A DNA stretch of 64,000 nt from Clavelina lepadiformis. Lineage: Eukaryota > Chordata > Ascidiacea > Aplousobranchia > Clavelinidae. Position numbers and translations under genes: made by a program. Location of the stretch: positions 7,068,001 through 7,132,000 of the forward strand of contig NC_135242.1 of NCBI RefSeq assembly GCF_947623445.1, read 5' to 3'. The notes beneath the pieces were generated by a model. It was not told the origin of the DNA and did no database searches. It saw only the letters and a list, made by a program, of their open reading frames with translations. Position 1 is the stretch's first letter. Each line of letters opens with the position of its first letter. Positions 1 through 64,000 of the stretch are shown here, piece by piece.

Positions 1-175
1 TTTCATCTATTAAACCGAAAAAAAGACAGGATTTCAATAAATAAAAGTTACTTTTTACGCGTGCTTATTGAAGTTTGACAGCGCTTGTAGATATACCGTT
101 TATCAAGCCATTGTATAATGAAGGCCTATAAAGCAGCCTATAAGTTTACGCACAATAGGAGACACATCAACTTAC

Positions 176-296
176 CTACAACACGGCTTTCTGGAACATG
201 GGTTGAATTTCTTAATAACCCTCCTGAAGCTAGGTTAAAACACAGAAGCAGGCTTAAGATCTTCAGCAACATCGAAACTTTCATTATCTGCATCAT
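176..296 (-). CDS. First coding exon of a secreted-protein gene (rest outside window)
   Basis: On the minus strand a Met at 296 (or 284) opens a short reading frame with a basic start and a long hydrophobic run (MLLKILSLLLCFNL) ending in small residues, typical of a signal peptide. About 16 codons later it meets a consensus donor, GTAAGT, at 175-170, in phase 1. The next exon would lie left of position 1. The mature N-terminus is too short to name a family. Phase-1 exit after a signal exon is also the pattern of the collagen-pentraxin genes further right, but no PVC motif or other family mark is present, so I make no such claim. It could still be a chance frame. Confidence 0.4.
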
Positions 297-419
297 GCGC
301 AACGTTCGGGCTCCAAATAACACTGATCCATCTCGTGTTTTCCTGAGGTTTTTAAGATGAAAAGAATGGAGGAAACCAACGACCTCCGACAAAAGAGAGT
401 TCCGATTCAAGCAAACTTC

Positions 420-3361
420 AATTTAAATTAGTTACAAATTTGTCATATCCCACCAATAAGATATTGTTTTGCTTTGTTTTTAAGCGTCCAGTTTAAAGGC
501 ACAATTGTTTTAACGATTGACACAAGCCTTCAATAACACTACAAGATTTAAAACTAAAATGGAGATTTGATAAAAAATGTAATCCTATACGTGAAGCGTC
601 GCCAGCTGCTGCGGTGTATGGTAATATCGAGCGACCTCCATTTCCCTTTACAATATAGCCCGCGACAAAACCACCGCGAATTCAAACAATTCATCTAAAA
701 TTTAAATTAGGTAAATGTTGACTCCTACTCCTACTCCTACATACTTTCAAATATTAGTTGGTAGAATGTAATGTTAAAAGCAAGTAAACTCATCTACAAC
801 ACTTTCTTTTATTTAATTAGCGTTTGTTTGGTTTTGCTTGTGGTATAGTACAACTTGCGTGTCCTGGATTTAAAAGTATAGCGGGTTGTATACAAATACC
901 CAACTGCGTGTGTATAGCGCTTTTAAACTACCTAGCCTGACAGATGCAAAACAAAATAAAATTTTAATATTTTTTGTGAGAAAAGTTGTCTGGGACATCT
1001 TTCTATACACTTCGTTTATATTCTACACTGAAACGCTTCACCATCCACAGTCTATTGGCTGTAAGAGCAAAAACTTACTCCATATCAGTGGTCTTCCGCC
1101 TTTTTTGTCTTGCAAAAGTAAGGTCTTTATTTGAAAATTGTAGTCTCACCGACCGGCAATCGATCAACCAAGTTTGACATTATTAACCTCAGGTCTAAAA
1201 CTAAGGGGTTTGAAGTTTGAAGGCGTAATTTGTTATCACGGATTAGTGGCGTTCTTGGTTCAGTTTATCTCCGATTGCATTTCCAATTGCGTGTTTCACT
1301 TAATCAGGCTTTAAGAATAAACGCACGCAGAATATACATTTGTTCGTCAAAGGTACATAATAATCAGTGCTAATACTCGTGATAAGATATAAAAAAAACA
1401 AAGCAGTCACTGGCATCTTGCTCATTTTGCTTGAAGAGACGCTTTGCAGCCGACACTGGTTAATGAATTGTGGCGAGCCATGACCATATTTTTGCATAAT
1501 CATAATAGGCCTACTACGTGTTTATTACATCACCACAGTTCACACTTGTTTAACTGCCGGATTAGTGTTTTGGTTTTACGCTTTCGCAGCAATTTCGGCA
1601 ACATTTGTGTGTCGAAATTTTTTGATAACTGTTATTTGTTTTACTATCGTTAGTATTATAAATTTGGCTTGTGCTTTTTACAGAAAGTTACCGTCGTACC
1701 TTATACTTAGCCTATATGTCTGATATAGCCGGTCTACATTTACATTTCGCACAAAGGAATTTCAGGATTGATTTTTTGTTTCCTCACAAACTGTTTCAAT
1801 ACACTCGGTAAACTGACTATCCATTACAGCAGAAATAAATGTTTTAATTGTGTGCGTGTCTTGCACTTATCTCTCAAGTATCATGTATCAGTCAAAGCAC
1901 CAATTGAGCCCGACCCGAGTGTTCAACCAGAGAGCCTGACTTTCGTTGATTGCAATCGATAAAATAATTACACGTATTTATAGTAAAGCAACAGTTAACT
2001 TGGCAGTGACCAAAAAATTTGTAACAACGTAGTTTAATAACTTTTTCATAACTGCATAGGTTACATTCTGTTTTTTTAACCCGATGTATAATGTTAGCGG
2101 ATAGTTCAATATAAAGATGAACTCAAGACGCGTACGCTCCACACATTTATCAAATACTGTATATGCCTATTGGTAAATCCTGTGTTTAGGGTGGATTTCG
2201 TGACAATAGTATTTTAAACCTCATGCTAGAACCAACTGATACGGTGAAACAGTTGTCTCTAAGATTTAGCCTATTTTTTATTTTACCCTGTTTTGCTTTC
2301 ATACCCCCTCTGAAGATATGTACAGTAGCCTACAATTCAAAGACCAGCTCTTCAATGGTAATAATGTGCTGAAAATAGAATGGACATACAGAAAGTGAAA
2401 CCCAACACGCAAAGTATTGCCAGCAATTGCACTGCATGCTAATATTCCATCCACTTTATAAACACGTTGAGAATGTAAAGAAAGTTGTTTTTTCAAAGTG
2501 TTCTAATTGTTAGGTTACTGAATTATCAAAATTAATTACTTGATTATAATTAACATAATATTAAAGTTTATTATTAGAATGTTATGCTTAACTACATCTT
2601 GAACACGAGAATGGTGGCAAATTGGTACCGAAATTCATTCTAGCACAACTAATTTTTTCCCAATAAAATTGATATGTCTGTACAAGTTATCTAAAACTGT
2701 GTTTAATAGTTTCCAACAATCCAGGTAAAAGCAAAAAGCTATTTATTTTTAGGAAGAAATTCTACCCTGGTTAATACTGTGTAAACAATACATTTCATTA
2801 TAGCAAACCATACTGAACAAAAGTGAAAATCAATAGGGCTACCGGCAAGTTCACGGTGAAAAAGGTTTGAGTTTATGTTACTCAGTCTTAATTAGTTCAG
2901 TTCCGGTTTGGGTTCAAACTAATTTAATACATTGGGTTCTGGTTCCTGCCAGTTCGGTTTCTCAAGAACATCCGCTCAAACAGGTTTAAAGGTTCTGACC
3001 CAGTTCGACACCTCGATTATCATTATTTGTAACTATAAACTATTCTAGATTTATGGTAAACTTGCTCTGCGGATGGTGATGCTTGTTGTCACTAACACTC
3101 AGGCAGCAGGCAGTGACACACTGTTCTTTTCACGGAATGCTTTAATGGTTATATTGAACTATATTAGCAACAGTCAGCGTATTACGATCCAAAACCTTTT
3201 TTGCGTATCTTGTGTCCATACTCACAGTTGTTTTCATTTCAACACAAGGCGTTTGTAATTATTGCACTATAGTATGTATTAAAATTAAACCAATGTCGCA
3301 CTGCTCACAATCACTTTACAATAGTACTCGCATTTACACAATGCAAATGCAGTACATGCAA
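420..3361. other. Intergenic, no gene seen
   Basis: AT-rich DNA with only short chance frames on both strands. It contains a small CTCCTA repeat around 721-741. I see no exon with paired splice sites, no RNA gene and no transposon ends. Confidence 0.5.
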
Positions 3362-6300
3362 TCACATCTTCAAGCAAGCGACATTAAAACCATCTCCGTG
3401 AGTGAGCGCTAGTCCTTGCAGAAGTGCTTGCTTTTTGTTGAGCGATTTTGATGACTCTAATTCGTACAAAGTGACCAAGTTGGAAAGTGAATTCTCCAAT
3501 GCAACACGGTTCTAAACATATGACGTAATTTGAATAAAATTCAAGTTACCTTAAAACAATGGTATGAATGGTAAGCGCTTCGATGCAAGCAATAGAATTA
3601 TTTTGCCCTTTCGTGCCACCGTCCTATCTTTCCTAAGACTACAAGCATCAACCAACGAAAAATGACTGTAAGCTACTGCTTGCATTAAAACACTTTCCAA
3701 AGTGAACAACGTTTCACGAACAAATGCTTCACTAGTTGTTTACTGACTGAAGTTAGTCCCTGCTTGGCGGCGTCTTCTTGTAGTTGAGCGGCCGTTTCTT
3801 GCACAGCAATCGCTTCCTTAAGTCGACAGAGGTACAGCAGACAAACGGATTTGTTATTCAGAGCCTATTAAAAAAAAGATCAAGAATGTAGCATCGTGTA
3901 ACTTCAATCAGTTTTGTACCAAGTTTTCAATATTCTACCTCTATATTTGTTGGATCATGCTTCAAAACCTCCGAAAACTGTTGCAATGCTTCTGGCCAAT
4001 TATTAGCACCAAGATAAAGAAATCCCCTGCGTAACACAAACTTGTCATGGGGCAAGTTTAAAAACATTTTTCAATATAAATCTCAAAGAACTAATATGTC
4101 ATGATAAATTCCAGATTTAAAATAAATGGTGCATTTGGGACTCGTTGATACATTGACGGTATCCAATATAATGTTTGCGCTCTACAGCAAAGTAAAAAAG
4201 TGATAGAATGCCTGTGCAAGAGATGAGTGCAATTTTTACCGATTCATTTCAAGTTGGGTGCGATACTTTGAATCATTTGCAGCGAGCTTTTCAACTTGAG
4301 CAAAGCGATGTTGAGCTGCTCTAACATCACCAAGCTGAAGAAGCAATCTTCCAAGTCCGCTGTGAAGTGAGACTTCATCTCTAACAAAAAGGAGACAAAC
4401 AAATCAATGCGTGAAATTCATAATTTAGTTGTAAAACATTTCGTTTATCAACATAAAACTTGTATCACTTCATTCCTCAAACTTGTGTCATTAAATAGTA
4501 ACAGGAACATTTTAACAGTTGACTTTGCAAATGTACTCGTATTCCCATAGCCAGGTGACATTAACCTATTAGAATCGTTAACAATAAATATCATACTAAA
4601 AGCTAGTTGTGACGCATAAATAGATGCTCACTTGGATGACTGTGCTATGATTTCATCGTAGGTGGTTATGGCTGCGTGATATTCACGAAGTTGAAATAAT
4701 GTGTTACCTGCAGAGAAGTCAAGAGACAATCAATGATAATAGTCTTGGTTTATTGATGTGGTAGACCAGATAGAGTGATGCTGTATGTCTGATTTACTGC
4801 ACATTGCAAAGTTTTATACAGCAGATATAACTGACTATTTATAGAATGTACAGTAGAATAGATCCCATACCTATGTAATGAAGAACTTTTGTCTTTCTTT
4901 CATTCCACAGTTTCAGTGACGCATTTCTATCTTCTGCTTTTAATTGCACTGGTGTACCATCTTCACTTTTATTTGATTCAAGATTGTCAATTACCTAGAA
5001 TTATTTTCAAAATTTAGTAATGGTCTGCAAATTTCAGACACCTGGCAAACAAATACAACACTTGTTTTAGAAAATTAGATACCTTATATATTCTTAATAC
5101 TACATTGCTTTATTTAAAATCCACATTGAAAAACAAGTTGCCCTAATAGTGTAATGCACATAGACTATTGATAAGACTATTAATAAGTTCCCCCGACACA
5201 CCAAATAGAATATTTCAAGCAGAAGTTACATTAAGAAATTACAAAGATAAGTCACACAAAAACAACCCAGACAGAATTAAACGTAATCCATGTCGTAGAA
5301 ATAGAGTTCACACACTCAAAAGTAAAACGAGTCATGAGTTACGACCGCCGCAATCCAGGAGAAAATTTTTCAATGAGTGTTATAAAAAGTTTTCCACTGC
5401 CCCATGCGCATAAAAATCCAACTAAATGCGGAGTAAATTGACTTTTCATTTAAAAACACGTTCTGGTCTTCGTAACTATTATTATTATCAATCCAACAAA
5501 ACTGGTAAAAATAGTATCAAAAATAAAGCATTGCTACCTTCTTACACACTGTTCGGATTGCATAGAACCTTTCCAATGCTTGGTACGGTTTATTTATATG
5601 TCTTGGAAAATCAGCATGCAAGAGCCTCAAAGAAAATGGTACCATTGAACCTTTTCGACCTAAAACAAATCTCCATGAGCCATACCTTTTCAATGTAGAT
5701 GATAACATAAGTGTTTTAGAAACCCATAAAATTTATTGCGCAAAAAACACCAAAGATAACATGAAGCAGATAGATAGATGAAACATCAGCCATAATAACA
5801 TCTAAATACCTGGGTAAACATCGGGGTAGAAACCATAATATAAGTCGGCTGAATCGAATGATCCGAATTGACTTAATTCTGTCTCGACCATTTCAAACAA
5901 CTTCAAGCGAATAAGCAAAGCAAATCTGACATGCCACCACTACATAAAGTTGTTTATAAATAATTCATAATAAACTATACAATGCATACCGGCATCACAG
6001 TAATGTCATAATAGTCGCACGTTAGAGACGGTAACACAATAAAAAAACGTTTTATATTTAGAGTCCAGTAAGTTGCAGCGATAATCTTGGTAATTCAATT
6101 GAACACAACTATAAAATAGTCATATTTAGGTCATCTGGCATTGCATTTTACATTATAGAACCACAAAACTGGAATAAAACTGTATAAAATACTGGACAGT
6201 CACGTGAAACAGTACGCATATTTTCCACAGTTGAATGGCACTGTGCCATAACTTTAATTAAAAGTGACATTCACATCTTCATTTCAACTGCAAAAGTTTA

Positions 6301-8239
6301 TTATGCAAACAAAAATTTTCACACCTGTACAGATTGTGGGGAGTGTGTACTTGCTTGGGTCGCCTTGCCAAAGCCTTGGCCCAGGTCAGTCAAAACTTTG
6401 CTACACAGGTCCACAGCAGCCCTAAAATTCCCAGTTGTCTGAAACAAAATAAAATTTATTATGCATAACTCCAAACTTTAAGGAAATAGAAGCTTATACC
6501 CATGAATACGGAATATTTTTAAAAGTTTACTAGCTAAATATAATCTCAGTAATAGCATATGTGTGTATATAAAACAACACTGGAAAAACTCGCCAGGCTT
6601 ACTATAAGTTTTTCAAGGCCATTTTTGTCAAGAGTCACTGATTCTGCAGAAAGTGTGACACGTTTTGATGCCAGTTCAATCCCTCTATGCCTTGCAAGAA
6701 TGGCCTTCACTGGATCACCTGCAAACATAGATACAGAATTACAGATATAGGCTCAGTGGCTTACGTAACGATTTAAATAAAGCATTAAATGCATGCATAT
6801 ATTATAATGTTATATATGACACCTAACTTTCTATGAAGTTAAAAATATGGCCATATAATTGCATTTATAAGTAAAAAACCTGTATTTAAAGATTGAAAAA
6901 ACATGTTACGTGGTGTGGTGTGTTATTAACTTATGGTTTATGAGAATTATACTTACTTTTTACATATACACTTATTTTACAACATAACTTTGCATAATCT
7001 TCAGTATTTTTACCTAACGATTCACTGGTAGCAAGTCCAGGACGTGAAAGATGACTTGCTTCCAATTTAATTCTTTTCTGTGACTGTGCCACAGCAGCAA
7101 GCACTGCAGCTGTACTTTTGCCTGGTATCCATGCATCTTGTCTTCTATCTGTTTCACTTGTGCTTAGTGCACTTGAAAAGGCATCATCTAAATGAAATCT
7201 TTGTATGAAACCATTATATATACTGTATATTTTTGTGCGTGTATTGTAATGCAGTTTTAAACCTTAACTGTGTTTGCAAACCTGCTATGGTGGCAAAAGC
7301 AGAACTTTCGGTCTTATGATCAAAAGAGCTCGAGCCAGATGTAGAAGTAAACAACCCACTTGCCAGTGGTGCAGTTGATGTTTCTGTTGGTTCATTAATG
7401 ACTTCTTCCTTTTCTGTTTTCTTTTCTTCCATATCTTCTAAACTGCTATTTTCCTTATCTTTAACTTCAGTGTCAACTGGATCGAGTGGTTTTGTTTCAG
7501 ATGAAACTGGATGAAACGATGGAGGTGTGGAGAAAATATTTGTTTTTAAATCATTCTTCACTTCTTTTGGAGTTGGGCCGCTATCTTTGTTGTCATTTTT
7601 GCTTTCAACTTCATTATTTGCACAATTATTATCAGCTTGGAGCACTTCACTTGGTATTGCTTTGTTATTCTGATCTCCAGCACTGCCATCTTGTTTCAAG
7701 CTCTGATCGAAAGAAATGTTTGAAATATTGTCACCTGAATCATCACTAATTAAAATGGATGCCATGATATCAGTGTTATCCAGAGCAGACTGATCTTTGA
7801 TTGGGCTTTTAGGTGGAGAAATGTTTTCCTCACTTTCGTCACTCTTATCATCTGCAATTGCATCTTTAAAAATATCTGACAGCTCATGTTTCATATGAAT
7901 TCTTGTCATATCACTTGATGTGTCAAGTGAAAAAACGTCATCTGCTCGTTCGATTGTAACTTCAGGACGTGAAACATCGTTTTTGCTTGAAGAAGTTGTT
8001 GCCAACATGCTGGTAAAAAGGTCTTCAGAGGAAGATGTACTCTTAAAGATGTCACATACAGCTGGTTCACTTGCTGGTGGCATGTTTGAGATTTGGCTTG
8101 GTTCTACTGAAACAGCTTCAAATACTACTGGCTTTTTAGAAGATGAAGGAGGCCCATTAAAAATATCTGCTCCAGAATCGCCATCGTCGGCACCTTGGTT
8201 GAACAATGTGCATACTGGTAATGGTTCTGATTCATCCAT
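3362..8239 (-). CDS. TRAPPC12: TRAPPC12 (trafficking protein particle complex subunit 12, TPR protein)
   Basis: Twelve exons, all with GT-AG ends and matching phases, give 769 aa (human about 735). Exons (minus strand): 8239-7282, 7187-7014, 6718-6603, 6438-6325, 5939-5810, 5659-5538, 4994-4871, 4707-4632, 4380-4240, 4026-3939, 3864-3748, 3511-3362. The protein acts in ER-to-Golgi membrane traffic as a TRAPP subunit. Recognisable family landmarks, from my memory of the human protein, are VCTLFNQ near the N-terminus, SETDRRQDAW in exon 2, FRAAVDLC in exon 4, DLYYGFYPDVYPG in exon 5, GSMVPFSLRLLHA in exon 6, VCLLYL in exon 11 and LYELESSKS plus KKQALL in the last exon. The C-terminal half holds TPR-like helices; exon 1 (319 codons) is acidic, Ser-rich and probably disordered. 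I start at 8239 because AACATGG is a good context; an in-frame Met at 8305 is possible. The exon 11 donor (GTCAGT at 3747) is non-ideal and is the least certain junction. Confidence 0.93.
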
Positions 8240-9779
8240 GTTCAGAAATAAATCAAAAGATTGTATGGCAATGGCATTAATATAGGCAAAACTTAGTGTA
8301 ATCACATTAACTAATACGGTAGGTTATAAACCTTGCATGATTATCCAAGACAGCCTTGCACAAATGTAAGCAACAATAACCTAATAGCCAATATAGATAT
8401 AACATCAATGTTTCAGCTAATGTGGTGGAGCTAGGCTGACATAATGAAAAAATGAAATAGGTAGAAGATATAATAATCAATAATTGTAAAGCAAACAAAA
8501 ATATTTTATATTCTATTAGGCCTATAGTCTTGCAGCACTTGCTTATGTTCACTGGCAAACTATAGTGAAAATAGGCAAGTGTGACACACATACGACACGA
8601 GATTCATTACTGTGCTGAATTCTTTTACATTCACCATCATTAAGGGTCTCTTTTACTTTTTCACTTCCACACTAAAATCAAGTATTGAGGAATTATCATG
8701 TCATAATTTCTTTGTATTATCTCACAACTCCATACCACTCAGGCGTTCAAGTCAGATGACTAAAGTATAAGAGATCTGATATTAAATAGAGCTAAATTGG
8801 CTGTTTCAACTATACGATAACCTATGATAAACTTAAACAAAGCTTTTTGCAATTTTGCAACATCGGCAAACGAGCACCGGTAAAAAATAGTAGTCACTTC
8901 GAAATTTAAATGCAATACGTGGTTTTGCATTTGTGCACTAGATCCTAAAAAAGAACAATGGCTTGCACAGCACAGCAAAAGAAATTTGTATATGGATTGT
9001 TTATCTTTCGCCGTTGACTGTGCGGAGTGTAAAGTATGGTGCTTCAGTTAATCTTAATATAGGCCTTCAACTGAATCTAACTTAGCCATTGCAAAGCAGA
9101 CATACTCAAAAATACTGCACAATTGGGATGAACACTTCCTTTTAGGTTCCATAGTGATTGTACCCATCGTAATTGGGGTCTAGTAGGCCTATCTAAGTGC
9201 ACAACTAGATGATGTCACAATTCAAGTAGCTGGAGTCTTGTTTTCGAAGGCATCCTATGGTTGCGCACTTGTAAGCTACGTCTAGTCTGTCCAGACGCCG
9301 CAATTGCACCCACACGGGGTTGCAATCAACGTAATTGAACCCACACAGCCACACGGGTAGGCCTATGCACCTACACAGTTAAGGCTTTCGCTTTCCGACT
9401 GCACCAAATAAGTATTGTAACCTAATAGGCCTACATAAGGAAATACGAAGCCTAGGTACGTACTGATTTTTTTTTATAATAGAACCGTCAGGATAACATC
9501 ATCAAACTACGTAATGCTACTTGCACTAACCTAATAAGAGTGGTATTAGTGGGCAATGCACATCACTAGGCCAGCAGGTCCAAGGTCTGAGGAAAACATA
9601 TTTAGCCTAAAAAGTGGGTTACACCCATAGATATCTTATAAATAACAACTAGATATCCAACTACGTTCGTATATAAGTTGTTACCGTTGTTAACTACCAT
9701 TGCTATGTATAATATGTCTATGGTTACACTAACGATATAAAGAACCACAACCGCAACATAATATCGCGGACGTCTCGAT
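8240..9779. other. Intergenic; likely TRAPPC12 promoter side
   Basis: No supported exon. The stretch just right of 8240 must carry the TRAPPC12 promoter or its 5' UTR, but no clear TATA box or initiator was seen. TAGGCCTA-type octamers recur around 9190, 9360 and 9430, as elsewhere in this genome. Confidence 0.4.
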
Positions 9780-12470
9780 TAAGCGTAATCATGCCTTTTG
9801 CCCAGGAAAATCATGCACGTGTTTTGCATGCGGAGAAATAGGACACATCAGACGATATTGTTCTCAATATAACCGCCAAGGAAACGCCAACGGGGCCGGC
9901 ACAAGTCTCCGCTCCTGAATCGAATTTGTCGGACTCTTGCATTCTCGGTTTGGATTTTTTCAAGAACATGGTTGCATCGTTGACTATGATGTGATGACAC
10001 TCAAGGTCGGTGGAGGGACATTACCGCTATTGAGAGAACCAGGTATTTTGCACAGTTCTCGATTGCATTAATTAAGTCACTGGTTATCCCCGCGCTTACT
10101 GAAGTTGTGTTGCCCTGTATTGTTAACTGCCCGACGAAGTCTATGTCTTGCGATGTTTTTATACAGAGATCTGCATGCCTACTATAGACAAATACGAAAT
10201 TTTAGGCGCAAATTACGTAAAAAAAACGAAGGACTATTTGGTGCCAGTTAGACTTGTCAATTTTACAAGTAGGCCTAAAAGCAAATGCATTCCGGCTGGG
10301 ACGGCTGTTGCAGATTTAATACCAACCGTTGCAAAAAATGTTTCGTATATTAATGCCTACTTGTTATGCAGTATATCGGAAAAGGTTGACGAGTCTGCAA
10401 CCGAGGATGACATGTCGTCTCTCATTGAACAACTGCATCAAAATGATCTTAATTTTTCAGATGCTGAACGGAAAGCTGTAAACGAAGTGATTCGAAAACG
10501 GCAAGCTGCATTTTACTCTCTAAACGTCATCTTAGCAAAACCAGTATATCCTTACTCAGAGTTTTGACACGGGAGACGCCGCACCAAGAAAAAAACAGAC
10601 GAAAGGTAAATGAATTACGAAAGGTAAATGAATTGCGAAAGGATATGTTAAATGATAACGTCATTAGTCACTCACAGACAGTCACAGTCGCCTTGGTCTA
10701 ACCCAGTTGTGTTGGTAAAAAAGAAAAACAGCAATGTGAGGTTTTGCATTGACTACAGGCCTGTCAACGATTGCACTAAGAAGTACAGGTTTCCTTTGCC
10801 AAGGATCAATGACAGTTTGGACCAACTTTCGGGGTGCAAATATTTCACCACACTAGATCTTAAAAATGGTTACTGGCAAAAACCGATGAGTGAAGATGAC
10901 CATGAAAGGACAGCGTTTAGCCTACTTGCCATAGAAGGTTATTCAATTTTAATGTTATGCCTGTTGGACTAACCAATGCACAATCCTCGTTTCAGCACTT
11001 GACGCGGACAGTGCTCTACGGAGTTGAATGGAATGGTGCATTGGCTTACCTGGATGACATCATCATATATGCATGCACGCACCTTTCAAGATCATCTGCC
11101 CAAGTTGGACGACGTACTTTCTCGACTAATTGCAGGTGGACTCAAACTTAAACCGTCTAAATGCAATTTGTTCAAAGAAGGAATTATATTCTTTGGTCAT
11201 GTGATTTCAAAATCTGGTGTACCCTGCGATCCGGAGAAAATCTGTGCGGTTTCCCAATGGCCTGTGCCCTCTTCGATAAAGGACGTAAGGTAGTTTTTGG
11301 GATCCGCATCATACTATTGTAAGTTTTTCAAAGATTTTGCCAAATGCGGCCCCCTGTACGATTTGACGAAGTCTCAAAAACAGTTCTGCTGGAATGGTAA
11401 ATGTTTACCCTCATTCACCTTGTTGAAAGACGCACTCATAACAAACCCGGTATTAAGATACCCGGACTTTACGCAGCAGTTCATCCTCGATACGGATGCT
11501 TCTAATTCTTTTCTTGGCTGTGTTTTGTCACAGATTATGCATGGTAAAGAGCACCCAGGTTTATACGAAAGTAAATCTCTATTGAAAACAGAGAGAAATT
11601 ATTCCACCACGAGGAAGGAACTCTGTCAATTGTTTATGGGGTGCAGAAATTTTGTTGCTATCTTGGCACACCTTTTTTCTTAACAAGGACCACGCTTCGT
11701 TACGGTGGCTGTGGACAGCAAAAAAACATACGGTTTAAGATATTGACTGGTTTTGATTTTAAATGAATACCTCACCCTGGATTAAAGCACTCCAACGCAG
11801 ATGCACTCAGTAGAAGACCACAGAGCAGCAAAAGGAGTGATTCAAATAGTGTCGAATCGAATATGACAAGTATCCGTTTCAAGTTGACGAAAACTTTAAA
11901 TCCGGTAAGAATGCGACAAAAAGTGTTTAAGTATTGATCTTCGTGAGGGCTTTGGTTTGACTCTTGACAAAAGTTCACAAGCTCAAAAGTCTGTCGAACT
12001 TCTTTTCATATAGTACTAGATTGGATTGGAGCCGGCGCAAGACAACCTTTTAAGAAAATTAAGAAATTGAGCAGTGGGATTCAACATTGCTGGTCTTTGT
12101 ATGGAGAGCTTTTTTAATACACCATTGCTTGTACCGCAATATAGAAGGTAAATTGGCAACAAAACGCTTTCAGTTACTGGTTCCTAAAGAAATGCGTCCC
12201 AGAGTCCTGAAAGAGCTAAGTTACGCATCACATGGAGGAGGACACGTGGATGTCGACAGAAGAGCTGAAAAAGTTTCAAGACGATTCTACTGGTCACGCT
12301 GGAAAACGGATGTCCGTGAGTATTGTGAGAGTTGTCACACTCACAGGTAAAGCTCCTTTTAGAACACCCTTGGTACCTTCCGATGAGTTGGAGCCGATGC
12401 AAAGAATAGTGATTAACGTCCTGGGCTTACTTCCAGTGACACATTCAGGTAACCGTTACGTGCTAAGTTA
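9780..12470 (+). mobile_element. Ty3/gypsy-type LTR retroelement fossil
   Basis: Parts in order: a Gag-type CCHC zinc knuckle around 9800-9870; a spacer/protease-side region; reverse transcriptase around 10680-11290, with a conserved FCIDYRPVN block, a TTLDLKNGYWQ block and the YLDDII active-site motif; RNase H around 11480-11680; the HHCC zinc-binding domain of integrase around 12190-12350; and the start of the integrase core up to about 12470. The order RT-RNaseH-integrase is diagnostic of Ty3/gypsy. It is broken in many places and the rest of the integrase and both LTRs were not found, so this is an old, non-functional copy. The ends given are the ends of recognisable protein similarity, not element termini. 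Confidence 0.85.
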
Positions 12471-12721
12471 ATAGCTATTGATATGTACACTAATTACATA
12501 CAGGCTTGGTCAATGACCTCGCAGACAGCTCAAGAAACGGTATTTGTTCTCTATCATAACTGGATGACGATTCGGTAACGGTTTTAGTTTGACGTTGCAA
12601 TTAATTTTCTTTTGTTGTAGGCTTACTAACAGTCAAAAGACATAAAATAGCCTAATACGTAATATCAGAACATTAGCAGAGTTTGCAGTTTGTCATTCAA
12701 AAACGGTTTGTTGACAGTGTA

Positions 12722-12950
12722 ATGGCTATCCTAAGATGGGACACCTTGTCCCTACTTTGGGAACTTACTTTACTTATACCTCTACGTGGTGTTGAGACTG
12801 ATGTTTCCACTTTTATAAAGTTTGATTTGGTTTGGACCAAAGCGTTTGTATTTGAACCATGTGTAATATTATTTTGTCAAAATCTATTGTAAATTATGAT
12901 ACAAACGAAATGATTACAAAACACTATTACAGTAGCCTACGTAGAAGAAA
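12722..12950 (+). repeat. Left part of the A/B duplicated segment
   Basis: Matches 19512-19735 closely; both copies carry an open frame beginning MAIL(R/K)WDTLSLLWEL. The frame is open in both copies but shows more amino-acid than expected silent difference and has no upstream gene structure, so I treat it as non-coding. After 12950 the two copies diverge until about 13430, presumably through later insertions or deletions. Confidence 0.7.
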
Positions 12951-14264
12951 CCCGATTCCCGCTTTACAGCTAGTCAATTAGCTCCTTTTGCTTTACTATC
13001 TTTTAATAGCTTTTCTTAGATAAAACAACCGTATTTCCACTAGAAATTCCAAACGTAGACTGAATTAACCTTCGCCCAACACTTCCCAGCCGAGCGCGAC
13101 ACCACACAAACACAGATTCCACCGTTGTCACACAATCAGAAAATAAACGCGGGACGCTAAACACCAATTAGGCCCTAGGGGTAACGATGTAAGACGTCAC
13201 AAGGCATAGACTAAAAACAAGTGTACATATGAATAGGTAAAATACGACAGCACGAGAGCAAACATAAGAAAACCTAACGAGCATGCATACAAGTGACACA
13301 ATGCGAATAAAAACAGAAGTTGACCCACACATTTGACTAAATTAACCTATGAGAGTAGTGCGAACAAACAGTGTACGATGTGATGGCTCTAAAACTGGTT
13401 CATAAAAATAATCCCGTGACACTTAACTTCAAGCAAATAATGCCATATCTAACAAAACCTGCAAAAATATTAGCCAAATTAGTTTTCCTAAAAGTGTCCC
13501 ATAATGGGCGACTTTCTCCGAAAGATACTAAAAAAGTACTTTTGGCCAATTTCGGCGCCATTGATTAGATTATAGCTCAATTAAGATAGCTATACAACTA
13601 AGAAAAATTGTCTTGCTCTAATTTCTGTCAAATAAAGTATCAGATTAATCTTCTACATCCAGCATTATATATATGTTTTGGAAAAAGAGTCTTTAAAAGT
13701 TCAGACGTCAATATTTATCATTTTACTAGCAATCAGTAAGAGTTTGTAACGATACATAACTTTAGTGTATGGTAGGGGATTTTTTATAACAATTTATCAC
13801 TTTTAAGAAAATTGAGCCAAAGGCTCTTTGTGCCAAATGTGTACAAAAGATGCCAAAGTAAAGCAGCTTAGCCCTAGACGACGCATGCAGTGTTACACGG
13901 TATTTGGGGTTTGGTCATAGCAGGTTGAGCTGTAGTTTCCAACTGTTTAAATCAAGCGTTTGAAACAACCTATTTATGAATGGACTCGTCTCGTTGATAA
14001 AAATAACAGCCAGAACAGACCTTTCATAAACACTAATATAAATATTTGTTGAGCGTATTTTTTAAAACTTTTAAATGTTTAAAATTTTGCAGTTGTTGAA
14101 CTCATGTTTTAAACGCAAAGATAGTGAATTACTCTAATTGGAATAACTTACTTATCTAGTGAAATTGTCTCAGTCGCAAATCAATAATTGTAATCGCCAA
14201 AGAATATCTTTTCGAAATTTTACACTGAATAAGGTGTCTATAGACTGCAAAGTACACCTTGAAC

Positions 14265-15808
14265 ATGGCAATTTTAGAAATAATTACTGTCCTGCTTTTG
14301 TCCACGGCATTGACAACCTATGCCCAGGATCAGGAAATTTCGTCACCGCAAATTCCTGTATGCGTGCCGGCCAATTCGGCAGGTATCACCCGAAGACAAG
14401 TTAGTTCTACGTATAGGCTAAGTATGATGCTTCTCTTCAATTGAATTGCATTACTGTTGTGATAGGACCAAATGGTGGATATTTACAACGTCAGAAAGGT
14501 GATCCTGGTGAGAAGGGGGACAAAGGTGAAAGAGGGTTTCCAGGTTATGGTCAAAAATCTACAAGTATGTTACATAATTAACTCTTATGGTGTTCTAAAA
14601 TTGGTATTAAGTTAAGGTGGAAAACGTGAAATGTTCTTTCAGGCTGCCCATTGATTTCATACCACATGCGGCGGCTTGATCAGCGCACTGACTATCCACG
14701 ATATCGGTATTATGTTCCACGAATGACTCAGGCCACTGCGTGTACCTGGGTTGAAACTTCCGACTACAACAACCATGCGACATTGTGGCACTACGCAACT
14801 AATTCGCACGACAACGAATTTTTCTTGGCTTTCTTAAACCCTACAACTATTCGTATGGCTGTTGGTGGAATATTGCACGATTTCCAAGTTAAATCACTTA
14901 CCAGATTTCAACGGGTAAGATGTTTATTGTTTATGGTTTAAGCGTATGTTCTCACATATGTTTTCTTATCCCTTACAAATATCTCCTAACATAATTAAAA
15001 CTTATTATTAACCAATCAGGAAACTGGTCGAGGACTATACCGTGACATGCAGTATAGACTACTAATTGATGCTGCATTCAGTTTACGATAGAAACTTTTG
15101 CCATTTACAGCTCCACATATGTGGATGGTTTTCAAGCTCTCGTCGGCAGATTGGCATCTTCATCAATACCAAGTCGATCTCAACTATGAGCTATAGAGGA
15201 GAAATAATGTTAGGAGGCGGCTCCTTGCTTCTGGGGCAAGAGCAAGATCGCGTCAACGCGCAACGGCTGGATGCGTCTCAATCCCTAAGGTATGAGCGTC
15301 ACTTTGCCCAAATGTGATTGAACTAAATTCAGTGTGTTGGCCTATACAGTACAGTACAGTATATAGTTGAAAAGATTGCACAAAAGACCAAAACACGCGT
15401 TTTTTGTGTACGATAAAATTGCTTTATACACAAAAAAGGTGTTTCTTATCATTATTTTGGTTTCATTTTTATTATTCTCTTCAACATTGTTTACCCAGTT
15501 CAATAACTCACTTGAGTTTATATCTTATTTAACTTGCAGCCGATTTCCGGTTGTAATTATGGGTCATAAAAAATTGCTGGTCGTAATTAAAAAACAACTG
15601 CAAAACCTGTAAGATTTTGTTTACAATTTGCAGTGGCACATTTACAAATATGATGATCTGGCCACGAGTTCTCTCCGAAGACGAGATCTCGAATATTGCT
15701 TACAAATGTGAGTGTCCGCTAGATTACGCAATCGCGCTTACCCTGGATCGAACCGAACTTTATGGAGAAGCCACTTACAGCATTCCCAATGCTTGCCCCA
15801 CTTTCTAA
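14265..15808 (+). CDS. Collagen-pentraxin secreted protein, gene A
   Basis: Five exons, 280 aa: 14265-14382, 14466-14564, 14643-14914, 15111-15289, 15634-15808; phases 1,1,0,2. Exon 1 encodes a signal peptide (LLLSTALTTYAQ) and a linker with the motif IPVC. Exon 2 encodes about six Gly-X-Y triplets (KGDPGEKGDKGERGFPG). Exons 3-5 form a pentraxin domain: Cys in ATACTW and Cys in LHICGW form the expected disulfide, HDNEFF and GQEQD match the calcium-site blocks of C-reactive protein (DNE; EQD), and NMMIWPRVLS matches its MWDFVLS region. The Prosite pentraxin motif HxCx[ST]Wx[ST] is one residue shorter here. Expected role: secreted, trimerising recognition protein of innate immunity (inference). 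Nearest relative is gene B, about 7 residues different. An AATAAA lies at 16010. Confidence 0.88.
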
Positions 15809-16009
15809 ATAAGTGATGAAGACAGATGGATATGGAGACAGCAAACTTGCTTAAACTTTTTATCTGTTTATATTAACAATTTCCCTTTGCCATTAACATT
15901 TCCTGTATTGTATGTATGCTTTTGCGCGATTGGCTTTACATTGAAACGAAGGTATATTGTTTGTACTGTTCTTGTTAATCAGCAAACGGAAAGAAATTAG
16001 AGTGCAACT

Positions 16010-16015
16010 AATAAA
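16010..16015 (+). terminator. Polyadenylation signal of gene A
   Basis: AATAAA about 200 bases after the stop codon; the equivalent hexamer is kept in copy B at 22993. Confidence 0.6.
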
Positions 16016-16408
16016 ATGCTTTGCTAACTGACTTTTATACACAACTACAGTGAATATTCATTATAGTCGTCGGTGTTTTACAAATAACAGTTCACCCAAC
16101 ACACCTACAGACTTAAACGTGGTACAGTGAGACTATATGTTACAACACCATGCAGGTCATACAAATTCTAGATTGCTTGCGTTGCGGTATAGTACAGTAT
16201 AATTGCGTACTTTCTCACTCTTTTCATCTTCGTTGAGTTTTTTACGCTTCCACACTGCGTGATATACAAAACGCATTTATACTTACGCAATTGCTACACT
16301 AGCAAAAGAAACATACGGTCAATGTGCGCGCTGGTTTGAGATATTGTTTATAATCAGCTGTTGTTTTTGGAGTTTAGTCCTTTTTTTCTTTAATTTTAAC
16401 GCTGCTCA

Positions 16409-16947
16409 ATGATGGTTGGTTTTTGAACGGTTCCTACGCTTACAAAGTTACCATTCAAAGCTACCACTGGATCGGAGCCCGAGAAGCTTGTGAAAAGATG
16501 GGAGCACAACTTGCTTATCGAGGCATTAGAAACAGCACTTTAAAAAGGTGAGATGCTGTTGTCCTTGCGGGAAAAGTTTAAGTGCAAGTTTAAATTGTCT
16601 CGTGCGCATTGGTTGGATTTCTTCATTGGAGGTCTTTATTACCCTGTGCACTGGTTTTCATTTAACAAACTTATCATTGACTAATGTATGAAGGTAGGAA
16701 GAGCTATTATTGGTGGTCAGTTTTGGATGGGTGTATGGTTTGGACTCAATGACTGGCGTGAGATAAATTTTGGCTGGACGGCTCCCTGGCGAACAAGCAG
16801 GAGGTGGAATGGGCTCATGGAGAGCCAAACGGAATAAGAAGAGGAAACTGTGGAGAGATGTGGGGAGCATTCCGACGATTTAAAATGAATGACGCTGTTT
16901 GTGGGGACTTGCGTTTTGGGCTTTGTGATTTAAAAAGTACTCCTTAA
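16409..16947 (+). pseudogene. Broken C-type lectin-like domain, EPN type
   Basis: Two exon-like blocks. Block 1 (about 16409-16547, ending at a GTGAGA donor) reads GWFLNGSYAY, then a W..AREACEKMGAQLA motif, the first half of a C-type lectin fold. Block 2 (about 16700-16947) reads FWMG then GLND, and, in another frame, WLDGS, EWAHGEPNG, CGEMW and NDAVCGDLRFGLC, then a stop. This supplies the four canonical cysteines and an EPN motif, which in this family goes with mannose-type calcium-dependent binding. The frame changes near 16755, so the domain is not translatable as it stands; no signal peptide or start was found. It lies right after gene A and has no counterpart after gene B. It is probably a relic of a separate host lectin gene. 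Confidence 0.7.
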
Positions 16948-18502
16948 TATTGCTTTTCTCATTACAAATCATTTGATGCGTCTCTTAGTATTGATTATCA
17001 TAATATTAAACATATAGCTTGTTCTGATGTCGTACTTCAAGAAACTTGTCTTTGTTGGAATCAATATTTGTTTTCTCCAATACTCGGTTCTGAAAATAAA
17101 ATGATATTGCATTTGCTTTTACCACTCAAAACTTAACTTAAGTGAATTTTCTGGCTGTAATTGATAAATGTAAGTCTCCTTTTTAGGGCTTAGAGAAAGT
17201 ATTTAGAGCATATTTAACCTAAGGGTATACTGCAACGTCAATATATCCGATATAGACGGTTTGTGATGCTATTCTTTGCGACTATGTGACAATGGCGTTT
17301 TAATAATATCGCAAACATATAATGTATAAGCAAGGTTGACAGGTCTTCATAATAACAAAATTGCAATTCAAGATACAAACAATTGTTCTTGAATATACGT
17401 AATTTCTAGAAAGGAACTTATCCCGTGTTTCCGATTATTTGATTACAAATAAAACTTTTACTAAAATATAAAGCATTACATTTCCAGCAGTTATAGAACT
17501 ACACGAACAAAAGTTTTTTTTTAAAAAGAAAGACTTAAGCGGCTGTTCAATATTTATTGTTTCAAATTTATTCTACAGTATTTAAACGGCTGTCCAACAG
17601 CAGCAGTTTATACGTTCATGAAATGGAGCAACCATTCGTATAACCCAAATGAGAAGTTTGTTGCATTTTTTTACAAACTCAACACAAAGGACGTCACCAA
17701 ATTTTCGAAATCTGCTTCTCAGTTAAAAGAGTCATGCAGTTTGCGTTCTTATGGCATGTCCAATAAAGGCTAAACATTACTTTGACAAATATTCCAAGAC
17801 CATATTTAACGCGCAAGCATGCGGGTGGTAAAGTGCACAGCGGCAGCGCAACATCTCTACCAAAGTTTTCAGTTTAGTTATAATGCATGTTATTTCGCCA
17901 GCCAGAATGGTTTGCACCCATATTGTTTTTTGTCAAAATGTATGTATATTTTAGCAATCTAAAGTAAACGTACAATGTGTAGCTATAAGTTACGTATCTC
18001 TTCTAGTCATATAATTGCAGCACTATTTATTAACATCATGACCACAAAAGTTTTTAATAAAAGTATTATGTGTCTTGCCTTAATAATTATACGAAATAAA
18101 TTGAAAAACCGTCCTGAAAAACAGAAAGTGCCCGCAGGTCCGAACGCAAGCCGTTGTGCTGTAACAAACACATGCAGGATGTAGCAGAAATGAGACGCGT
18201 AGGAGGTTTTGGCAAACAAAGCAACAAAGAGCTCGGTTGTGTGGGTGCTGATAAAACCGAGATTTCGAGTTTCGTGTATAAGTTCAAGTAAAAATTGATA
18301 ACGGAAACTTTGAGCACTTGATAGTTGATACTCCGCATCGCGTGCATGACTTTTTCGTGGCGTAGCCTGCGGCTCTTTTCTTTCTTCTGGATAGGATTGT
18401 TAATAAAGTGGGCAGGAAAGCGCGATTATTTAACACAAAATATTCTCGTATCAAGAAGATCACTTTACTGAATTTCAACACTTTAAGACCTGTGGGAAAA
18501 GC
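16948..18502. other. Unit-A-specific intergenic DNA
   Basis: Nothing recognisable. It is absent from the equivalent place after gene B, so it arrived with, or was lost after, the duplication. Confidence 0.4.
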
Positions 18503-18893
18503 ATGCTGCGTAAACTGATTTTTCTTATCTGCTCTGCAATTATTTGCTTGATGTTGGCGAAGAGCTCATGGGCTTCGCCATCTGAAAACGACGATCAGGT
18601 AATTCGGGAAATTTGCAAAAAATACAATGTCTTTGTGTATCTTACGTTGGTGCTTAGTAGTAGTTACAGCTTATACTTTGCAGCAAAAGTAAATAGTTTG
18701 TAAACGGTACAGCAAAAGCTTTGTTTTAATCTCCAAAAAGTATCCTCAAAACGTTTGTTGTAATAATGTATTCAAAAAGATTATTGACTTTTTATTTCTG
18801 CTACAAAGGTTTTGCTTTGATATTTATACCCTATTGCAAATGACTTTGTTCTGCAGGATTCGAATAAGTTCTATGAAGAAGTTTTAAGACAAG
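18503..18893 (+). CDS. Truncated secreted-protein gene (first two exons)
   Basis: Exon 18503-18598 encodes a clear signal peptide (LIFLICSAIICLMLA, cleavage near SSWA-SP) and ends at a GTAATT donor in phase 0. A 37-base exon, 18857-18893 (DSNKFYEEVLRQ), flanked by CTGCAG and GTAAGG, moves the phase to 1. Phase 1 into a Gly codon is how the neighbouring genes enter their collagen exon, so the missing part may have been collagenous; this is a guess. No third exon follows: at 18926 the sequence switches abruptly to the repeat shared with 25956, so the gene appears cut off by the duplication junction. Confidence 0.5.
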
Positions 18894-18925
18894 GTAAGGA
18901 TTCGACATATAGAGCATATAGTTTA

Positions 18926-19499
18926 TATAGTATGTGTTCGATCGAGATTAATGTTTATCCAACCACATTATTTCGTAGTGATTGTGCGTAGAGCGATAAA
19001 CTACGGGATATAACAAACAAATTTTTGAAGTGAACAGACTTGCAGATGCGGTTTGTGTTAAAGCTGTGCTCACAGACGTATTCATTATAGGCAAGTGTTC
19101 TGTGTTGTAGACAAAAAACGATAATGTGAAATTTTAAGTTTGTGATAATCAAAGCGAGACGACATGTTTAGTGATATGAAGTTAGAGTTACAACTTATGT
19201 CAAAACTAAATGATAAATGATCTCTTGTTAAATTGTAAATATGGCTGGAAAAGTTGAGTTACGAATTAGGCAGTTTTGGTTAACAAACATGAGTTTTTCG
19301 TAGCCTACTTAGTAAACAACCATGGACTAGATTTAATTGACCGTATAAAATCGGTTGACGAAGTTATAGGTAAAACCGGAGATCAAACTTTTATTTTATT
19401 GCTAAAAGAACCGTGGAATAATATCAGGAGAAGTGTAGCCTGCCTTTGAAGCACTTCTGTTGTCCTGTTGTGGCTTACCTCCTTCCCTTATCTCACAAG
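18926..19499 (+). repeat. Segment shared with 25956-26858
   Basis: Closely similar to 25956-26858 except that the latter carries a 325-base solo LTR. It forms the left shoulder of unit B; its right neighbour (from 19512) matches unit A instead, so unit B is a mosaic of two repeat relationships. Confidence 0.85.
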
Positions 19500-19944
19500 C
19501 TTATTGAGAGTATAATGGCTATCCTAAAATGGGATACATTGTCCCTACTTTGGGAACTAGAGTTATTTATAACTTCATATGATGTTGAGACTGATTTCTA
19601 CACTTTTATAACGTTTGATTTAGTTTGGACCAAAGCGTTTGCATTTATACCATGTTTTATACTAATTTGTCAAAATCTATTGTGAATTATGATACGAATG
19701 AAATAATTACAAAACACTGTTACATAGACCAAACACGACGTTCATTCTGTTAGGGGAAAAGATTAAATGCTGAGAAACTTGTTTATCTACAAAGTCTAAC
19801 GCGCTTATCATATTTTAGAAATCATGTCACAGAAAGAAAAAAATAATTTGAAAATCACAGCAGTATACACAACGTTAACAAAAAGCTTTGGTTGCATCAT
19901 CAAACAAACATATGTTCAAAAAATAATTAATTGCTAAACTATGC

Positions 19945-20155
19945 AAAGGCTTCCTATAATTGAAATGGTAACAAAATGACTGACGTTTGCGACCTATATA
20001 GGCCTACCAAGAACAAATTTCAAATGCTTGCCTGTCATTATTTTCCAACAAAAACAAATTCCTTTTATGTTTAACAAGATAAACGCTGGAACAAAATGAC
20101 CACACAGATTTGTAGAAAATTATTTTTCGTTGTTTGTTTCATCAATCAATTTCTT
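19945..20155 (+). repeat. Dispersed repeat, copy 1
   Basis: Similar, with scattered changes, to 24975-25165; both contain AACAAAATGACTGA-like and TTTCGTTGTTTGTTTCAT blocks. No terminal repeats or coding were seen, so its class is unknown. Confidence 0.6.
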
Positions 20156-21254
20156 TGTCCGTTTGACAGATAAACGTAAAAATCGATTCAAATTTTGTTT
20201 TCAAGTTAAACAATTTTATTTCAAAGGCAAATTTTCTAAGATTGCGACTTAAATAAAATAAGGTCTTACTTTTAAAGATTTATACGTACCGTCCCATATT
20301 GTTTTATTATAGGTGTCTAAGGTGGGATAAAAACTCATTTTAATTTGTAAATCGATCAATAAATAACAAGAAAATTTATTAAAACTCATGCGTTTAATTT
20401 CAAGCAATTAATGCCATATCTAACAAAACCGGCAAAAAGATTAGCCAAAGCATATCGCGTTTTTGAGTGAGAGCAGTTTACCTAAAAGTGTCCCATCATG
20501 GTCGACTTTCTCCGAAAGATACTAAAGCACTTTTGGCCAATTTCGGCGCCATTGATTAGATTATAGCTCAATTAAGATAGCTATACCATCAAGAAAATTG
20601 CCTTGCTCTAATTTCTGTCAAATAAAATATCAGATTAATCTTCTACATCCAGCGTTATATATATGTTTTGGAAAAAGGGTCTTTCAAAGTTCAGACGTTA
20701 ATATTTATCATTTTACTAGCAATCAGTAAGAGTTAGTAACGATACATAACTTCAGTGTATGGTAGGGGAGTTTTTATAACAATTTATCACTTTTAAGAAA
20801 ATTGAGCCAAAGGCTCTTTGTGCCAAATGTGTACAAAAGATGCCAAAATAAAGCAGCTTAGCCCTAGACGTTGCATGCAGTGTAGCACGGTATTTGGAGT
20901 TTGGTCATAGCAGGTTGAGCTGTAGTTTGGAACTGTTTAAATCAAGCGTTTGAAACAACCTATTTATGAATGGACTCGTCTCGTTGATAAAAATAACAGC
21001 CAGAGCAGACCTTTCATAAACACTAATATAAATATTTGTTGAGCGTATTTTTTAAAACTTTTAAATCTTTAAAATTTCGCAGTTGTTGAAATCACGTTTT
21101 AAACGCAAAGATAGCGAATTACTCTAATTGGAATAACTTACTTATCTAGTGAAATTGTCTCAGTCGCAAATCAATAATTGTAATAGCAAAAGAATATCTT
21201 TTCGAAATTTTACACTGAATAAGGTGTCTATAGACTGTAAAGTACACCTTGAAC

Positions 21255-22792
21255 ATGGCAATTTTAGAAATAATTACTGTCCTGCTTTTGTCCACGGCAT
21301 TGACAACCTATGCCCAGGATCAGGAAATTTCGTCACCGCAAATTCCTGTATGCGTGCCGGCCAATTCGGCAGGTACCACCCGAAGTCAAGTTAGTTCTAA
21401 GTATAGGCTAAGTATGATGCTTCTCTTCCATTGAATTGCATTACTGCTGTGATAGGACCAAATGGTGGATATTTACAACGTCAGAAAGGTGATCCTGGTG
21501 AGAAGGGGGACAAAGGTGAAAGAGGGTTTCCAGGTTATGGTCAAAAATCTTCAAGTATGTTACATAATTAACTCTTATGGTGTTCTAAAATTGGTATTAA
21601 GTTAAGGTGGAAAAGTGAAATGTTCTTTCAGGCTGCCCATTGATTTCATACCACATGCGGCGGCTTGATCAGCGCACTGACTATCCACGATATCGGTATT
21701 ACGTTCCACGAATGACTCAGGCCACTGCGTGTACCTGGGTTGAAACTTCCGACTACAACAACCATGCGACATTGTGGCACTACGCAACTAATTTGCACAA
21801 CAACGAATTTTTCTTGGCTTTCTTAAACCCTACAACTATTCGTATGGCTGTTGGTGATATATTACACGATTTCCAAGTTGAATCACTTACCAGATTTCAA
21901 CGGGTAAGACGTTTATGGTTTAAGCATATGTTCTCACATATGTTTGCTTATCCCTTGCAAATATCTGCTAACGTAATTAAAACTTATTAACCAATCAGGA
22001 AACTGGTCGAGGACTATACCGTGAACTGCAGTGTAGATTGCTAATTGATGCTGCATTCAGTTTACGATAGAAACTTTTGCCATTTACAGCTCCACATATG
22101 TGGATGGTTTTCGAGCTCTCGTCGGCAGATTGGCATCTTCATCAATACCAAGTCGATCTCAACTGTGAGCTATAGAGGAGAAATAATGTTAGGAGGCGGT
22201 TCCTTGCTTCTGGGGCAAGAGCAAGATCGCGTCAACGCGCAATGGCTGGATGCGTCTCAATCCCTGAGGTATGAAGCGTCACTTTGCCCAGATGTGATTG
22301 AACTAAATTCAGTGTGTTGGCCTATTCAGTACAGTACAGTATATAGGCTAGTTGAAAAGATTGCACTAAAAAACAAAACATGCTCAGTGTGCGATAAAAT
22401 TGTTCTATACATAGAAAAGATGTTTCTTATGATTATTTTGGTTTCATTTTTATTATTCTCTTCAACATTGTTTACCCAGTTCAATAACTCACTTGAGTTT
22501 ATATCTTGTTTGACTTGCAGCCGATTTCCGGTTGTAATTATTACGGGTCATAAAAAATTGCTGGTCGTAATTAAAAAACAACTGCAAAACCTGTAAGATT
22601 TTGTTTACAATTTGCAGTGGCACGTTTACAAATATGATGATCTGGCCACGAGTTCTCTCCGAAGACGAGATCTCGAATATTGCTTACAAATGTGAGTGTC
22701 CGCTAGATTACGCAATCGCGCTTACCCTGGATCGAACCGAACTTTATGGAGAAGCCACTTACAGCATTCCCAATGCTTGCCCCACTTTCTAA
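21255..22792 (+). CDS. Collagen-pentraxin secreted protein, gene B
   Basis: Exons 21255-21372, 21456-21554, 21632-21903, 22090-22268, 22618-22792; 280 aa, same phases and exon lengths as gene A. The domain order is signal peptide, IPVC linker, about six Gly-X-Y triplets, pentraxin. By eye it differs from gene A at about seven residues, including HDNEFF to HNNEFF. The changed Asp aligns with Asp60 of C-reactive protein, a calcium ligand, while the GQEQD block is unchanged. Two others fall in the head as well (Gly to Asp before ILHDF, Arg to Trp in NAQRLD). The gene appears intact. Poly(A) signal at 22993. It probably arose by the 7 kb duplication and may be shifting its ligand or calcium use (inference). 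Confidence 0.87.
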
Positions 22793-22992
22793 ACAAGTGA
22801 TGGAGACAGATGGATATGGAGACAGCAAACTTGCTTAAACTTTTCATCTGTTTATATTAACATTTTACCATTGCCATTAACATTTCCTGTATTGTATGTA
22901 TGCTTTTGCGCGATTGGCTTACATTGAAACGAAGGTATATTGCTTGTACTGTTCTTGTTAGTCAGCAAATGGAAAGAAATTAGAGTGCAACT

Positions 22993-22998
22993 AATAAA
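22993..22998 (+). terminator. Polyadenylation signal of gene B
   Basis: AATAAA in the same relative place as in copy A. Confidence 0.6.
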
Positions 22999-23290
22999 AT
23001 GCTTTGCTAACTGACTTTTATATACAACTATAGTGAATATTCATTATAGTACTCGGTGTTTTACAAATAACAGTTCAGCCAACACACCTACACACTTAAA
23101 CGTGGTACACTGAGACTATATGTTACAACACCATGCAGGTCATACAAATTCTAGATCGCTTGCGTTGCGGTATAGTACAGTATAATTGCGTACTTTCTCA
23201 CTCTTTTCTTCTTCGTTGAGTTTTTTACGCTTCCGCACTGCGTGATATACAAAACGAATTTATACTTACGCAATTGCTACACAGTATAAA

Positions 23291-23899
23291 AGAAAAGAAA
23301 ATTTAGCATAGAAAATGCTTTGCGTCAAAAATATTATAATTTTTGAAGATGTTATAGGTGAACTTTACGATTGTTTTTAATTTTTTTTCATTTCTCACGC
23401 AAAACATCTCAGCTTGGAGATGCATGTCTTTGAAAATGTGGAAGTCAAACAGGTTGGGAAATACCAACGAGTTACGTAAACGAACAATTTTTTGAACATG
23501 ATTGAGCCGATGTAAACCCAATATAGATACGCCAAATGTCACCCGAGTGAAAAACTGAAAGTAAGGAGCAAGTCAAAAAACAAGTTGCTCTTATATGAAG
23601 AACACTACTCACTGAACATTCTGATAAAATAGTTTTGAAAAATAATTCTTGGTTCGGTAATTCTTAGCAAAAGAAAATCGCAAAATTGGTATTAATTGTG
23701 ACGTAGATGAAGGCTCTTGTGATGTCATAGGTAATCACAGACAACATTCGCAAATTCAAAAATATAGCTGTACCTACCGTATATCACGTATGTGTCTATT
23801 ACAGTTGTATAGACTGTTCTAACTGCCAATAGCTTCATAGGTGACAACTTATAGGCCAACCACGGCAACCAGTAGGGTACCCGTTTGACGGTTTATTTT
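23291..23899. other. Unit-B-specific intergenic DNA
   Basis: Begins where similarity to copy A stops. No exon or element end recognised. Confidence 0.35.
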
Positions 23900-24149
23900 T
23901 TTCAACACAAATCAAATATTTGTTTTTTAACCACAATGTTTTCAGTCAAAATGGTAGTGGTTTGACTAACTATTTTTCAAAGATCTTGAATTTTGAAGAT
24001 TTTTCAAAGATTGTAGGTGTTACGTTGTTTTCTGCTAGGTTTGTTGTGCGTTTGTATTTTCTGCCTTCGGCCAGAAGCACTGGTAAATATTATTACGCCT
24101 TGCCCGTTGTCGAACTAGGGATCATTCTACCGATACCAGTACTGCTGGT

Positions 24150-24960
24150 AGACGTGCCTTGTCTTTTACCAAATGTAAAACAATTTGGTATAGTGAACTG
24201 TAGGTCTCTTCGAACCAGCAATAAGAAAAGGCCAGTAACATTATCAGACGAAGATTATGAACATGCTCAAAATGTATGGAAAACGTTTAATTTAAAATGC
24301 ATGGGAAACATCATGACTTGTATCTTAAATCAGATGTTTTGTTATTAGCAGATGTATTTGAAAAATTTAGATAACTTGTCTTCAATATTGTGAAGTATTC
24401 CCTTACACTACCTAGTTTATCTGGTATGCAAAGCTTAAAATGACTGAAATCAATTCAGACTAAATGTTTGATATTAACCAATATTCATATAAAAGGGTTT
24501 GAGAGGTGGTGTTTCCTATATCGCTAATAGATATGCTAAACTTTAGCAACTTGCTTTAGCAGCTAAAGCAAATAAAAAATACTTAAAAGATTATGACTAA
24601 AATAAACCATCAAATTACATTACATACTTAGATGAAAACAATTTATATGGTTGAGCAATGAGTCAAAATTTTCCTACTGGTCGTTTTAGGTTGTTGTCAG
24701 AAGAAGAAATTAATAGAATAGATTTACACGAAGCGCCTGCGATACGCACCGCGCTTAGCAAGATTAAGCAAAAAAGTGATCCGCGAAGCGCCCAAACGGT
24801 TAATATTAGAAGTTCATTTAGAATATCCTGAGAAATTACATGAAGATCTTAATGATTATCCATTAGCTCCAGAGAAAATAGTAGTTGAAGATGATGTGCT
24901 TTCAGATTATTGCAAAGAATAAAAATCAAGATTTGGAATAAAAATTAATGGAATTAGAAA
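24150..24960 (+). mobile_element. Polinton/Maverick-type (family B DNA polymerase) fossil
   Basis: Fragments of a protein-primed family B DNA polymerase of the kind carried by Polintons and related virus-like elements: a TLSDEDYEHAQNVW-like block near 24240 and a YLDENNLYGWAMSQ-like block near 24625. Only part of the polymerase is recognisable, it is broken in several places, and I saw no capsid, integrase, ATPase or terminal repeats. It looks like an old partial copy. A family B polymerase from another mobile lineage is the alternative. Confidence 0.7.
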
Positions 24961-24974
24961 GTTAGTATCTAGCT

Positions 24975-25165
24975 CGAAACGGCTTCATTTCTTATACTTG
25001 AAATGGAGACAAAATGACTGATGTTTGTGACTTTACCAAGAAAAATTTAAATGTTTGCCTGCCATAATTTGCCAAAAAAAACAAATTCCTTTAATGTTTA
25101 ACAACGATAAACGCTATAAAGAAATGGCTACACAGATTTTTCGTTGTTTGTTTCATGTCATGTTT
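24975..25165 (+). repeat. Dispersed repeat, copy 2
   Basis: Partner of 19945-20155. It directly follows the polymerase fossil, so it may be a tail piece of that element, but copy 1 has no polymerase beside it. Confidence 0.6.
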
Positions 25166-25955
25166 CCTTAGGTTTATTCTACTTTATAAAGCGATGTATT
25201 TTCAGCATTACTGAAATATAGCCCAAATCATACTTAAACTCTGTCGGGTGAACATTTGACGGTCTCATGATACTTTACATGAATTGCTTATGGACATTGT
25301 ACATGATCTGTGACTTGGTTTTGGCATTCTTGCTCGTCAGCTGTAATCATAGCCTACTACAATACTAATAGTTTTCTCCGCAATTATAATGCATTTCTTA
25401 TCATCGGTTAAACTTATTTTCGTTTCCGCAACCCAACGTAACACAATTCACCATATTTATGATGCAAAGTGGTTTTCATATTGTTGTCATGCGGCTTTTA
25501 ATAACGAAAAAAAAACTTTAGGCTCCGAGCTACGTCTATTGCAAACCCTGCAGCATTTTTCTTGCAAATCGTGTTCGTTTTTAAGCTAAATTTGTATAAT
25601 GTAGGCCTACGTAATATTTTATTTTAGTGCCCTATAAATTTACATTTACAGTGAAAAAGATGCAACTTTTAATTATGTGTATATATATAAAGTATATATA
25701 TTTAAAGTAGCCTATAATGCGTTCTCTTCTCTATAAGACTATACCTATATCAGGGGAAAATATTACAATACAGCAGCATTATCATGTGATACATCTTGCT
25801 ATATACGAATATAATAATAGTAGATTCGGACATAACTAAAATCTTTCTAATACACAATACCTTAATTGGTTATACATGTAGCAATACTAACTATTATGAG
25901 CGATGATTGTGAAGCAACAAATGCCTTTACTTGATTGCTTCTTCATGATAGGCTA
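25166..25955. other. Intergenic, AT-rich
   Basis: Contains a TATA simple repeat around 25680-25705. No exon recognised. Confidence 0.4.
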
Positions 25956-26858
25956 CATAGTATGTGTTCGATCGAGATTAATGTTTATCCAACCACATTA
26001 TTTCGTAGTGATTATGCGTAGAGCGATAAACTACGGAAATATAACAAACAAATTTTTGAAGTGCACAGACTTGCACATGCGGTTTGTGTTAAAGCTGTGC
26101 TCACAGACGTATTCATTATAGGCAATGTTCTGTGTTGTAGACAAAACACGATAATGTGAAAGTTTAAGTTTGTGATAATCAAAGCGAGACGATATGTTTA
26201 GTGATCTGAAGTTAGAGTCACAACTTATGCTAAAACTCAATGATAAACGATCTCTTGTTAAATTGTAATCATGGCTGGAAAAGTTGAGTTAAGAATTAGG
26301 CAGTTTTGGTTTACATGAGTTTTGCCTAGCCTACTTAGTAAACAACAATTGACTAAATTTAATTGACCGTATAAAATCGGTTTATGAAGTTAAAGGTAAA
26401 ACCAGAAATCAAACTTTTATTTTATTGTTAAAAAAATCGTGGAGTAATTGTAACGAAATTATGTCACGCGTTATTCACCGTATTTTGTATTTTACCGTTT
26501 TTGTGAGTTTGTTCTCTAGTGCGTTGATTGGTTGCAATTACCGTTGTTTGTCTCACGTTTTGTGCACTTTTATCTTATCACTAATTTGGCGCCTTGCCTT
26601 TTGTACCCTATAAAAGCCGTTCGTTAAGTGATTTGAGCAGGTCGGTTTTGGTTTTGGGTCGTAGAGGCTGTTGAATAAAATGAGTTGATTTCTTGGGTTT
26701 TACTGGTGGTGTCGCGGTTCACCGTGAATGTGGAAATTGAGCCTGGCTACACGAAAGAAAAAGTTCTGTTACATAATATCAGGAGGAGAAGTGTAACCTG
26801 CCTTTGAAGCATTTCTTTTGTCCAGTTATTGCTAACTTCTTTCCCTTACCTCTCAAGA
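25956..26858 (+). repeat. Start of a third repeat unit (shared with 18926-19499)
   Basis: Same sequence as the left shoulder of unit B, interrupted by the solo LTR at 26449-26773. After 26858 it leads into gene C instead of the unit A/B sequence. Confidence 0.85.
26449..26773 (+). mobile_element. Solo LTR
   Basis: A 325-base block beginning TGTAAC and ending GTTACA, flanked by a 4-base duplication TAAT (26445-26448 and 26774-26777). It holds a TATAAAAG promoter box near 26609 and an AATAAA near 26674, in LTR order. The paralogous site near 19415 has a single TAAT and no insert, i.e. an empty site. No internal region remains, so the element left by LTR recombination; it is younger than the duplication. 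I did not find matching LTRs around the gypsy-type fossil. Confidence 0.82.
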
Positions 26859-26946
26859 TTCTGAATTCTGATACCATATGTGACAAGTAGTTTGATGTAC
26901 AACCTATAGTTTCAGATACGTCGTCCATCTTCATGTATCTAATTGC

Positions 26947-26948
26947 AG
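26947..26948 (+). promoter_or_regulatory. Splice acceptor 21 nt upstream of gene C start
   Basis: AATTGCAG precedes 21 bases of leader and the ATG at 26970. It is homologous to the acceptor at 30631. With no upstream exon recognised it may be a trans-splice (spliced-leader) site. Confidence 0.45.
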
Positions 26949-26969
26949 CATTGAAACCAGAAAGCAAAC

Positions 26970-28707
26970 ATGAACTTATTTGTGATTTTGTTGTGTTTAG
27001 CATTTATTTTTATAGGCTCATATGGCCAGTTTCAAAATCAGTACACACAGCAAGCTCCAGTTTGTACCTCCATACCAGTAGATGAGCCGACTGAAGAACG
27101 ACAAAGTAAGTTAAGCTGAGCTTATAACGCAGAGCAATTTATGTAAAGATATATTGCTTAATATGCTGTGCTGGGGTGGGCTGCCATACGAAAGTTGTTC
27201 CTTGACCTCAAAAAGAAGCTGTTACTATATCACCGGCAAAAATCGTATGTTCAAAGTAATTTTTCATGTTTTCTTGTTAACCTAACTAAAATGTAACAAC
27301 ATATAGTAACTTAAACCTAATCTAAATCTTCTTTCTAATCTAAATTTAATTTCAATTAAACTATAGATAACTTAAATCAACTTTTTGCATATCCATTCTC
27401 TTAACCTAACCAGCTATCTTTAACAACAGGCAGCGTGACCTAAGTACGGTGAAATATTTCTCTGTAAACAAATTACTTTAGCTAATCATATACGTACCGT
27501 TATAAAAACCTGCATCGTTTTATTATCAGCAAAAAAGGTAAATAAAAGCTTTTAGCAGCACTTTGCTGTTTTTTACAATCATCAAGTGACCACGGCTATC
27601 GAATTCATCTTAAATCAGTCAAAACGCCTTAGGCTGTTTTTTTCTTCATTTATTACTACTTGTGTTCACAGCGTTTTGTGTGTCAAGAAGCGGAACGAGA
27701 AGAGGATGGCACAAAATGAGCAAGCTCCCGCGCTAGCTTTGATACATTGTTTTTACTTTTGATTAATTGCTTAAAGAATTATTTAATAACTGAAATTTAG
27801 GACCTTACCAAGGCCTGAAGGGGGAACAGGGTAGAGCAGGAAAAAGGGGGTCCTGAGGGTGAAAGGGGCAGCCCCGGACATCGTTGGGGTCATGGAGGTA
27901 AAGAGCTAAAAATATAATTTTTTAATTAAAATGTAAGCAACATGTATGACATGCATATAAGTTAAACATGAATATAACTGCATGCTTTTTTTGCAATAAC
28001 ACCTCCATATAATTATATAATTCCTCAATCTACCTAACGCAATTGGTTTGAAGATGAACTATTTTATGAAGTGATCACGTATGGTGAATCATGACATCAC
28101 TTCAAATTCATGACAGAAGTTTTGAAACATCTGAACCAATGTTTGCTGCGACTGTGAGCGACTTATTTAAGGTTTACAACAAAAATGCTTGCAACTGGAA
28201 GTCTTCACGTGCGTGTTAGAAATACTTACCGCAAATGTGCTAAGAGTATACGTTCAAAACTACTTTTCATTTCAGTTCCACCCCTGTGTATGGTTTTCTA
28301 ACAGGTCTCAGGAAACAGGAATGTACATCAACAGCGAATCCGTATCAACTTTGATTTTGAAAGGATTCGTCGGCCAAGGAGGGGGTACATGATATTTGGC
28401 CAAGTTCAAGATGACGTCAACGCGAGAAATTTGGAGGAGAATCAAGCTTACAAGTAATGACGTCATATATCATGTTGTAGGTTGTTTGGTGCATTTCTGG
28501 CTTTTCAAATGTGTCTTGACTTTATTTAACAGTGGAAACATCACCAACCTCATGATATGGCCTCGTGTTCTTAGTCAAAATGAAATCATCAATCTTGCTT
28601 ACAACTGTGAGTGTCCTGTTGACTACGTCATTGCACTGACACGGAACCGAGTTGAATTATTTGGAGAAGCTTATTACAGCATCCCTGATACTTGTCCGAC
28701 TTTGTAA
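26970..28707 (+). pseudogene. Collagen-pentraxin gene C, broken relative of gene D
   Basis: Exon 1 (26970-27105: signal peptide LLCLAFIFIGSYGQ, motif APVC) and exon 5 (28533-28707) are intact. Exon 2 (27801-27897) has one extra G in the run near 27846 compared with gene D, which throws the collagen repeat out of frame. Exon 3, the first half of the pentraxin head, is missing: sequence like the left flank of gene D exon 3 runs straight into intron 3. Exon 4 (28276-28453) is out of frame near 28387, where gene D reads GGGSMIF. Splice sites and the AATAAA at 28907 remain. A product could be at most a signal peptide with a stub of collagen. It pairs with gene D by sequence and linker motif, so it is the dead half of a duplication. 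Confidence refers to pseudogene status. Confidence 0.88.
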
Positions 28708-30630
28708 ACATTTTGAAAAATTGGAAGCAATGTCAACTTTATACACTATTTCCTACTGAATACTGTTTCAACTTGTTTTATATTTAGTAAACTGTAGAAA
28801 TATAAGTATACAACTTTATTTGAAGTAAATCTTGTGATAAGTCACGTGTTAAGTGATTTATGAGAAACTTATGAATAATAGCTTCAAACGTCAAGGCTTT
28901 TTTTCCAATAAATACAGTGATAGCCCAAAGGCAAAGGTGCTGTCGAAACCTGCTCAAGATTTGTTATTCGGATTAAGTTATCAAGTTGTTTTTGACTAAA
29001 CTTTTCTTCATCGGTTTGGTAGGCTAAACGTTTTTTGAATATAAATGGGCAAAGTTAATGGAGGCTGATGACGTATAGTAAATTAATGAACCTTGCTACA
29101 TAGCAATAATAACAAACTTCTTCTCATCTCGGCTCAAACGTTGTCAAAGTGTTTATGAAAATTTACAGTTTGAGAGTATAGTTACTATAGTAAAACCGCA
29201 GAGAGAAAAAGCTTGCAAGTGCTTCGGGTAATGTTGTGGAAGATAAACAGGGCGTAAACATTCTATTGTTGTTGTTGTTTCAAGTTTGTTTTTTTGAAAA
29301 TATCCCTCTTTAGCCCAGACTTATTCCGAGAATAAAATATAAGGATTTTTAATCAATTCATTAGGCTATACAGCAGGTTTTTAAGAGAATGCGTTTTGCT
29401 TACAACGATTTCACATCGACAGTCAGTTGTATAGTGGAATCACCTACAGTAGGCAAAATTACTATAGCTTAGTCCTAAAGATATTGAAGCAAAATTGCAG
29501 GTGCGTGCCGCTAGTTCGAAGTGTCATTGAACTACTGTAAAAACGAAATGTTTAACTGATATTTTATCAAATTAGAAGGTAAGCATAGGAAATAAGTATT
29601 TGGAGGCGATTAATCATAATTAAGGATTATAGGATTCACGAATATTTTGAGTTATAGATATCAGTTGTTTTTGTAAACTGTATAGCCTTAAGTAATTTCT
29701 ACAAACCTGCTATTAAGTAGCTTGCCGATAACGGTAAAAAAATACAGAAAAGTTTGTTAACAAATTTGCTTTTAGTGCATCAGATGAATATAGTAATTTT
29801 TTTAAATAAATTTTTGTTGGATCATCTAGTAACTTCCTTTTTAATTGCTGAAGTTTAATTTTTCAAGACATGACCTATATTTTTTTAACTAAAGTTCACT
29901 GAGGAAAGACCCAGTTACAGCCCTTTTTAGTTCAAAAAATAACAAAATTAGAGTTGCTGGCAGAGTTTTGAACATATGGGCATACAAACCTATGCCTCAA
30001 ATTTCAAAATAACCCAACAAACAGCAGGCTGTGCACTTGAAAGGAGAGAAAAGTGTCTAACTTTGAGCTGACTAAATACACAAGTTTTTTAGCTTTTCGG
30101 AAAACCGTTTCTACAATATTTCTTATAAAGTGTTTGTTATAAAATCTAGAGAATGTCAATAAAACTATGACGCAAAAATCTGTGCCAGGCCGACGAATAG
30201 TATAATACCTATATATAGCATACAATATGGGGCACAACGACAATTTTGAGCCGTTTATTTTTCGCCAGATTTCTACCGGAGGAATTTTGGAGACATTTAA
30301 AGTATAGCATGTGCGCTATGTTTAAGTTGTGTTGTTAGAATCTTTTCTACTTGTTATAGGTTTGCGATGACAGAAACGAAACTAGGCTACATGTGTAACC
30401 GTCAAAATTTTTAACTTATTTGGTGAAGAATAAATGACCAAATGGTAAGTTAATTTTAAATCAAAACAGCACAAAATTCCGACTAATATATCACAGCTTT
30501 CTCTAAAAACAAACGTCCAATTCCAGGACCTACGGCATTTTCAAGAGTGAAAATGTGAGCCTACACTTCAAAAGCAGTTTGTTTTCACTGCTATTTTTTG
30601 CTTATTATTTCAATCTCTCTTTCTCTTTAC
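28708..30630. other. Intergenic between genes C and D
   Basis: Gene C poly(A) signal at 28907. No other exon or transposon recognised in about 1.9 kb. Confidence 0.4.
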
Positions 30631-30632
30631 AG
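30631..30632 (+). promoter_or_regulatory. Splice acceptor 22 nt upstream of gene D start
   Basis: A pyrimidine tract (CTCTCTTTCTCTTTACAG) ends 22 bases before the ATG at 30655; no matching 5' exon is evident. Cis 5'-UTR intron or spliced-leader acceptor. Confidence 0.55.
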
Positions 30633-30654
30633 TATTAAAATCCAGAGAGCAAAC

Positions 30655-32689
30655 ATGAACGTACTTGTGGTTCTGTTGTGGTTAACATTTCTTTTTACGG
30701 GTTCTTATGGCCAGTTTCAAAATCAACACAGTCAGCAAGTTCCTGTTTGTGCCTCTATACCTGTGGGTGTACCTGTCAATGGCCCTGGTAAGTTAAATGA
30801 TTTCGTTGTAGTGTAGATGTAATGAAACGTCACAATAAAACAACTGTCAAAAGACAAAGCAAGCTAAATGCAACTTGGAACGCAAGACATTTTATAGCCT
30901 ACTAAAATTATAACACAAGGAAAATAAATTTTATCGATTATTAAAAATGATTTAAGAACTTACTTTTAGAAACCTTTCAAGGCCCAAAGGGGGAACATGG
31001 TACTGCAGGAAAAAGGGGTCCTAAGGGTGAAAGGGGCAGCCCCGGACATCCTTGGGGTCATGGAGGTAAACAGCTTAAAAATATATTTTTTTAGTAAAAA
31101 TGTAAGCAACATGCATGACATGAATATAACCACATGTTTTTTTTAGCAATAATGCCTACATATACAGTTATATAATTCCTCATTTTATCTAAATCAATTG
31201 GTTTGAAAGTGAATTATTTTATGAAGTGATCACGTGGTGAATCATGACATCACTACAAATTCATGACAGAAGTTTTGAAACATCTGAGCAAAAGTTTGCT
31301 GCACTTGATTTTTCAAAAGTTCGAATTCGTATATTTTTTTTCAAATATCAGGTTGTCCCACAATCACGTATCACTTTCCACGTGATGACCAAATCGCTGA
31401 TTACGTCTGGTATCGATCCTATGTTCCACGAATGATTGAGGCTACTGCTTGCGCCTGGCTTGAAACGTCTGACTTCCATGATGACATCGCATCGTGGGTT
31501 AGTTACGCCATCCCTGGTCAAAACAATGAATTTCTCCTCAGTATTCGAACCAAGACCACTGCAGACATATACATTGGCGGACAAAGTCATAAACTACTAC
31601 TACCGGATCTGTCTTCTATGAACAAGGTATACGCTTGGTTCATGAAAAGGTACATTAGGTTATCTACAAGTTTATGATTAAACACAGCAGTACCTGTACA
31701 ACAATATCCAGCTTAAGTTCGTATCTCGGTGAAGTTTGCAAAAATTTATTACAAATTTTACATTCAACTTTTTCAGCAGTTTATCATCAAAAACATGTCA
31801 ACTTGCCATCAAAGAAGTTAAAAATAGCTGTATTAAAGTTCAAAATATATTAAACATATCATGAATTGTTAGTTGATGCATATTTGCGCATATTAGGCTA
31901 CTTACAAGCTGCTTCTGTTGTATATGCAAAAAAATTAGCCTAACTTCAGTTAAGGCATCCATTAGCCTTGAATGGTTACTGATTAGCGCCTTCAGTTTTG
32001 CTGATATATACATTACATAACGATACGCTTGTTGTAAAGCTACCGTATTTACAGCACCATACTTGCTAACTTCACACCTAACGCATAAGTTCGCACAAAC
32101 TGTTCAGATTCAAGTCGTGAACTTTACCGAGATCTTACTATAACTGTAATTCAGCTTAAAAATTATAGTATTTTTACTACGAAGTTGCTTGCAAACCTTT
32201 GTTTGATTCATAGCATCATTCTACAATACCACGTAGTAAAATACGTTACATTTCAGTTCCACGCCTGTGTATGGTTCTCCAACAAGACTCGGCAAACCGG
32301 AATCTACATAAACAGCGAACGCGTATCAACTTTGCCTTTGAAAGGATTCGTCAGCCAAGGAGGGGGAAGCATGATATTTGGCCAAGACCAAGATGATGTC
32401 AACGCGGGAAGTTTGGCAGAGAATCAAGCTTACAAGTAATGACATCATATATAACGCCATAGGTTGATCGGCGCATTTTTGGCTTTTCAAACGCTTTTCG
32501 ACTTTATTTAACAGTGGAAACATCACCAACCTCATGATATGGCCTCGTGTTCTTAGTCAAAATGAAATCAACAATCTTGCTTACAACTGTCAGTGTCCTG
32601 TCGACTACGTCATTGCACTGACACTGGACCGCGTTGAATTATTTGGAGAAGCTCATTACAGCATCCCTGATACTTGTCCGACTTTGTAA
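30655..32689 (+). CDS. Collagen-pentraxin secreted protein, gene D
   Basis: Exons 30655-30787, 30970-31065, 31352-31626, 32257-32435, 32515-32689; 285 aa, phases 1,1,0,2. Signal peptide (VLLWLTFLFTGSYGQ), linker with VPVC, eight Gly-X-Y triplets (GPKGEHGTAGKRGPKGERG), a PWGHGG turn, then the pentraxin head opening with GCPTITYH. Exon 3 is one codon longer than in genes A, B, E and G. Head landmarks: ATACAW... here EATACAW; FHACVWFS for the HxC cysteine; LMIWPRVLS; terminal CPTL. The calcium blocks are altered: QNNEF where C-reactive protein has DNE, and GQDQD where it has GQEQD. All junctions are consensus or near it. Intact and probably functional, with a different metal or ligand site from gene A (inference). 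Confidence 0.88.
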
Positions 32690-35600
32690 ACATTTTGAAA
32701 AATATTTCAAAACATGTACCATTGAATTCTGCTTCAGGTGGCAACAAGCATGCTGAAATCTGTTTTTGACGTATGAGCACAGATAGCAGCTATAAATACT
32801 TTATTAGTAGCTTTACGTGTAGATTCATAATACTCTGCACAGTACTCTTCAAATATTAAAAACTCACAGGCATATCTTGCAAGGTCTGTAAAGTGCGTCC
32901 ACCACAACGACAGCTGAATTATAATGTCAAGGTTCCTTATTTTAATAGTACAGAGGACAAAATGTTTTAGCTTAAAATGTTTTATGTATAATAGCTTAGT
33001 TTATTTTAAATTTATATACGGGGTATGAGAAAAGTACAGGAGGGAGGTTGAGGCAGCAGCTCAAGAAGTTCTATAAATACCTTTTAATTTTTCGCTACTA
33101 GCAGGCGAAGTCAGTGATGTATAAATAATACATGGGTTTTGGTCGGTCCGTTGTTCAGAATTTTTTAACCTCCCTTAATCTAATTCTAAGGCTTGAAACT
33201 CGGATAACATTTGTTTACGAAATGTGTATCCAGTGCTGCGTTTTATTCTATTTACTTTTGACGGGCAGATGATTCGGTTCCATATACGTGATGTAGAGTT
33301 TGAATTGTAAATCCAATATGTGCCTTTTTCTCATTAAATTACAAGATTTGTTGAACTAATTGACTTAGATGCTATGAAAATAACGATTAAAAGATTACTG
33401 ATCCAATTTTTCTCATAGTTGAATTATTATGATTAACTATATATCACCAGCAATTGAATTGCCAACATTGACAATGTAATTTGCTACTAGACTATGCTTA
33501 AACAAACTGTCAAATTTATCAGTATCACTCATTATGAGGTTAAACTTCATTCCAATCATGGCAGTTGAGTATATAGTGCAGACGCTCAGTGTACAAAGTT
33601 AACTGAAGAAAAATGCTTTGTTGCTGAAAACACGCGCAAGTCAAAGGCAATAAAACGCAAGATGTTTGTAAGAAAATGTTTACAAAATGTTGTATATGCG
33701 AGGGAGAATATCTATTGAGGACCGTTCCCACACACTTGTCGTGTTACTGCCACTAAGTTTTGTCAAGGTTTTTCTATGCCAAATAGGCCTAGATGTAAAG
33801 TTTAGCCTCTGGCCAAAGAAGAGAAGAAATTTTGGCATACCCAGCTATGTCTGACACCCTTTTCCAATGTACAGTAGATAGATATACTGCATTCATCTAT
33901 TCTATGCTAACGTTTACCAGTAGACATGCTTCTGCAATTCCAATTTACCAATTTTAACTTTCTGACCAATTTTGAACAAAAGACTTTCGAAGTTTGCTGT
34001 TTAAGTTTCAGTTTCAGGACAATTCAGCGCATTGCCGTCAATAGCTAAAAAGCATTTGACAAGTTGTTTGCTCTTCCGCTTACAGTTTGTATTAAACACA
34101 AAATCATTCTAAGGGGTTTATATGGGGGACATCGGTGGTTCTATGACTTTTCAAGTTTTGAGGGTCTACCAACACGAGAACAGATTTTCTCTGCTGAGTA
34201 GTAAGTGAGCAGCTTCTTAAATTCTAACGTATAACAATCTGCTTCTTTAAACAAAGAATTGAGATAAGAGAAACAGTAAAGAAATAGGATAATGGCAGGA
34301 AAGAGGATGTTTCCTTTGAAACTGTTTTTAATTTTAGTCAAAAATTTGTTGTTTAGTCTGAAAACAGACCATGTACAACGAAAGTTGGGTGCCGGCCAGA
34401 AAGTAAACCTGGGACCCTGCAGAAATGAGGTAAGCTTGTAATTTCTAAATATTAATTCATAAACGAGCAGTTGCCACTGCTGCAAATTTCCACGCTATAC
34501 ACAGAATTTTAATTATAACTAATTTGTCCAGTGCAAGTGAAAATCGTACAAGAAAAAATTGAATGGTCATATGTATGTTTCCTCATTGAAGGCTAAATTT
34601 TTTTGGCTGGTGTGTTAATAAATTACAGAAAATGTTTAATAAAATTTTGTTTTGAGAACATTTTGATAACATTTAACGTTAATATAACATTGAGAAAAGA
34701 AAAGAAGAAATGATTAAATGAAAATGTTAGTTTTTAGTTTCATTTGTATTGACTTCTCATAAATGTCATATCATATACGTTATCTTATATCCAAACTTTC
34801 AACACTTATATGTTAAGGCTTGTATGTGTTTTACACCGCAAAATGAGCTTAAATGTAAACAAAAACACGTTTGAGAGGCCATATCTCACCCACATAGGCA
34901 CGAACCTATGCTTAGCTATACGGTACCAAAATTCGAATTCTTCTACAATTATCTTTTAAGATTTGTGTTATTTACTACATACTTCCTTTGACAATGAATG
35001 TGATTTGTAAATAATAGACCCCATTGAAAGTCGTAGGCCCAATTGACTGCAGGCCTGATTTCTTCTCCCCCTTCTACACTGGCTTGTCCAGAAAAATTCA
35101 AACGAAGTCTTTTTTGGTGCAGACACTTCAAAACAGTTTTGTTTTAACCACGTATCATCTTCGGTCATAAATCATAAACATAGAAAACAAAAAGTCTTAA
35201 GAACGAAAAAGGCAAGTTTTGGTTGAATATTTGCTTTATAAGTGCTTTCCAAAAAGTGACGATTATAGTACACAGTAAGTTGTAATCAAGCTTACGCGAG
35301 GTAGTTTATACGCTTAAACTGAATGCAATAAAAACTCTTTACCTAGAGCCTGAAGAAAGGTATTAAATAACTTGGACCTATGAAAATTGAAATTACAACA
35401 TGTATATACTGTATATGACGGTTGCTGGGAGTGGGGCAGGTAAAGTTCGTATTTAAGTCAACCGATAAACTTTGAGCTAACAAGAGCTGCACTAACGTGC
35501 TTTCACTGCATACCTTGTTGCTTTGCGAGAAGGGGAAGGGGTATAAAGCAATCTGTCATATTAAATATATGATTAGACCGTATATTAACAAAATCATACT

Positions 35601-36401
35601 CGTTATAAGGTAGATTTTTTGAGCTTTCTGACAGCTCGACATTGTTAGACGAACATGTGTTTTGATTATGCTGACTGTTAAAAATTGTCTTCATCTGCAA
35701 GTCCACGCTTACCGTTCGGGCTTGTATGTATTCTAACAACTTTAAGGTTGATTTTCAAGCAGTTTGCTTAACTACACCAGCTTTTCAAATGTAAAGGCTT
35801 AATTGATTTTTTTTCGTATAATGCATACATCGTTTTCATACTGTAGTACACCTGATGACGCAAACTGATGTTTGTGAAATCTTGTGTCGAGGAAATGTAG
35901 ATTAAGTGGTTGCATATAACTATGGCCACGAGAACAACATCATTCAACGCATTATTTATAATTAAGGAAAAAAGATCGTGATTTCACATAACGTCGCGTG
36001 ATCTAACTTTATACAAACGTCTCTTTCCGTTTTGCTTAGGGAGCTTTTAGCAACAGCCAGCTAGTAGTTCTGAGGTTCTTCCTTATATTTGTATAATGCA
36101 TTTGCATCTTTAAAAAGCAAGAGAGCTTTCCTTGTTAAAATCGTTTCCAAGTCATGCTGAACTTGCTGAAAACAATACTTATTGCCTGTTCCAATTTTCT
36201 GATATATAATTGCGTATAAAGGTCATTTATTTTTTTTACTGCTTTCTATTAGTCATGGCTCATTACTGAAGCTACAGAAAAAGGAAAGAAAAGCGTCATC
36301 AATTTGAAATGTTATTGACAAAATTATGTTTGCTCAAAACTTATAAATGCCGTATAACTTAAATGTAAAATTTGAGCAACTTATCCACTTTTCTTTGTTA
36401 C
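32690..36401. other. Intergenic between genes D and E
   Basis: About 3.7 kb with only unsupported short frames, for example a 114-codon minus-strand frame at 34141-34485 lacking motifs. No repeats with ends were recognised. Confidence 0.4.
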
Positions 36402-36403
36402 AG
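36402..36403 (+). promoter_or_regulatory. Splice acceptor 16 nt upstream of gene E start
   Basis: CTTTTCTTTGTTACAG followed by 16 bases of leader and the ATG at 36420; same arrangement as genes C and D. Confidence 0.55.
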
Positions 36404-36419
36404 CGCTATCTCAAAGGTT

Positions 36420-37939
36420 ATGAAAATGATGTATTGTATTGTTCTTATGGGTTTTATGGTATTTTTTGCTGGTGAAAGAACTTATGGCCAAGGCACCAGT
36501 GCACCAGAACAACAGCTGCTACAAGTGTGCTCCCCTGTATCAATATCAGGAATACAATCTGGACAAAGTATGAGTTTATTTTTGCAAATTGATCTTTTCA
36601 AAAGTACCTTTGACCAATTCTCCAACCAACATGATAAACTAGATCCGACTGGCTGACTATTTCAATCAACAAATCATTGCGTATACCAGTCCTCGCAGAG
36701 CATCTACAATTAGTCATGCTCCTGAGGAATAAATATTTAAGCGCGTTTACGTGAGGACTTGCCTTAATATCATTTTATGCAAACTTATAGATATTTACCG
36801 GGGTGAAAAAGGGGAACAGGGGAAAGCTGGTAAAAAGGGGCCTAAGGGTGAAGACGGATTACCAGGACACAAAGGAGAAAAGGGACAATCAGGGAGCAAG
36901 GGTGAAAGAGGATTGCCTGGACGTAGATGGGGTGTTGCCGGTAAAGTAAACCTGAACAGAAAAGTTAAATCACAAATGGCTACATATTTGTAAAACGGTT
37001 TTGTATAAATTTGCAATGAAAATGTCATCCGTCGCAACTGACACGAAAATAATATTTTGATTATTATTTTAACATTAGGTTGTCCTACTATCACTCATCG
37101 CCTTCCACGTGATAACCAGGTCACTGACTATGTTTGGTACCGATCATACGTTCCTAGAATGACCGAAGCCACAGCTTGTACTTGGCTTGAAACGTCTGAT
37201 TACAACCACCATGCAACGTGGATTAGTTGTGCCAATTCCGCTAACCACAATCAGTTTTTTATGGCTTTCATGAATCCAACGACAATACGGTTAGCCGTTG
37301 GGGGCCATACTCATGATTTTACGGTACCGCGGTTGACAACGATGCAGAAGGTAAAAAAATTAGCTCGTAGCCCGAAAACATTTGTAGATCGTAGAAACAT
37401 TTGTAGAATGTACTGTAGATTTTTTCTGCAACAATTTTCTTTTTAGGTTCACATCTGCGCATGGTTTTCGTCAAAAAGGCGCGAAATAGGAATTTCTATC
37501 AACGCCAAAACAATTTCAGTTTTACCTTACGGAGGTGAGATCATGAACGGAGGAGGATCCTTGTTGCTTGGTCAAGAACAAGATGGAGTGAACGCGGGGA
37601 GTTTAGCCGCAACCCAAGCTTTCCAGTTAGTTTGTTAACTCATTTGCAAATAATGTAAATAAATAATTAGGAAAAGTTTAAACTTTGAAAGTTTGACTGA
37701 TTTGAATGATAAATATATTGCCGCTGCACTTTGTGTGACTTAATATAATATCTCTTATTTTCAGCGGCAACATCACAAACCCAATGATGTGGCCTCGTGT
37801 GTTGAGTGAAGACGAGATCAGCAATCTTGCTCACAGATGTGAGTGTCCTGATGACTTTGCAATTGCATTCACCCTTGATCGAGCAGAGTTTTTCGGGGCT
37901 GCTACATACAGCAAGCCTGACATTTGTCCAACGCTGTAA
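36420..37939 (+). CDS. Collagen-pentraxin secreted protein, gene E (longest stalk)
   Basis: Exons 36420-36567, 36791-36940, 37079-37350, 37447-37625, 37765-37939; 307 aa. Signal peptide (VLMGFMVFFAG... TYGQ), linker with LQVC, then 14 nearly uninterrupted Gly-X-Y triplets (KGEKGQSGSKGERGLPG among them), the longest stalk in the cluster, then RRWGVAG and the head opening GCPTITH. Head: EATACTWLET, VHICAWFSSKRR, LLGQEQD, MMWPRVLSEDEI, terminal CPTL. GQEQD is kept but the first calcium block reads NHNQF, so Asp60 of C-reactive protein is His here. Exon 4 ends at a GTTAGT donor. An alternative Met two codons downstream is possible. Intact. Closest to gene G by head sequence and by the CGGCAACATCAC start of exon 5. 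Confidence 0.88.
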
Positions 37940-40900
37940 TACGATGTAATTCTGCCACTATACTAAATTCCATACTCGAAGACAATTTTGCAGCACTGTC
38001 AGTTTGTAATACTCTTGTTTTCCTTTTGAATTAATTAATTAATTATCGATAGCGGGATTGGCGTCTTGATATAAAGATTGCCTATCTTTGTTTGTCTACC
38101 ACACCACAAAGCACAATTTATCGTGTGATGCTGAGTGAAGGTTGTATGATTAATTTTGCTTTTAAGATAGCTATAAATACGTGTATATAGGGACTTGCAT
38201 CTTTTCAGTACATGTTTTTGTACATTAGAAATATTATCTGACCAACATACTATTTCTAAGTTAAATGTGTGGGTCCACATATGCTTTTCTGTAGATTTGC
38301 TTAGTAGTGCTGTAGTGCATATTGTATAACACTTTTACTGTTTGATCGAATGTGTACACATGAAGTATCCTTAAATAACCGGTAGAGCCTGCATTTGGAC
38401 ATACAGTATAAGTAAAAAACTGTATTTACATTACACAATGCATTAAATGTTGTAATTTGCTAAGCAGTTACTAAAGCAACGGATGTCGTATATGATATAT
38501 CACTTCTTAAACATGCGTTGTTATCTTGGTTTTGGGCATGTACGGTATATAACCAACTTGATTTTCTTTATATTACGATGTAGCCACGCGTATAGCTTTC
38601 AAGAAAAACTTGTTTGTATAAAAGCCCGGTAAAGCTTGAAGCAGTAAGTTAAGAAAACAGAGAAAATAAAATTTTGACAAAAATAGGCGTCTTTATTGTC
38701 ACATGTGGTTTGTGTTAGCTGTGCGAAGTGACGTGTTTATGGTTGTGATTAACAAACTTTCTCTATACAGTCTCTGGAAGAATTTTTGTCGCTTTTATTA
38801 GTTTCATACTTGCCTTGCATTTTTATTTTTAAAACTGCAGATGACTAAAGTGAACGTGTCAGACTTATAGACACAAAGTGCTTTTTCTCAGTTAACAGAC
38901 ACATGAAGAATGACTTGGCTATTTGAACGTTGTGGTTGATATAGCGTCACCATGCGGTGAATTTTCTGGAATAGTTTGACTTCTCACTTGATCCTGTTTT
39001 GGTATGCGCATTTGTATTGTATGCGTTTTGTGTTTTGTATATCTGCGTGGTTGTGACCGGTAGTGGTAGTGCTGTAACGAAATAAAATTGTTATTTAGCC
39101 TGATTTACTTGTGCGCTCGATATAATGTTACACAAGATAAAGTGCTGTTAGGAGATAAACGCGTCGCTGGTCGGACTCAATCAAAATTTAAAACTATTTA
39201 CAATTTGTATTTAAAACTGGACGCATAACACTAAGCTACCTGAGCATGTTGTAGGGGTTGTAAATTGTTAATTATTGCTCGATTGATTGTTCGCAAATCT
39301 GACTCCATTGATAGCATGTCCATTAACCCTTGGTAGCTTATATTAGTTAAGCATCACAGTACCAAAACCAAACTGTCAAAGTCTTGGATAATGATTTATT
39401 GTTGATTCTCAAGGAAACAGTTACTGTTCTTCAGAGCACAGAATAAAACTGCATTCGGTAGACTTTTAGTACCAGACTCACAATATCAGACCGAACTATG
39501 TCAGAACTAACGCGTTGAGCACTGCATTACGAATGATGTAGCTCACTGAAAAAGTTTTGGAAGTTATTCCCACTTCACAAGTCTACTGGTGAGAAATAAT
39601 TAGGCTTTTGGAAATAATTTGAAACAATGGAGTTCAACAATGTCGATGTTACGTATTTATAAAAACAATTATTTTCAGTTAGTAAGTTTAAGAAGTAGCT
39701 TTTAATATTCCAGTTTCCCACCTGAGTGCCTGTAAACGTCATTGTTATACCTTAAAAACAACTTTACGAAACATAAAAATAAACAGTTGTCGGAAGTATG
39801 TGGTTATTAATTGAATTGATGGACCGAAATTTTGCTTGTGATGTGTGGCAAAATAATAAATGCCATTTTAAGCAAAATTTGAACATGAGAGCGATAATTT
39901 TACAGTTTCTTTATGTCTCTTCCTAAGTATAAGTTAGTCTTAATTACGCTCCTGAATTGCAATCTTTAATATCATGTTAAACATAATGAAAAGTACTCTT
40001 TTAGGTTTAGAAAACGGACCTTTGTCCCCGGGAGCGAAAACCCCCAACAATTTCCTATCCTTTGTTATAATCGCTTTTCTGATTGGACTAACTCGGAAAC
40101 ATAGCTATGGGTGTGGTTCTCATGAAATCACGAAAAGGTTGTTGGATGTACAACTTTAAAACTATATTTTGGCATATACTGTAGGCCTAAATTTTGCATT
40201 TTCATGCTTGACGAATCACAGATTTGGATTTTACCGATCAACTTACTGCATAGAACAAATTCTTCTGTATTGCTGATCGTATATAGTTGCATGTGCTTGA
40301 GCCATTAATATAATCATATAGTATATACTATATACTATATATAGTCTATTATAATTAGCGTTTTAACATTTTGAAGTAAAGTTCAAAGCAATAAAACCGC
40401 TTTGCACAAAACAATTTACAATTTTTTATGTAAATTATATTTTACATCATATTGTGCTTTGCAAAGCATGAAAACATATTTTAACACAACAGTTTTTCCA
40501 AATATTTTTATGTCAAATTTTTGGTAATGTTGTCGTGGCATCATCTTATGTAAAAAGCAATATAGTTTATGCGTTTAAACTTGTTTAGTTTTAATCGAAA
40601 TAAAAAGCTGGCAGTTCAAAATTAGAGCAGCAGCATGGTATGTTTGCTGGAAGTTGTTGCTGGAAGTTATTTCCACTTTAAAAAATCATTGGGTTAGACA
40701 TAATTAAGATTTCGAAAGTAATCAAAAGCAATGGATTTCAGCATTGTTAGCCTTACGCTTTAGTTAGCACAAGAAAACAATGTTTAGTGAGTATAAAATT
40801 TCTTTCTAAAACTTTTGATTGTTTTTGCTTGTCTTTTTTCATTCTATCTGAGAACACTTATACCAGAAGTCGTGATATAAAATTCAGCTCAAGCACAAAC

Positions 40901-43111
40901 TATAATAGCTATGTCATGGAGTTGTGACAAACATAAAATCTATAAACAGAATAATTTGCAGTTATAGGTTTAACAAAGCCCTTTTTAAGCAAAAAGTATA
41001 TTGCTGATTTTTGTTTTATACACTTGCTACAGTTGTGGCCATAGATGCAAACTTTATTTTTGAGTTGCGTTTTCTATTTTCGGTTGTGAACATTAAAATA
41101 TATAGTTACATTAAACAACGTGTGCATCATAACAAGCTTAGTAAAGCCTCTTTGAATAGATGACTTGTTTTATGTCAATAATAAAATAATATCATCATCA
41201 GATTAAGTTCAAAATTACCTGAATCATTTCATCAATGCAATAGGTGATTGTATTTGTTTCATATAGTTGACTAAATGCGTTGTTGATCTTATTCCATCCG
41301 ATAATGCACTTATTTCAACATTTTTAATTTTACAGTATTCCTCTGTTGATTTTATTCCTGTGATGAATTTAATGTGGGCGCCCATTCGAAAATAATTTGC
41401 ACTCAACAAATCAATGGATTAGAAACGATCAAGTTTTACAAAGCAACTGGAATCAATGAAGCGTAACAATGTTGATGTTACGCTTTTTAGCACGAGTGGG
41501 CAATATGCTTTGAGGAATTTTAAGGTGAAGCAAACACTTTTTATTATTCCTGTGATACTTTTTTTCTCTTTATGGCTGGAAACAATAACTATTAATTGTG
41601 ATATAGAATTAAAGTTGATCACAAGCTATGGGTCGTTGTTGTGACAGGTTTACCAAAGTTTAAATAGCCTTTAACTGAAAACGTTTAAAAAATCTTTTAA
41701 AACGTATAAGATTTAATTGCGAAAAATCTATGATTTACTATAGTCGGGCTACCGTAAACGCAAACCTCATGTTCGGTTTTACTTTTGATTATTATCAACT
41801 GCCATTTCTTATTATCAACCATTTATTGCCAGTTCCTTTTGAATTTTGAAGGAATTATATAATACATAGCTTACTAAGCTTGCCTAAATACTTGTATAAG
41901 GAAAATTAATTTGAATATAATCTTAAAAAAATGATAGCAAGTGTTTGGGTTATAACTTTAGCGTGGTGATGTTGTTTGCGCACAAGTAGAAAAGAGTTTA
42001 CATTCTTCTACCATTGCTTTTCTGTTTATAGGGGATATTCCGAAGTCATATACACCTTAGCTTATTCGTAATTGCTTCCTCATTTTGATCATTGTCGCGA
42101 TCTTTTCCTTAGACTTTACTTGCGTGCTCAACAACTTTATGGATGAAAAAATTTTGGTGAGTTTAGCTCTTGAATTCGTGCAAATTGCCGCTTTCTGGTG
42201 AAATAAACTCCATTTTGTTGGTTATTTTATGTGTTTTTTTTTGGGCACATATAAGAAATGGTGTTGTTAGTATTGTTGCAAAGGAGGTACAAAGACCAAA
42301 ACGACAGTCGGCCGAATTCTGCATTTGTCCATTACCACGAATGTTGATTAGCAGTGTTTCTCACTGCAGGGTTAAAATAAAAACGCATAAACATTTAACA
42401 GAAATATCAGAACGATTGTTAAATTTATGCCGCTTTTTTACGAAATGAATTGGACTGTCATTGGGAGTAATTGTGACAAATAGGAATACAACTCTAATTT
42501 CAAATCGAAACTTTTTATAATTCTTTTCTACATAATTTACAAAATTTCTACAAAATTTAAAGCCAATATCCGAAATCTTTTTTCTGTTTTCTGTATCATC
42601 ATAGTTTCTGCGTCACAATTTTAGGTGATATACTTTAGTTTACTGTATTATCGTTGACTTCTCTATCCAGTCGCTTGAATAATACCTAGTTAAAAAACTT
42701 GTTATTATATTATTTTTTTATAAAATTTTTTGTACAATCAAACCTTGTGACAAGTTTTAAGCATGGCCATACAATTTTTTACCCGTCGCATTTGAAATGA
42801 ACACAACAAACGACCGATTGCACAAGTAAGAAATGAATAAAAGAGAAAAAGTTTCTTTGACTTTGAGTTGACCTGATAGTAAAGTCACTGCAATTTCAAC
42901 TCTCCGTTTGGTGCTTTATAGCAAAATTGTCTAGTGTTATTTCTTTAGGAAATTTCAAAGTTTTTTGTTCCTGTAATAGAGATATGATTCGCGATCTGCA
43001 TATTTTAAGCGTCAATTGAACATTTGTGTCCCTTTTAATTATTACTTTTTTAAATTAAAAAGTTTTCGTTTTTACATTTTCATGTTTTTCTTAAAAAATT
43101 GAATGCAACAG
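37940..43111. other. Intergenic between gene E and pseudogene F
   Basis: About 5.2 kb. A frame at 39974-40159 has a hydrophobic stretch ending HSYGCG, faintly like the SYGQ end of the family's signal exons, and another at 42170-42448 has a hydrophobic run then FCICP; either could be a relic of the missing exon 1 of gene F, but neither is convincing. TA-rich simple repeat at 40311-40350. A TATAAAAG box occurs near 38616. Confidence 0.35.
40311..40350. repeat. TA-rich simple repeat
   Basis: Alternating TATAG/TATAC units. Confidence 0.8.
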
Positions 43112-43830
43112 ATTGTACTACCACTATCACGTATCACCTACCACGTGATGGCCAAATCACTGACTACGTTTGGTACAGATCCTTCGTTTCTGGAATGCCC
43201 GAAGTAATTGTTTCAGCCTGGTTTGAAACGTCTGAGTTCAATGCTGACTTTTCGTCGTAAGTTAGTTACGCTGCCAATAACCAAGCCAACATATTACTCC
43301 TGAATTTTCGTTCAGCTACCCGGGTAAAAGCCTGGATGTATGGAAAGAAACACGTGTATGATGTGCCCAATCTCTCTGTTGTGAGTAAAGTACGTCTAGA
43401 TACACCAACAAAGATTTCGTTTGTCTGTGAAATTTCATCAATTACAAAATGTATTTTTTACAGAAAAAAATAACCAAATAGCCTAATCGAAACATTATTT
43501 CAGTTTCATGCCTGTATGTGGTAGTCCGAAAAGACTAAACAAACCGGGATGTACATTAACACACGGAAAACAGCTACTTTGCCTTTGAAAGGATCTATTA
43601 ATCAAGGGGGAAGCATGATATTTGACCAAGACCAAGATGTCGTCAACGTTGGAGACCTTGATCCCAAGCAGGCATTGAAGTTCGTATAGGTTTAATCACC
43701 ATTTAAGCTATCCTTATTAGCTGAATGCTGTTGCCTTTGTTAGTGTTGTTGCTACGTACACCACGTTTTGTGATTTTCTTAACACTTAACAGTGGAAACA
43801 TCACCAACCTCATGATATGGCTTCGTGTTG
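43112..43830 (+). pseudogene. Collagen-pentraxin pseudogene F (head only)
   Basis: Exon 3-like block 43112-43389 (TYHLPRDGQITDYVWY), exon 4-like block 43504-43679 (SMIFDQDQD) and the start of exon 5 from 43793 (NITNLMIW). Splice acceptors remain, but exon 3 has an in-frame TAA at 43258, exon 4 has a TAG where the head reads CVWFS, and exon 5 breaks off near 43830 into a tandem GGCTTCGT repeat. The signal and collagen exons were not found upstream. Residues such as LPLKG and DQDQD place it with genes C and D. A dead gene, older than C. Confidence 0.88.
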
Positions 43831-43835
43831 TATAT

Positions 43836-43862
43836 GGCTTCGTGGCTTCGTGGCTTCGTATA
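43836..43862 (+). repeat. Short tandem GGCTTCGT repeat
   Basis: Three or so head-to-tail copies exactly where exon 5 of pseudogene F breaks off. Confidence 0.75.
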
Positions 43863-44341
43863 ATACTTTATCCATTGCCCAAACAAGCAAAAATGCCAAA
43901 CAGACCGATGTTGGTGTACTTGCATATAAATTATTATCACAGGTTGGGCAAAATGTGATGTAAAACTTCAAAGTTATATAGCCACACAAAACATACTATA
44001 TAATTTAGAACGAATGGCTCGTAACAACATCTATGCTCATCTTTGAGGAGGCTAAATCATTGTATAATATATATTGAAGAATAGATGTAGACAAGAGCGG
44101 TACTTGACAATGACGGCAACCATCAGTGTCACCAATATGTTTTAAAAAGATAGGCGGCACCTTATCAAAATAAAGCGTTTTGTCTAGCAAACATGGTGAA
44201 TAAGCTGCAAACCTTTTTTGGATGACAAAAATGATTACCTTTATCTTGCGCTATCGTCGTTACCCATTACCGTTAATGTCATTACAGTCTATAAATAAAA
44301 GGGGAGTCCACGAAAAAAGATAACGTTTGTTTGTAAATATC

Positions 44342-44688
44342 CAGGCTTGTCCATGGGAAATGTCCCATGGGATGGGATGGGATGGAACAGCACGAATTGC
44401 AATTCCCATCCCAGGAATATGAGTACCAATGATAATAAATTGTCATAGATAGACAACTTTTCTGAACTTTAAAGTTAACAAAGTCAATAAATTTTGTCGT
44501 TTTGTATCTCTCTTTGTACATGTAGTCAATTCTAATAGACATTAGACTTAAAATTCCATAAATTTAATAACATTTATTGAATTGTATTTTGATGGGAATC
44601 CCATGGGATGAGATGGGATGGGACAGGCATGAATTGCTATGGGATAGGATGGGATGGGACAGAAAAAAATGTCCCATGGACAAGCCTG
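44342..44688. mobile_element. hAT-type MITE, 347 bp
   Basis: Ends CAGGCTTGTCCATGGGA and its inverse TCCCATGGACAAGCCTG, flanked by an exact 8-base duplication TAAATATC (44334-44341 and 44689-44696). CAG...CTG ends with 8-base duplications are hAT hallmarks. The inside is GGGATGGGAT-type repeats forming a large imperfect foldback, with no coding. The exact duplication suggests a fairly recent insertion. Confidence 0.88.
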
Positions 44689-45263
44689 TAAATATCTGCT
44701 TGTCATCTTTAAACCGGGTTCGGTTCTTCGAATTAGCTTGTTCTAACAACATCCCTAAATACTTTCCTAGCTTTGTAAAACCGATTAAAACGATGTGAAT
44801 TGTCATTAATTCAGTAAACGTGATTCATTTCGTACGAAAAATGCTGATTTTTGCAAAGTTTTTTTGACGATGCGCATTCTCGCGGTGAATATTCTGTTGG
44901 TATGAAAATAGTCTTAAATGTAAATTCAATTGAAGTTGTTAAAGAAGAACTGAAGTTACTTTATATCTATTTTTCAAAAACTATAAGAATACTCTGATTA
45001 CGAAATTACATACAACATTTTTCTTCTACTTCTCTTCGTTTACAAGACAGTGCGCGACGCCCATTTCATGTTCCCGCGGTGGATCGGTATTCAAGCCCAT
45101 ATCGGATCAATGCAAAGTAGCTGTTGGAAGACTCGTTTCAGCAAACTTGTAGTGGACGTTTTTCTTATAAATTTACATTACTGGTTGGTTAACTGATTAT
45201 AAGATGGGTTTATCATTTAACAAATGTTATCTGTATATGCGCTTTATGTGGCCTTAGTTCAAG

Positions 45264-45307
45264 AGAATCTAGATTCTAGACTACACTCTAGACTAGAGTC
45301 TAGACTT
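45264..45307. repeat. CTAGA palindrome cluster
   Basis: Five CTAGA/TCTAG units forming overlapping palindromes; could extrude as a hairpin. Function unknown. Confidence 0.6.
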
Positions 45308-45708
45308 TTGTCAGAACTTGTTAGTCAGAGCTGATAAAATTGATAGGGCCTAAATAAATTTCAACATGTATAACTTCTGCAGTGTATAGTCGATATACAG
45401 CTGGCCTACAAAAATTAGCAAGAAGCAAAGTTAACTTCAACTGAATATACTTTGTTAATACAAAGGTTGAAGCTTGATAAGTGTTTTGGTAAATTACGTC
45501 CAAGCATAAAACATAAATGAAACTTCCGATGGCTTAATCAGTTCGATTAACAAGCATGAAAATGAAAGATTCTGTATCATTTAAACTTTTTTTCCTTGTG
45601 ATATGCGTTTTAAAGCAGGACGATTTACATCAGTTAATGTTCCTAAACTATGCCGTATTTTTCCAACAAATATAAAATATAGTAACTTTATGACTTCAAA
45701 CAGAACTC

Positions 45709-46014
45709 GTGATTTTGATTTTTTTAATTGTACCACGAGTGTGTATACGGTGTGTACACCGCACGAATTGTTTTTTCGTCATCTTAGTCAGATATATGCA
45801 GTTTACAGCAATCGTGAGCCAGAACACGACTCTGCAGATTAAAAAAAATTCTTCTGAAATCATAAACAAAAACTGCAAAAAGTGCTACAGCACATGCAGT
45901 AGGTGTTGCAAGTTGCAAAACTGTGAAAGTGCAAGGCCCGAACATTGCAAAAATTGTAAAAATTCTGTCACTATATCCAAGAAATTACAAGCGCTAAAAG
46001 ATGTTATGACTTGA
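45709..46014 (+). CDS. Doubtful Cys-rich small frame
   Basis: A 101-codon frame whose last third has eight cysteines spaced C2C3C2CC4C7C2C, ending before TGA at 46014. A separate signal-like frame starts at 45556 (SFKLFFLVICV) but I could not join the two by convincing splice sites. The cysteines come from a TGCAAA-rich stretch, so chance is a real alternative. Confidence 0.2.
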   Translation: MILIFLIVPRVCIRCVHRTNCFFVILVRYMQFTAIVSQNTTLQIKKNSSEIINKNCKKCYSTCSRCCKLQNCESARPEHCKNCKNSVTISKKLQALKDVMT

Positions 46015-46209
46015 GTTGTGACAGACTGACAGTTTCACGGTAATTAGTCAGTATATTTAGGCGGAACGACAATATGCAGTATACTGACAGACTTCACGGT
46101 TTATTTCAATTTAAAACGTTTAAAAAACAATTATTTAAAAAGTTAATTTTAATTACCAAGTCTTAGTCGGAATTTTTAGCTGAATCATTCAAAAGCTTGG
46201 TATATAAAA

Positions 46210-47728
46210 ATGCCTTTAAAAAACAAAAACCAATTTGTTTTTGTAATATCTGTCGTGACCTCTTTCCTTGTTGAAACAAGCTATGGTCAAACCTCAGATC
46301 CACAAGCGCAACATCTGGTTCCTGTATGTGCCTATGTGCCAGAAGCAATGCAACGTGGACATAGCAATGCAGGTAAAAGTAATTTTACTTTTTTTGAGGC
46401 AACCAAACCATGTTTCGAAACGATTTTACTTAAATGCACTTGTGCAATAAAAACTCAAAAACAATTTACTTTTAGGATGTTACAATAAGCATTTAGCTTT
46501 GTAATTATTGCTTGAGTTATTTAAGTGGATGACTAGCAGACAAACCTTTTGCACAATATTTTATCATTTTTTATTCTGAATTTTAGGTTTCTACCGCGGT
46601 GTGAAAGGCGATCCTGGGATTGTTGGTAAACAAGGTCCCAAAGGTGAAAAGGGGGTTCCCGGAGAAATGTGGAATGTCGGTGGTGAGTTATATTACACAA
46701 TCTTTAACAAATCATTACTTGCAACTTATTGCTTTTGAGTAATCATTTAAACTCCAGTAAAACTATTCAATTACATGCTATGCATAATTCTTTGTAAATA
46801 ATTTTGACCAGGCTGTCCAACTATTACGTATCACTTTCCACGTGATAACCAAATCACTGACTATGTTTGGTATCGATCCTATGTTCCACGAATGACAGAA
46901 GCCACTGCTTGTGCTTGGCTTGAAACATCTGAATATAATCATCATGCTACGTGGATTAGCTACACTACCTCGAATCGTGACAATGAGTTTTTTATTGCGT
47001 TTATAAATCCAACTACTGTACGCTTGGCTATAGCCGGCAAGGGGCACGATTTCACGGTGCCACAGTTAACATCTGAAACCAAGGTAAAGGTGAATTTTCC
47101 CGTTGGATGTATCATCTCTGTGATATTTAACTTTGAAGCAGAAAAAATGTGGACTTTTTCATAGTCTGGGCACATGTATTATGGTTATCATCAACTCCAG
47201 AAACTATACTGGATAAATTTGTTTACAAACTTCATCTCATAATGTTGATTTTAGATGCATTTTTGTGTCTGGTTTTCTTCCAAACGTCGCCAAGTTGGAA
47301 TTTCAATCAATGCCAAATCAGTTTCGGTTTTATCTTACACAGGGGAGATTATGAATGGAGGAGCTTCAATGCTTCTTGCTCAAGAGCAAGATAGTGTGAA
47401 TGCTGGAAGTTTAGACGCAAGCCAAGCTTTCCAGTAGGTCTATATAAATGCAATTGCAAACGTTGTCAAGTTTAATTTGAAGTACATTCCGGTTTGTTGA
47501 ATAAACTCCTTCATACTTTGTTGTCACAGAAGCAAAAATTATTTTATTTTCAGCGGCAACATCACAAACCCAATGATGTGGCCTCGTGTGTTGAGTGAAG
47601 ACGAGATTAGCAATCTTGTTCACAGATGTGAGTGTCCGGTCGACCATGCGATTACATTCACCCTTGATCGAGCTGAGCTATATGGAAGTGCTACTTACAG
47701 CATTCCTGATGTTTGTCCAATTATTTAA
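46210..47728 (+). CDS. Collagen-pentraxin secreted protein, gene G
   Basis: Exons 46210-46372, 46587-46682, 46812-47083, 47255-47433, 47554-47728; 294 aa, phases 1,1,0,2. Signal peptide (FVFVISVVTSFLVETSYGQ), linker with VPVC, eight Gly-X-Y triplets (GVKGDPGIVGKQGPKGEKG), EMWNVGG, then the head opening GCPTITYH. Head blocks: EATACAWLET, RDNEFF, MHFCVWFSSKRR, LLAQEQD, MMWPRVLSEDEI, terminal CPII. Both calcium blocks (DNE and QEQD) match C-reactive protein, so this is the best candidate for classical calcium-dependent binding, though the Gly before QEQD is Ala. TATATAAAA directly precedes the ATG; if it is a real TATA box, transcription would begin inside the frame, so the true leader may be trans-spliced or the start lies elsewhere. 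Intact; sister of gene E. Confidence 0.87.
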
Positions 47729-49147
47729 CGAACACTTGCGATACCTATATCCAATACACCGAACATGATTATGATACCACATAAAATGTGATTTTCAGAC
47801 TGCTTTGTATATACTAGTATAATCCATGCATTTTTGTGTTGTTTTGCGGGGACATTTAATTGTATAAAGGCTAGCTTAATAGACAGTATTATTTTAAATT
47901 ACTTTGCGGTTAAGAATGTGTTGAGTCTATATAATAGCAATTATCAGCAAGCCAACTAAAGAAGACAACAAAATTATCAAGCTATTTGCTAAAACGTTTC
48001 TGTGTATAGTTGTATTTCTTTCACGTAGCTCGAGTAACTGTGTCTGTGCTTGACTTCGTTTAAGTATTTACCCATGTACATCTTTGTGAAAAAATGGTTT
48101 GCATACAGGTAAATAAATGTCATTATTAGCCGGAAAACATCTTCGTTTGTAACTGACATTTACAGAATCTTTGCCTTTCGATAAAAATCTTTTTTCAATT
48201 TTATCGACTTGTTCAAATGCCACTAAATAAAAGGACATTGTAAATTGGGAAAGAGGATGACTTCATATAGGGTTATGTTGACCATGGTGTGTTTGTCTTC
48301 CAACGGCGCCAAATCAAAATAAATAAAGTTAAAAGTAAATGTCGGCGGACTGATATTACAGAACGTTAAGCAGAACAATTTGATCGCGTGCAAACGAGTT
48401 AATCCATTCGCAAATATCACCGATTGATGCCCAAACGTTTCACATTCGGTTGGAAAATTGCTGGAAAGCTCTTTCAAGCCATCGATATCAATCTAGCACG
48501 TGGACAAGACTAGAAACAAATATCGTGGAATATACGTCCATCGCATTGTTATTATGTCAAATCGATCAGAGGTTTTAGAAAGGTGTCACATTACACAATC
48601 CATTGAGCAGGTGTAACTGATACTATTGGTATCAACAAAGAGAACAAAGAAATTTTGGGGGTAGTTTTCCGAACACAAAAGCATATCACATCTTTAATTT
48701 TTATACCGGCCAAATGTCTTTATAGCATGGATGCTAATTTAATTGTCAATGGACTTTTCCATGGCGCAACTGTAACGGGTTGTTTGGATTAGAAAAGATA
48801 TCAGAGCAGTTTTGAGAAAGTTAGTAATGCAAATGCTGATGTCATGACAAGGTTTCTCTGTTAGAAAGTATACGTTTATAAGTTTAATAAATGAAAAATG
48901 AGATCGATGAATGGGTGGAGAAATTAATTAGAGACAAAACCAACTGAAATGAATATGGTAAGTTTTTTGGACATATTTAATTTGTAGACAAATTTAATTT
49001 CATATTAAAATTATGGGCGTTAAATGAAAACTGCTTACGCCCCACTTTTTTGCGATCATTTCATAAAACCAATAAAAGGTGTGGTGTATTTAAATTTTGT
49101 ATTGGCTGTTGGAAGCATTGTAGTAAGCTTATAGACTTCTACAACAG
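47729..49147. other. Intergenic after gene G
   Basis: An AATAAA-like hexamer near 48112 may serve gene G. No other gene structure recognised. Confidence 0.35.
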
Positions 49148-49312
49148 GCGGACACTGAGACGAACGTCAACACATCTGAATCTGGCGCAAGTAAACAAAC
49201 ACTAAATGGAGCCAGTGAGTTCAAATGGGAGGAAGTGGGCGATAAGATTCAGGACGATTATGAAAGAAAAATTTGGAATCACTTTTATCAGGAATTTCAA
49301 CAGTGCTTTGAG
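49148..49312 (+). CDS. Isolated candidate exon, unknown protein
   Basis: A 55-codon block, phase 0 at both ends, between an acceptor (TTCTACAACAG) and a GTTTGT donor. It is polar and acidic, with EFKWEEVGDKIQDDYERKIW as its core and an FYQEFQQCFE end. Composition and flanks look like real coding, unlike the surrounding DNA. A mini-exon ATGAATATG before GTAAGT at 48958 would join it in phase, but that is speculative. No following exon was found, so it may be a relic or belong to an unrecognised gene. I do not recognise the family. Confidence 0.4.
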
Positions 49313-52300
49313 GTTTGTAGCTGTATTTTTTCGTAAAATGGGAAAAACGTTTTTGCGTATTTGTTTTGATTAACGTTGTTAATGATACAGTTGCCACTTT
49401 CAAGGTATGTAGCATAAAACATAAAATTGATAGCACACGAGGCATGTCTGAATATTTCCATAAATGCATCATGCGTCATATATCAGCCCGATATGAAAAT
49501 ATATATTCCTTGCTGTGACCACAAAATTTATAGTTTATTCAATATTTCGCTATCGCGGTAAAAAATCCGTAGAAATATTGCAGTTGTGATTGCGCAATTT
49601 TAGGTCTTTAAACCAAACGGACAGCAGTGACCGCTATACATATTCCTTTACCAGGCGCATAACATGTGTTTTGATTTTAAGAAATAGCAATCTGTGCGCT
49701 TGTTGGTCTTGCTCATAGGTCCCCCGCGTAGTAGGAGCAAGTCAGTTTGTCAATCGTCTGCTTTGTCTTATAAAGGCGGTGGTTGATCGCGACCTACTAT
49801 GTCGACATCGCTTCATCAGCGTTGGTTTTTCAAAGTTCTCTTCTTCAAACACAGGTTTTGTTGTAGTCTAATACTTTGACTTTTACCGGACGTCTGTGGT
49901 ATACGGGATAAGACAAAACTAAAACCAAGTGGCGGGTAACGGTTTAGAATTCGGAACGCAAATGTTGAAGACGAAGCACTTGGAAGTCGTTTGTCAACAA
50001 TAGTAATACCTTCTCGTCTCTCTGGCTTATTATAAAGTCAGCGCAGAGCTCGAACAATCGCGCACTAGACAAAGCCAGACCCAAAACCATGTAGACGAAG
50101 TTCAGAATAGGCCTCTGGCTATCAGACAAAAACACAAGAATAATTGCAGGCTGAGACTTGCTGTTACGAGATGGTATTAAAATTAAGGGTTTTACATGGT
50201 AGTGGTTGGAGCCGATAAGGAATGGAATGTGTGCAGAGATGAAATGGAGCGTATCAAACAAACAGGAAAGCCACATAGCACGATACCGAGGTGCGGTTAC
50301 TTCGGTAATGCAGTGAAATTGTTAACACGCTGTTCAGTTATTTGGAAAACTTTTTATGCCATTAAGATTAATCGATCGTACGTAGAGGAAATCGTGCTCA
50401 GCGAAGTGATATTGTAATGTAAATAACGCCTCACTGTACAGTGAATTTTATGCAGGTATTTTAAAGGTTTTACCCCGTCTCAAATTGCTTGAATTAGGTT
50501 GCATTCTAAGCTTGTGTTAAACTTGTATAAGGCGTACATGATATAAAAAAACGTAAATAATCCGCTTATAGGCAAACAAATTAGCGTGCAAAAAAGATTA
50601 TTAGCTGTAAGAAATTAGAATGACAACAGAGCTATGAAAAAGAAATTTTGAAGCAAAATTATTATTATCTATATAGTCGTTAATATTTCGTAAACACTTG
50701 AGTAGCTTTACTAAAAGTTAATAAGGACATGCTTGGTTGACTAAGCGATAAAAATAAGTTCTTATATAAAAACAATGCAAACCGCAGAAAATCGCGTCTG
50801 GCCTACAACCATAAATAAATCATCATCTTGCTGTAATTTGATGAAGCGATCGAGTTAATCCTCCACCAAGTGGAAACTAAAAAGATTAGATTTCAGTGAT
50901 GCGGTAATTTCCATTGCAAAAATTCCTGGCGCAACCATTAAGTTAAAAGTTTAATACGCAAAACTTGTCTTTTGCATTTGTCGGACGAAGTATATTGTGT
51001 AATGCATTATCATTAACATTAATTTTTATAGAAGCAACCAGGAAGAAGCATCAAACTTAGCTTTTCACGCTTTTAGTCGGACATTTATACATAAAAATTT
51101 ATTTTTTAGAACTGTCAACTGGGTCCGCAACTATGGTGTTTTAATGGAGCGATGTGTCACCCTAAACGTCGCTGTTTTATGTTTTATACACGTCTACGTA
51201 GATCGTCGTTTTTATCCGCATTTGTCTCCTACATTTCCACACCTTTGTGTTGATCTGTCGCCTGACCTATTTATCGAAGGCAAATACACCGTCATCCTGC
51301 CATTTGGTTGAACACTTTTTGGTGTCTGTTTTAATGATTAAACGCTTAATCATGCGCATTTAAGAATCTATTATCTGTACGCACGCGACAGGCTCAGCCA
51401 GAGTTTGCCAAGTAAATAGAGACGTTTTGAGATTTCAAATTCTTATCACATGCGTTTGTCTATCACTATTGCGAGAAAGATGTAACAACGTGCCCCGTTA
51501 TCAGTACGTTTCCGCCATCTTGGCAGTTATCGATCTGCCAATTTATATGCTTTTGTGTGCACTCTGTTGCTGTTTCATCGGAAATTACAATTCCAATTTC
51601 CATCGGAATTTCCAGTGCTGACAATAAAGTGTTGTCAGTTTGTTATTGAATTGTTAAACCAGAAAATCACTATTAAATTTTGACCATTAACTTCCGATAT
51701 TATTGTCCATGTTTCCATCAATATGACTCAGTAATTCAAAATTTCATGTCCACCAAAGTAGGTCAGTATCTGTCGCAAATGTCATTTTATGACAGGATGT
51801 TTTTTAACTAAGTCGAACCCAGTTCACTTTTCTAGTGTAGAATGCCAAAAGAATTGTTCGGATATCAAGCAGTTCCTCTTGCGTAATATACTGGAATATT
51901 TCTGGATAGATTTTTCATCTTTTGTATAGGAGCTGTGAGGTATGTGAAAGTTAACATCGACTTCATGGTGTGAAAGCAATGTTGGGTTTGCCGTTAAGAG
52001 ACAAAGCCCAGTCACCTGATGAGCTGTAATTGTGACGTTTTTTGTGGCGTTGCTGTTTGCTTAGGAGCAGACGCAGTGCTTTGTTTTATTCACGTTTAAG
52101 CAAACGAATACCATTTTGCTCAGTTTGGTTTAAACTAAAATTGGTGTTGTCCGCAAAGGGAGAAATTTAGTTTAAGTTATTTTTTACATTTTTCTGAGAG
52201 GATGAATTTTTAAGTGGGTATAGAGAAGAGATAAAATTAATTTTTAATTCACAAAGAAAAGCAAAAGTTTAAAAGCAGCACAGAGTCAATGCACTTCAAG

Positions 52301-52907
52301 TTCTTTGTTAAAAGTGAAAAGTTAAAAAAGTAATTCGAGCAGCCTAACGATCGCAAATCCTTTATCTTTTTTTCTTGTCCAAACAAGTCGTGTTTTGTTG
52401 CAAATAAGAGCAATTCAGTTTGATTAGGTTGTCAATGAATTTGTCTAACTTTCAGTAAAATGCAATTTGTTAGCATTGTTAAAAACTGATTGCCTTTACC
52501 GTTTTTGGACGTAATTAACCGTCTGATGCTGAAGATACCAGCATTGATGGTTGTACAAGCATGTAAAGGATTCAGTTGTTTCAAATTTGAACTTCGTTAA
52601 AGAACTGTTCGTATAGTAAGATTTCAAAAGCAGGGTTTTTGTTGATATGATTGGCATAAAAATCATACTCCGAATTCGAGATGCTGATAGCTTAGAAGCA
52701 AAAGTTTGCAAAACAAGTTGCTCTAGAAATATTCTCTGAATCTGGTTTATGATGGCTAAATTTTGAATTTGCAGGAAAAATACATATCGTTTATTTTTCC
52801 ACAAAATTAAAATTTTGTTCACGACTTAAGTATAGCATCTCTGTGCACAGATGTTAAGTTATCAGATATCCCCGAACAGCCAAGTTATCATTATTTCCGG
52901 ATAAGCC
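49313..52907. other. Intergenic upstream of the TRPN gene
   Basis: About 3.6 kb. Overlapping frames around 49944-50417 on both strands lack motifs. A TTATAAAGG box lies near 49770. No exon, RNA gene or element end could be supported. Confidence 0.4.
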
Positions 52908-55900
52908 ATGGGAGATAATAAAACAACTGATCCCGGGGGCAACTCCGGTGCCAACATTTCTCAGGAGGAAGTTATCATTCCAACTAAAAAGCCTCCTTTG
53001 TCGAAATCACGCACGGAATTGAGTAAAGCCGGGAAACTAATCAAGCAGGCGACAAGCATCATTGGAAATTCAAAGCCAGGAAAATCTTTGCGTAAAAAGT
53101 CCATTGCAAGCGACACATCTTCCTCCTCTAAAGAGTCGATCATCGCCAGTATTCAAAGTGAGCCTACTCGGGAAACAATTAAGCCTTTGTTGTCACCCAT
53201 TGCGGAGCAGAACGCGTCGGAAGACAACGGGGAAGATGATAAAACATCAGAAAACACATCTGGTGGTGATGCGGACAACGATGATATCAGTGCTTGCAAG
53301 AAAACGGAAAACTCTCCCATTTCTGAGAACTTTCAAGCCTCGTCGGCTCTCCAAAGTCGAGAAAAATTATTGAAAAAATTGTCTGGCCGTTTGTCCGCAT
53401 CGTCTTCATCAGGGTTTACTGCGCGCGAAACGGATGCTACGTCATCGATGACGTCAGCATCATCGCATGGAAGTGTGGCAACGACTTCAACGTCATCGTA
53501 CCCGACAGTTTCCGGACCTTCGCGTACCACACGTTCGGATTCGACCGTTCAAAATCATCCGCCACCTATTTTTCGCCGTACCAGCACCCAGCAGACCTTA
53601 CCTGTAGGTGATGCAAACAGTCGTTTGCTGAAGATGGCGTTGAGCCGAGAATGGTCTCAAATGGAACTCGCACTTCGTTACATGGCTAAATCAGATCCTG
53701 GCCTTTTTGTGGTGGATGATGTGAGTGTTGTGCAGACGGATTCGCCGTAAACAATGAAGCATTTCTAGTTTTGCTTCAACTATTAAATATCCTTCTCATT
53801 TACCCATTCGGTTTTATTTTAACCTGGATATGTTTGTAATTCCAAAAAATTGTTACTTTTTTATATTCATTTGTTCAGGATACCGGAATGAACCCACTCA
53901 TGCTGGCAGCCAGGGACAATCGCATCGGCGTCGTTGAAAGACTCATAGAAATGGGAGTCAACGTAAATGACAGGGCGAGGGTAAGTGCGTGGTTGTCATT
54001 AGTCTCCTTTGTCTTCATTCACCTGTAAGACACTTTTTATGAAAATCTCATAAAAGGTATTGTGCCAATACTTGTTATCGTAAAATGTCACGCAATTGAA
54101 TATCGCAGAATAAGCAAGTACAACACTATGACGTATACCGAGAAGAATTCCCAGTTTGTACTTGGCGTTCGCGTTCTATTTCTTTTTATCTCATTCTCTG
54201 CCTGTTTCAAGGTCATTAATACTTAATATGAGAAAATTTCAGGTCTATACGCAGTTGAATTTAAGAACTTGTTCATCTGGCGCTGAAAACGTGTGTAATG
54301 TCCTCCGTACTGTTATTAATATTTCAATTTAGATTCTTAAACAAAATTTGATACAGAACAAACTGATCCCACGTAACTACGTCAAACAAAAAACATTTAA
54401 ACGGAGGACTTGTAGCATGAACAAACGTGGTCTACAGTATGCGTTGTTATTCTCATACCCCTTGTGTTACCGCCTGTCAATCAACAGTCGATTTTATACA
54501 TTTATTTTCCGATTTTGCCCGTAAAAAATAAATTTGGAATTGATTCGTTTTAAGGTATTTACATTAACAACAAAGTATTGACGGAGTGGGTTATGGGTAC
54601 ATAAGGGTTTTTAGTGTCAATGCTTCACAAACTATTTACACACTTGGCGTCTTAAAACCGTAAAGATATTTTGTAAATATCACCGACCGTTAATTCAAAA
54701 CACACGAAGCTGAAGCAGAGCAGCATTTTGGCACTTCTATGGATTAATAAACCATGTTTTCCACGCAACGTCAACATTTTTAGTGGAGGCAGGTACACCA
54801 AAATAATATTCTTTTGCGTGATTCAATTCAAACCGGTTTCCAGAGCCTGTTTCAGCGATTTTTATTGCAATATTTGGTACTGAAATCTAAGGATGCTTCA
54901 TGTCAACACAAATGCTTTCGTTTCATCAACTCGGTCCAATTTACGTTTCAAATTCCTGAAAAACATCTCAATACTTTCTTTTCGTATTTGAAATAAAGAG
55001 GCTTATGAACTCCAAAGTGCAACATTTTATTCAATTCTTTAAATATATAGTGCAATCGTTGTAAGAACTCTTTCTAAGCCTGCTGCCGTTTGCTCAGCTA
55101 ACACGAACACTGTTGAATTATGGATATGGGTTTGGTTATATATTAATTCCTCAATAATATTAAACTCAAAACTTGCAGTGTTCGTGACAATTTTTAACCG
55201 TGTTTGAAATCGTTGAAAATGTTTGTTAGAAAACACTTACCATGCATGGTGAAAAGAGTAAACAAAGAAAGTTAGTGATTAATTTTTCTTACAACTGCGG
55301 CGTTTAGGGGTCTTGTGACATTCGTAATAATTAACAGTGGATTTGTGCTGTTTCAGGACGGACAAGCCGCTATTCATTTCGCCGTTGGCAACGGCAGGGA
55401 GGAAATTGTCAATATGTTGGTCAAGAAAAGAGCAGATCTCAACCTTAAAGGAGGAGTTAGTAATTTTCTTATACTAATGCCAATTTTTGGTTGTCATAAC
55501 CACAGGGTTAGCAGTAAAATCAGAGTTAAAGGACTCTAACTTAAGTTCAGTGCGATCATGTAAATTGCATTATCGGCTTTGCATAATACCTTTCTCGGCA
55601 TTGCAACAATATCATATATGTTGATGCAAGCACATTCTCCAATATGGAGAAACGTAAATTTAGAAATAAAAAGAACGTGAATAACCGAAGACCTTACGGG
55701 GTGAGTGAAATACCATGATCGTTTTGTAAACTTAGTTTGGTGAGATTTTAACCTTTATTTTGTCTTTTCGTGATGTTGGCTTGTTAAAAATGATGACATT
55801 TATTAAGAGGCTATATCAAACGCTTACTTTTTGTAGGAAAAGGAAAATCTGCCCTTGCACGTTGCAAGTTCAAGATCTGGAAATAATTCAGTTTCGATTG

Positions 55901-58900
55901 CGCAGACTGTGCTTCGAGCGACCAACAAATCAAAGAGATTGGAGCCAAATAGGGTATTTATATACTCAAATCTTTATCTCACATCTTCCCACATTGCCCT
56001 TTGGCGTTCACTGTCCTTTAAAATGATAAACGCTTAAAATTAGGTGAAGTTATAACCGTATTAATTTCTGTTTAGGACGGCAATATTCCATTGTTTCTCG
56101 CAATTGAAGCCAATAACCAGAGCGCATACAAGGATTTGCTTTCGTCCACCGCTGAAGACCAGCTGCGCTACCAGCATCCCAACACGGGCAGCACAGCTCT
56201 GCACATGGTGTGTGAGAAGAGGGATGCAGAAATGGTCCGGCATTTATGCAAGAAGGGCGCCTTGGTCAATATACAAAACGTGAGTTTTTTTTATAGACTT
56301 CATTTTCTAGTCAGTCTGCTCATGCAACTAAAATCCCAAAAATTCCGAACAAGCACATTGGCGTGGTGATGTGAAATCTGCTTTATGATCTAAAATTGAT
56401 TACCGAGGTACAAATATGTGAAACATCGCGGCGAATGATTTGCCTTAAAAATAAAGCAAGAAATTTTAACACGTAAGCTTAACTGAAATGTTTTATGCAA
56501 TAATAATGGGTAAAGTTTTTAGGTTAAGTATAAATTTATTTTTTTAATAGAAAGAAGGAGTCACTGCCTTGCATGTAGCAGCAACCATGGGCGACCTTTT
56601 GATTGTAGAATGCTTGCTTTCTCATAACGCAAGCCCAGAGTTGTTTAACAAACAACAACGAACGCCGTTGCACGCCGCTGCAGAAAAAGGTAAGTCATTG
56701 AACAAAAACTTTTGCGCTCTTTTGAAAAACTCTGCATTCTGTCAAAATTGCGGCAATACAGAATAACAAACTCAGTTTTGGCTGTTTGTTAGTTTTATTT
56801 AGCTTATTTTAGATTTTGATTTCAACATATGTTATACCTTTCATCCCGATACAGGTCACACAACTGTTGTAGAGTTGATAGCTGAAAGGTTTCCCGAATC
56901 AGTAATGAGAAGAACTCAGGTATCAGCATAAAAGTATCGGACATGTTTATGAAGCAAATTGTAAAAAACGGTTTACTTTAGAGTTTATTCAAACGATTAA
57001 AAGCACCAACTTTTTAGCCTTGCATTTATTTTTTTTCTGCATGGTTTACAGGATGGCAGTACATTAATGCATATTGCTTCTGAGTGTGGCCACCCCGACA
57101 CCACTATCGCATTCCTCAAGAAAGGAGTCCCTCTCCACATGCCAAACAAATCAGGTGACGATTTACTTGCGGTTACCATATCGCAACTTGACAAAGTTTT
57201 CTGTTTAATCAAACCTGTAAAAGCCTTCAAGGAGGTATTTGCTTCGACTACAAAATGTAGCAAACTCAGTGAAATGTTATCGCAAACGTGGCGCTCTATG
57301 TAAAGCGCATATACCAAGGTTCGCAATCAGCATGCTTACCGTTAACGGTATACAAAAGCCATTACCTAGCAGCTGTAGTCCTGTATTTACTTTCTTTTAT
57401 TTCTAACATCTCGATAATAATTAATCCGCCAATAACATATTAATTTATCTCCAGGGGCGGTTTGCTTACATTCAGCGGCAAAAAACAACCATGTTGAAGT
57501 TGTGCGCACCTTACTGATGAAGGGTGCTCGCGTGGATGCAAGAACCAAAGTATGTCGTTAAAATCATAAAATCTATCTTTTATTGTGAAACCGTTACCTA
57601 AATTTACTGGACCACCAAGTGCTTTATAGACTGTAGAAGCATGAAAATAAACCTTTTCTCCCTTAATGGTTAGGACGAACTTACACCACTTCACGTGGCC
57701 GTAAAACATTGCCGCCCTATGGTAGTTCAGATGCTGTTGGGTTTTGGAGCCCCAGTGCAGATTAAAGGAGGAGAGAAACAAGAGACACCATTACATTTAG
57801 CTGCCCAAGTTCCAAACGGTATGTTTTAAAAATGGTTTGATCTTACACTTTGGAAATCTTGTGTGGGCTAACAATAACATAAAGCCAGGAGAAAAAATAA
57901 TGAAAATACAACTATAGCACACGAAGACGCGCTTTATTTTTAGATTACTTTTTAAAGCAGTTAAAACGATATGCTTCATGAAAAGACATGTTTACCCTGC
58001 ATAACAAAAGTAGATACAAATGATGCAATAAATCGATTACTATTTATTACTCACTATAATATAGTATCTTCTTTTTACACTATCCGTTTTGCACATCTAT
58101 TTGATACAACACACGGATAAGTAGCGCCACTTTGCGGTAGTAACGTCACGTTTGTTTTTGTTTCAGGTGAACAAGTTGCTGAAATGTTAATTAAATCTGG
58201 TGCCAACGCAAACTCTGCAAGAGAAGATGGGGAAACTGCAGTGCATATGGCTTCGAGGAAGGGAAACCTGAACACGTTAAAATTACTTCTTGACGAAGAC
58301 GGCGACTGCAGGACTAAGTCAAAAGTAAGCACCATACACCTTACCTGTTGGTAAATTCTATACTATTGAGTAAGGTATGAAGAAGAATAACGGTCTCTTT
58401 TAGGCTGGCGAAAATGCCCTCCACATTGCTGTTCGTCACTGCATGGGGGAGATTGTAAGTCACATGATCAAATTTCTGGAAAAAAAATACTCGAGATACG
58501 AAGCGACAATGTGTATTAACATGGAAAATAAAGTGAGCTGAATCACAAAATTTTGAACAGTTTAAAAATGTTGCACATGCTCGATCTTTTAATTCAATGT
58601 AATGATATAATATATCTTTTAGAAAGCTCTGAAAGAGCTTGAAATAAAATATATGTTGTTGGTATCTTCATTACAATATACAGGAAGGCGAAACGCCGGT
58701 ACATTTAGCGGCGGAACTTACCAAAAGTAGGGCACATTCCGAGAATGAAGAAGTGAAGATTATTTCTATTCTGCTTGATTATGGAGGAGATATTAACATC
58801 TGCACAAAACTAACGCAGGTCTGTTGAAACTCCTTGCCAACAACTCTCAAGATTTGTAAAGTCGCAACTTGTACTTTAATATTCGTATTTGCTGAGAATG

Positions 58901-61900
58901 TTCTATGGTGTTAGCTAAGAGTAAAACCACCCTCGAATATACACAAATATGTGCAGGAAACTCCTCTTCACTACTGTGCGAGGGAAGGCAACAATGATGC
59001 TTTGCAAACATTCCTGGACCACGTTGGAGCTCATCACGAAAAGATGCCATCTATAATTAACCGGCAAGCAAAAGTAATCTTTAATCTACAACTTCATCCA
59101 CTGGCATTTTAAAGTAACCACTCAGAGCTATCGCCATGAATTCAACTTAACTGTTTTTCAACAGAATGGTTGGTCGCCACTTCTATTTGCCAGCGATGAA
59201 GGTAACGAGAAATGCGTTGATGTTCTTCTGCAACACAGCGCAAGGGCAGACGTTTTTGATGAGGTAGGCTTATGTGATGAAGGCTTATACTGTTGTGTAA
59301 ACGGGTTTTGAAAATGTGATGAGCTTGAAGTAAGCCTATCAAAAAACAGCCAAAGCTACCGTGACGCGACACCTAATCGAAAGACACTTTATCGAACGAC
59401 ACTTAATCGAACGACAGTTTATCGAACGACACTTAATCGAACGACAGCTGATCGAAACGACAGCTGATCGAAACGACAGTTGATCGAACGACACTTTATC
59501 GAACCGACAGTTGATCAAACGACACTTTATCAAACCGACAACTGATCAAAGCGACAGTTGATCGAATCGACTGTTGCTTCTCCCGCACACAGTCATAGCA
59601 AAACGTGGCGTACAGTTGCATTGTTTGCTGTAGAAAATTAAAATTTGGTGACTTTTCATAAAAAATGTTCAGCTATCTGTCCATGTTTGTTTGATAAAGT
59701 TGGATTTTGTAATTTTTGAGATATTGTGATATTTATATAATTTTGCTCTCTCCGCATTGAAGCGTAACGTTTTCGTTTACTCATTTACGCACCAATAACT
59801 TGACTAACTATTCTCTTTCGTTCTCTTCTCACAGCGGGGGCGCGGCGTAACAAGAAGAATTTCTAGAAATGTGTCACTTTTAGAAATACCTAATTTACAC
59901 TAAATTCACGTTCTTTAGTTTTACAATTATGATGTATACAGGAAGCCAGATGATGTTTCTACTAACCTGTCAAAATCTCATCAGTCTACGATGCATAGTT
60001 TTCTAGTAATTAACGATTGCAAATGTGTGTGCGGGGTTGGCCACACCTAGTTTTTTTAGTAAACTCGCGAGCCTGGTTAGGATAGGGTTAAAAGATCCAC
60101 AATTTATCGAAACAACTGACGATATGCACTGTTAAAAGCACGACAACTGACGAAGTGCACATTTCAATCGCATTCATTTAATTACAAGTTGTGTGCAATT
60201 GCTCGAAGATAACTTTTTATGTCAATATTCGTTGATTCATAATTTTCGACTATGCCCTTCAGCCGTTGGTTGACAGCGTCGTAGCGCTTCTTCCGAGGTG
60301 GGCCAGCAATTCCAGCACTCAATTGCTCAATTAACATTTCGTTGGAACCTTGTTCCTGATTAATTTTTTTGACGAGTCTGCGAAGCGTCGGATGGGATAT
60401 TGAGACACGCTTGCTGAACGCATTGTGCCATCCTTCAATACTATTATTCGTTCGTGTAAGGTCATCTTGAACCCGGTGGAAGACATTCCAACACCGGATA
60501 GGAAATAGAGGTTGACGACGATTCCTGCGATACAATCGTCCAATCCAAGTAGTTTCGAAATAGTCAATGTATTCAGACAAGTGCTGCTCATCGTCGTCAC
60601 TGAACGTGGCCAGGAAGTCCTCGAACCGTTGTACAACGTCTTCAGGCGGAACGAATGCCAGTGCCTGGAAGCATTTTATGCGAAGTTCTCGGTAACGGTG
60701 TATACGAGTGGCACCGTGCGATTTTCATCGACCAGCGCGTGTATCGTGTACAGCTGGTATCCAAGTGGGGCAACATCAAATGTACCGTCACAAAACCAAT
60801 TAGCGCAGTTGTTCAGTATATCCAGATTCTTTTGAGACGCAAACATATAGAATTCGTTCTCATCGTCTTCCTCGACAACGAAGGCTTCTCCCCTCGGTTT
60901 CACGCGGAGTTCATCCATCAAGTCGTTTCCTTCTGGACATACGCGCTTTCGCTGTATCATCCGCTTTAATTATGTTGCTTTAGGGAGAGCACCAGCGGTA
61001 TATACATCATAATTAGGGCCCGCAAAAGTCAATAAAGTCAAAAATTTTTAAGGACCTCGTCTGACCACGAATCAAAGAATAAAATTGTTTTCAGCACCTA
61101 GGGGATTGTTTCTAAGAAGTTTATAGGTCAAAATAAAGTCAAAATTTTCAATAAAGTCAAAATTTGTCAAAATATGGCTTTTTACAAAGTTTTTGTGTTT
61201 CTTGAGAGTAATTCTTGTAAAAATCCTCGTGGAAGCATTGTAAATCAGGAACTGCGACACAATTAAACCATATTTACCCATAAAAGCAGGAAATAAGTCA
61301 CAATGCCCACTTGGATCAGCAGTAAGTTTTATCGCAAATTGTCCATTGTTTATTCATTGTTACGTATTTAAATAATTCTTATAAAACACTTCCTCTTCAT
61401 AAACGTAGTATTTTCGAAGATCAACAGTTTGGATTTTAGGAATAGCCAACTGACATTCTGTAATACAAAAATGCCCAAGCAAGCTAAATCGTCTTCAGCA
61501 AAAGTTAGACAGATTTGTCGAGATTTTTCTGATGAATTTAATGCAACTCCCCGGGGTGATTTAAGGTGCAATTTTTGCGAGGTTATAGTGAAGTGCGATA
61601 AAAAGTATTTTGTTGAAAGCCACAGGAAAAGTAAACGCCATCAAGCTGGATTGGAGCAACAACAAGCATTCCCTGTTTAATTTGCTGTTTATTAGAATTT
61701 ACCATGCGGATAAAATCGAGGCAAAGTGCCCTTTTCTCAAGGACAAAATAACACAAGCTACCTAAATCTATCGCCAAAAAACACGACGCACTTTTTATAA
61801 TTCATAAAACACCTTGACTTTTCGACAAAATATTATGTTTGGGTAACTGGAGGAAGAACTGTGGCCTCTACAAATAAGCAATGTCGTTAGGTCAAAATAA

Positions 61901-63993
61901 AGTCAAAATTTGATAAAAATAAAGTCAAAAAAATTTTTTTTTAGGTCAAAATAAAAATGGCCCTAATCATAATTCATTAATGTACACCATTACAAAGACC
62001 GCACATCACAATGGCTTATTGTCTCAATGTTTGAGAAACACGTAAAAATCTTGCTTGAACTGTCGGTTCGATAAAGTGTCGTTCGATCAACTGTCGGTTT
62101 GATCAACTGTCGGTTCGATAAAGTGTCGTTCGATCAGCTGTCGGTTCGATAAAGTGTCGTTCCATCAACTGTCGGTTCGATTAACTGTCGTTCGATAAAG
62201 AGTCGTTCGATCAGCTGTCGTTTCGATCAGCTGTCGTTCGATAAAGTGTCGTTCGATAAAGTGTCTTTCGATAAAGTGTCATAGTACCCAAAGCTACAGT
62301 GGAAAATTAGTGTTGAAAACACTGATGTAATATTACTATTAATATTTTAACCATAAGACAAAAACAATTTCTTCCATTTAAATTGCTACTTTACAGAATG
62401 GGAAAGCAGCACTGCATTTGGCTGCAGAAAACGGCCATGATGAGATAGCAGACCGCCTCATCAGGAAAAATGCATTTATAAACGCAAAGACTAAACTGGG
62501 TCACACACCTTTGCATTTAGCGGCGCAAAGAGGCTACAACAACCTTGTGAAACTACTACTCAAGCCTATCGGGTCCGATCAAAAGGCATCTATCGAAGCA
62601 TTGAGTCTGGTAATTACTAAATGTTTTACTTGTTATCATTTAGTATTACGATATACGTCATAAAGATGTTTAATGCTTTATTTTCATGCTTGCAGGACAA
62701 GAAAACTCCTCTTCATAAAGCGTCCGAGGACGGTAAAATTGACGTTTGCAAAACATTGCTGGATGCAGGAGCAGATGCAGAAGCTGTGGACAATGTGAGA
62801 ACATGTGTTTTTTATGACGCGATTGTATGATCATTTCATAACATGGTACTTTCATAACAAAGTATAAACAATGGCAGCTTAAATAAGTTGAATAAGCTGA
62901 GATGAGTTTTTGGTTGTCTTTTTATTCATAAATCTTTGTTTTGTGCATAAAGTGTTAATGGAATTGTTTATAACTCTCACCCATTAATAGTAAAGTAAAT
63001 CTTTACATTCTTTTTCATCTGATTTTCATTTGTGTAACACAGGATGGGCAAACGCCTTTGCATCTGGCAGCTGAAAACGATCACTCAAATGTGGTGAAGA
63101 TGTTTCTCGTCCATCGTCGCGATCTTGTCACGACAGCGAATAGAAACGGGGCAACATGTGCGCATATAGCCGCATCAAAAGGCAGTGCTTCTGTCATAAA
63201 AGAGCTTCTTAAATCAAACAGGGACAGCGTCATCACGGCTAGAAATCTAGTTAGTGCTATACAAAGTACCGCTTAACAAACTTCCTCACTAAACTGTTAA
63301 GAAATAAGCAGTTAAGTATTACCTATAACTGAGATATATTTAGACTTCAAACGCCACAGCACTGCACCTGGCTGCTAGCAAAGGACACGCACAAGCTGTC
63401 AGGGAACTGATTTTAAATGGAGCAAGTCTCATTGACGAAGATTCGGTAAGAAATCTATCGACTAATACAATTTTTTTTGAAAGGAAACCACTGTTCACTT
63501 TTTCTCTATACTGTGTAGATGCCCACATTCCGCGAAACCGTATATTTTTTAAATCATACCTAAAAATGAATTATAACATTAGGAAGGAATGAACGCATTG
63601 CATTTAAGTGCTAAAAATGGCCACACTAACATCATAGAAGTCGTCATACAAAACAAAGGAGCAATACAGAGCGTCAATGGTATAAGTTTGAATGACTTGC
63701 TAAAGAAAGTGAGCAGCAAAACCGGTTTTAACGTTCTTCACGTTGCCACGCAATCTGGAAACGTAAGTGGAGCCTATGGTGTAACAACTGTAACATATTG
63801 TATAATAATGTACATATCCTTACAAAAGCTTTCCATCCACTAAATATTGTGCACATTGATACTGATTTAATTCACTTGAAATCACTGAAAACAGGAGGAT
63901 TTCGCTCGAGAAATGCTCCGAAGGATAGTTGCTACTGAGCCAAGTCAGCTACCAGGAATAAAAATTGATGCAGCCAAAGACACTCTACTAGAT
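52908..63993 (+). CDS. TRPN1: TRPN1/NompC mechanosensitive channel, N-terminal ankyrin part
   Basis: Twenty-one exons, 1140 codons, continuing past the right edge. Exons: 52908-53720, 53879-53980, 55357-55455, 55837-55953, 56076-56279, 56551-56689, 56855-56919, 57052-57154, 57455-57549, 57674-57818, 58167-58324, 58404-58532, 58684-58818, 58957-59073, 59165-59263, 62397-62609, 62696-62794, 63043-63249, 63344-63445, 63583-63762, 63895-63993. Start in GCCATGG. Residues 1 to about 230 are Ser/Thr-rich and probably disordered; then some two dozen ankyrin repeats (PLHLAA, ALHIAV). Stretches such as QMLLGFGAPVQIKGG, AGENALHIAVRHC, NGWSPLLFASDEG and GATCAHIAASKG match Drosophila NOMPC as I recall it, in order. 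The repeats act as a gating spring tying the channel to microtubules; the six membrane helices and pore lie beyond the window. Intron 15 carries the nested transposons. Confidence 0.93.
53981..55356. other. Intron 2 of the TRPN gene
   Basis: Nearly 1.4 kb, the longest intron without an insertion. Nothing recognisable inside. Confidence 0.6.
59367..59575 (+). repeat. Left inverted array of the MULE
   Basis: About 13 units of the type ATCGAACGACACTTT or GATCGAACGACAGTT, with small variations (CAGCTG, CAAACG). Candidate multimeric transposase-binding sites. Confidence 0.88.
60182..60960 (-). pseudogene. MULE transposase relic
   Basis: The first part (60960-60676) reads WFCDGTFDVAP then YQLYTIHALVDE and VPLVYTV, the start of the MULE DDE domain with its first catalytic Asp (CDGTF). 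The second part, in another frame from about 60675 to 60182, reads ALAFVPPEDVVQRFEDF, TTWIGRLYRR and the conserved TRTNNSIEGWHNAF, the C-terminal part. The roughly 100 residues between them in normal family members, with the second Asp and the catalytic Glu, are missing, and the join is out of frame. The N-terminal zinc-finger part is absent; the hAT insertion lies just upstream. The element could move only with an enzyme supplied elsewhere. Confidence 0.85.
61014..61965 (+). mobile_element. Non-autonomous hAT element nested in the MULE
   Basis: Starts TAGGGCC and ends GGCCCTA, flanked by an exact 8-base duplication ATCATAAT (61006-61013 and 61966-61973). Several AAAGTCAAAAT-type subterminal motifs stand in direct orientation near both ends (61028-61180 and 61890-61955). 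It keeps only the zinc-finger end of a transposase, so it is internally deleted. It is younger than the MULE. Confidence 0.9.
61471..61680 (+). pseudogene. N-terminal zinc-finger fragment of a hAT transposase
   Basis: Seventy codons from MPKQAKSSS. The motif LRCNFCEVIVKCDKKYFVES followed by HRKSKRHQ is a Cys-x2-Cys ... His-x5-His finger as in the DNA-binding end of some hAT transposases and CGGBP1-like proteins. The catalytic and dimerisation regions are absent. Whether it is still expressed, as a DNA-binding protein for the element's own ends, cannot be told. Confidence 0.7.
62059..62281 (-). repeat. Right inverted array of the MULE
   Basis: About 14 units reading GATAAAGTGTCGTTC or GATCAACTGTCGGTTC, the inverse of the left array. 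Confidence 0.88.
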
Positions 63994-64000
63994 GTAAGTT

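Follow-up and report, generated by a model that had tools for sequence, protein, structure and literature searches.

The window analyzed here is a 64-kb stretch of the Clavelina lepadiformis assembly GCF_947623445.1 (contig NC_135242.1, positions 7,068,001-7,132,000). Window positions 14265..47728 hold a tandem row of genes, all on the forward strand, of which five are intact (g1, g2, g4, g5, and g7) and two are broken (g3 and g6; Table 1). GT/AG splicing of the intact copies yields proteins in which an exon encoding a leader and a cysteine is followed by a collagen exon and three head exons, in identical order and with the common intron phases 1, 1, 0, 2. Database protein models are identical to four of these gene models (P0001 = g7, P0002 = g5, P0003 = g4, and P0004 = g2). 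For g3, counterparts of exons 1, 2, 4, and 5 were identified and none of the first head exon, while the lengths of its collagen exon (97 nt) and second head exon (178 nt) break the reading frame. A protein search and a six-frame Gly-X-Y scan recovered neither a leader nor a collagen exon for g6. A candidate C-type lectin neighbor, a 61-aa frame at 16762-16947 judged tail-like by eye, was rejected upon finding no Pfam match; frames 24722-24922 and 43725-43958 likewise gave no Pfam match.

Table 1. Genes of the array and their exons, in window positions.
Feature	Position	Strand	Product	Details
g1	14265..15808	+	280 aa
g1 exon 1	14265..14382	+		leader, IPVC
g1 exon 2	14466..14564	+		collagen, 6 triplets, without GKxGP
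g1 exon 3	14643..14914	+		head; Cys36 equivalent, D60 N61
g1 exon 4	15111..15289	+		head; Cys97 equivalent, EQD, D147, Q150
g1 exon 5	15634..15808	+		head; WPRVLS, CECP, stop
g2	21255..22792	+	280 aa	exons 21255-21372, 21456-21554, 21632-21903, 22090-22268, 22618-22792; 6 triplets; near copy of g1
g3 (broken)	26970..28707	+		exon 1 26970-27105, collagen exon 27801-27897, exon 4 28276-28453, exon 5 28533-28707
g4	30655..32689	+	285 aa	exons 30655-30787, 30970-31065 (8 triplets, GKRGP), 31352-31626, 32257-32435, 32515-32689
g5	36420..37939	+	307 aa	exons 36420-36567, 36791-36940 (14 triplets, GKKGP), 37079-37350, 37447-37625, 37765-37939
g6 (broken)	~43111..43830	+		head exons only, in-frame stops, end truncated
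g7	46210..47728	+	294 aa	exons 46210-46372, 46587-46682 (8 triplets, GKQGP), 46812-47083, 47255-47433, 47554-47728; complete calcium ligand set

When all six frames of the entire 64 kb were scanned for five or more consecutive Gly-X-Y triplets, five matches came up and no others, each of them the collagen exon of an intact gene; chance is therefore no sensible account of these exons. Each is a phase 1-1 exon of its own that is in frame in every intact copy, with an unbroken triplet register. The five intact and two broken collagen-pentraxin genes of a preliminary description of this DNA are confirmed, including the conserved cysteine (P-V-C or Q-V-C) and the 6-14 triplets: IPVC precedes the stalk in g1 and g2, VPVC in g4 and g7, and LQVC in g5. 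The signal peptide claimed there stands in part, as an N terminus that looks leader-like by eye and forms a predicted helix at residues 6-21 of the g7 model. Among the four products scanned with Pfam (g2, g4, g5, and g7), only g5 (35.2 bits) exceeds the collagen cut-off; g4 and g7 lie below it and g2 is unlisted. A 22-residue stalk query against solved structures returned, among the matches listed, only collagens and collagen-like peptides. In the g7 AlphaFold model, residues 22-78 have a pLDDT below 50, and as a monomer this model says little on a triple helix.

The head scores above the Pfam pentaxin cut-off of 25 bits in all four scanned proteins (g2 60.9, g4 59.5, g5 55.2, and g7 73.6 bits), and the g1 head is identical to that of g2 at 202 of 208 residues. 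For the scanned family proteins, Pfam listed no match to a C-type lectin or fibrinogen domain up to an E value of 1. Compared with solved structures, the predicted g7 fold is a pentraxin jelly roll, as proposed; its top match is neuronal pentraxin 1 (NP1), with NP1, SAP, NP2, and CRP nearly tied in Z. The leader, collagen, and pentraxin architecture thus holds in the spliced models and Pfam matches, while the sequence marks listed earlier fare unevenly. ATAC.W and H.C.W occur in all five intact genes, and equivalents of Cys36 and Cys97 are both present throughout, suggesting a disulphide. The other marks are less uniform than claimed: DNE occurs in g1 and g7 only (NNE in g2 and g4, HNQ in g5), GQEQD in g1, g2, and g5 (AQEQD in g7, GQDQD in g4), and an exact MMWPRVLS in g5 and g7 only (MIWPRVLS in g1, g2, and g4). 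The PROSITE pentraxin signature spans eight residues, HxCx[ST]Wx[ST], and is unmatched in all five intact genes (HICGWFSS in g1 and g2, HACVWFSN in g4, HICAWFSS in g5, and HFCVWFSS in g7), where W occupies a position at which S or T is expected. Pentraxin membership consequently rests on profile and fold. Searching the genome with the Pfam pentaxin model gave eight matches, none in this array, which a protein search did find; exon-by-exon scoring with that model therefore misses the family.

Pentraxins ligate two calcium ions through D60, N61, E138, Q139, D140, E147, and Q150. In our alignment g1 and g7 carry the whole set, D standing in for E147; it is altered in g2 at 60 (plus D for E147), in g4 at 60, 138, and 147, and in g5 at 60 and 147. 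None of the five genes retains F66 or E81, the phosphocholine residues of CRP. The single weak block of the g7 AlphaFold head, residues 221-230, corresponds to the calcium loop.

Tandem expansion, as previously proposed, is supported by g1 and g2, which sit in a 2.8-kb block of 95.3% identity and whose proteins differ at seven residues. The copies differ most around the ligand site, in a post hoc test on four sequences for which the positions had been seen first, and the array copies probably see different ligands. Positive selection on the heads was rejected: dN/dS is 0.16-0.29 in the four of ten pairs for which it was computable, two of them with dS of about 1.6 (dS was saturated in the other six), indicating average selection that is purifying, not diversifying.

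Three further Clavelina genes, spread over two other contigs, and two Ciona proteins share this architecture, so the family is no local novelty of this locus. A tunicate origin is likewise supported. Stalks in P0009 and P0010 reach about 21 triplets with one interruption, and both score above the Pfam collagen cut-off. Like the window genes, Ciona intestinalis F6Z4Q2 (P0005) and P0011 combine a leader, a cysteine (QICAP), eight and seven triplets, respectively, and a pentraxin head with CxCP; in contrast to them, the Ciona proteins have a Cys-rich hinge and a coil-like segment separating the collagen from the head. Their collagen falls below the Pfam cut-off, and they are named neuronal pentraxin-2 and serum amyloid P-component-like. 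Across the family, database names (neuronal pentraxin-1-like, -2-like, serum amyloid P-component-like, and CRP-like) leave collagen unmentioned, probably because most stalks score below collagen cut-offs.

A profile search, far from exhaustive since it missed P0004 and P0007, whose heads were query rows, returned 11 proteins: nine from ascidians (five Clavelina, four Ciona), the remaining two being a short unnamed fragment and an acorn-worm pentraxin. Another relatives search returned its own query only, and neither is a basis for absence outside ascidians; an eel pentraxin is also among the database relatives. The tree was built without g1 (nearly the same as g2), P0013, the second L046 copy, L048, L050, and L051. 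In it, genomic rows represent exon fragments, the eel and acorn-worm rows form long branches, and one label change may be false, as Ciona P0008, counted as collagen-less, looks like an incomplete model without leader. No collagen-pentraxin protein was found in the non-subscription literature by full-text phrases or among the listed titles and abstract starts. Judging by these sequences, collagen-pentraxins are an ascidian family, probably old, with an architecture apparently kept since the Ciona-Clavelina split; they look like an old kind of recognition protein that is apparently undescribed so far.

Among known systems, mannose-binding lectin (MBL), ficolins, and C1q share a plan of leader, N-terminal cysteine, short Gly-X-Y stalk, and C-terminal recognition head. 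All five intact genes follow this order, yet their head is a pentraxin instead of a C-type lectin, fibrinogen-like, or C1q domain. Long pentraxins (NP1/2, PTX3) also place a pentraxin head C-terminal to an N-terminal region, and NP1 is the top structural match. That region is a coiled coil in long pentraxins, and the title of PTX3 structure entry 8s50 names a coiled-coil section; in our family it is collagen, and a coil-like segment, judged by eye, occurs only in relatives outside the window. CRP and SAP are described as lacking collagen and binding C1q instead (PMC3791837). Compared with them, the family has a collagen stalk, extra cysteines including a C-terminal CxCP ... CP, and a different ligand pocket. 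If the collagen stalk is trimeric, it would speak against a simple cyclic pentamer.

We consider it probable, at roughly 60%, that these genes encode secreted, soluble recognition proteins of collectin- or ficolin-like build with a pentraxin head. Three chains would wind through the Gly-X-Y stretch and be locked by the N-terminal cysteine, and several such trimers would cluster. The heads would recognize repeated ligands on surfaces, calcium taking part in g1 and g7 and perhaps weakly or not at all in g2, g4, and g5, the cluster supplying avidity, and opsonisation or complement recruitment could follow through the stalk. Tandem duplication has produced copies that diverge chiefly around the ligand site. 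Several observations sit uneasily with this reading. A triple helix of six to eight triplets would be very short, and because the window genes have no coil-like segment of the kind seen in relatives, trimer nucleation is unexplained. Calcium ligands are altered in three copies, every intact copy lacks F66 and E81, average selection is purifying, and the g7 model has low confidence in the stalk region and calcium loop.

The short stalks would also suit Gly-X-Y as a mere flexible linker, too short for trimers, in proteins acting as ordinary short pentraxins. Four of the five window genes have only 6-8 triplets and no neck coil, and the Pfam collagen results for g2, g4, and g7 point the same way. 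Against such a linker stand the unbroken register and preceding cysteine in every intact gene, the separate, in-frame collagen exon, and the 14 triplets of g5 and longer stalks of P0009 and P0010, all three above the Pfam collagen cut-off; we regard it as doubtful. Marginally less doubtful, if still unlikely, is a matrix or synaptic organiser of neuronal-pentraxin type that collagen would anchor in extracellular matrix or tunic and that would have no immune role. The database names, the NP1 match, and the partial loss of the calcium site in g2, g4, and g5 would fit it, but the near tie in Z deprives the NP1 match of discriminating power, and the two dead copies and ligand-site divergence within this tandem array are more usual for recognition families. 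A Ciona pentraxin-like gene, which need not be one of the family genes here, is moreover reported as LPS-induced in haemocytes. That gene prediction or assembly fused unrelated exons is very improbable: the database models are themselves predictions, yet they are identical for four genes, one of them (P0002) being recorded on a contig of another length, five copies share exon order and intron phases, and that order recurs in two Ciona proteins and at two unlinked loci holding three further Clavelina genes.

Within the recognition-protein reading, the stalk offers a possible route to complement. The MASP-docking motif of defence collagens is described as a G-K-x-G-P core with a preceding Pro and an aliphatic residue or Met at Xaa (PMC3179595, PMC2592599). 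The core is present in six of ten family stalks (nine distinct, g1 being equal to g2), namely g4, g5, g7, P0007, and both Ciona proteins, and absent from g1, g2, P0009, and P0010 (counted without the first five-triplet segment of P0010, by eye free of lysine). No stalk matches the full published motif for certain: Pro precedes the core only in P0007, and Xaa is aliphatic only in Ciona, being Q, R, or K in Clavelina copies. When triplets are shuffled within each of the six motif-bearing stalks, 13-43% of the shuffled versions contain G-K-x-G-P, and the stalks come from related copies; we therefore rejected the motif as evidence of MASP docking and treat it as a lead, not proof. MASPs are reported from other ascidians (PMC5465252). 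In Clavelina, a comparison by eye of the CUB, trypsin, and sushi genome matches listed, with a reading of four stretches (L053-L056), does not establish a MASP gene. We tentatively suggest, as an unlikely but specific possibility, an ascidian complement trigger that unites the recognition head of CRP and the protease-docking stalk of MBL in one polypeptide, so that collagen-trimerised pentraxin heads recruit MASP directly through G-K-x-G-P, with g7, carrying both the full calcium set and the motif, as a complete activator. The motif is missing from g1 and g2, and g4 and g5 combine it with an altered calcium site.

In vertebrates, pentraxins depend on C1q, a collagen protein distinct from them, for triggering complement. 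If the MASP reading is true, one chain does what vertebrates do in two steps, CRP and then C1q with C1r/C1s. A family from the vertebrate sister group whose chain unites head and stalk would represent another way of solving that problem and would be informative on the origin of the pentraxin-C1q partnership and the lectin pathway. The family also poses a structural puzzle: how a collagen stalk with three-fold symmetry fits a domain best known as a five-fold ring. It is easy to overlook and, with Ciona as a laboratory animal, easy to test.

Splicing bore out the five intact genes (g1, g2, g4, g5 and g7) and two additional, broken copies (g3 and g6) of the preliminary description, and the order proposed there of leader, Cys, 6–14 Gly-X-Y triplets and three-exon head held in all five intact genes. 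These lie on the plus strand, each with five exons and intron phases 1,1,0,2. The first exon encodes a leader, hydrophobic by visual judgement, followed by a short stretch containing a Cys in an IPVC, VPVC or LQVC context; exon 2 is symmetric (phases 1-1), measures 96, 99 or 150 nt and carries 6 (g1, g2), 8 (g4, g7) or 14 (g5) triplets; exons 3–5 encode a head of ~208 residues. Four of the five spliced products (g2, g4, g5, g7) are identical in every residue to database proteins of the sea squirt Clavelina lepadiformis, and the g1 product differs by seven residues from the database model of its twin g2. Including introns and flanks, the 2.8-kb blocks with g1 and g2 are 95.3% identical, which marks this duplication as recent. 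Runs of at least five Gly-X-Y triplets, sought in six frames over the whole 64 kb, comprise the five collagen exons only. Neighboring features are listed in the table together with relatives from elsewhere in the 209-Mb genome.

Coordinates of the window, its features and Clavelina relatives
Feature	Sequence	Position	Strand	Remarks
Window	C3	7068001-7132000
Retrotransposon-like frames	window	10127-12471	+	Ty3/gypsy type, reverse-transcriptase-like motifs (by eye); just upstream of g1
Duplicated block with g1	window	13481-16311
61-aa frame	window	16762-16947	+	C-type lectin tail-like by eye; rejected, no match in Pfam
Duplicated block with g2	window	20475-23295
Ankyrin-repeat-like exons	window	55279-63843	+	by eye; apparently a single large gene, downstream of array
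Transposase-like frames	window	60182-60969	-	MULE type (by eye); within ankyrin gene region
Collagen-pentraxin gene P0007	C4	8.81 Mb		6 triplets
Collagen-pentraxin genes P0009, P0010	C1	5.01 Mb		5 + 16 triplets, one interruption between
Long-stalk collagen-pentraxin gene	L041	3568-5350		one of the C1 pair above; adjoins that in L042
Long-stalk collagen-pentraxin gene	L042	from ~2954		the other of the C1 pair above; adjoins that in L041

By profile and fold the family is pentraxin and by anatomy it is defence-collagen-like, yet it belongs fully to neither of the classical families; the architecture and the head fold had both been interpreted correctly. Collectins and ficolins share this anatomy, but with a different head. 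Our main explanation is that the genes encode secreted recognition proteins on the collectin/ficolin plan with a pentraxin head (probability about 0.60), held slightly lower because the single weak head block in the predicted model of g7 is the calcium loop. No description of a collagen-pentraxin protein was found in the literature searched (phrases in full text and listings, with most subscription papers outside).

Window heads were placed onto CRP positions by alignment, using seven positions that we take to be the calcium ligands in CRP numbering. All seven are suitably occupied in g1 and g7, with Asp instead of Glu at position 147. Departures occur in g2 (Asn60), g4 (Asn60, Asp138, Ala147) and g5 (His60, Ala147). 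Judged from these residues, calcium-dependent binding would be likely in two of the five copies, g1 and g7, and uncertain in the other three. Since the CRP phosphocholine residues F66 and E81 are replaced by Ala/Ser and Leu/Ser/Thr/Gly, respectively, phosphocholine would not be the expected ligand. The g1, g4, g5 and g7 heads vary most at positions no more than three residues from a ligand position (mean entropy 0.904 vs 0.602; observed value reached by 0/165 circular shifts, and by 1/165 and 0/165 at two and four residues), in a four-sequence test that is exploratory because it was selected after the most variable columns had been seen. Between the g1 and g2 heads, four of six differences fall within the 27% of positions this close to a ligand position. 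Head dN/dS was 0.29, 0.18, 0.18 and 0.16 in the four of ten gene pairs for which it was computable, and selection is purifying on average.

Might the stalk recruit MASP directly? G-K-x-G-P, the core of the MASP-docking motif, is found in g4, g5 and g7, in the C4 gene and in both stalks from Ciona; the stalks of g1 and g2 and of the C1 pair lack it. Only in the C4 gene does Pro precede it, x is Ala in the Ciona stalks and Q, R or K in those of Clavelina, and shuffling the triplets yields the motif in 13–43% of shuffles. Together with the fact that no MASP gene was identified in the Clavelina genome among the matches listed, these observations leave direct recruitment possible, at low probability. 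In Urochordata, collagen-bearing ficolin and MBL are known, with a complement function described as unclear (PMC11312191). Among genes reported as LPS-induced in Ciona granulocyte haemocytes is one named Ptx-like (PMC9960688, after an earlier paper), which might be one of the collagen-bearing genes.

Three additional Clavelina genes, one at C4 and two at C1, combine collagen and pentraxin. Among 14 other pentraxin-match stretches of the genome, those with these three genes contain a collagen run, in a scan blind to runs of fewer than five triplets. The same scan found none in L040 and L043–L050, which hold heads or head parts, in L051, which has a single head exon, or in L052, which has no head exon; a poly-Gly run in L047 was rejected as not collagen-like. 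Stalks of the adjoining C1 genes (L041 and L042) are free of lysine, whereas those of the window are lysine-rich. A coil-like segment (by eye) separates head from collagen in relatives outside the window and is absent from the window genes.

Of four Ciona proteins recovered, two (F6Z4Q2 and P0011) show the sought combination of signal, collagen and pentraxin in another tunicate: a leader, a Cys in QICAP, 8 and 7 triplets, respectively, then a coil-like segment and a head; the remaining two models begin within or just ahead of the head. The database names of F6Z4Q2 and P0011, neuronal pentraxin-2 and serum amyloid P-component-like, omit collagen, probably because their Pfam collagen scores (18.9 and 16.7 bits) lie under the 27.2 cut-off. 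In a head tree of 20 rows, the split between 18 ascidian rows and two outsiders on long branches, the pentraxins of an eel and an acorn worm, has support of 100/98. The C4 gene clusters with the Ciona proteins at 84/90, below the tool's 95/80 mark. Three heads from C8 and C9 (L040, L043, L044) and Ciona P0012, all without a collagen run, share a CxCP mark at the C terminus and form one group (98/97), possibly a separate ascidian pentraxin class. Mapping collagen onto the tree takes three changes; well-supported branches impose two or more of these, and gain or loss on more than one occasion is therefore likely. Two dated nodes of 259 and 274 million years (table rows 80 and 79 of PMC5899321) are taken to bracket the Ciona–Clavelina split, the node assignment being our own reading. 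On the simplest reading, the fusion is older than this split.
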